A DNA stretch of 22,189 nucleotides from a virus: positions 1 to 22,189 of IMG/VR virus record IMGVR_UViG_3300030380_005716. One strand, written 5' to 3'. Position 1 is the stretch's first letter. Each line of letters opens with the position of its first letter. A model generated the notes under the pieces. That model searched no databases. It saw nothing but the letters and a program-made list of their open reading frames with translations, and had not been told where the DNA came from. Shown piece after piece: positions 1 through 22,189 of this stretch. Made by a program: the position numbers and the translations under genes.

Positions 1-2195
1 AATAATCTAGAAGGAACTTCCCTGGCAACGTCATCAGAGGATGCCTGTAATAATGAAACAGGAACTGTAATATCTAAAGTCTTATAAGAATATGTTGTTC
101 CATATACCATCTGTAATCTCTGGAGGTCATATTCATACTCGTTTCCATACTTTACTTGTGTATCAGTATATTCATTAGTGCTGGGGATATCAGGAGATGC
201 AAAATAAGTGCTCGCCATCTTAGAAGTGTCTCCTGGTTTGCTTTTGTTTACAATATCCAGGAGCGCCTCTGTGTCGGAAAAATGTTTGTTCTCAATACGG
301 TCAGTATAAGATAACATTTCTTTACGGGATTCTCTCCTGGCAAACTGCAAAAGTCTGTCTAAATTTCTTGAAATCATACCTCCAGCAACATCACCGGAAA
401 TACCCTCTTTACCAAAAGTACTGTAGACTAAATCTGAAACTCCAGTGAAACGAGAAACATCTAGAAATTGACTAAATCTTTTTTGTCTTAGGACAATATC
501 ACTACTTTTTGAAACAAGACTATGATTCTCGGCAGTAGAAATAGCATCCGTAGTGATAGTGTACGTCTCGGTTCTATCTAAAAATGTTGCTTTTTGCGCC
601 TTGTCTAAGATATATGAAGAAAGCCTGTTCTGGTTTATGGTTTCTACTATTTTACCTGTCTCTCCTGATAGCGTGCTTACCTCTATATAATAGGGCATCA
701 AAGGCTCATTAAAGTCATATGCGGTCAAAAAACTTAAGGATTCCTCAGGAAATTTTGCTCTCTTATACAAATCTCCCAATTCTTTGCGTTTACCATCGTC
801 TATCCGATTACCTAATATATCCATATAGCTTTTGAAATATGTTGGTAAAGAACTTCGAGCAATATCTAAAAGTTGCGGAGAAACATTCCCACTCAAAGTA
901 GAAAGATTATCATACTTTTGATAGGCTCGATTACCCCTTGTTGCGTTTCCTATCCAGCCATTAGGAACTTTCTGGTTGTCTTTTATATCAAAGTTAATGG
1001 TCCCCATAAACGTGTAAAAATTAATAAGATTATTTTCTTCCGCATCCTCATAAAAATCAGATGCTTCGAGGCAAGGTTCATAGCGATTATAAACAGGTTT
1101 AACTATACCATAGTCACTCCCGGCTAGGTCACTCATATTTTCTACTTGAAGATATTGCGCACTCTGACCATCGACCACAAATGGTGTCTCTACCGAGGAG
1201 CCATAATAATTGGAAATAATCGGAGCAACTACATTATCGTCTGAAATTATCACTTGAAGGCGGCGAGCAAGACTTATCCCTAGCTGCTCTTGCACCGCAC
1301 GAATCAATAAGTTAATATTTGACTGACGCTGGTCTTCATCGACTTCAATACTAAGCAACATTTGATAGACAGTTCGAAGAGCTTGTCCCAAAGTCCGAGG
1401 GGATATATAAGGCTCTGGGCGAGGCTCTGGCGGAGGATTGTTCTGGTTATAGAAAGTCGCTACAGTGTCTGGTGTAAGTAAGCCGCCGCTACCTTCCCTC
1501 AAAACTCTCCAAAAAGGTCTATTATTATTTGCTGCAATTAAATCTGGGATTGTCCTGGTGTTTAAGCCGTCAATAATACCTATTAGTCTCGATATTTCTG
1601 CCCTTAGTCCGGTGGGTGCCTCATCGCCAAGTTGAGCCATCTGGTTCATCAGTTCCACTTGCCGACTAGTGAGTTGTCTTACCAGGTCTTGCAAGGTAAT
1701 AATCCTATTTCTTTCGCCCCAATAAGGAAGATTGTTTAATCCTTGTTCCATTTGCGGTAAAGATAGCTCAATATTTTGAGGCGTTATTTCACCTAAGTAA
1801 ATAAGGTCGCCATCTACAGTAAGGGCATTCAAAGCGAAATCGTGTAGTTCTCTGGGGTAATTAACTTCTGTTTCACCCAACGTGCGTACATAAGGTTTTT
1901 CAGTTTCGGGGCGGGTATTCTCCATTGAATACACCCACTCATTAAATTCTGCAAGATTAGGGGCGCTGTACTCTTTGAGGACGGTACCGGGGATGGTGTC
2001 GCCGAAGCCCCCAAGTGACCACTGTACCACAAATTTATTTGTTTCACCAGGAATAGGAGCTACTCGAACTTGAGGCATTGTTTCTATACTTCTAACTTGG
2101 GTTCCTAAAAGACCTCTATAATATCTCATTATGGGGTCCCATTGTGAAACTGGAGTATGAAAAGACAATCTTCGTGTATTAAATAAACCGCCCAT
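1..2195 (-). CDS. Unrecognised phage structural protein, C-terminus cut by the window edge
   Basis: The frame opens at an ATG directly abutting the stop of the preceding gene and stays open for 731 codons to the left edge, so the C-terminus is missing. I do not recognise a named family. Residues about 165-215 look like amphipathic, possibly coiled-coil helix (LVRQLTSRQVELMNQMAQL, then EISRLIGIIDGL). A Pro-rich linker follows at about 253-262 (NPPPEPRPEP), then a helical stretch at about 268-312. The last 50 residues (VKYGNEYEYDLQRLQMVYG and onward) look like the strands of a fibronectin-III-like or similar beta sandwich, which might continue beyond the edge; this is a weak inference. There is no signal peptide or membrane segment. 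A good ribosome site (GGAGGG, 9 bases upstream) supports the start. Its position as the last visible gene of a baseplate operon suggests a virion component; the exact role is unknown. Confidence 0.85.
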   Translation of the reverse strand, partial: MGGLFNTRRLSFHTPVSQWDPIMRYYRGLLGTQVRSIETMPQVRVAPIPGETNKFVVQWSLGGFGDTIPGTVLKEYSAPNLAEFNEWVYSMENTRPETEKPYVRTLGETEVNYPRELHDFALNALTVDGDLIYLGEITPQNIELSLPQMEQGLNNLPYWGERNRIITLQDLVRQLTSRQVELMNQMAQLGDEAPTGLRAEISRLIGIIDGLNTRTIPDLIAANNNRPFWRVLREGSGGLLTPDTVATFYNQNNPPPEPRPEPYISPRTLGQALRTVYQMLLSIEVDEDQRQSNINLLIRAVQEQLGISLARRLQVIISDDNVVAPIISNYYGSSVETPFVVDGQSAQYLQVENMSDLAGSDYGIVKPVYNRYEPCLEASDFYEDAEENNLINFYTFMGTINFDIKDNQKVPNGWIGNATRGNRAYQKYDNLSTLSGNVSPQLLDIARSSLPTYFKSYMDILGNRIDDGKRKELGDLYKRAKFPEESLSFLTAYDFNEPLMPYYIEVSTLSGETGKIVETINQNRLSSYILDKAQKATFLDRTETYTITTDAISTAENHSLVSKSSDIVLRQKRFSQFLDVSRFTGVSDLVYSTFGKEGISGDVAGGMISRNLDRLLQFARRESRKEMLSYTDRIENKHFSDTEALLDIVNKSKPGDTSKMASTYFASPDIPSTNEYTDTQVKYGNEYEYDLQRLQMVYGTTYSYKTLDITVPVSLLQASSDDVAREVPSRL

Positions 2196-5100
2196 TTACC
2201 TGTACCCTCCGGAATTTATATCTCTTGGTGTCAAGGAACTTAGACCTGGGTCCGTATTCGAGGCAATACCCAAACCAACCGCCCCTCCTAAGGAGCCTGG
2301 TGATAAAATTTGGGGATTTTCTTCAGGAGGAGACTTAGGTGGGTTTCTCGGGGGTGGTATTTTGTCATCTGGTTCATCACGTTGCAAGAAAAAGTACTTA
2401 TTATAAGTAGTGAGAACTAGCATTGATTTTTCTGCAAAAAAGTCTTCCACAACTGTATCTGCCTCTAGGGCTTGGGCAGTCTTAGGGTCTAACAAGGACC
2501 TCATCTCTTCGGATGATTTAAGCCTTACTCGACACAACAATTTCAAAGAGTCGTCGTCTTGTTGAACAACCTCAGATAAAATCTGAGGAGTCAGAGGCTG
2601 CCACACCGGAATAGCTGTCTTATATTCTAAATTAAGGTCTTTTGTTTGGTCGAGTTCGAAGCCGTTATAAATTTCTCGAATACTTTCTGGGTCGTTGTTC
2701 AAATTTCCATATCGACTAAGATATTCGACCACCGCAATATTTTTATAATTCATCCAAAAAGTAATAAATTTAGCATAAACTTTAGCTGGGTCACGGGTAA
2801 GAGGATAAGTATCGTTCTGAGGGACTTCTCGGGTCTCATAGCAAGATATCAAATCTTCTCTTTCTCCAGAATCCTTGTCTTGAAGTTCTGGTCTAACTGC
2901 ATCGAAGCTTGTTAAATTTGGAGCTTCGCCTAAATCTTTAACCTTATCAGATGCAGCCAAAACAATAGCACTCTTAGTTTGGTTCGGCAAATCCCCAAAG
3001 AAATCTTCCACTGACCGTACAGCGTTATCCGAAGTTATCCCCAAAGTGGTTGCTAATTTAGTTAGAGAGTTGAAAACCCTATCTTGATATGAAACATCAA
3101 AAATAGGCTCGGGGTCTACAAAAATCTCTCCGAATATTGCGAATGGAAGCTTTATAGGAGTATTGGATTTGTTTCTTTCTCGCATTGTCTTATTTTGATT
3201 AGTGGCTTCAATTTTATTTCGGTCGTAATTTTGAGATATAGTCACATCAATTGAATCTCTGTATGCTTTTTCTGTTACTCCTTCATCACTTATTGCAAGA
3301 GGACCGCCCATAATATCGGGGATTACTGGTGGAGTTTCTGACACATATACAAATGGTCCAGCACTGCTCAGCGTCAAGGTATAGTCAGTTCTTGAAACTG
3401 TAGGTGGAAATTCTCCCCTTTGCACTGAGGGTGCTTCATAAACTTTTGTCTCTCCCACTTCAATATCCGTAGAATAATAGGTAGATAAATTTTCTAATAC
3501 TTCCGCAAATAAATTAACATTAGGAGATGCACTTGGTTGTGGATTGTTAACAGAATTAAACATAGTGTTGAGGTAGTGGTTCTGAAAATGTAACTTACCG
3601 ATATCCGCAAACATCACAGCATACTGGTTAATATCATAAGCTGCTCTATTCCCAGTACGAGAGGCATAGTCTGGCTGAGTAATATGTCTATCAAAAGGGC
3701 GTCGAGGAGTCTGAATAATTGCAGGAGTAAAATACTGGGTCGCAGAACTCAAATAGGGCTCTGGTATTTGATTATAATCATACATCCCCTCTGTTATACT
3801 TTGAAAATATTTTCTAAACTCATCTTCAACTCTTTCCTGATACTTTTCTATTGATAACGAATTGAGCCCGGCTCTTTTTTCTAACCCCTTATCTTGGAAA
3901 ATAAAATCATTTCCATAATTAAAAGTTTCGCCACGGGTAAATGTGTTTGAAAACCACATCTCCGCAGTTTTTATAGGAATAGAACTATTAGAGTATCCCG
4001 TACTTTCAAATAAATTTGGCTGATAATTAGTCAATTCTCCAAAAGGGTCATTGGGGAATATCTCTGTCAATTTTCCAATAAAAAACCCAATCACTAACCC
4101 AATCAAATCATCCAAATCCAAAAGAGAACGAGGGTCTACATTATTGAGTTCGAATTGTCTCTGAAAATAAGGAACTATTGAGCCCTCCACAAGACCCGCC
4201 TCTTTTAAGCTAACTAACGCTTGAAGCTCTCTATCAACACTGGCAAGAATCTCGTTCAATACATCTGACACAAACTGACGTCGGTCGCCTACAAAAGTCT
4301 CAATATCATTGAGGCGCACATTTATTTTAGTAGTCTGGTAGTTAAATAAATCTCGGTCATTCCTTACTATTCCTCCTTGATATCCTACTGACGTAGGTTG
4401 AGACAAGGTTATTGTATCATAAATTTGATTGATGTCGGAGCGATACTCTCGGAATAGATTGATAAGTCGGCGAACATATTCAGGAGCATTATCAAAAACT
4501 GTAATATGAGAGCCATATTGAAACTCTCCGTTTTCCTGATTACTGTTGTCATCAACATTAATAAAGGAACCAGTAAGACCCGCCTTTTCTCTTTTCTTTC
4601 CGAAAATGTCCTCTCCCTCATAAAATATAATCTTTGAAGTGCTCATCTCTTCTGCACCAGGGTTGCGAATATTATTTTCTTGGAAAACTTTTACTGCACG
4701 AGGATTGTTCAAATATTTTATAGGAAAGGTTTTATCTGGACCTAAAACTACAGTTCTCGCATCTGTACCAAGATTATTTCCTAGATTTTGAGCAACTCGT
4801 TCTACTCTTCTTCTTTTCATAATTACTGATAATACTCTGGACCTAGGGGACATGTCCAGTAACCCTGTTCCCTGTATAAGCTGGTTAGAAGAGTATTTGT
4901 TTAAATACAAGTAAGGAAAGTAGCTATTTTTAGCTAAGAAACTGCGTATATCAAAAGCAAAAGTATATCGCACGTTCCCAGACATATCCCTTGACAAATA
5001 AAAATCACTGAAGAAGTTGTCATCTTGAATAATATTTTTAGCCCCTTGTCCCCCAAACAAATTAGACGCAAAAATATCGCCATAAAACAAATCATATATC

Positions 5101-6146
5101 TTGGTAAATCTAGTATTTATTTCTTGTTCTAACCCAATATTGAACGTTTGAAAGATATCTCCTTCTTTGGCTCGGGTTTCAAGATTTAGTATTTCAGCGT
5201 TTGCTGCAAAATCTGGTACAAACAAATACTTTTCAGATAATGGGTTTTTATTATCTCTTTCTACTATTTCTCTTCTATTTTCTCCTCTAGCTCCTGCATC
5301 TCCAAGCATGGGAAAATCTTGGCGTGAAATAGGCGGAAACAATGTTCTGACCCCTCGAACGTTCGCTACCTCTATTTTGGACATTCCTGTACTCAAAGCT
5401 TGAATTTCGTCGTTGGGCGGAACTTCAAGTCCTGGTTGGTCTGGTATAGAAGGGACATATAGGAAAGCATAAAAAGTAAGCTGCTCTAGGTTCACCTGGT
5501 TGGGTACTAACAAATTGGGCAACACAGAACTTAATGATATTTGAATAGGAGCCAGCGTGTAGGGCTCTAAATCTGTAGATGAACCTCTCACATAACGGGG
5601 TCGGGCAAGGTCATTCGCATTTGGTCCTCTTGCTGCTGGGTTCAGAGGTAGTAAACTCTCCAAATTAACATCGTATACGATTGTGTTTAATGGAACCTCG
5701 GTCATCCTTGAGGCTCGACTCATAGAAGGAGCATTTATTTGCGGTGCTTCGGGCGAAAACAGACTATCAACAACCCTATCATAGGTTACATAAGGACCAA
5801 AAGGAGTAACATCAAAAAAATTAACGTACAATTTAGTCTTTAAATCGGTGTCCATTTGGCGTATAAATCTGTCTTCCGGCATAAAGAGACCCGCATCGCC
5901 GAGGTCTATGTATTCATTAAGACGTTGTGATACGAAGTCATTAACCTGAGCACATCTGGGATTAGTGGCTACCAAAATACGCAAGCGCAATCCTTGGAGT
6001 GCTTCTAGGGGATTCTCTCCTCTTTGTGCGGTCTGTTCGACTGTTGTTTGAAGCGTGACTATTCTATCGTTGTTTAGATTATCTCGGTCCTGATTTAGAA
6101 CAGCCGAGTTGATAGATATTTTCTTAATAAAGGATAAACTTGACAT
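2196..6146 (-). CDS. Unrecognised 1316-residue phage structural protein
   Basis: A complete 1316-residue frame running from ATG to TAA with a near-consensus ribosome site. I do not recognise the family. There is no signal peptide, transmembrane segment or catalytic motif that I can point to. The composition (many Asn, Asp, Tyr, Phe, Arg and short beta-prone stretches) is typical of virion proteins. Visible landmarks: a basic patch VIMKRRRVERVAQNLGNN at about residues 440-460; a short hydrophobic, mostly helical stretch LIGLVIGFFIGKLTEIF near residue 690, which looks like a buried core helix rather than a membrane span; a Pro-rich linker at about 1260-1279 (KIPPPRNPPKSPPEENPQ); and a Gly/Ser-rich tail of about 37 residues. 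The tail could be a flexible tether. The gene sits directly after the 313-residue gene and directly before the left partial gene, with zero bases between at both junctions. From context it is a baseplate- or fibre-associated virion protein, but a non-virion role cannot be excluded. Confidence 0.85.
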   Translation of the reverse strand: MSSLSFIKKISINSAVLNQDRDNLNNDRIVTLQTTVEQTAQRGENPLEALQGLRLRILVATNPRCAQVNDFVSQRLNEYIDLGDAGLFMPEDRFIRQMDTDLKTKLYVNFFDVTPFGPYVTYDRVVDSLFSPEAPQINAPSMSRASRMTEVPLNTIVYDVNLESLLPLNPAARGPNANDLARPRYVRGSSTDLEPYTLAPIQISLSSVLPNLLVPNQVNLEQLTFYAFLYVPSIPDQPGLEVPPNDEIQALSTGMSKIEVANVRGVRTLFPPISRQDFPMLGDAGARGENRREIVERDNKNPLSEKYLFVPDFAANAEILNLETRAKEGDIFQTFNIGLEQEINTRFTKIYDLFYGDIFASNLFGGQGAKNIIQDDNFFSDFYLSRDMSGNVRYTFAFDIRSFLAKNSYFPYLYLNKYSSNQLIQGTGLLDMSPRSRVLSVIMKRRRVERVAQNLGNNLGTDARTVVLGPDKTFPIKYLNNPRAVKVFQENNIRNPGAEEMSTSKIIFYEGEDIFGKKREKAGLTGSFINVDDNSNQENGEFQYGSHITVFDNAPEYVRRLINLFREYRSDINQIYDTITLSQPTSVGYQGGIVRNDRDLFNYQTTKINVRLNDIETFVGDRRQFVSDVLNEILASVDRELQALVSLKEAGLVEGSIVPYFQRQFELNNVDPRSLLDLDDLIGLVIGFFIGKLTEIFPNDPFGELTNYQPNLFESTGYSNSSIPIKTAEMWFSNTFTRGETFNYGNDFIFQDKGLEKRAGLNSLSIEKYQERVEDEFRKYFQSITEGMYDYNQIPEPYLSSATQYFTPAIIQTPRRPFDRHITQPDYASRTGNRAAYDINQYAVMFADIGKLHFQNHYLNTMFNSVNNPQPSASPNVNLFAEVLENLSTYYSTDIEVGETKVYEAPSVQRGEFPPTVSRTDYTLTLSSAGPFVYVSETPPVIPDIMGGPLAISDEGVTEKAYRDSIDVTISQNYDRNKIEATNQNKTMRERNKSNTPIKLPFAIFGEIFVDPEPIFDVSYQDRVFNSLTKLATTLGITSDNAVRSVEDFFGDLPNQTKSAIVLAASDKVKDLGEAPNLTSFDAVRPELQDKDSGEREDLISCYETREVPQNDTYPLTRDPAKVYAKFITFWMNYKNIAVVEYLSRYGNLNNDPESIREIYNGFELDQTKDLNLEYKTAIPVWQPLTPQILSEVVQQDDDSLKLLCRVRLKSSEEMRSLLDPKTAQALEADTVVEDFFAEKSMLVLTTYNKYFFLQRDEPDDKIPPPRNPPKSPPEENPQILSPGSLGGAVGLGIASNTDPGLSSLTPRDINSGGYR
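2205..2210 (-). promoter_or_regulatory. Ribosome binding site inside the end of the upstream gene
   Basis: On the minus strand this reads GGAGGG, 9 bases before the ATG at 2195. It overlaps the last codons (Gly-Gly-Tyr-Arg-stop) of the 1316-residue gene. With the TAAATG junction, it implies that translation of the two genes is coupled. Confidence 0.7.
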
Positions 6147-7088
6147 TTATACGTCACCCCCTTGAGGTGCATCCTGTGCAATTCCAAATGAAGCCACAGC
6201 GCAAATATCTCCGCTTACAGTGGTAGTCCTTTGTTTATAGAAAGTTGAACTGGGCACAATAGCATCCGCCTGTATTTCTAAATCCACTGCCAAATCAAAA
6301 TAAAACTCCACATACTCATTCGTCAATACTGGAAAGTTAAACTCAATATCTCTATTGGTTCCCGCAAGAGTACTCAATAGATTATACCTGTTTCTCTGAC
6401 TTTGTAAAATAGAGTTGTTCAAAGAGTTCTCATTGATGAATTTAAGTCTTTGTAACATCTCTTCAGTGGTGCCATCTGTTTTTTGCCTTCGAGATATTTT
6501 GAAAACCTCAATATCATAATTTCCGTTGGCTTTAAATATGGTATTAAGTTCTTGAACATCTAATAATAATTTTTGATTCTTTACAAGACGCCAAAGGTTT
6601 CCTTCTTGTGGTTCAGCAACATCTTGATACTCTATCTCTAGCGAAGCAGACACTCTAGGTACAGCCCCCTGTAAGAAATATTTTACGGGTCCTTCGAGTC
6701 GAGAGTCGCTACCTTGAAGCACGGAAATACTCCAAGCTGGTGCATTATCAGACCATGGTGAATTACTACCTAGAAACCTATAGTATGTAGAATTAGCATC
6801 TGTTGCTTGGTCAAACGGATTAAATACCTCAAACCCTTCTTCAGGTCCTCGACTTTCTGAGGTTTGGTGTTTCGCAGATAGACCAAAACGAGGTGTACGA
6901 TTTTTAATACGGTCTACAATTTTATTTTGATTTTCTGTTATACCGCCATATTGACCATCGTAGATAATTCCATCGTCAAAAAAGGCATAAAACTGAGGTT
7001 TGAACTTACCCTCAGAATATTTTTGCTTACCGTAGGTTGTAAGTTCTACTTCTAGCACTTGCTCTTTTTGATTCAAAAATTTAACCAT
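6147..7088 (-). CDS. Conserved phage structural protein, 313 residues
   Basis: A complete 313-residue frame. Residues 8-70 carry a distinctive pattern (KEQVLEVELTTYGKQ at 8-22, KFKPQFYAFFDDGIIYDGQY at 28-47, then ENQNKIVDRIKNRTPRFG). I recall this pattern from proteins of other large uncultured phages, where the protein also sits near a giant LamG-containing gene; this is memory, not a search. No enzymatic motif, signal peptide or membrane segment is visible. The middle and C-terminal part (about 140-290) alternates beta-prone stretches with runs such as VLTNEYVEFYFDLAVDLEIQ, suggesting beta-sandwich folding. The gene starts 10 bases after the giant's stop, with GAGGAA about 13 bases upstream, and its stop codon abuts the next start. 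The likely role is a small connector or adaptor virion protein working with its giant neighbour; this is inferred only from position. Confidence 0.85.
   Translation of the reverse strand: MVKFLNQKEQVLEVELTTYGKQKYSEGKFKPQFYAFFDDGIIYDGQYGGITENQNKIVDRIKNRTPRFGLSAKHQTSESRGPEEGFEVFNPFDQATDANSTYYRFLGSNSPWSDNAPAWSISVLQGSDSRLEGPVKYFLQGAVPRVSASLEIEYQDVAEPQEGNLWRLVKNQKLLLDVQELNTIFKANGNYDIEVFKISRRQKTDGTTEEMLQRLKFINENSLNNSILQSQRNRYNLLSTLAGTNRDIEFNFPVLTNEYVEFYFDLAVDLEIQADAIVPSSTFYKQRTTTVSGDICAVASFGIAQDAPQGGDV
6154..6163 (-). promoter_or_regulatory. Near-consensus ribosome binding site for the 1316-residue gene
   Basis: The minus strand reads AAGGGGGTGA, matching 9 of 10 positions of the full anti-Shine-Dalgarno complement AAGGAGGTGA, 7 bases before the ATG at 6146. 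It lies within the codons for the final Gln-Gly-Gly-Asp of the upstream 313-residue protein. It is the strongest such site in the window and suggests a bacterial host with the ordinary 16S 3' end. Confidence 0.8.
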
Positions 7089-7098
7089 TGTACTTTAA

Positions 7099-10000
7099 CT
7101 ATTCCTCATCTGGGTTTTCTTGATTGTTGTTATTATCAAAACCAACATTTGAGAAGCTGGACTCTTGTAACTCTGTCTCTAGCTCTGGTCGGAACCCAGC
7201 TTCAATATCAAGCTTTGCCAGTTCAACTAGAGAAAAATAATCATAAGGCCAGTTGTAAGTTGGGTCCTCCAAAGATGTTTCTAATTTGTAAACTCCTTGT
7301 GCATAATTGTCTTTAAAGTGTTGTGGTAAAGTAGCCGCTACTTCTGCTCCTACAACATTCTCTAATTGTGCATAGTCTCTGCCAAACACCTCTCTAAGTA
7401 TCATTTGGTCATAGTCTGGGATACCTCGACGCTTGACCTTAAATACAAACCACTTGATTTCAGGTATAAAGCCATCTTGGTCGCCATTAACTGGTACATC
7501 TAACAAGTCCCATCGGGGGTGCCCGTCTCTTTTTTCTGCTGGTAAATTTAATTCTATTTGTTTTTGTAAAATTTCTGGAAACTGAGTTGGCGGCTGACTT
7601 ACCTTGTCGCCTGGCATATAGTGGTCAACAGAAGAAACACTCATTTTCATATTTTTAGTAAGGCTTGGCATAATACCTTGCCAGATGTCTGCAAGGTCTT
7701 GACGGCTGATTCCAACCTTATGCTCTAATAGATAAACTACCGGAGAACGCATTGTAACCTTTCCTTGGACTTGTAGCAATCGGTCCAAGTCGTCGTCCCC
7801 AAACGGATTGATAATGTCTGGCACATCAGGGTATTTTGGGGGCACCAAGCTCATCATCTGCTTTCCTAAACTAGGCGGCAGAGAATAGTTTATAAATTTC
7901 TTCCTAAACTGCTTAATTTGGGGTCCTAAAAGAGTAGATGGAGCACGAATAGTCATGACTCTTGGAACCCCTTTGGCATCTAAATAGAATGGCATCGCCA
8001 GAACTGCTTCAGAAACTGTCTTTTCACCGTTTTCAGCAAGCTCTCCCAGTCGTTTAGCTTTTTTGTAATCAAAGGTTTCGCCCATAATATCCTCTTCATC
8101 AAATCCGCATAATCGAGCTAATGAACCTAGGGTCATTGAGGGTTTTGTTGATGTAATATTCTCATACACAAATTTAGGAACCTTGCGAACATTATGCACG
8201 CTTCCAGTAACACCCCCGGAGCTTCCGTCTGGTCCTCCAATTGTTACCCTATCAGTTTCCTTGAGTCCTATGTCCTTGATATAAAGATATATGCCTTTGC
8301 CCTCTTGCGGCATTGACCCATAACCATGCCACATTCCATATGTTTCGGTATTAAAATCACCGGGCTGGACAGATGGGGCTCCAAAGTCATACAACACTGT
8401 CCCGGCACCATCATTTGCAGAGGGGAAATCCAAAATAGGACATTCCCATTTGGGCATTATAACCCAACTGTTGGGGTCGCCAGAGATTCTATTTTCTCCT
8501 GCTTGTGCAGTTGGAAATTTGTTGTTTACAACGATAGAAGCGTCAATATCCATTCGATTCTGCCACGCTCGATTCCATTGATATTCTGGAGTAAGTCCTG
8601 TTTTTGTGAGACCCGTGTCTGCTAAAAAAGTTCCGTCGGCGAAATCAAAATAACTAGAACTTGTGTTCAAGTATTGGACATAGGTTTCGTTACGAGTATT
8701 GTAAAGAATTTCTTCCAGGGTATACTCTTCTTTATCGCCATTTGGAATAAACAAGTAGCGAACTACAGATGGTCCATAATAATAAGGAGGAGTAAATGGA
8801 GCATGCTCCCCTCTGTGCATAGGCCATTCATTGGTTGCGGGAACTTTAGTTGCCCCCAGTGCGCCCCAACCTAAGGAACCGGTAGAAGTAGGAGTACCAA
8901 AAGCAAAGGGATTACTATACAGATTAAATTTATCTGTTTTCAAAATTCCAATTTCCATCATATAGGCAGTATTAGCCTCGGGACGAACAATATTAAGCCT
9001 ACCTCCACTCTTTAGACTATCTTCACCAAATTTAGAAACAAATTTTGTCATATATCCGGGATTACCATTTCTCGGTGTTTTTTCCTTGAGAAAAAATTCA
9101 GGAACATTAGCTAAAAAGTTGGATATAGACTTTTTATAAAGTGTATCGTCTAAGTTTTTAGGACTAATAGCTCCGGAAGCTGGAACTCGGAGAAAGGTAT
9201 TAATGTCTGCGTTAACTAGCGCATCATTTTCATTACTATCCAGAACAACCATTGGATTCATAATTGTCTCGAAAGGTAATCGATTACCCCAGAAAACTCG
9301 GTCTACATTAGCATCTGAAAAATCAAATGGCTGAGATTGTTCCCAGTGTCTTCTGTCGCCTGGTACTTCTCCATCAACATAGGTTGCCAAACCAGTGTCT
9401 AATGCTCCAGTCAAAGGACCTCTCAAGGGCTCTTTGGCGTGAACATCTCTCTTGATAAAGCCTTCTATATTTCTTGTGTCTATTCTGATAGGGTGGTCTA
9501 CAGCCATTCCAGATTTGATAGAGTTCAAAATAATTCCAGGTGAATAGAAGGGCTTAAGTATACTTCTCCAACGAGGAGTAGTACTTCCCGAAGCTCCAAC
9601 ATATTCACCGTTTGGTCCATACGAGGAAGAAAACAAAGTTGCTATTTCCATTATTCGATTTGCTGGATAAAAACCATCATATGGCAACAACTGAAGAATA
9701 GCCTTGGAAGTTAGACCGAAGTGACGAGGGTAATCTAGTGCTTTATAATCAGGAGAGTCCTTATCATAAGTAAAGAAGTTGGGAAGAAATTCTATACCAT
9801 CTGTTATGGCGAAGCGATTATAGAAATCAGTAGTATTTCCATTGAAGTTATTGGTGTTTGCTCCCGTAATTTCTAGAGTCTCTTTCACTAACGAAAACGG
9901 GTTTCCAGAATCTTTATAATTTTCTATAAGTTGTGAAACTCTAAATTCTGGAAGAATGGTATGGTCTTTTGCTTTCACTCTAGCGTCAGAGATATAGTCT

Positions 10001-13000
10001 TCATAAGTATTGAAAAAAGGATATTGAGGTGTTGTGAATGTAAGTTTATCAACCCCATCTACAACCACTCTGTTAATTGCTGCACTCCAAGAGGGGCGAC
10101 TATAGGGACCCCCAGGAGATAAAGGTTGAGCGTATATTTTTGAATCTACTGCATCTTCTATTTGCGTGGGTACTGAATACACATATTGTACAGAGTTGAT
10201 ATTTGAACGAGTATACATTGCTGTACCACCAGCGTAAGCGGGATTGGTTGCACTATCATCCACAGAGCCAAAATGGGTCATCAACATTTCACCGCTTGCC
10301 ATTGTAGCAGCATCAGCAAATAAGACTGGTGTTGCTCCTTTAACTATTCCTTTTATAAATGGCACTGAGTCGGAGTATAGATATGAATCTAAAGGCCAAA
10401 TTGAACCTGAGCCCAGAGCCGAGGCAGCAGGGTAGTTAGGGTCCGTAGAAGACATTGGCTTTTGGTCCCTCTTTTTAACCTTATATCCCTGACTGGTAAT
10501 AAAAGAACTGCTAATTCTGCCTATCTGTCTGTTATATGTTAGGATATTAGTTTCATTATTGAGGTCCTCATAATCTGTAAACGAAGATATATCCAACGAA
10601 GACACTGCTTTATCATTTACCCAAAAATTATTTGCAAAGTTTAAGCGAGCACGAGAAGCTGATAAATAAGTAAACACCTCTTGAGGATGAATTGTTTCAT
10701 AATAAAACATAGATTGGAAAATACTCAATCCCGAAACATCTGTCCGAAGGGTTCTGTCCCCTTGATTGAATCTATCTCTGATTATTTCGTATGGGCGTTT
10801 AACTTTATTGTAGTTAAATTTATAGTTTCCTTGAAGGTAATAATTTAGCTCTCTATTTGCATACCCCATCAGTACATTTCCATAACTATTATGAATTGAT
10901 GTTGTTACAAAATCTCTACGAGAATCTTTCAATGTTTTACTGGGTGTTCCAATAGGAGTTACAATCTGGTGAAGTAGTGGCTTGTATCTAGAAGTAACCG
11001 GAGCTTCACGATATGACCTAAAAAAGTAATGAGGGATAGATGCCGCAGCCTGCGTGTCTGTTCCTAAGTAAGGGATTGCTGATAAACGAGTGCCAAATCC
11101 TGCAACCTTTGATGTTGTGTTTCCAGCAGTATTTACACGGGCTTCCAATTCATAAGTGTTCTTTTTCCAATAAAAACTTCCTTCAGGAGTTTCCCCCGCT
11201 GAAATCTGTTTCCAGGGAGCAAAATCCCTATTATTCCACCACAAGAACCTTTTTGCCATATTGAAATACATTTGTTGGCTTTCGGCTCCAGGGGCGATTG
11301 GATTAGTGCCCGCAGTATCAGGCGTAAGAATAGTAATATTCTCAGGGAATCGTCCTTGTCGTGCCACATATGAATTATACAATGTTTGATTATCTGCCCC
11401 AGAAAGATAAGAATACCACTGGGGGCGGTCAGCAGAAGGCACCGGACGTGTCACAAAAGCATTGTCGTTAAATGTTCCCGTAACTAGTGTTTGGGTGGCT
11501 CCGATAGTGGAACCTATTTCAATACGCCGAGTGCGATTTCGAAGAGTTTTATGGATAGCCGGGACTGTGCTACTAGTTGTTTCGTAACCGCCTGGACCCA
11601 TCCATTTAGAAAGTTGATTAATAAAAGCTGGACGAACGTCCATATTACGGAACGGTAACGGAATATTTGGCGACAACTGGTCCGACGAAACGTCTCGGAA
11701 TTGCTGTTTTGAGCTATAGCGGTCCCCAGGGGCACCAAATTGATTAACTATAATTGTCTGATTGGTGCGACGACCAGAACGTTGACGAGGGGCAGCATAA
11801 TCCGCCGAACCAGTAGGACCAAAGAAGCCATCCTTCACAGGAATCTTAGTGGCACTACTTACTCGGTCAGGAGAAGAAACAAAAGCCGTTGGCGCTGTGC
11901 TAGTATAAAAAGATGGATTGAAGGCGTGGTCCATATTAGTCAGCAGCCTATCGCTACCCTGCACCACCTCATAATTATGAACAAAGTTTCCGGCTGGTAC
12001 TGACCCACTTACAATACTACTGGAGCCAGTAAATGTTCTGATATTCTGAATATTGATAGGAGACTTAGAAGCAAGTCCTCGAAGGTATTGTCCTTTTGGT
12101 ATATCTTCGGTAACTAAAGTATTTATCGTGCCAACTGCTGCCACAATAGACATTTTATATTTCTCTGCACGATTCTTCTTTGTTGTCTTCATTGGGTTTA
12201 CATGTCGAGACAAAAAGCCGCCAACATGAGTCTTGCCGAAAGGACCCTGCAAAGGCACGCTTTGACGGTACGGATAAATACTATCTTCGTGAAGATTGTT
12301 TAAAGATATTCCTTTTAAGCCAGCGCCAGCGGTATCATTCAGGAAGGCATTATAACCACCCTCGATTAAGGTGCCGCTTATAGCTGTGAACGGAGCCATC
12401 TGGTCGCCGATGTATATTTGACCGTCAGGGGTAGTAACACGGAAAGCAACCTTTCTCTTGGCGTTCGGGTCTACAACATCCGAACAATCCTCTAACGATT
12501 CAAACCTGTCAAAAGTAATATTAGGAATGTTTCTTTTCTTATTTACACCCTGATTCACTCCGCCCACATAGGGCATTGACAATTTACCATCGATACAGAC
12601 CACCTTAGTAGCACTGTGAATAGTGGACTCAAGTGTTTCTGCGTTTACGGTTACTTTATATGTGCGGTAAAGCTCACCCTTCAATGCATTTAGAACGGCG
12701 GTTCGAGTAGTGTCCACGTCATCAGGAGTGCCAAACGCAGCATTTGTTCTTTCGGCTCGTGTCTTCCACCAATTACAATTTTTAGCTTGGTCTAAGTTGC
12801 CAACAGAGTCTGGGAGGGGAGCATGGGTAAACTTCCATTGACCTGCTCCACAAATCTGTCCCCTTACTGCTGTTTTGGATATCTCACCGTCGCCACCAAC
12901 AGGGTCTTCAGGGTCCTGAAGCTTGTTCCTTGTGATGGGAAATTTATGTCTATATTTTGGTCGTTCTAATACATGACTCTCAATAAGTTTGCGTACATTA

Positions 13001-16000
13001 GGAGAGAACTTAGCAGAAAATGGAAACAACTGCTGGATTATTTCATTCATTGAGGCATCAAGCCACTTATAATAATCTACATATTTTTCAAAATCAATAG
13101 TACTGTTCTTGACCCTGCGGAAGTAAAGCTCCCGCATTTTTTCCATTCGCTTGTAATCAATTCTATATTTATTTACCGGTTCGCCAATAAGATTATTGAA
13201 CTCATCTATAGACGCAAACAATTGTAATATCTGAGCAGATACACTGTTATAGAGACTTTTCTCTACAGCAAAATAATAACTCTGCGGTCTTATTGAAAAT
13301 CCAAATATAGTATCATCGACGTCATTAGCCTTCACCATATCATTTGAGTCAACATATTCTGGCTTTTGTAAGGCTGATGTATACACATATTGTTTTCTGG
13401 AAGGGTTATCACCCGATGTAAACCCTATACCTCTGCCTGTGTGTTGTCGAAGATTAAGAGAACTAAACAATGCTCCCTGATAAGTGGAGGGATAATCTCC
13501 GGAGTTAGAGCCAGATGAATAATCATATACCCCAATAAGACCTGAGGAGTTTGCAGTTGGGTTTTCTTCAAAATCCCAGTTTAGTGCCAAGGTCTGTATT
13601 TTGGGAATAAATACATTAGGTCCTACTGTCTGGTATTCAAATGTGTTTTGGTAAGGGTTTTTCCTACCAAAAGATTCGGCTGACTGAGCGTGAGAATCAA
13701 TTTCTTCTCCCGTAATGTAATCAGTCCAATATTGTACTCGACCAATTCTTACATCGGATTTGGTGAGCACTGTTCCATCAAAGTTATTTCGATGGGCTCC
13801 AGCATAAATCCTTTTTGCACTGTTAAGAACAGCAGCACCTGCCGCATATGAAGAAGAAACTTGAAAAGAATTTCTTTTGATACCAGAGTCAAAATTAGAA
13901 CCATAAAGCTCAATAACATATTGTAGAGATGCCGGTGGTGATGGTCCAACACCACCCTTTGTCATAGGGTAGTATCGAGGTCGAACACTCAGGGCAACAT
14001 TCCACTTTTGATTATCATAGACGTCTTGATAAATGCTGCTGGTCAATAATGTTTGACCTGCTCTGTCTTTTACAATAAAGAAGGCGTCGGGACATTCGCT
14101 AACTGGGGTTGTTTTTTTCGAAAATGGCGAAGGAGATTTTACGGCATAAACTTGAAGACCAAAGTCGGCTGCCAAGGATGCCCAAGTTAGCGTAGTAGAG
14201 GTTGGACTATTATCACTTGGAGTATGAAAACCCATAAGCGACGAAGAAACAACAACAGGTAAATCATAATCTAGTATTTGAGTTTCTTGCTTGTCAGGGA
14301 AATATATTTGGGAAGCAAGTGTAAACGCATATTCATCTAATTCTGCTCCACTTGTTGATGGTACTATTAGACCAAAAGAATTAGCTGTAGAACCGCTATA
14401 AAATTGAAATACGCTGGCTTCGGCATCCGAAAAATGACGCAATCCTGAAAAGTCCAAAAACTTCTTTGGGCTGGATTGTGTATAGAAACTATCCTGTAAC
14501 TTGAAATCTAGATTATTAGAATAGGTGTTTAGTGCAATAATGCTGTCACCTACTCCCATACATCGGATGAGATTGCGGATTGATTTAGCATTACCTTTAC
14601 TCTTTAGGATACCGTTAAGGTTGTTATATATGTTTTTATACAACATATTCTTAATAGATACTAACCTTTGTTCAATATCTATTTGCTCATCTCGTTGACG
14701 AAATTGTGCTAAAGTTCCAATATTTTCAAACAGTTCGGGAGCTTCTATACCAAAATTTTCTAACAGTTTATCATTGTAAGGAAATTCATTAATATCAGTC
14801 GAAGTTGTCCCTGAAACATAGTTGTTTTGTTTTAATTTAGGAATGGCTGTCAATTGATTATGGATAGTGTCAAAATAACTACCGAGGATTTGTGTTAGAC
14901 TTTGTAATTCTTTGTTTGTGTTTTCATCTTCTTCTCGTACCCAGTGAGGCACAGAGTTAATGAGCCGTGAATTGTTTCCACCATCATATGTGCTACCACT
15001 AAGAGTGAGTACATATTTAGAGTTAATATAAAGATTATTGTTGTTTCGGATGATAGGGTCGCCCTCTTCAACAACTGAAGTAATATTCAAGGAGTTTATA
15101 GCCGAACCTGTAGACCGACACTTACTGTCATAACCTACAAATTGTCCATTGGAAACTCTCCCTGAATAATCAAGCACTACACTATCTGTGCTAGCTGTTA
15201 GCGTAATACCTTCATTGAAAGGCATATAAACACCGAGGGCAACATTAGCTGAAAACTTGTCAGTGCCGCCATCAACATTGGTGAACCAGTTTCTACCTAT
15301 TTCTTCGGGCGTTCTTTTTGTCTTCCAAAAACGAAATTCATCTATAGAGCCAGATAATTTTCCGTAACCTTCTTTTAGGTTGACATCGCCATCGTTGTAG
15401 CGGAGAGCACCCAAGTTAGCAATCATTGCACCTGTCACTTCATTGATTGCAGCGCCAGCACCTAGGTCTAATCCTGTTTCGATACATACTCCATCCACAT
15501 AGAAATCGACAGTAGGATTACCAGTTGCAGGAGCGGTGTCAAAAGCAAAAGCATAATTTCTAAACTTACCATCGCATATTGTCAGACCACCGCCAGATGG
15601 AACTGCTAATTTAGTACACCCTACTGAGGAAGAAACAAGAGTAACAAAAAACCTATCCTCTGCACCGTCATCTATTTGAATTCTTAGCTGTCCTGATGTT
15701 GCTCCAGTTGTTAAACCATTATGGAGGTCAATAATGATTTGATTTTTTGATTCCACACTCGAATCTATGACTGCATCTTTTTTGAGAAAAAATTCTACAG
15801 TAGTTCCCGCAGCACCACCAAACTCAAGATTTGATGTACGCTTATCAGTAGTAGAATATTGGGTATTTAAATGAGGACCGCCCTTTATTTGAACATATTG
15901 TGGCAGCGATGACGAAAAGAACCCAGACGCATGACTAGTGTTTCCCAGGGTGCCATAATCATTACCAATACTGATAAATCCAGTACTAGTAGGGTATTTT

Positions 16001-16323
16001 TCATTGAAAATAAATTGTTCTAGCGGATTTAGACTGTTGTAAAATTCTGTCTTCTCTAAACTTGAACCATCATAAGGATAAAATCCAGCAATGTAATCAA
16101 AAGCATTGTCATAATATTTTTCGGCTGACCCAAAACGCACAAACTGGGCTGGATTTCCGTAATTAACATTTGGCAGAAACTCATCACGTTTCTTAAGAGC
16201 AGCCTTTAGATGAGGTTCAGACTCAATACCATCCCCAAGAGCACCTGGGGCTGAATCTTTTAAATACTTGCTAATAACTGTAGCTTGTTTATTGTTTCTG
16301 AATAAATCGCCGTATTTTCCCAT
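7099..16323 (-). CDS. Giant LamG-containing tail/baseplate protein, 3074 residues
   Basis: A single uninterrupted 3074-residue frame (roughly 335 kDa). Segments in order: an N-terminal region with FGSAEKYY at 64-71 and YPYDGS at 82-87; a LamG/concanavalin-A-like domain at about 160-350, ending in the characteristic LSGSIDEFRFWKTKRTPEEI; a helical region at about 455-600 with LKSKGNAKSIRNLIRCMGVG (573-592), resembling the KGT-type motif of phage tail protein I; a second, divergent LamG-like region at about 663-880 (NQKWNVALSV; VRIGRVQYWTDYITGEEIDS); and a helical block at about 1035-1128 ending ESHVLERPKYRHKFP. Conserved islands follow: LQGPFGKTHVGG (1358-1369), IIVNQFGAPGD (1524-1534), LPFRNMDVR (1556-1564), WFVFKVKRR (about 2958-2966) and YNWPYDYFSLVELAKLD (about 3023-3039). 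I recall similar islands in giant proteins of uncultured marine phages. LamG domains usually bind carbohydrate or protein ligands, so host-surface recognition or fibre anchoring is plausible. It starts 3 bases after the 504-residue gene; its ribosome site is weak (GAAGAAG). Confidence 0.9.
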   Translation of the reverse strand: MGKYGDLFRNNKQATVISKYLKDSAPGALGDGIESEPHLKAALKKRDEFLPNVNYGNPAQFVRFGSAEKYYDNAFDYIAGFYPYDGSSLEKTEFYNSLNPLEQFIFNEKYPTSTGFISIGNDYGTLGNTSHASGFFSSSLPQYVQIKGGPHLNTQYSTTDKRTSNLEFGGAAGTTVEFFLKKDAVIDSSVESKNQIIIDLHNGLTTGATSGQLRIQIDDGAEDRFFVTLVSSSVGCTKLAVPSGGGLTICDGKFRNYAFAFDTAPATGNPTVDFYVDGVCIETGLDLGAGAAINEVTGAMIANLGALRYNDGDVNLKEGYGKLSGSIDEFRFWKTKRTPEEIGRNWFTNVDGGTDKFSANVALGVYMPFNEGITLTASTDSVVLDYSGRVSNGQFVGYDSKCRSTGSAINSLNITSVVEEGDPIIRNNNNLYINSKYVLTLSGSTYDGGNNSRLINSVPHWVREEDENTNKELQSLTQILGSYFDTIHNQLTAIPKLKQNNYVSGTTSTDINEFPYNDKLLENFGIEAPELFENIGTLAQFRQRDEQIDIEQRLVSIKNMLYKNIYNNLNGILKSKGNAKSIRNLIRCMGVGDSIIALNTYSNNLDFKLQDSFYTQSSPKKFLDFSGLRHFSDAEASVFQFYSGSTANSFGLIVPSTSGAELDEYAFTLASQIYFPDKQETQILDYDLPVVVSSSLMGFHTPSDNSPTSTTLTWASLAADFGLQVYAVKSPSPFSKKTTPVSECPDAFFIVKDRAGQTLLTSSIYQDVYDNQKWNVALSVRPRYYPMTKGGVGPSPPASLQYVIELYGSNFDSGIKRNSFQVSSSYAAGAAVLNSAKRIYAGAHRNNFDGTVLTKSDVRIGRVQYWTDYITGEEIDSHAQSAESFGRKNPYQNTFEYQTVGPNVFIPKIQTLALNWDFEENPTANSSGLIGVYDYSSGSNSGDYPSTYQGALFSSLNLRQHTGRGIGFTSGDNPSRKQYVYTSALQKPEYVDSNDMVKANDVDDTIFGFSIRPQSYYFAVEKSLYNSVSAQILQLFASIDEFNNLIGEPVNKYRIDYKRMEKMRELYFRRVKNSTIDFEKYVDYYKWLDASMNEIIQQLFPFSAKFSPNVRKLIESHVLERPKYRHKFPITRNKLQDPEDPVGGDGEISKTAVRGQICGAGQWKFTHAPLPDSVGNLDQAKNCNWWKTRAERTNAAFGTPDDVDTTRTAVLNALKGELYRTYKVTVNAETLESTIHSATKVVCIDGKLSMPYVGGVNQGVNKKRNIPNITFDRFESLEDCSDVVDPNAKRKVAFRVTTPDGQIYIGDQMAPFTAISGTLIEGGYNAFLNDTAGAGLKGISLNNLHEDSIYPYRQSVPLQGPFGKTHVGGFLSRHVNPMKTTKKNRAEKYKMSIVAAVGTINTLVTEDIPKGQYLRGLASKSPINIQNIRTFTGSSSIVSGSVPAGNFVHNYEVVQGSDRLLTNMDHAFNPSFYTSTAPTAFVSSPDRVSSATKIPVKDGFFGPTGSADYAAPRQRSGRRTNQTIIVNQFGAPGDRYSSKQQFRDVSSDQLSPNIPLPFRNMDVRPAFINQLSKWMGPGGYETTSSTVPAIHKTLRNRTRRIEIGSTIGATQTLVTGTFNDNAFVTRPVPSADRPQWYSYLSGADNQTLYNSYVARQGRFPENITILTPDTAGTNPIAPGAESQQMYFNMAKRFLWWNNRDFAPWKQISAGETPEGSFYWKKNTYELEARVNTAGNTTSKVAGFGTRLSAIPYLGTDTQAAASIPHYFFRSYREAPVTSRYKPLLHQIVTPIGTPSKTLKDSRRDFVTTSIHNSYGNVLMGYANRELNYYLQGNYKFNYNKVKRPYEIIRDRFNQGDRTLRTDVSGLSIFQSMFYYETIHPQEVFTYLSASRARLNFANNFWVNDKAVSSLDISSFTDYEDLNNETNILTYNRQIGRISSSFITSQGYKVKKRDQKPMSSTDPNYPAASALGSGSIWPLDSYLYSDSVPFIKGIVKGATPVLFADAATMASGEMLMTHFGSVDDSATNPAYAGGTAMYTRSNINSVQYVYSVPTQIEDAVDSKIYAQPLSPGGPYSRPSWSAAINRVVVDGVDKLTFTTPQYPFFNTYEDYISDARVKAKDHTILPEFRVSQLIENYKDSGNPFSLVKETLEITGANTNNFNGNTTDFYNRFAITDGIEFLPNFFTYDKDSPDYKALDYPRHFGLTSKAILQLLPYDGFYPANRIMEIATLFSSSYGPNGEYVGASGSTTPRWRSILKPFYSPGIILNSIKSGMAVDHPIRIDTRNIEGFIKRDVHAKEPLRGPLTGALDTGLATYVDGEVPGDRRHWEQSQPFDFSDANVDRVFWGNRLPFETIMNPMVVLDSNENDALVNADINTFLRVPASGAISPKNLDDTLYKKSISNFLANVPEFFLKEKTPRNGNPGYMTKFVSKFGEDSLKSGGRLNIVRPEANTAYMMEIGILKTDKFNLYSNPFAFGTPTSTGSLGWGALGATKVPATNEWPMHRGEHAPFTPPYYYGPSVVRYLFIPNGDKEEYTLEEILYNTRNETYVQYLNTSSSYFDFADGTFLADTGLTKTGLTPEYQWNRAWQNRMDIDASIVVNNKFPTAQAGENRISGDPNSWVIMPKWECPILDFPSANDGAGTVLYDFGAPSVQPGDFNTETYGMWHGYGSMPQEGKGIYLYIKDIGLKETDRVTIGGPDGSSGGVTGSVHNVRKVPKFVYENITSTKPSMTLGSLARLCGFDEEDIMGETFDYKKAKRLGELAENGEKTVSEAVLAMPFYLDAKGVPRVMTIRAPSTLLGPQIKQFRKKFINYSLPPSLGKQMMSLVPPKYPDVPDIINPFGDDDLDRLLQVQGKVTMRSPVVYLLEHKVGISRQDLADIWQGIMPSLTKNMKMSVSSVDHYMPGDKVSQPPTQFPEILQKQIELNLPAEKRDGHPRWDLLDVPVNGDQDGFIPEIKWFVFKVKRRGIPDYDQMILREVFGRDYAQLENVVGAEVAATLPQHFKDNYAQGVYKLETSLEDPTYNWPYDYFSLVELAKLDIEAGFRPELETELQESSFSNVGFDNNNNQENPDEE

Positions 16324-16326
16324 GAG

Positions 16327-17841
16327 TTATTTTTCTTCTTCAGTAATTCTAAAAATAAAGCTAGCCGGTTGTTCAAGGTATTTATTGTTCAATAAATACG
16401 CTATCTTAATACCATATGAATAGCCCTGCTCTAAACAAGAAGTATCAAACTTAAAGTAGCTCCCACTTACGTCATAAGACAAAAGAGTACCATCTTTGTT
16501 TGTACTTCCTGTTTGATAAGCAACTACTTCTAAGTCGTCTATCACTCGATAAATACGATAGTAAGCATTATTTATGATAGTTGGTTCTATAAAACTGTTT
16601 GCTTTTGTATAAATATTAGGTTCCCAATATTCAGAACGAGTAAAGACCCTAAACGTTGGCTCTTCTCCTTGGCGATATTCGGGCTTAAGGTTGGTAATAC
16701 TAGTGACATATTCTTGCTCATAAAGATTAGTTGAAGTATTAAAAGACAACGGGTTAAAAGAACCTGTAAAATACTCGACCCTAGATGCACCAGAACCTGT
16801 GAACCAAACATCGAATAATATTGGGTTTGAACTGGAACAAGCAAAAGAAGCAGTGTATACCCCTTGTACAAAAGAATTGTTTTCTTTTAGTAATCTGGCT
16901 TTTGCAAACAAAGCAGCATTGCCACTTGATTTATCTTTTATCTGCAAGGGCAAGTCTACAGGACCAGAGGAACCAGTATAAATAGCCACCGATAATGAAT
17001 TGCTACTCAATCCTGGAATATTCTTTAGCTCGCCCCTAATGTTGTTATACAGATAAAGTGTATTGATATTGTCTGCTGATGTTGCTACGCTACTGGATAT
17101 ATAAAAATTGCCTCTATTATCCTTACGGGATGAGTCCCAGATTGCTTCTATAGTTGGTCTCTTATGAAAAAATTCAGATGTTCTAGAAAAGAACATTTTA
17201 GTAAATAATGTATCTGAACCTGAAACTACCGATGGTTGCATCCGAACCAACAATCCATAGTTAGGAGTACTATCAAGCCATTTGTACACTATTTGAGAAA
17301 TATCTAACTGCATGTCTTCTAAGCCTGTAGCAAAATAATAGCTGGTTTTAGAATTAGCGTCATTACGAATTGCAGAGCCTGTTGTTGTCCACGGGGTTCC
17401 TTCCGCTGCATTCACCCAGTTAGAAGCCCCAAGGTCTGTATAATTGTCCATATCTAACCCACGACCCTCATTCCACGGCTGATTAAGCATACAAATATCC
17501 AAACTATAGCTCAATGGAGTACTATTTCCGTGCGGAGCATTATAAAGATTTAACATATACTTTACGCTTGCAGTATCTGAAGGTAACGAACTTGCACTTA
17601 TATCTGCCTGAAGACTATCAATGGGAAACTGAATTATAAACCTACTCTGTTCAGCGTTGGCTGCGTTTGCAGATGTAGGGATTGAAGTATTTAAGGATGC
17701 CGATGTCTGTCCGTGAATTACAAATGTCTCAAGAATATCAGCAGCACCCATATTAGCATTAGTGCCACGATTAAGTAGGTTTTCCTTAAACGCATTTGTT
17801 ATAGTGTTATCTTTAGTAGCATAGTATTTTTTTATTGCCAT
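16327..17841 (-). CDS. DNRLRE-like beta-domain phage structural protein, 504 residues
   Basis: A complete 504-residue frame. Residues about 8-235 follow the DNRLRE-type pattern known from bacterial surface proteins: a start like TKDNTITNAFKENLLNRGTN (9-28), a strand FIIQFPIDSL (68-77), paired tryptophans in NQPWNEGRG and NWVNAAEGTPW, then DISQIVYKWLDSTPNYGLLVR (180-200) and an ending MFFSRTSEFFHKRPTIEAIW (216-235). The C-terminal half (about 245-504) is beta-prone and may hold Ig-like domains (GVYTASFACSS; YFTGSFNPLSF). There is no enzymatic motif and no signal peptide, as expected for a virion part assembled in the cytoplasm. It starts one base after the gp6 stop, with AGGAG 12 bases upstream. 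Lying between the J-type wedge protein and the giant, it occupies the place of gpI in P2-like order, so it may join the giant to the wedge. The domain call is a fold-pattern inference. Confidence 0.85.
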   Translation of the reverse strand: MAIKKYYATKDNTITNAFKENLLNRGTNANMGAADILETFVIHGQTSASLNTSIPTSANAANAEQSRFIIQFPIDSLQADISASSLPSDTASVKYMLNLYNAPHGNSTPLSYSLDICMLNQPWNEGRGLDMDNYTDLGASNWVNAAEGTPWTTTGSAIRNDANSKTSYYFATGLEDMQLDISQIVYKWLDSTPNYGLLVRMQPSVVSGSDTLFTKMFFSRTSEFFHKRPTIEAIWDSSRKDNRGNFYISSSVATSADNINTLYLYNNIRGELKNIPGLSSNSLSVAIYTGSSGPVDLPLQIKDKSSGNAALFAKARLLKENNSFVQGVYTASFACSSSNPILFDVWFTGSGASRVEYFTGSFNPLSFNTSTNLYEQEYVTSITNLKPEYRQGEEPTFRVFTRSEYWEPNIYTKANSFIEPTIINNAYYRIYRVIDDLEVVAYQTGSTNKDGTLLSYDVSGSYFKFDTSCLEQGYSYGIKIAYLLNNKYLEQPASFIFRITEEEK

Positions 17842-17842
17842 T

Positions 17843-19636
17843 TTATCTTACAACTCCTGTGACGTCCACATCAGGTAAAAGAACTTCAGCTACTGAATTT
17901 TCCGGAATTTTTAGAAAACGACCATCATCTGACATATTCTCTAGTACATTAAATTCGACAGGGCTGTATCCTGAAGTTGCTTTGTTTATTATCTCTACGT
18001 TAGTAGTATCTACTACTCCAGGAACATCGTTCAAAAGCTTGTATATCTCGGAAATATATACAGCTTCACCAATATTGAACTTTACATTCAGGTAATCATT
18101 TTTTAGCTTTTCAACACAAGACTGGAGGATTTCGTATCTATTAGCACTCAATTCGGGTAATACCTCAAAATTAATTCCAATATTTATTATTTGACCATCT
18201 AAAATATCTATGGTATCATTTATCATTTTATATTGTATTAGCCATTCCTTTAAGTTTTCTTTTAGTATACTGTTGGGAACCACAAAATTTCCATTGATAT
18301 TCTCTGACAGAACATACAAATTTAAGTTTCTTTTTACAGAATCTTTATCTCTTACTACATTAACTCTTTTGATTTTGCCAAATTTTGATGGCATTCTATA
18401 TGATAAGTTAATGTAATCATTTCGAGTGACGGCTCGGTTTTGAGCGGCTTGACTACCGAATGCTTGAACTCTTACCTCTTCAGGTGTCAGAGGTTCCGTA
18501 TCTCCAAGAATAGGAGTTTCATTCTCTACTTCCAAAGACGCAATAACGTCTGCAATTAAAGCCTGAGATAGAGAAGCTTGATTTTGAAATCTATAAGTTG
18601 GATTGACTACAGAATTTACAGCACCCACAGCAGCGTTTACTGTTTCAGATGTATTAGCTGTGTACTCTACTGACAGGATTGTATTAACAGGGACAACTCC
18701 AAACTTATCAGACTCAATTAATTTAGTAGGGTCAAACGTTTCATCAGTAACATAATTTCTACCAGTAATATCTAAAGTTACGCTAGACGGGTCAGCAATA
18801 GGATTAGTAGTTATATTCTCAGCGGAACCATAACCAAACTGAAGATAAGTATCATCTGCAACATCTCTTTCAATCACAAATCTTCGAGGAGCAGGTACTG
18901 TCCTAATTATATAAGGGACGGCTGCTCGATTATCATCTGTGTTTACAAGTTCTTTAAATACTATATCCTGACTGAGATGAGAAACTTCAAAATATTCATT
19001 ACCTTGGCTGTCAACAACTGAAGTAATATCTGTAATGTTTGACTGGTCTAATTTGAGTCTCAAAAATCTTTGATAATTTCCTACTGTTATAGATTGCACA
19101 AATCTCTCGCCAGACACCACTTGCCCAAAAGCCTTAACAGCAAAAAAGGTAGGATTACCTGTTGTGCTATCAACTCGTGCCACGGTTACTTTATTGTTAG
19201 AGTCACTGAAATCTACATTTTCTACCAAAGTAAAAGTAGCACCACTGCTCGACCCGAGAACAGTACCACCTTCAAGAATTGGCAAGTAATTTAAGTCTGG
19301 TCCTCTAGTGTTAGTATTAGCTGGAACAATAATATAAAAAGAGCACTGCCCTGTAGAACGAGCCGCACCAGGATATCGGTATCCTACACTCTCAGCCAGT
19401 CGGACTATATTTCCAAATTCAATAGCGCTGTCCAAAAAGGATTCATTGGTTTGATAGTCGGCATAAAATGAAAGCTGGTCTCCGACATAAGCAACCAAAT
19501 CCATCATCAAGGAACCAAAAGAGGCTTCATTAAAATCCTTAAATGTTGTTGGGTAATATCTTTTTGCGTAATTTACCAAATCCTCTTTGATAGATTCGAA
19601 ATCACGACTTGTATAATTGATTGGTCTTTTTGCCAT
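17843..19636 (-). CDS. Baseplate wedge protein, T4 gp6 / P2 J type (baseplate J-like)
   Basis: A complete 597-residue frame. The N-terminus has the gp6/J layout: NYTSRDFESIKEDL (7-20), then FNEASFGSLMMDLVAYVGDQ (35-54), LSFYADYQTNESFLDSA (55-71) and a GYRYPGAARST segment (85-95). The conserved baseplate-J core comes later: QAAQNRAVTRNDYINLSYR (396-414) followed by GKIKRVNVVRD (420-430). Length compares with about 660 residues for T4 gp6. In the known family this protein forms dimers that build the iris-like ring of baseplate wedges around the hub and drive the change in shape at sheath contraction. It follows the gp25-type gene, the same adjacency as W-J in P2 and other contractile systems. 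A Shine-Dalgarno-rich 15-base gap precedes the ATG. The assignment to the family is firm; the T4 name is by analogy. Confidence 0.93.
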   Translation of the reverse strand: MAKRPINYTSRDFESIKEDLVNYAKRYYPTTFKDFNEASFGSLMMDLVAYVGDQLSFYADYQTNESFLDSAIEFGNIVRLAESVGYRYPGAARSTGQCSFYIIVPANTNTRGPDLNYLPILEGGTVLGSSSGATFTLVENVDFSDSNNKVTVARVDSTTGNPTFFAVKAFGQVVSGERFVQSITVGNYQRFLRLKLDQSNITDITSVVDSQGNEYFEVSHLSQDIVFKELVNTDDNRAAVPYIIRTVPAPRRFVIERDVADDTYLQFGYGSAENITTNPIADPSSVTLDITGRNYVTDETFDPTKLIESDKFGVVPVNTILSVEYTANTSETVNAAVGAVNSVVNPTYRFQNQASLSQALIADVIASLEVENETPILGDTEPLTPEEVRVQAFGSQAAQNRAVTRNDYINLSYRMPSKFGKIKRVNVVRDKDSVKRNLNLYVLSENINGNFVVPNSILKENLKEWLIQYKMINDTIDILDGQIINIGINFEVLPELSANRYEILQSCVEKLKNDYLNVKFNIGEAVYISEIYKLLNDVPGVVDTTNVEIINKATSGYSPVEFNVLENMSDDGRFLKIPENSVAEVLLPDVDVTGVVR

Positions 19637-19637
19637 A

Positions 19638-19649
19638 TTCCTACCGCCT
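19638..19649 (-). promoter_or_regulatory. Ribosome binding site of the gp6/J-type gene
   Basis: The minus strand reads AGGCGGTAGGAA just before the start codon, in the only 15-base gap of the operon. It offers two candidate sites: AGGCGG at a usual distance (7 bases) and GGA very close to the ATG. It supports the ATG at 19636. Confidence 0.6.
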
Positions 19650-19651
19650 TT

Positions 19652-20056
19652 TTAAATAGTGTTTGATACAGTTATTTTTAGCTCATCGGAACCATTATAG
19701 GGAAGTATGTTATATTTTATCACTACCACTATTTCATTAAGACCTATTGTTACGTCTTCAGTACTAGTAATAAAATCAACAGATTCTAAGTTGATAACTG
19801 GCAAATAGATGCTGGTTTGTTCTGCTATTCTTTCAGCAACTTGATTGAAAGTGTCATTGTTTATGTTCTCAAACAAAAAATTGTAAATACCTACCCCAAA
19901 CTCGGGCAACATTACTCTCTCTCCAGGAGAAGTCAACACTAAGTTCTTGAAATTCTGTTTTATAGCTTCAAGAATAGTTTTGTTTAATTTGTATGGACCG
20001 TCTTGACTGTCGTAAGCCAAAGGTAGTCCTACAGATATGCCTTGTAATTTGCTCAT
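19652..20056 (-). CDS. Baseplate wedge protein, T4 gp25 / P2 W family
   Basis: A complete 134-residue frame, close to the 132 residues of T4 gp25. The family signature is clear: GLPLAYDSQDGPYKLNKT at 10-27, then LVLTSPGERVMLPEFGVGIY at 39-58 with the invariant-looking GERV and P-E-FG, followed by FLFENINNDTFNQVAERIAEQ and two long beta strands near the C-terminus (VTIGLNEIVVVIKYNI). In contractile phages, R-type pyocins and type VI systems this protein sits at the wedge next to the gp6/J dimer and starts sheath assembly. The gene starts one base after the stop of the 694-residue gene (TAATATG) and is followed by gp6/J, as in other contractile modules. The ribosome site AGGT is weak, so coupling to upstream translation is likely. 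Confidence 0.95.
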   Translation of the reverse strand: MSKLQGISVGLPLAYDSQDGPYKLNKTILEAIKQNFKNLVLTSPGERVMLPEFGVGIYNFLFENINNDTFNQVAERIAEQTSIYLPVINLESVDFITSTEDVTIGLNEIVVVIKYNILPYNGSDELKITVSNTI

Positions 20057-20057
20057 A

Positions 20058-22142
20058 TTATATGTACCTGCTCAAAATATTTATTTCACCTTGTATTCTA
20101 GCGATATTTATTGCTATTCTGTCTTCCTCAGCTTGAATGTCCCCTTCATTGACAAACCCCACTGCCCTGGCAGCATCAGCCAATGTAGGAGCAGACAAGA
20201 GAGCACAGACCCTTTGCATTGTATCATAAATCTTACTCTTAAGAATCCCAACGCTAACAGCCTCAGAAGTCGTTGGTTCTTCTCCTCGACCAGTATACCC
20301 CTGGTCATTTTCATCATCCCAGAGTGCACTGACCGTATCGGCTGCACTGTAGCCAAGGCTTTCTTGAAAGAAATTATCTAACTGGTCTCTATCGTATGTA
20401 CATATATCACCAAGGGCAATAGTTATGTTTCTATTCCGATATTCGGCTCGCAAATTCGTAAATCTTAAATTTGCAGCTACCTTAATCTGATTAGCAATAC
20501 TCAACAAAGGTCCTCCCTCCCAGGCAGATTGATACCCCAGCCCTTCTTGATTGGCACCAGTTGCCGCCTTTTGAAGCAACGCATCCACTGTATCATAATA
20601 TTCTTGTGGTGCGTCCACTGGACTGAGAGAGTAATACCCTCCTCTTTTTGCGGCAAAATATAAATCTTCATAATCTCCAATGCCAAAATCTGGAGTTTCC
20701 TCTCTGTTTAGCTCTGTAATACCCCTTCTAAGATAAGCGACCCTTTCGCTCGCCTCTTCTCTTGAATAATATGTTCTTGGTGTTCCTTCGTAATCTGTTA
20801 TGGTTATTGGGAAATTTTCATAAAGGGAACTAAATCTACTAGATAGCGAGCCATTGACCGCAGTCAATATAGCATCATCAGCTTGGGCTGCCTGAGACTT
20901 TAATTGAAAATCAAGCTCTTTTATAGCAGTGGATAAGCCCGTCATATCCCAACTGATAATATAAGCTGCATAAAGTTGTGCCAATGGGAAGAGGTAAGCG
21001 CCGGCACGCCAAAATGTCGAATTACCCCCAAAGCCACCTTTGTTCCTAAGACCTTCAAACTCTTGCACTTTATCTGGTTGAGGGTCTTCAGTGGTATAAT
21101 ATTCTTCCATTCTCTCGCAATAACTTCTAACCAGGTTTATAAATCTTTCTCTACCATCTCCCTCAAATATAGACTTATTAGCGGATAAATATTCTGTTCC
21201 TTCGGCAATGTTATCCAGAACCCTGTATAGGACGCACCTTAATAATACTCTTAGGTTTTCTCGGGGAGTTCGGTTAGAATAAAATCTAAAATCTCTATTT
21301 AGGTTGCGAGAGGGGTCGGAATAGGCTTTTTCTATAATGTCAAAATTATCATATATAACCCCAATCAACTGTTTTTGGGAATACTCTTTTTCTAATTTTC
21401 TTAGTAAATAGTCAGACAATAAATATAAGGTGCCGTCGCTGCACCACTGTGGATATACTTGCAAAAGAGGTCCAGAGTTAAACATTAGTCGAACGATGCG
21501 AGCTTGAATTGATAAGACTATTGAAGATGCTACTTCTTCTTCTTGGGTGGTTACGCATTTGTCGTCCACCAAGTCAAAAGGAAACTTATTTACTGCCCGA
21601 ACAAAAGGTGGCAACCGACGTGGAGCTAGCGACGGGGCGGTGTAAAAACTCTCAATTGACTTTTCGTTGAGTCGATATGGGTTACCGAAAGTAAGTAAAT
21701 TTCTGTTTCTCTTAGGATAAGAGTCTCGTGGGTTATCGGGAGTTTGTTCAGGACCTCCAGCACCTTGTCCTGGTTCTGCCCAGGCATTTATATTCATTGC
21801 AAACTGGCTTCTAGTGTTTTTGGCTGCGCCATCCCCAGGGGTTATTAGAGTAGTCCCAGGGTCGGAATATGATAAGTTATCCATAAAAGAAGTATTAAGA
21901 ATAGAGTAATTCATCATAGGAACCTGTGTTTCAAATGTTCCAAATAGGTCTTCAGTGCTATCACGCCCACTCAAAGGGTCACTTGCTATAAGTGGTCCTT
22001 CATAATTGGTAGGAAAATATAACGGAGGGTCGCTTGAAAGGTCAACAATACTAAACCCTGTTCCGGCATTTTTTATTACCCTGTTTTCTCTTTGTTGTTC
22101 GTTTTCATTTACGCCACGGAACACCAAAGCTAATCTAGGCAT
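20058..22142 (-). CDS. Unrecognised phage structural protein of at least 694 residues, possibly cut at its N-terminus
   Basis: From the first in-window ATG the frame gives 694 residues ending in TAA. I do not recognise a family. The N-terminal 230 residues are Pro/Gly/Asn-rich with little obvious regular structure. From about residue 205 it becomes largely helical (VASSIVLSIQARIVRLMFNS; LYLLSDYLLRKLEKEY), with a long mostly helical body to the C-terminus, which ends in an amphipathic helix (EDRIAINIARIQGEINIL). No catalytic motif, signal peptide or membrane segment is visible. Upstream of this ATG I see no clear ribosome site within 15 bases, and the same frame stays open for 15 more codons to the right edge (about 22187), reading RNGRYWTEENRKNP before the Met. 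The true start may therefore lie outside the window. Position just before gp25 makes a tail or baseplate role likely. Confidence 0.8.
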   Translation of the reverse strand: MPRLALVFRGVNENEQQRENRVIKNAGTGFSIVDLSSDPPLYFPTNYEGPLIASDPLSGRDSTEDLFGTFETQVPMMNYSILNTSFMDNLSYSDPGTTLITPGDGAAKNTRSQFAMNINAWAEPGQGAGGPEQTPDNPRDSYPKRNRNLLTFGNPYRLNEKSIESFYTAPSLAPRRLPPFVRAVNKFPFDLVDDKCVTTQEEEVASSIVLSIQARIVRLMFNSGPLLQVYPQWCSDGTLYLLSDYLLRKLEKEYSQKQLIGVIYDNFDIIEKAYSDPSRNLNRDFRFYSNRTPRENLRVLLRCVLYRVLDNIAEGTEYLSANKSIFEGDGRERFINLVRSYCERMEEYYTTEDPQPDKVQEFEGLRNKGGFGGNSTFWRAGAYLFPLAQLYAAYIISWDMTGLSTAIKELDFQLKSQAAQADDAILTAVNGSLSSRFSSLYENFPITITDYEGTPRTYYSREEASERVAYLRRGITELNREETPDFGIGDYEDLYFAAKRGGYYSLSPVDAPQEYYDTVDALLQKAATGANQEGLGYQSAWEGGPLLSIANQIKVAANLRFTNLRAEYRNRNITIALGDICTYDRDQLDNFFQESLGYSAADTVSALWDDENDQGYTGRGEEPTTSEAVSVGILKSKIYDTMQRVCALLSAPTLADAARAVGFVNEGDIQAEEDRIAINIARIQGEINILSRYI

Positions 22143-22189
22143 TGGGTTTTTTCGATTTTCTTCGGTCCAATATCTACCGTTACGGCGGG

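Follow-up and report, generated by a model that had tools for sequence, protein, structure and literature searches.

Gene content and identity of the fragment

The stretch of DNA analysed here, called the window, is 22,189 bases long and comes from an IMG/VR source record, a virus fragment of 22,533 bp (22.5 kb). The window holds eight large genes, every one on the minus strand:

3..2195, minus strand: ORF of 731 aa that continues past the window end, without a family match
2196..6146, minus strand: ORF of 1316 aa, no family match, common to relatives; holds both codon examples described below
6147..7088, minus strand: ORF of 313 aa, conserved in relatives
7099..16323, minus strand: probable tail/adhesin protein of 3074 aa with a weak LamG-like match (Laminin_G_3) just under the curated cut-off
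16327..17841, minus strand: ORF of 504 aa adjoining gp6, conserved in relatives
17843..19636, minus strand: baseplate wedge protein, T4 gp6-like, 597 aa (PHROG 219, E 1e-17)
19652..20056, minus strand: baseplate wedge protein, gp25-like (PF04965, 6.7e-12; PHROG 261, 2e-18)
20058..22142, minus strand: ORF of 694 aa, no family match

The record covers the baseplate region of a large aquatic T4-like phage. The gp6-like protein was used as the phylogenetic marker for a tree of relatives. By gp6 the nearest named relatives were Microcystis phage Mel-JY01 (33% identity) and Flavobacterium phages (31%), and the near uncultured relatives had gp6 identities of 58–65%. The large relatives encode a T4-like portal, sheath, tube and terminase and also a phage GroEL, PrkA and a polymerase of the Pol III alpha type. 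A search of the phage collection for near-identical records returned none, and the 694-aa protein used as a query found no close relatives. Host assignment through gp6 homologues in bacterial genomes was rejected, as the sole match, a 4.6-kb contig of a Flavobacteriales MAG with 47% identity, was uninformative.

GATC is absent from the window and from the full record

GATC sites were counted directly in the window and in the full 22,533-bp record and none was found in either. A maximal-order (third-order) Markov model gave an expectation of 60.8 sites for the window (z = -9.5), and among all 256 tetramers GATC was the most strongly depleted by this measure. When synonymous codons were permuted within each gene in 300 runs, the expectation rose to 72.2±6.2 (z = -11.7) with a minimum of 51. 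By codon phase the shuffled sites averaged 45.4, 18.0 and 8.8, and the observed absence spans all three phases. The original prediction that GATC is wholly missing from the window, proposed together with a scripted count against Markov and codon-shuffled expectations, was borne out with 0 sites observed and 61-72 expected. The absence is real; the phenomenon is a known one, seen here in an extreme form.

GATC is avoided by silent codon choice

We examined the window codons at positions where a GATC could form. Asp was written GAC in 65/65 cases before a C and never GAT, and Asp codons not followed by C comprised 285 GAT and 116 GAC. ATC was never used after G, and TCN was never used after a codon of the form xGA. 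Dipeptides able to form GATC occurred at normal frequency, with 39 Asp-Leu pairs (37.6 expected) and 22 Asp-Pro pairs (25.4 expected). As GAC is used without exception before C and the GATC-forming dipeptides are undepleted, selection acts on the DNA and not on the protein. The codon examples put forward earlier proved exact; all Asp-Pro pairs of the window are written GAC-CCN, the DLDDLIG run at 4098-4118 uses GAT TTG, and the quoted peptide NQDRDNLNNDRIV reads AAT CAG GAC CGA GAT AAT ... GAT AGA:

6057..6095, minus strand: codon example, GAC before CGA and GAT before AAT and AGA

The same pattern was seen in orthologous positions. At codon pairs encoding identical residues, the window kept 0/123 of the GATC sites of its relatives, a comparison that uses mutually related rows and so does not represent 123 independent events, and it kept 25/73 sites of the word AGCT.

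Other palindromes are banned in the window and its relatives

Depletion in the window was not confined to GATC. CGCG was absent, with 18.7 sites expected from the Markov model and about 19-23 over both methods, and GGCC and CATG were present at 3/36.7 and 13/42.2 (observed/expected, Markov). These three depletions had been overlooked in the original prediction. For eight 6-bp palindromes in which independent relatives show depletion, the window had 1 occurrence in total with ~19 expected.

In relatives the banned words formed a common core and a changing remainder. Most near relatives lacked CGCG, with 1 site found and 1,172 expected in 15 contigs totalling 1.23 Mb, and the gp6 tree requires three changes to account for the CGCG-free state, for example one gain and two losses. 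The core 6-mers in relatives were CTCGAG (0/74, observed/expected), CAGCTG (1/109), GAGCTC (1/66), CTGCAG (3/133) and GGCGCC (8/113, with 130/139 in comparison contigs). GATC was normal in nearly all near relatives and its loss is therefore specific to this lineage. Relatives with normal CGCG often ban another palindrome. TCGA was absent from G034 (0/131), ACGT from G041 (0/80) and GCGC from G048 (0/48), in which CGCG was reduced, and two CGCG-banning contigs also ban CCGG (0/210 and 0/168). In the wider group some relatives had no strict ban at all. Around ten different words were banned within single genomes, and the list varied between lineages.

Contigs with the profile of the window were pooled, giving GATC 0/262, CGCG 0/112, SAGCTS 0/35, CTCGAG 0/14 and GGCC 6/203. 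When the pooled GATC-free contigs were scanned for all 4-, 5- and 6-mers, every word that passed was palindromic (GATC, CGCG, GGCC, CTCGAG and SAGCTS).

The GATC ban probably covers the whole genome

Terminase, PhoH-like and PrkA alignments were used as queries and identified two further contigs with the word profile of the window. G053, a 16.8-kb contig of the terminase/portal region, had GATC 0/46, CGCG 0/23 and GGCC 0/41, and G052, a 48.3-kb contig of the PrkA/GroEL region, had GATC 0/146, CGCG 0/70 and GGCC 3/124. CATG was partially depleted in G053 and G052 (ratios of 0.28 and 0.40), resembling the window (0.31). The regions differ in GC content (0.39 versus 0.43-0.44) and long relatives show a similar offset, for example G012 (0.372 versus 0.428). 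The contigs do not overlap, and the shared word profile and GC offset suggest that the window, G052 and G053 probably belong to the same lineage. As both contigs also have zero GATC, the ban is probably genome-wide. The original prediction would take near-zero GATC throughout the genome as its support, and the counts from the incomplete record and from contigs of two other regions agree with this as far as they go.

A slot beside GroEL holds either a D12 methylase or a Mom-like protein

Outside the window, relatives carry a slot directly upstream of the phage GroEL that was new to us. It held an adenine methylase of the D12 class, whose relatives include DpnM and Dam, in 12 non-redundant contigs and a Mom-like DNA modification protein in 7 contigs, and no slot-spanning contig of the clade had both or neither. 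The Mom-like protein of G052 matched PF25680 (6e-13) and PHROG 1384 (4e-20), the family of the phage Mu Mom protein, making it a candidate modifier. Unlike the Mu gene, it occupies a slot that is filled by a D12 methylase in other relatives. A structure model of the Mom-like protein was too poor for use (mean pLDDT 54). A D12 methylase was not found in G052 or G053, the two contigs searched, and a search of the clade contigs for a C5 DNA methylase found none, Mel-JY01 alone having one.

GATC was near normal in 12/12 D12 contigs and in 6/7 Mom contigs, G052 being the only GATC-free one. We compared Mom and D12 as predictors of banned words, and in 16 tests only GGCC differed (p = 0.002), being lower in Mom contigs (34/396) than in D12 contigs (223/745). 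A GGATCC ban was considered as a mark of a missing D12 gene; it held in G030 and G031, failed in other Mom contigs and was dropped. Mu Mom prefers an A between C/G bases, so that GATC and CGCG would not be covered. CAGCTG, an expected target of Mu Mom, was absent from the Mom-bearing G030 and G031, which argues against a simple division of labour between modification and purging.

Probable purging of Type II restriction sites

Together these data suggest, with a probability that we put at about 0.85, that this phage has purged Type II restriction sites and that its lineage-specific word list reflects the enzymes of its hosts. The reading is favoured because only palindromes are affected, their removal is complete or nearly so, the changes are silent and the list varies between lineages. 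Selection would act on the DNA, with site-breaking mutations, mostly silent, surviving and newly arising sites being removed. The banned list has a core common to the clade (CGCG, strongly GGCC, and 6-mers such as CTCGAG, CAGCTG, GAGCTC and CTGCAG) and a part that varies with the lineage and in the present phage is GATC. Restriction enzymes are the likely cause of the bans, and we infer that the hosts carry a GATC enzyme, of the MboI/DpnII/Sau3AI type or of the DpnI type. The suggestion that the hosts are armed with GATC systems is retained at that strength. The earlier inference of selection at the DNA level against GATC stood, but its focus on GATC did not, since CGCG, GGCC and 6-bp palindromes are avoided too. 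Counting against purging, the DNA-modifying genes of the group, D12 methylase or Mom-like, would be expected to reduce the need for it, and some members of the wider group lack any strict ban.

Rusinov et al. 2018 (PMC6286503) report that roughly one prokaryotic virus genome in ten shows complete or near-complete elimination of sites, essentially orthodox Type II sites, and that GATC was depleted in 46/46 surveyed phages whose hosts encode the Type IIM GATC enzyme. Like the cases described there, the window belongs to a dsDNA phage that has lost all or nearly all of its copies of palindromic Type II sites. It differs in that hosts and enzymes were known there, whereas here the bans were read from phage sequence alone, and in that a whole diverged clade shares an absolute CGCG ban to which lineages add words of their own. 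Mel-JY01 (PP395634), a distant T4-like isolate, also lacks GATC genome-wide (0/348). Its other bans (CTAG 0/152, GGWCC 0/107, GAATTC 0/92 and others) are unlike those of the window, its CGCG is normal (318/292), and it carries genes for a C5 DNA methylase and for an annotated DNA modification methylase.

Alternative explanations

A refinement of restriction-site purging holds that methylation by the D12 enzyme protects GATC and that a lineage with Mom in the slot had to purge it, the two being alternative solutions. The D12 contigs all have near-normal GATC, the only GATC-free slot contig carries Mom, and the D12 enzyme is kin to DpnM and Dam. The difference of 1/7 versus 0/12 is not significant, however, and the D12 family includes members with other specificities (PMC4390886). 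As the other six Mom contigs keep near-normal GATC, the link of the slot to GATC is only suggestive, as is a role of the putative Mom protein in the GATC purge, and we consider the refinement possible but unlikely. It is doubtful that the clade carries a heritable restriction barcode, in which core and lineage palindromes would be combined with an exchangeable D12/Mom slot, sites would be modified or purged according to lineage, and loss of D12 would have forced the GATC purge.

The ban could also be self-imposed, if the phage encoded a sequence-specific endonuclease directed at host DNA and had purged its own sites. The near absolute absence of CGCG across deeply diverged lineages (1/1172) is in keeping with this, as is a 247-aa protein in G029, G030 and G031 that has a D...ExK pattern like that of PD-(D/E)XK nucleases and for which a comparison with solved structures gave no match. 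However, about ten banned words per genome and changing lists are beyond a single enzyme, the gene for the 247-aa protein was not found in the CGCG-free G012, whose contig spans the corresponding region, and a ThaI-family (CGCG) enzyme was not found in 14 records, which are incomplete contigs. We regard this explanation as very unlikely.

Highly improbable, too, is the proposal that the phage pays a cost for GATC as such, through Dam/MutH/SeqA-type processing or by way of a host factor that binds GATC. A cost of this kind has been suggested for phage T7, a lytic phage in which silent changes have strongly reduced GATC. The window resembles T7 in this silent loss, and GATC is its most depleted tetramer. 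Unlike in T7, the loss is complete and several other palindromes are banned with it; GATC did not stand alone, as CGCG, GGCC, CATG and several 6-mers that do not contain GATC were also depleted or banned. A T7-style cost of GATC only does not fit these observations, and since GATC is also normal in near relatives the GATC-specific replication cost offered in the original prediction is unlikely.

An origin by chance, from composition bias or through an artefact of assembly or library has a negligible probability, as the Markov model and the shuffles gave no evidence for it, no synonymous shuffle fell below 51 GATC, and relatives from one metagenome (3300025141) differ in their banned words (GCGC 0 in L131, ACGT 0 in L183, no ban in L047), which argues against a library artefact.

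Significance

Site purging was already known, and what is added here is scale and resolution, with a diverged clade of uncultured phages, a near-absolute tetramer ban and other words that are swappable. Worth pursuing further are the CGCG ban across the clade, the lists that switch between lineages and the D12/Mom slot. Lists of banned words could read out the restriction enzymes of unknown hosts, could help link metagenomic phages with their hosts, and could bin fragments of one phage, as in the present grouping of three contigs. The D12/Mom slot provides a concrete place for testing how a phage chooses between modifying and purging its sites.

A modification slot beside GroEL

In the contigs of uncultured relatives, the slot adjoining the phage GroEL gene was occupied by a Mom-like DNA modification protein in some and by a D12 adenine methylase in the others; the two were found together in no contig that we saw.

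Genes in the GroEL-adjoining slot
L453:8495-9415, G052 (GATC-free relative, Mom-like)
L200:2531-3472, G030 (Mom-bearing relative)
L211:11013-12032, G031 (Mom-bearing relative)
L070:9467-10273, G012 (D12-bearing relative)

A 247-aa protein of relative G029 (L191:5744-6487) has a D...ExK pattern resembling PD-(D/E)XK nucleases; it is also present in G030 and G031 and has a distant counterpart in Prochlorococcus phage P-SSM2.

Other genes

Genes for a TubZ/FtsZ-like protein and ribosomal protein S21 lie close to the capsid genes (G029 1-31 kb, L187-L188). A long series of sugar-nucleotide and glycosyltransferase-type genes, strongly variable in content among relatives, sits inside the structural gene region of G012 (63-81 kb, L073). 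Phage-encoded tmRNA genes were detected at L072:19062-19386 (tag ANDDFEMEMAA) and L202:4590-4912 (tag ANDDFQLAQAA).

Missing words

Several relatives lacked further words (observed/expected): TCGA in G034 (0/131), ACGT in G041 (0/80), GCGC in G048 (0/48) and CCGG in G030 and G031 (0/210 and 0/168). The non-palindromic CTCAG was counted 2/33 on one strand in G007 (L081-L084). The isolated Microcystis phage Mel-JY01 (PP395634.1; L493-L495, L121) had no GATC (0/348), CTAG (0/152), GGWCC (0/107), GAATTC (0/92) or GATATC (0/60).

CGCG was absent from the window (1-22189) and occurred once, against 1172 expected, over 1.23 Mb of relatives (G003-G007, G010-G015, G029-G031). The single site (G029 position 87090, L191) falls within a MoxR-like AAA gene, which G029, G012 and G052 share at 93-94% identity. 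These large phages form a diverged clade in which CGCG is all but missing.
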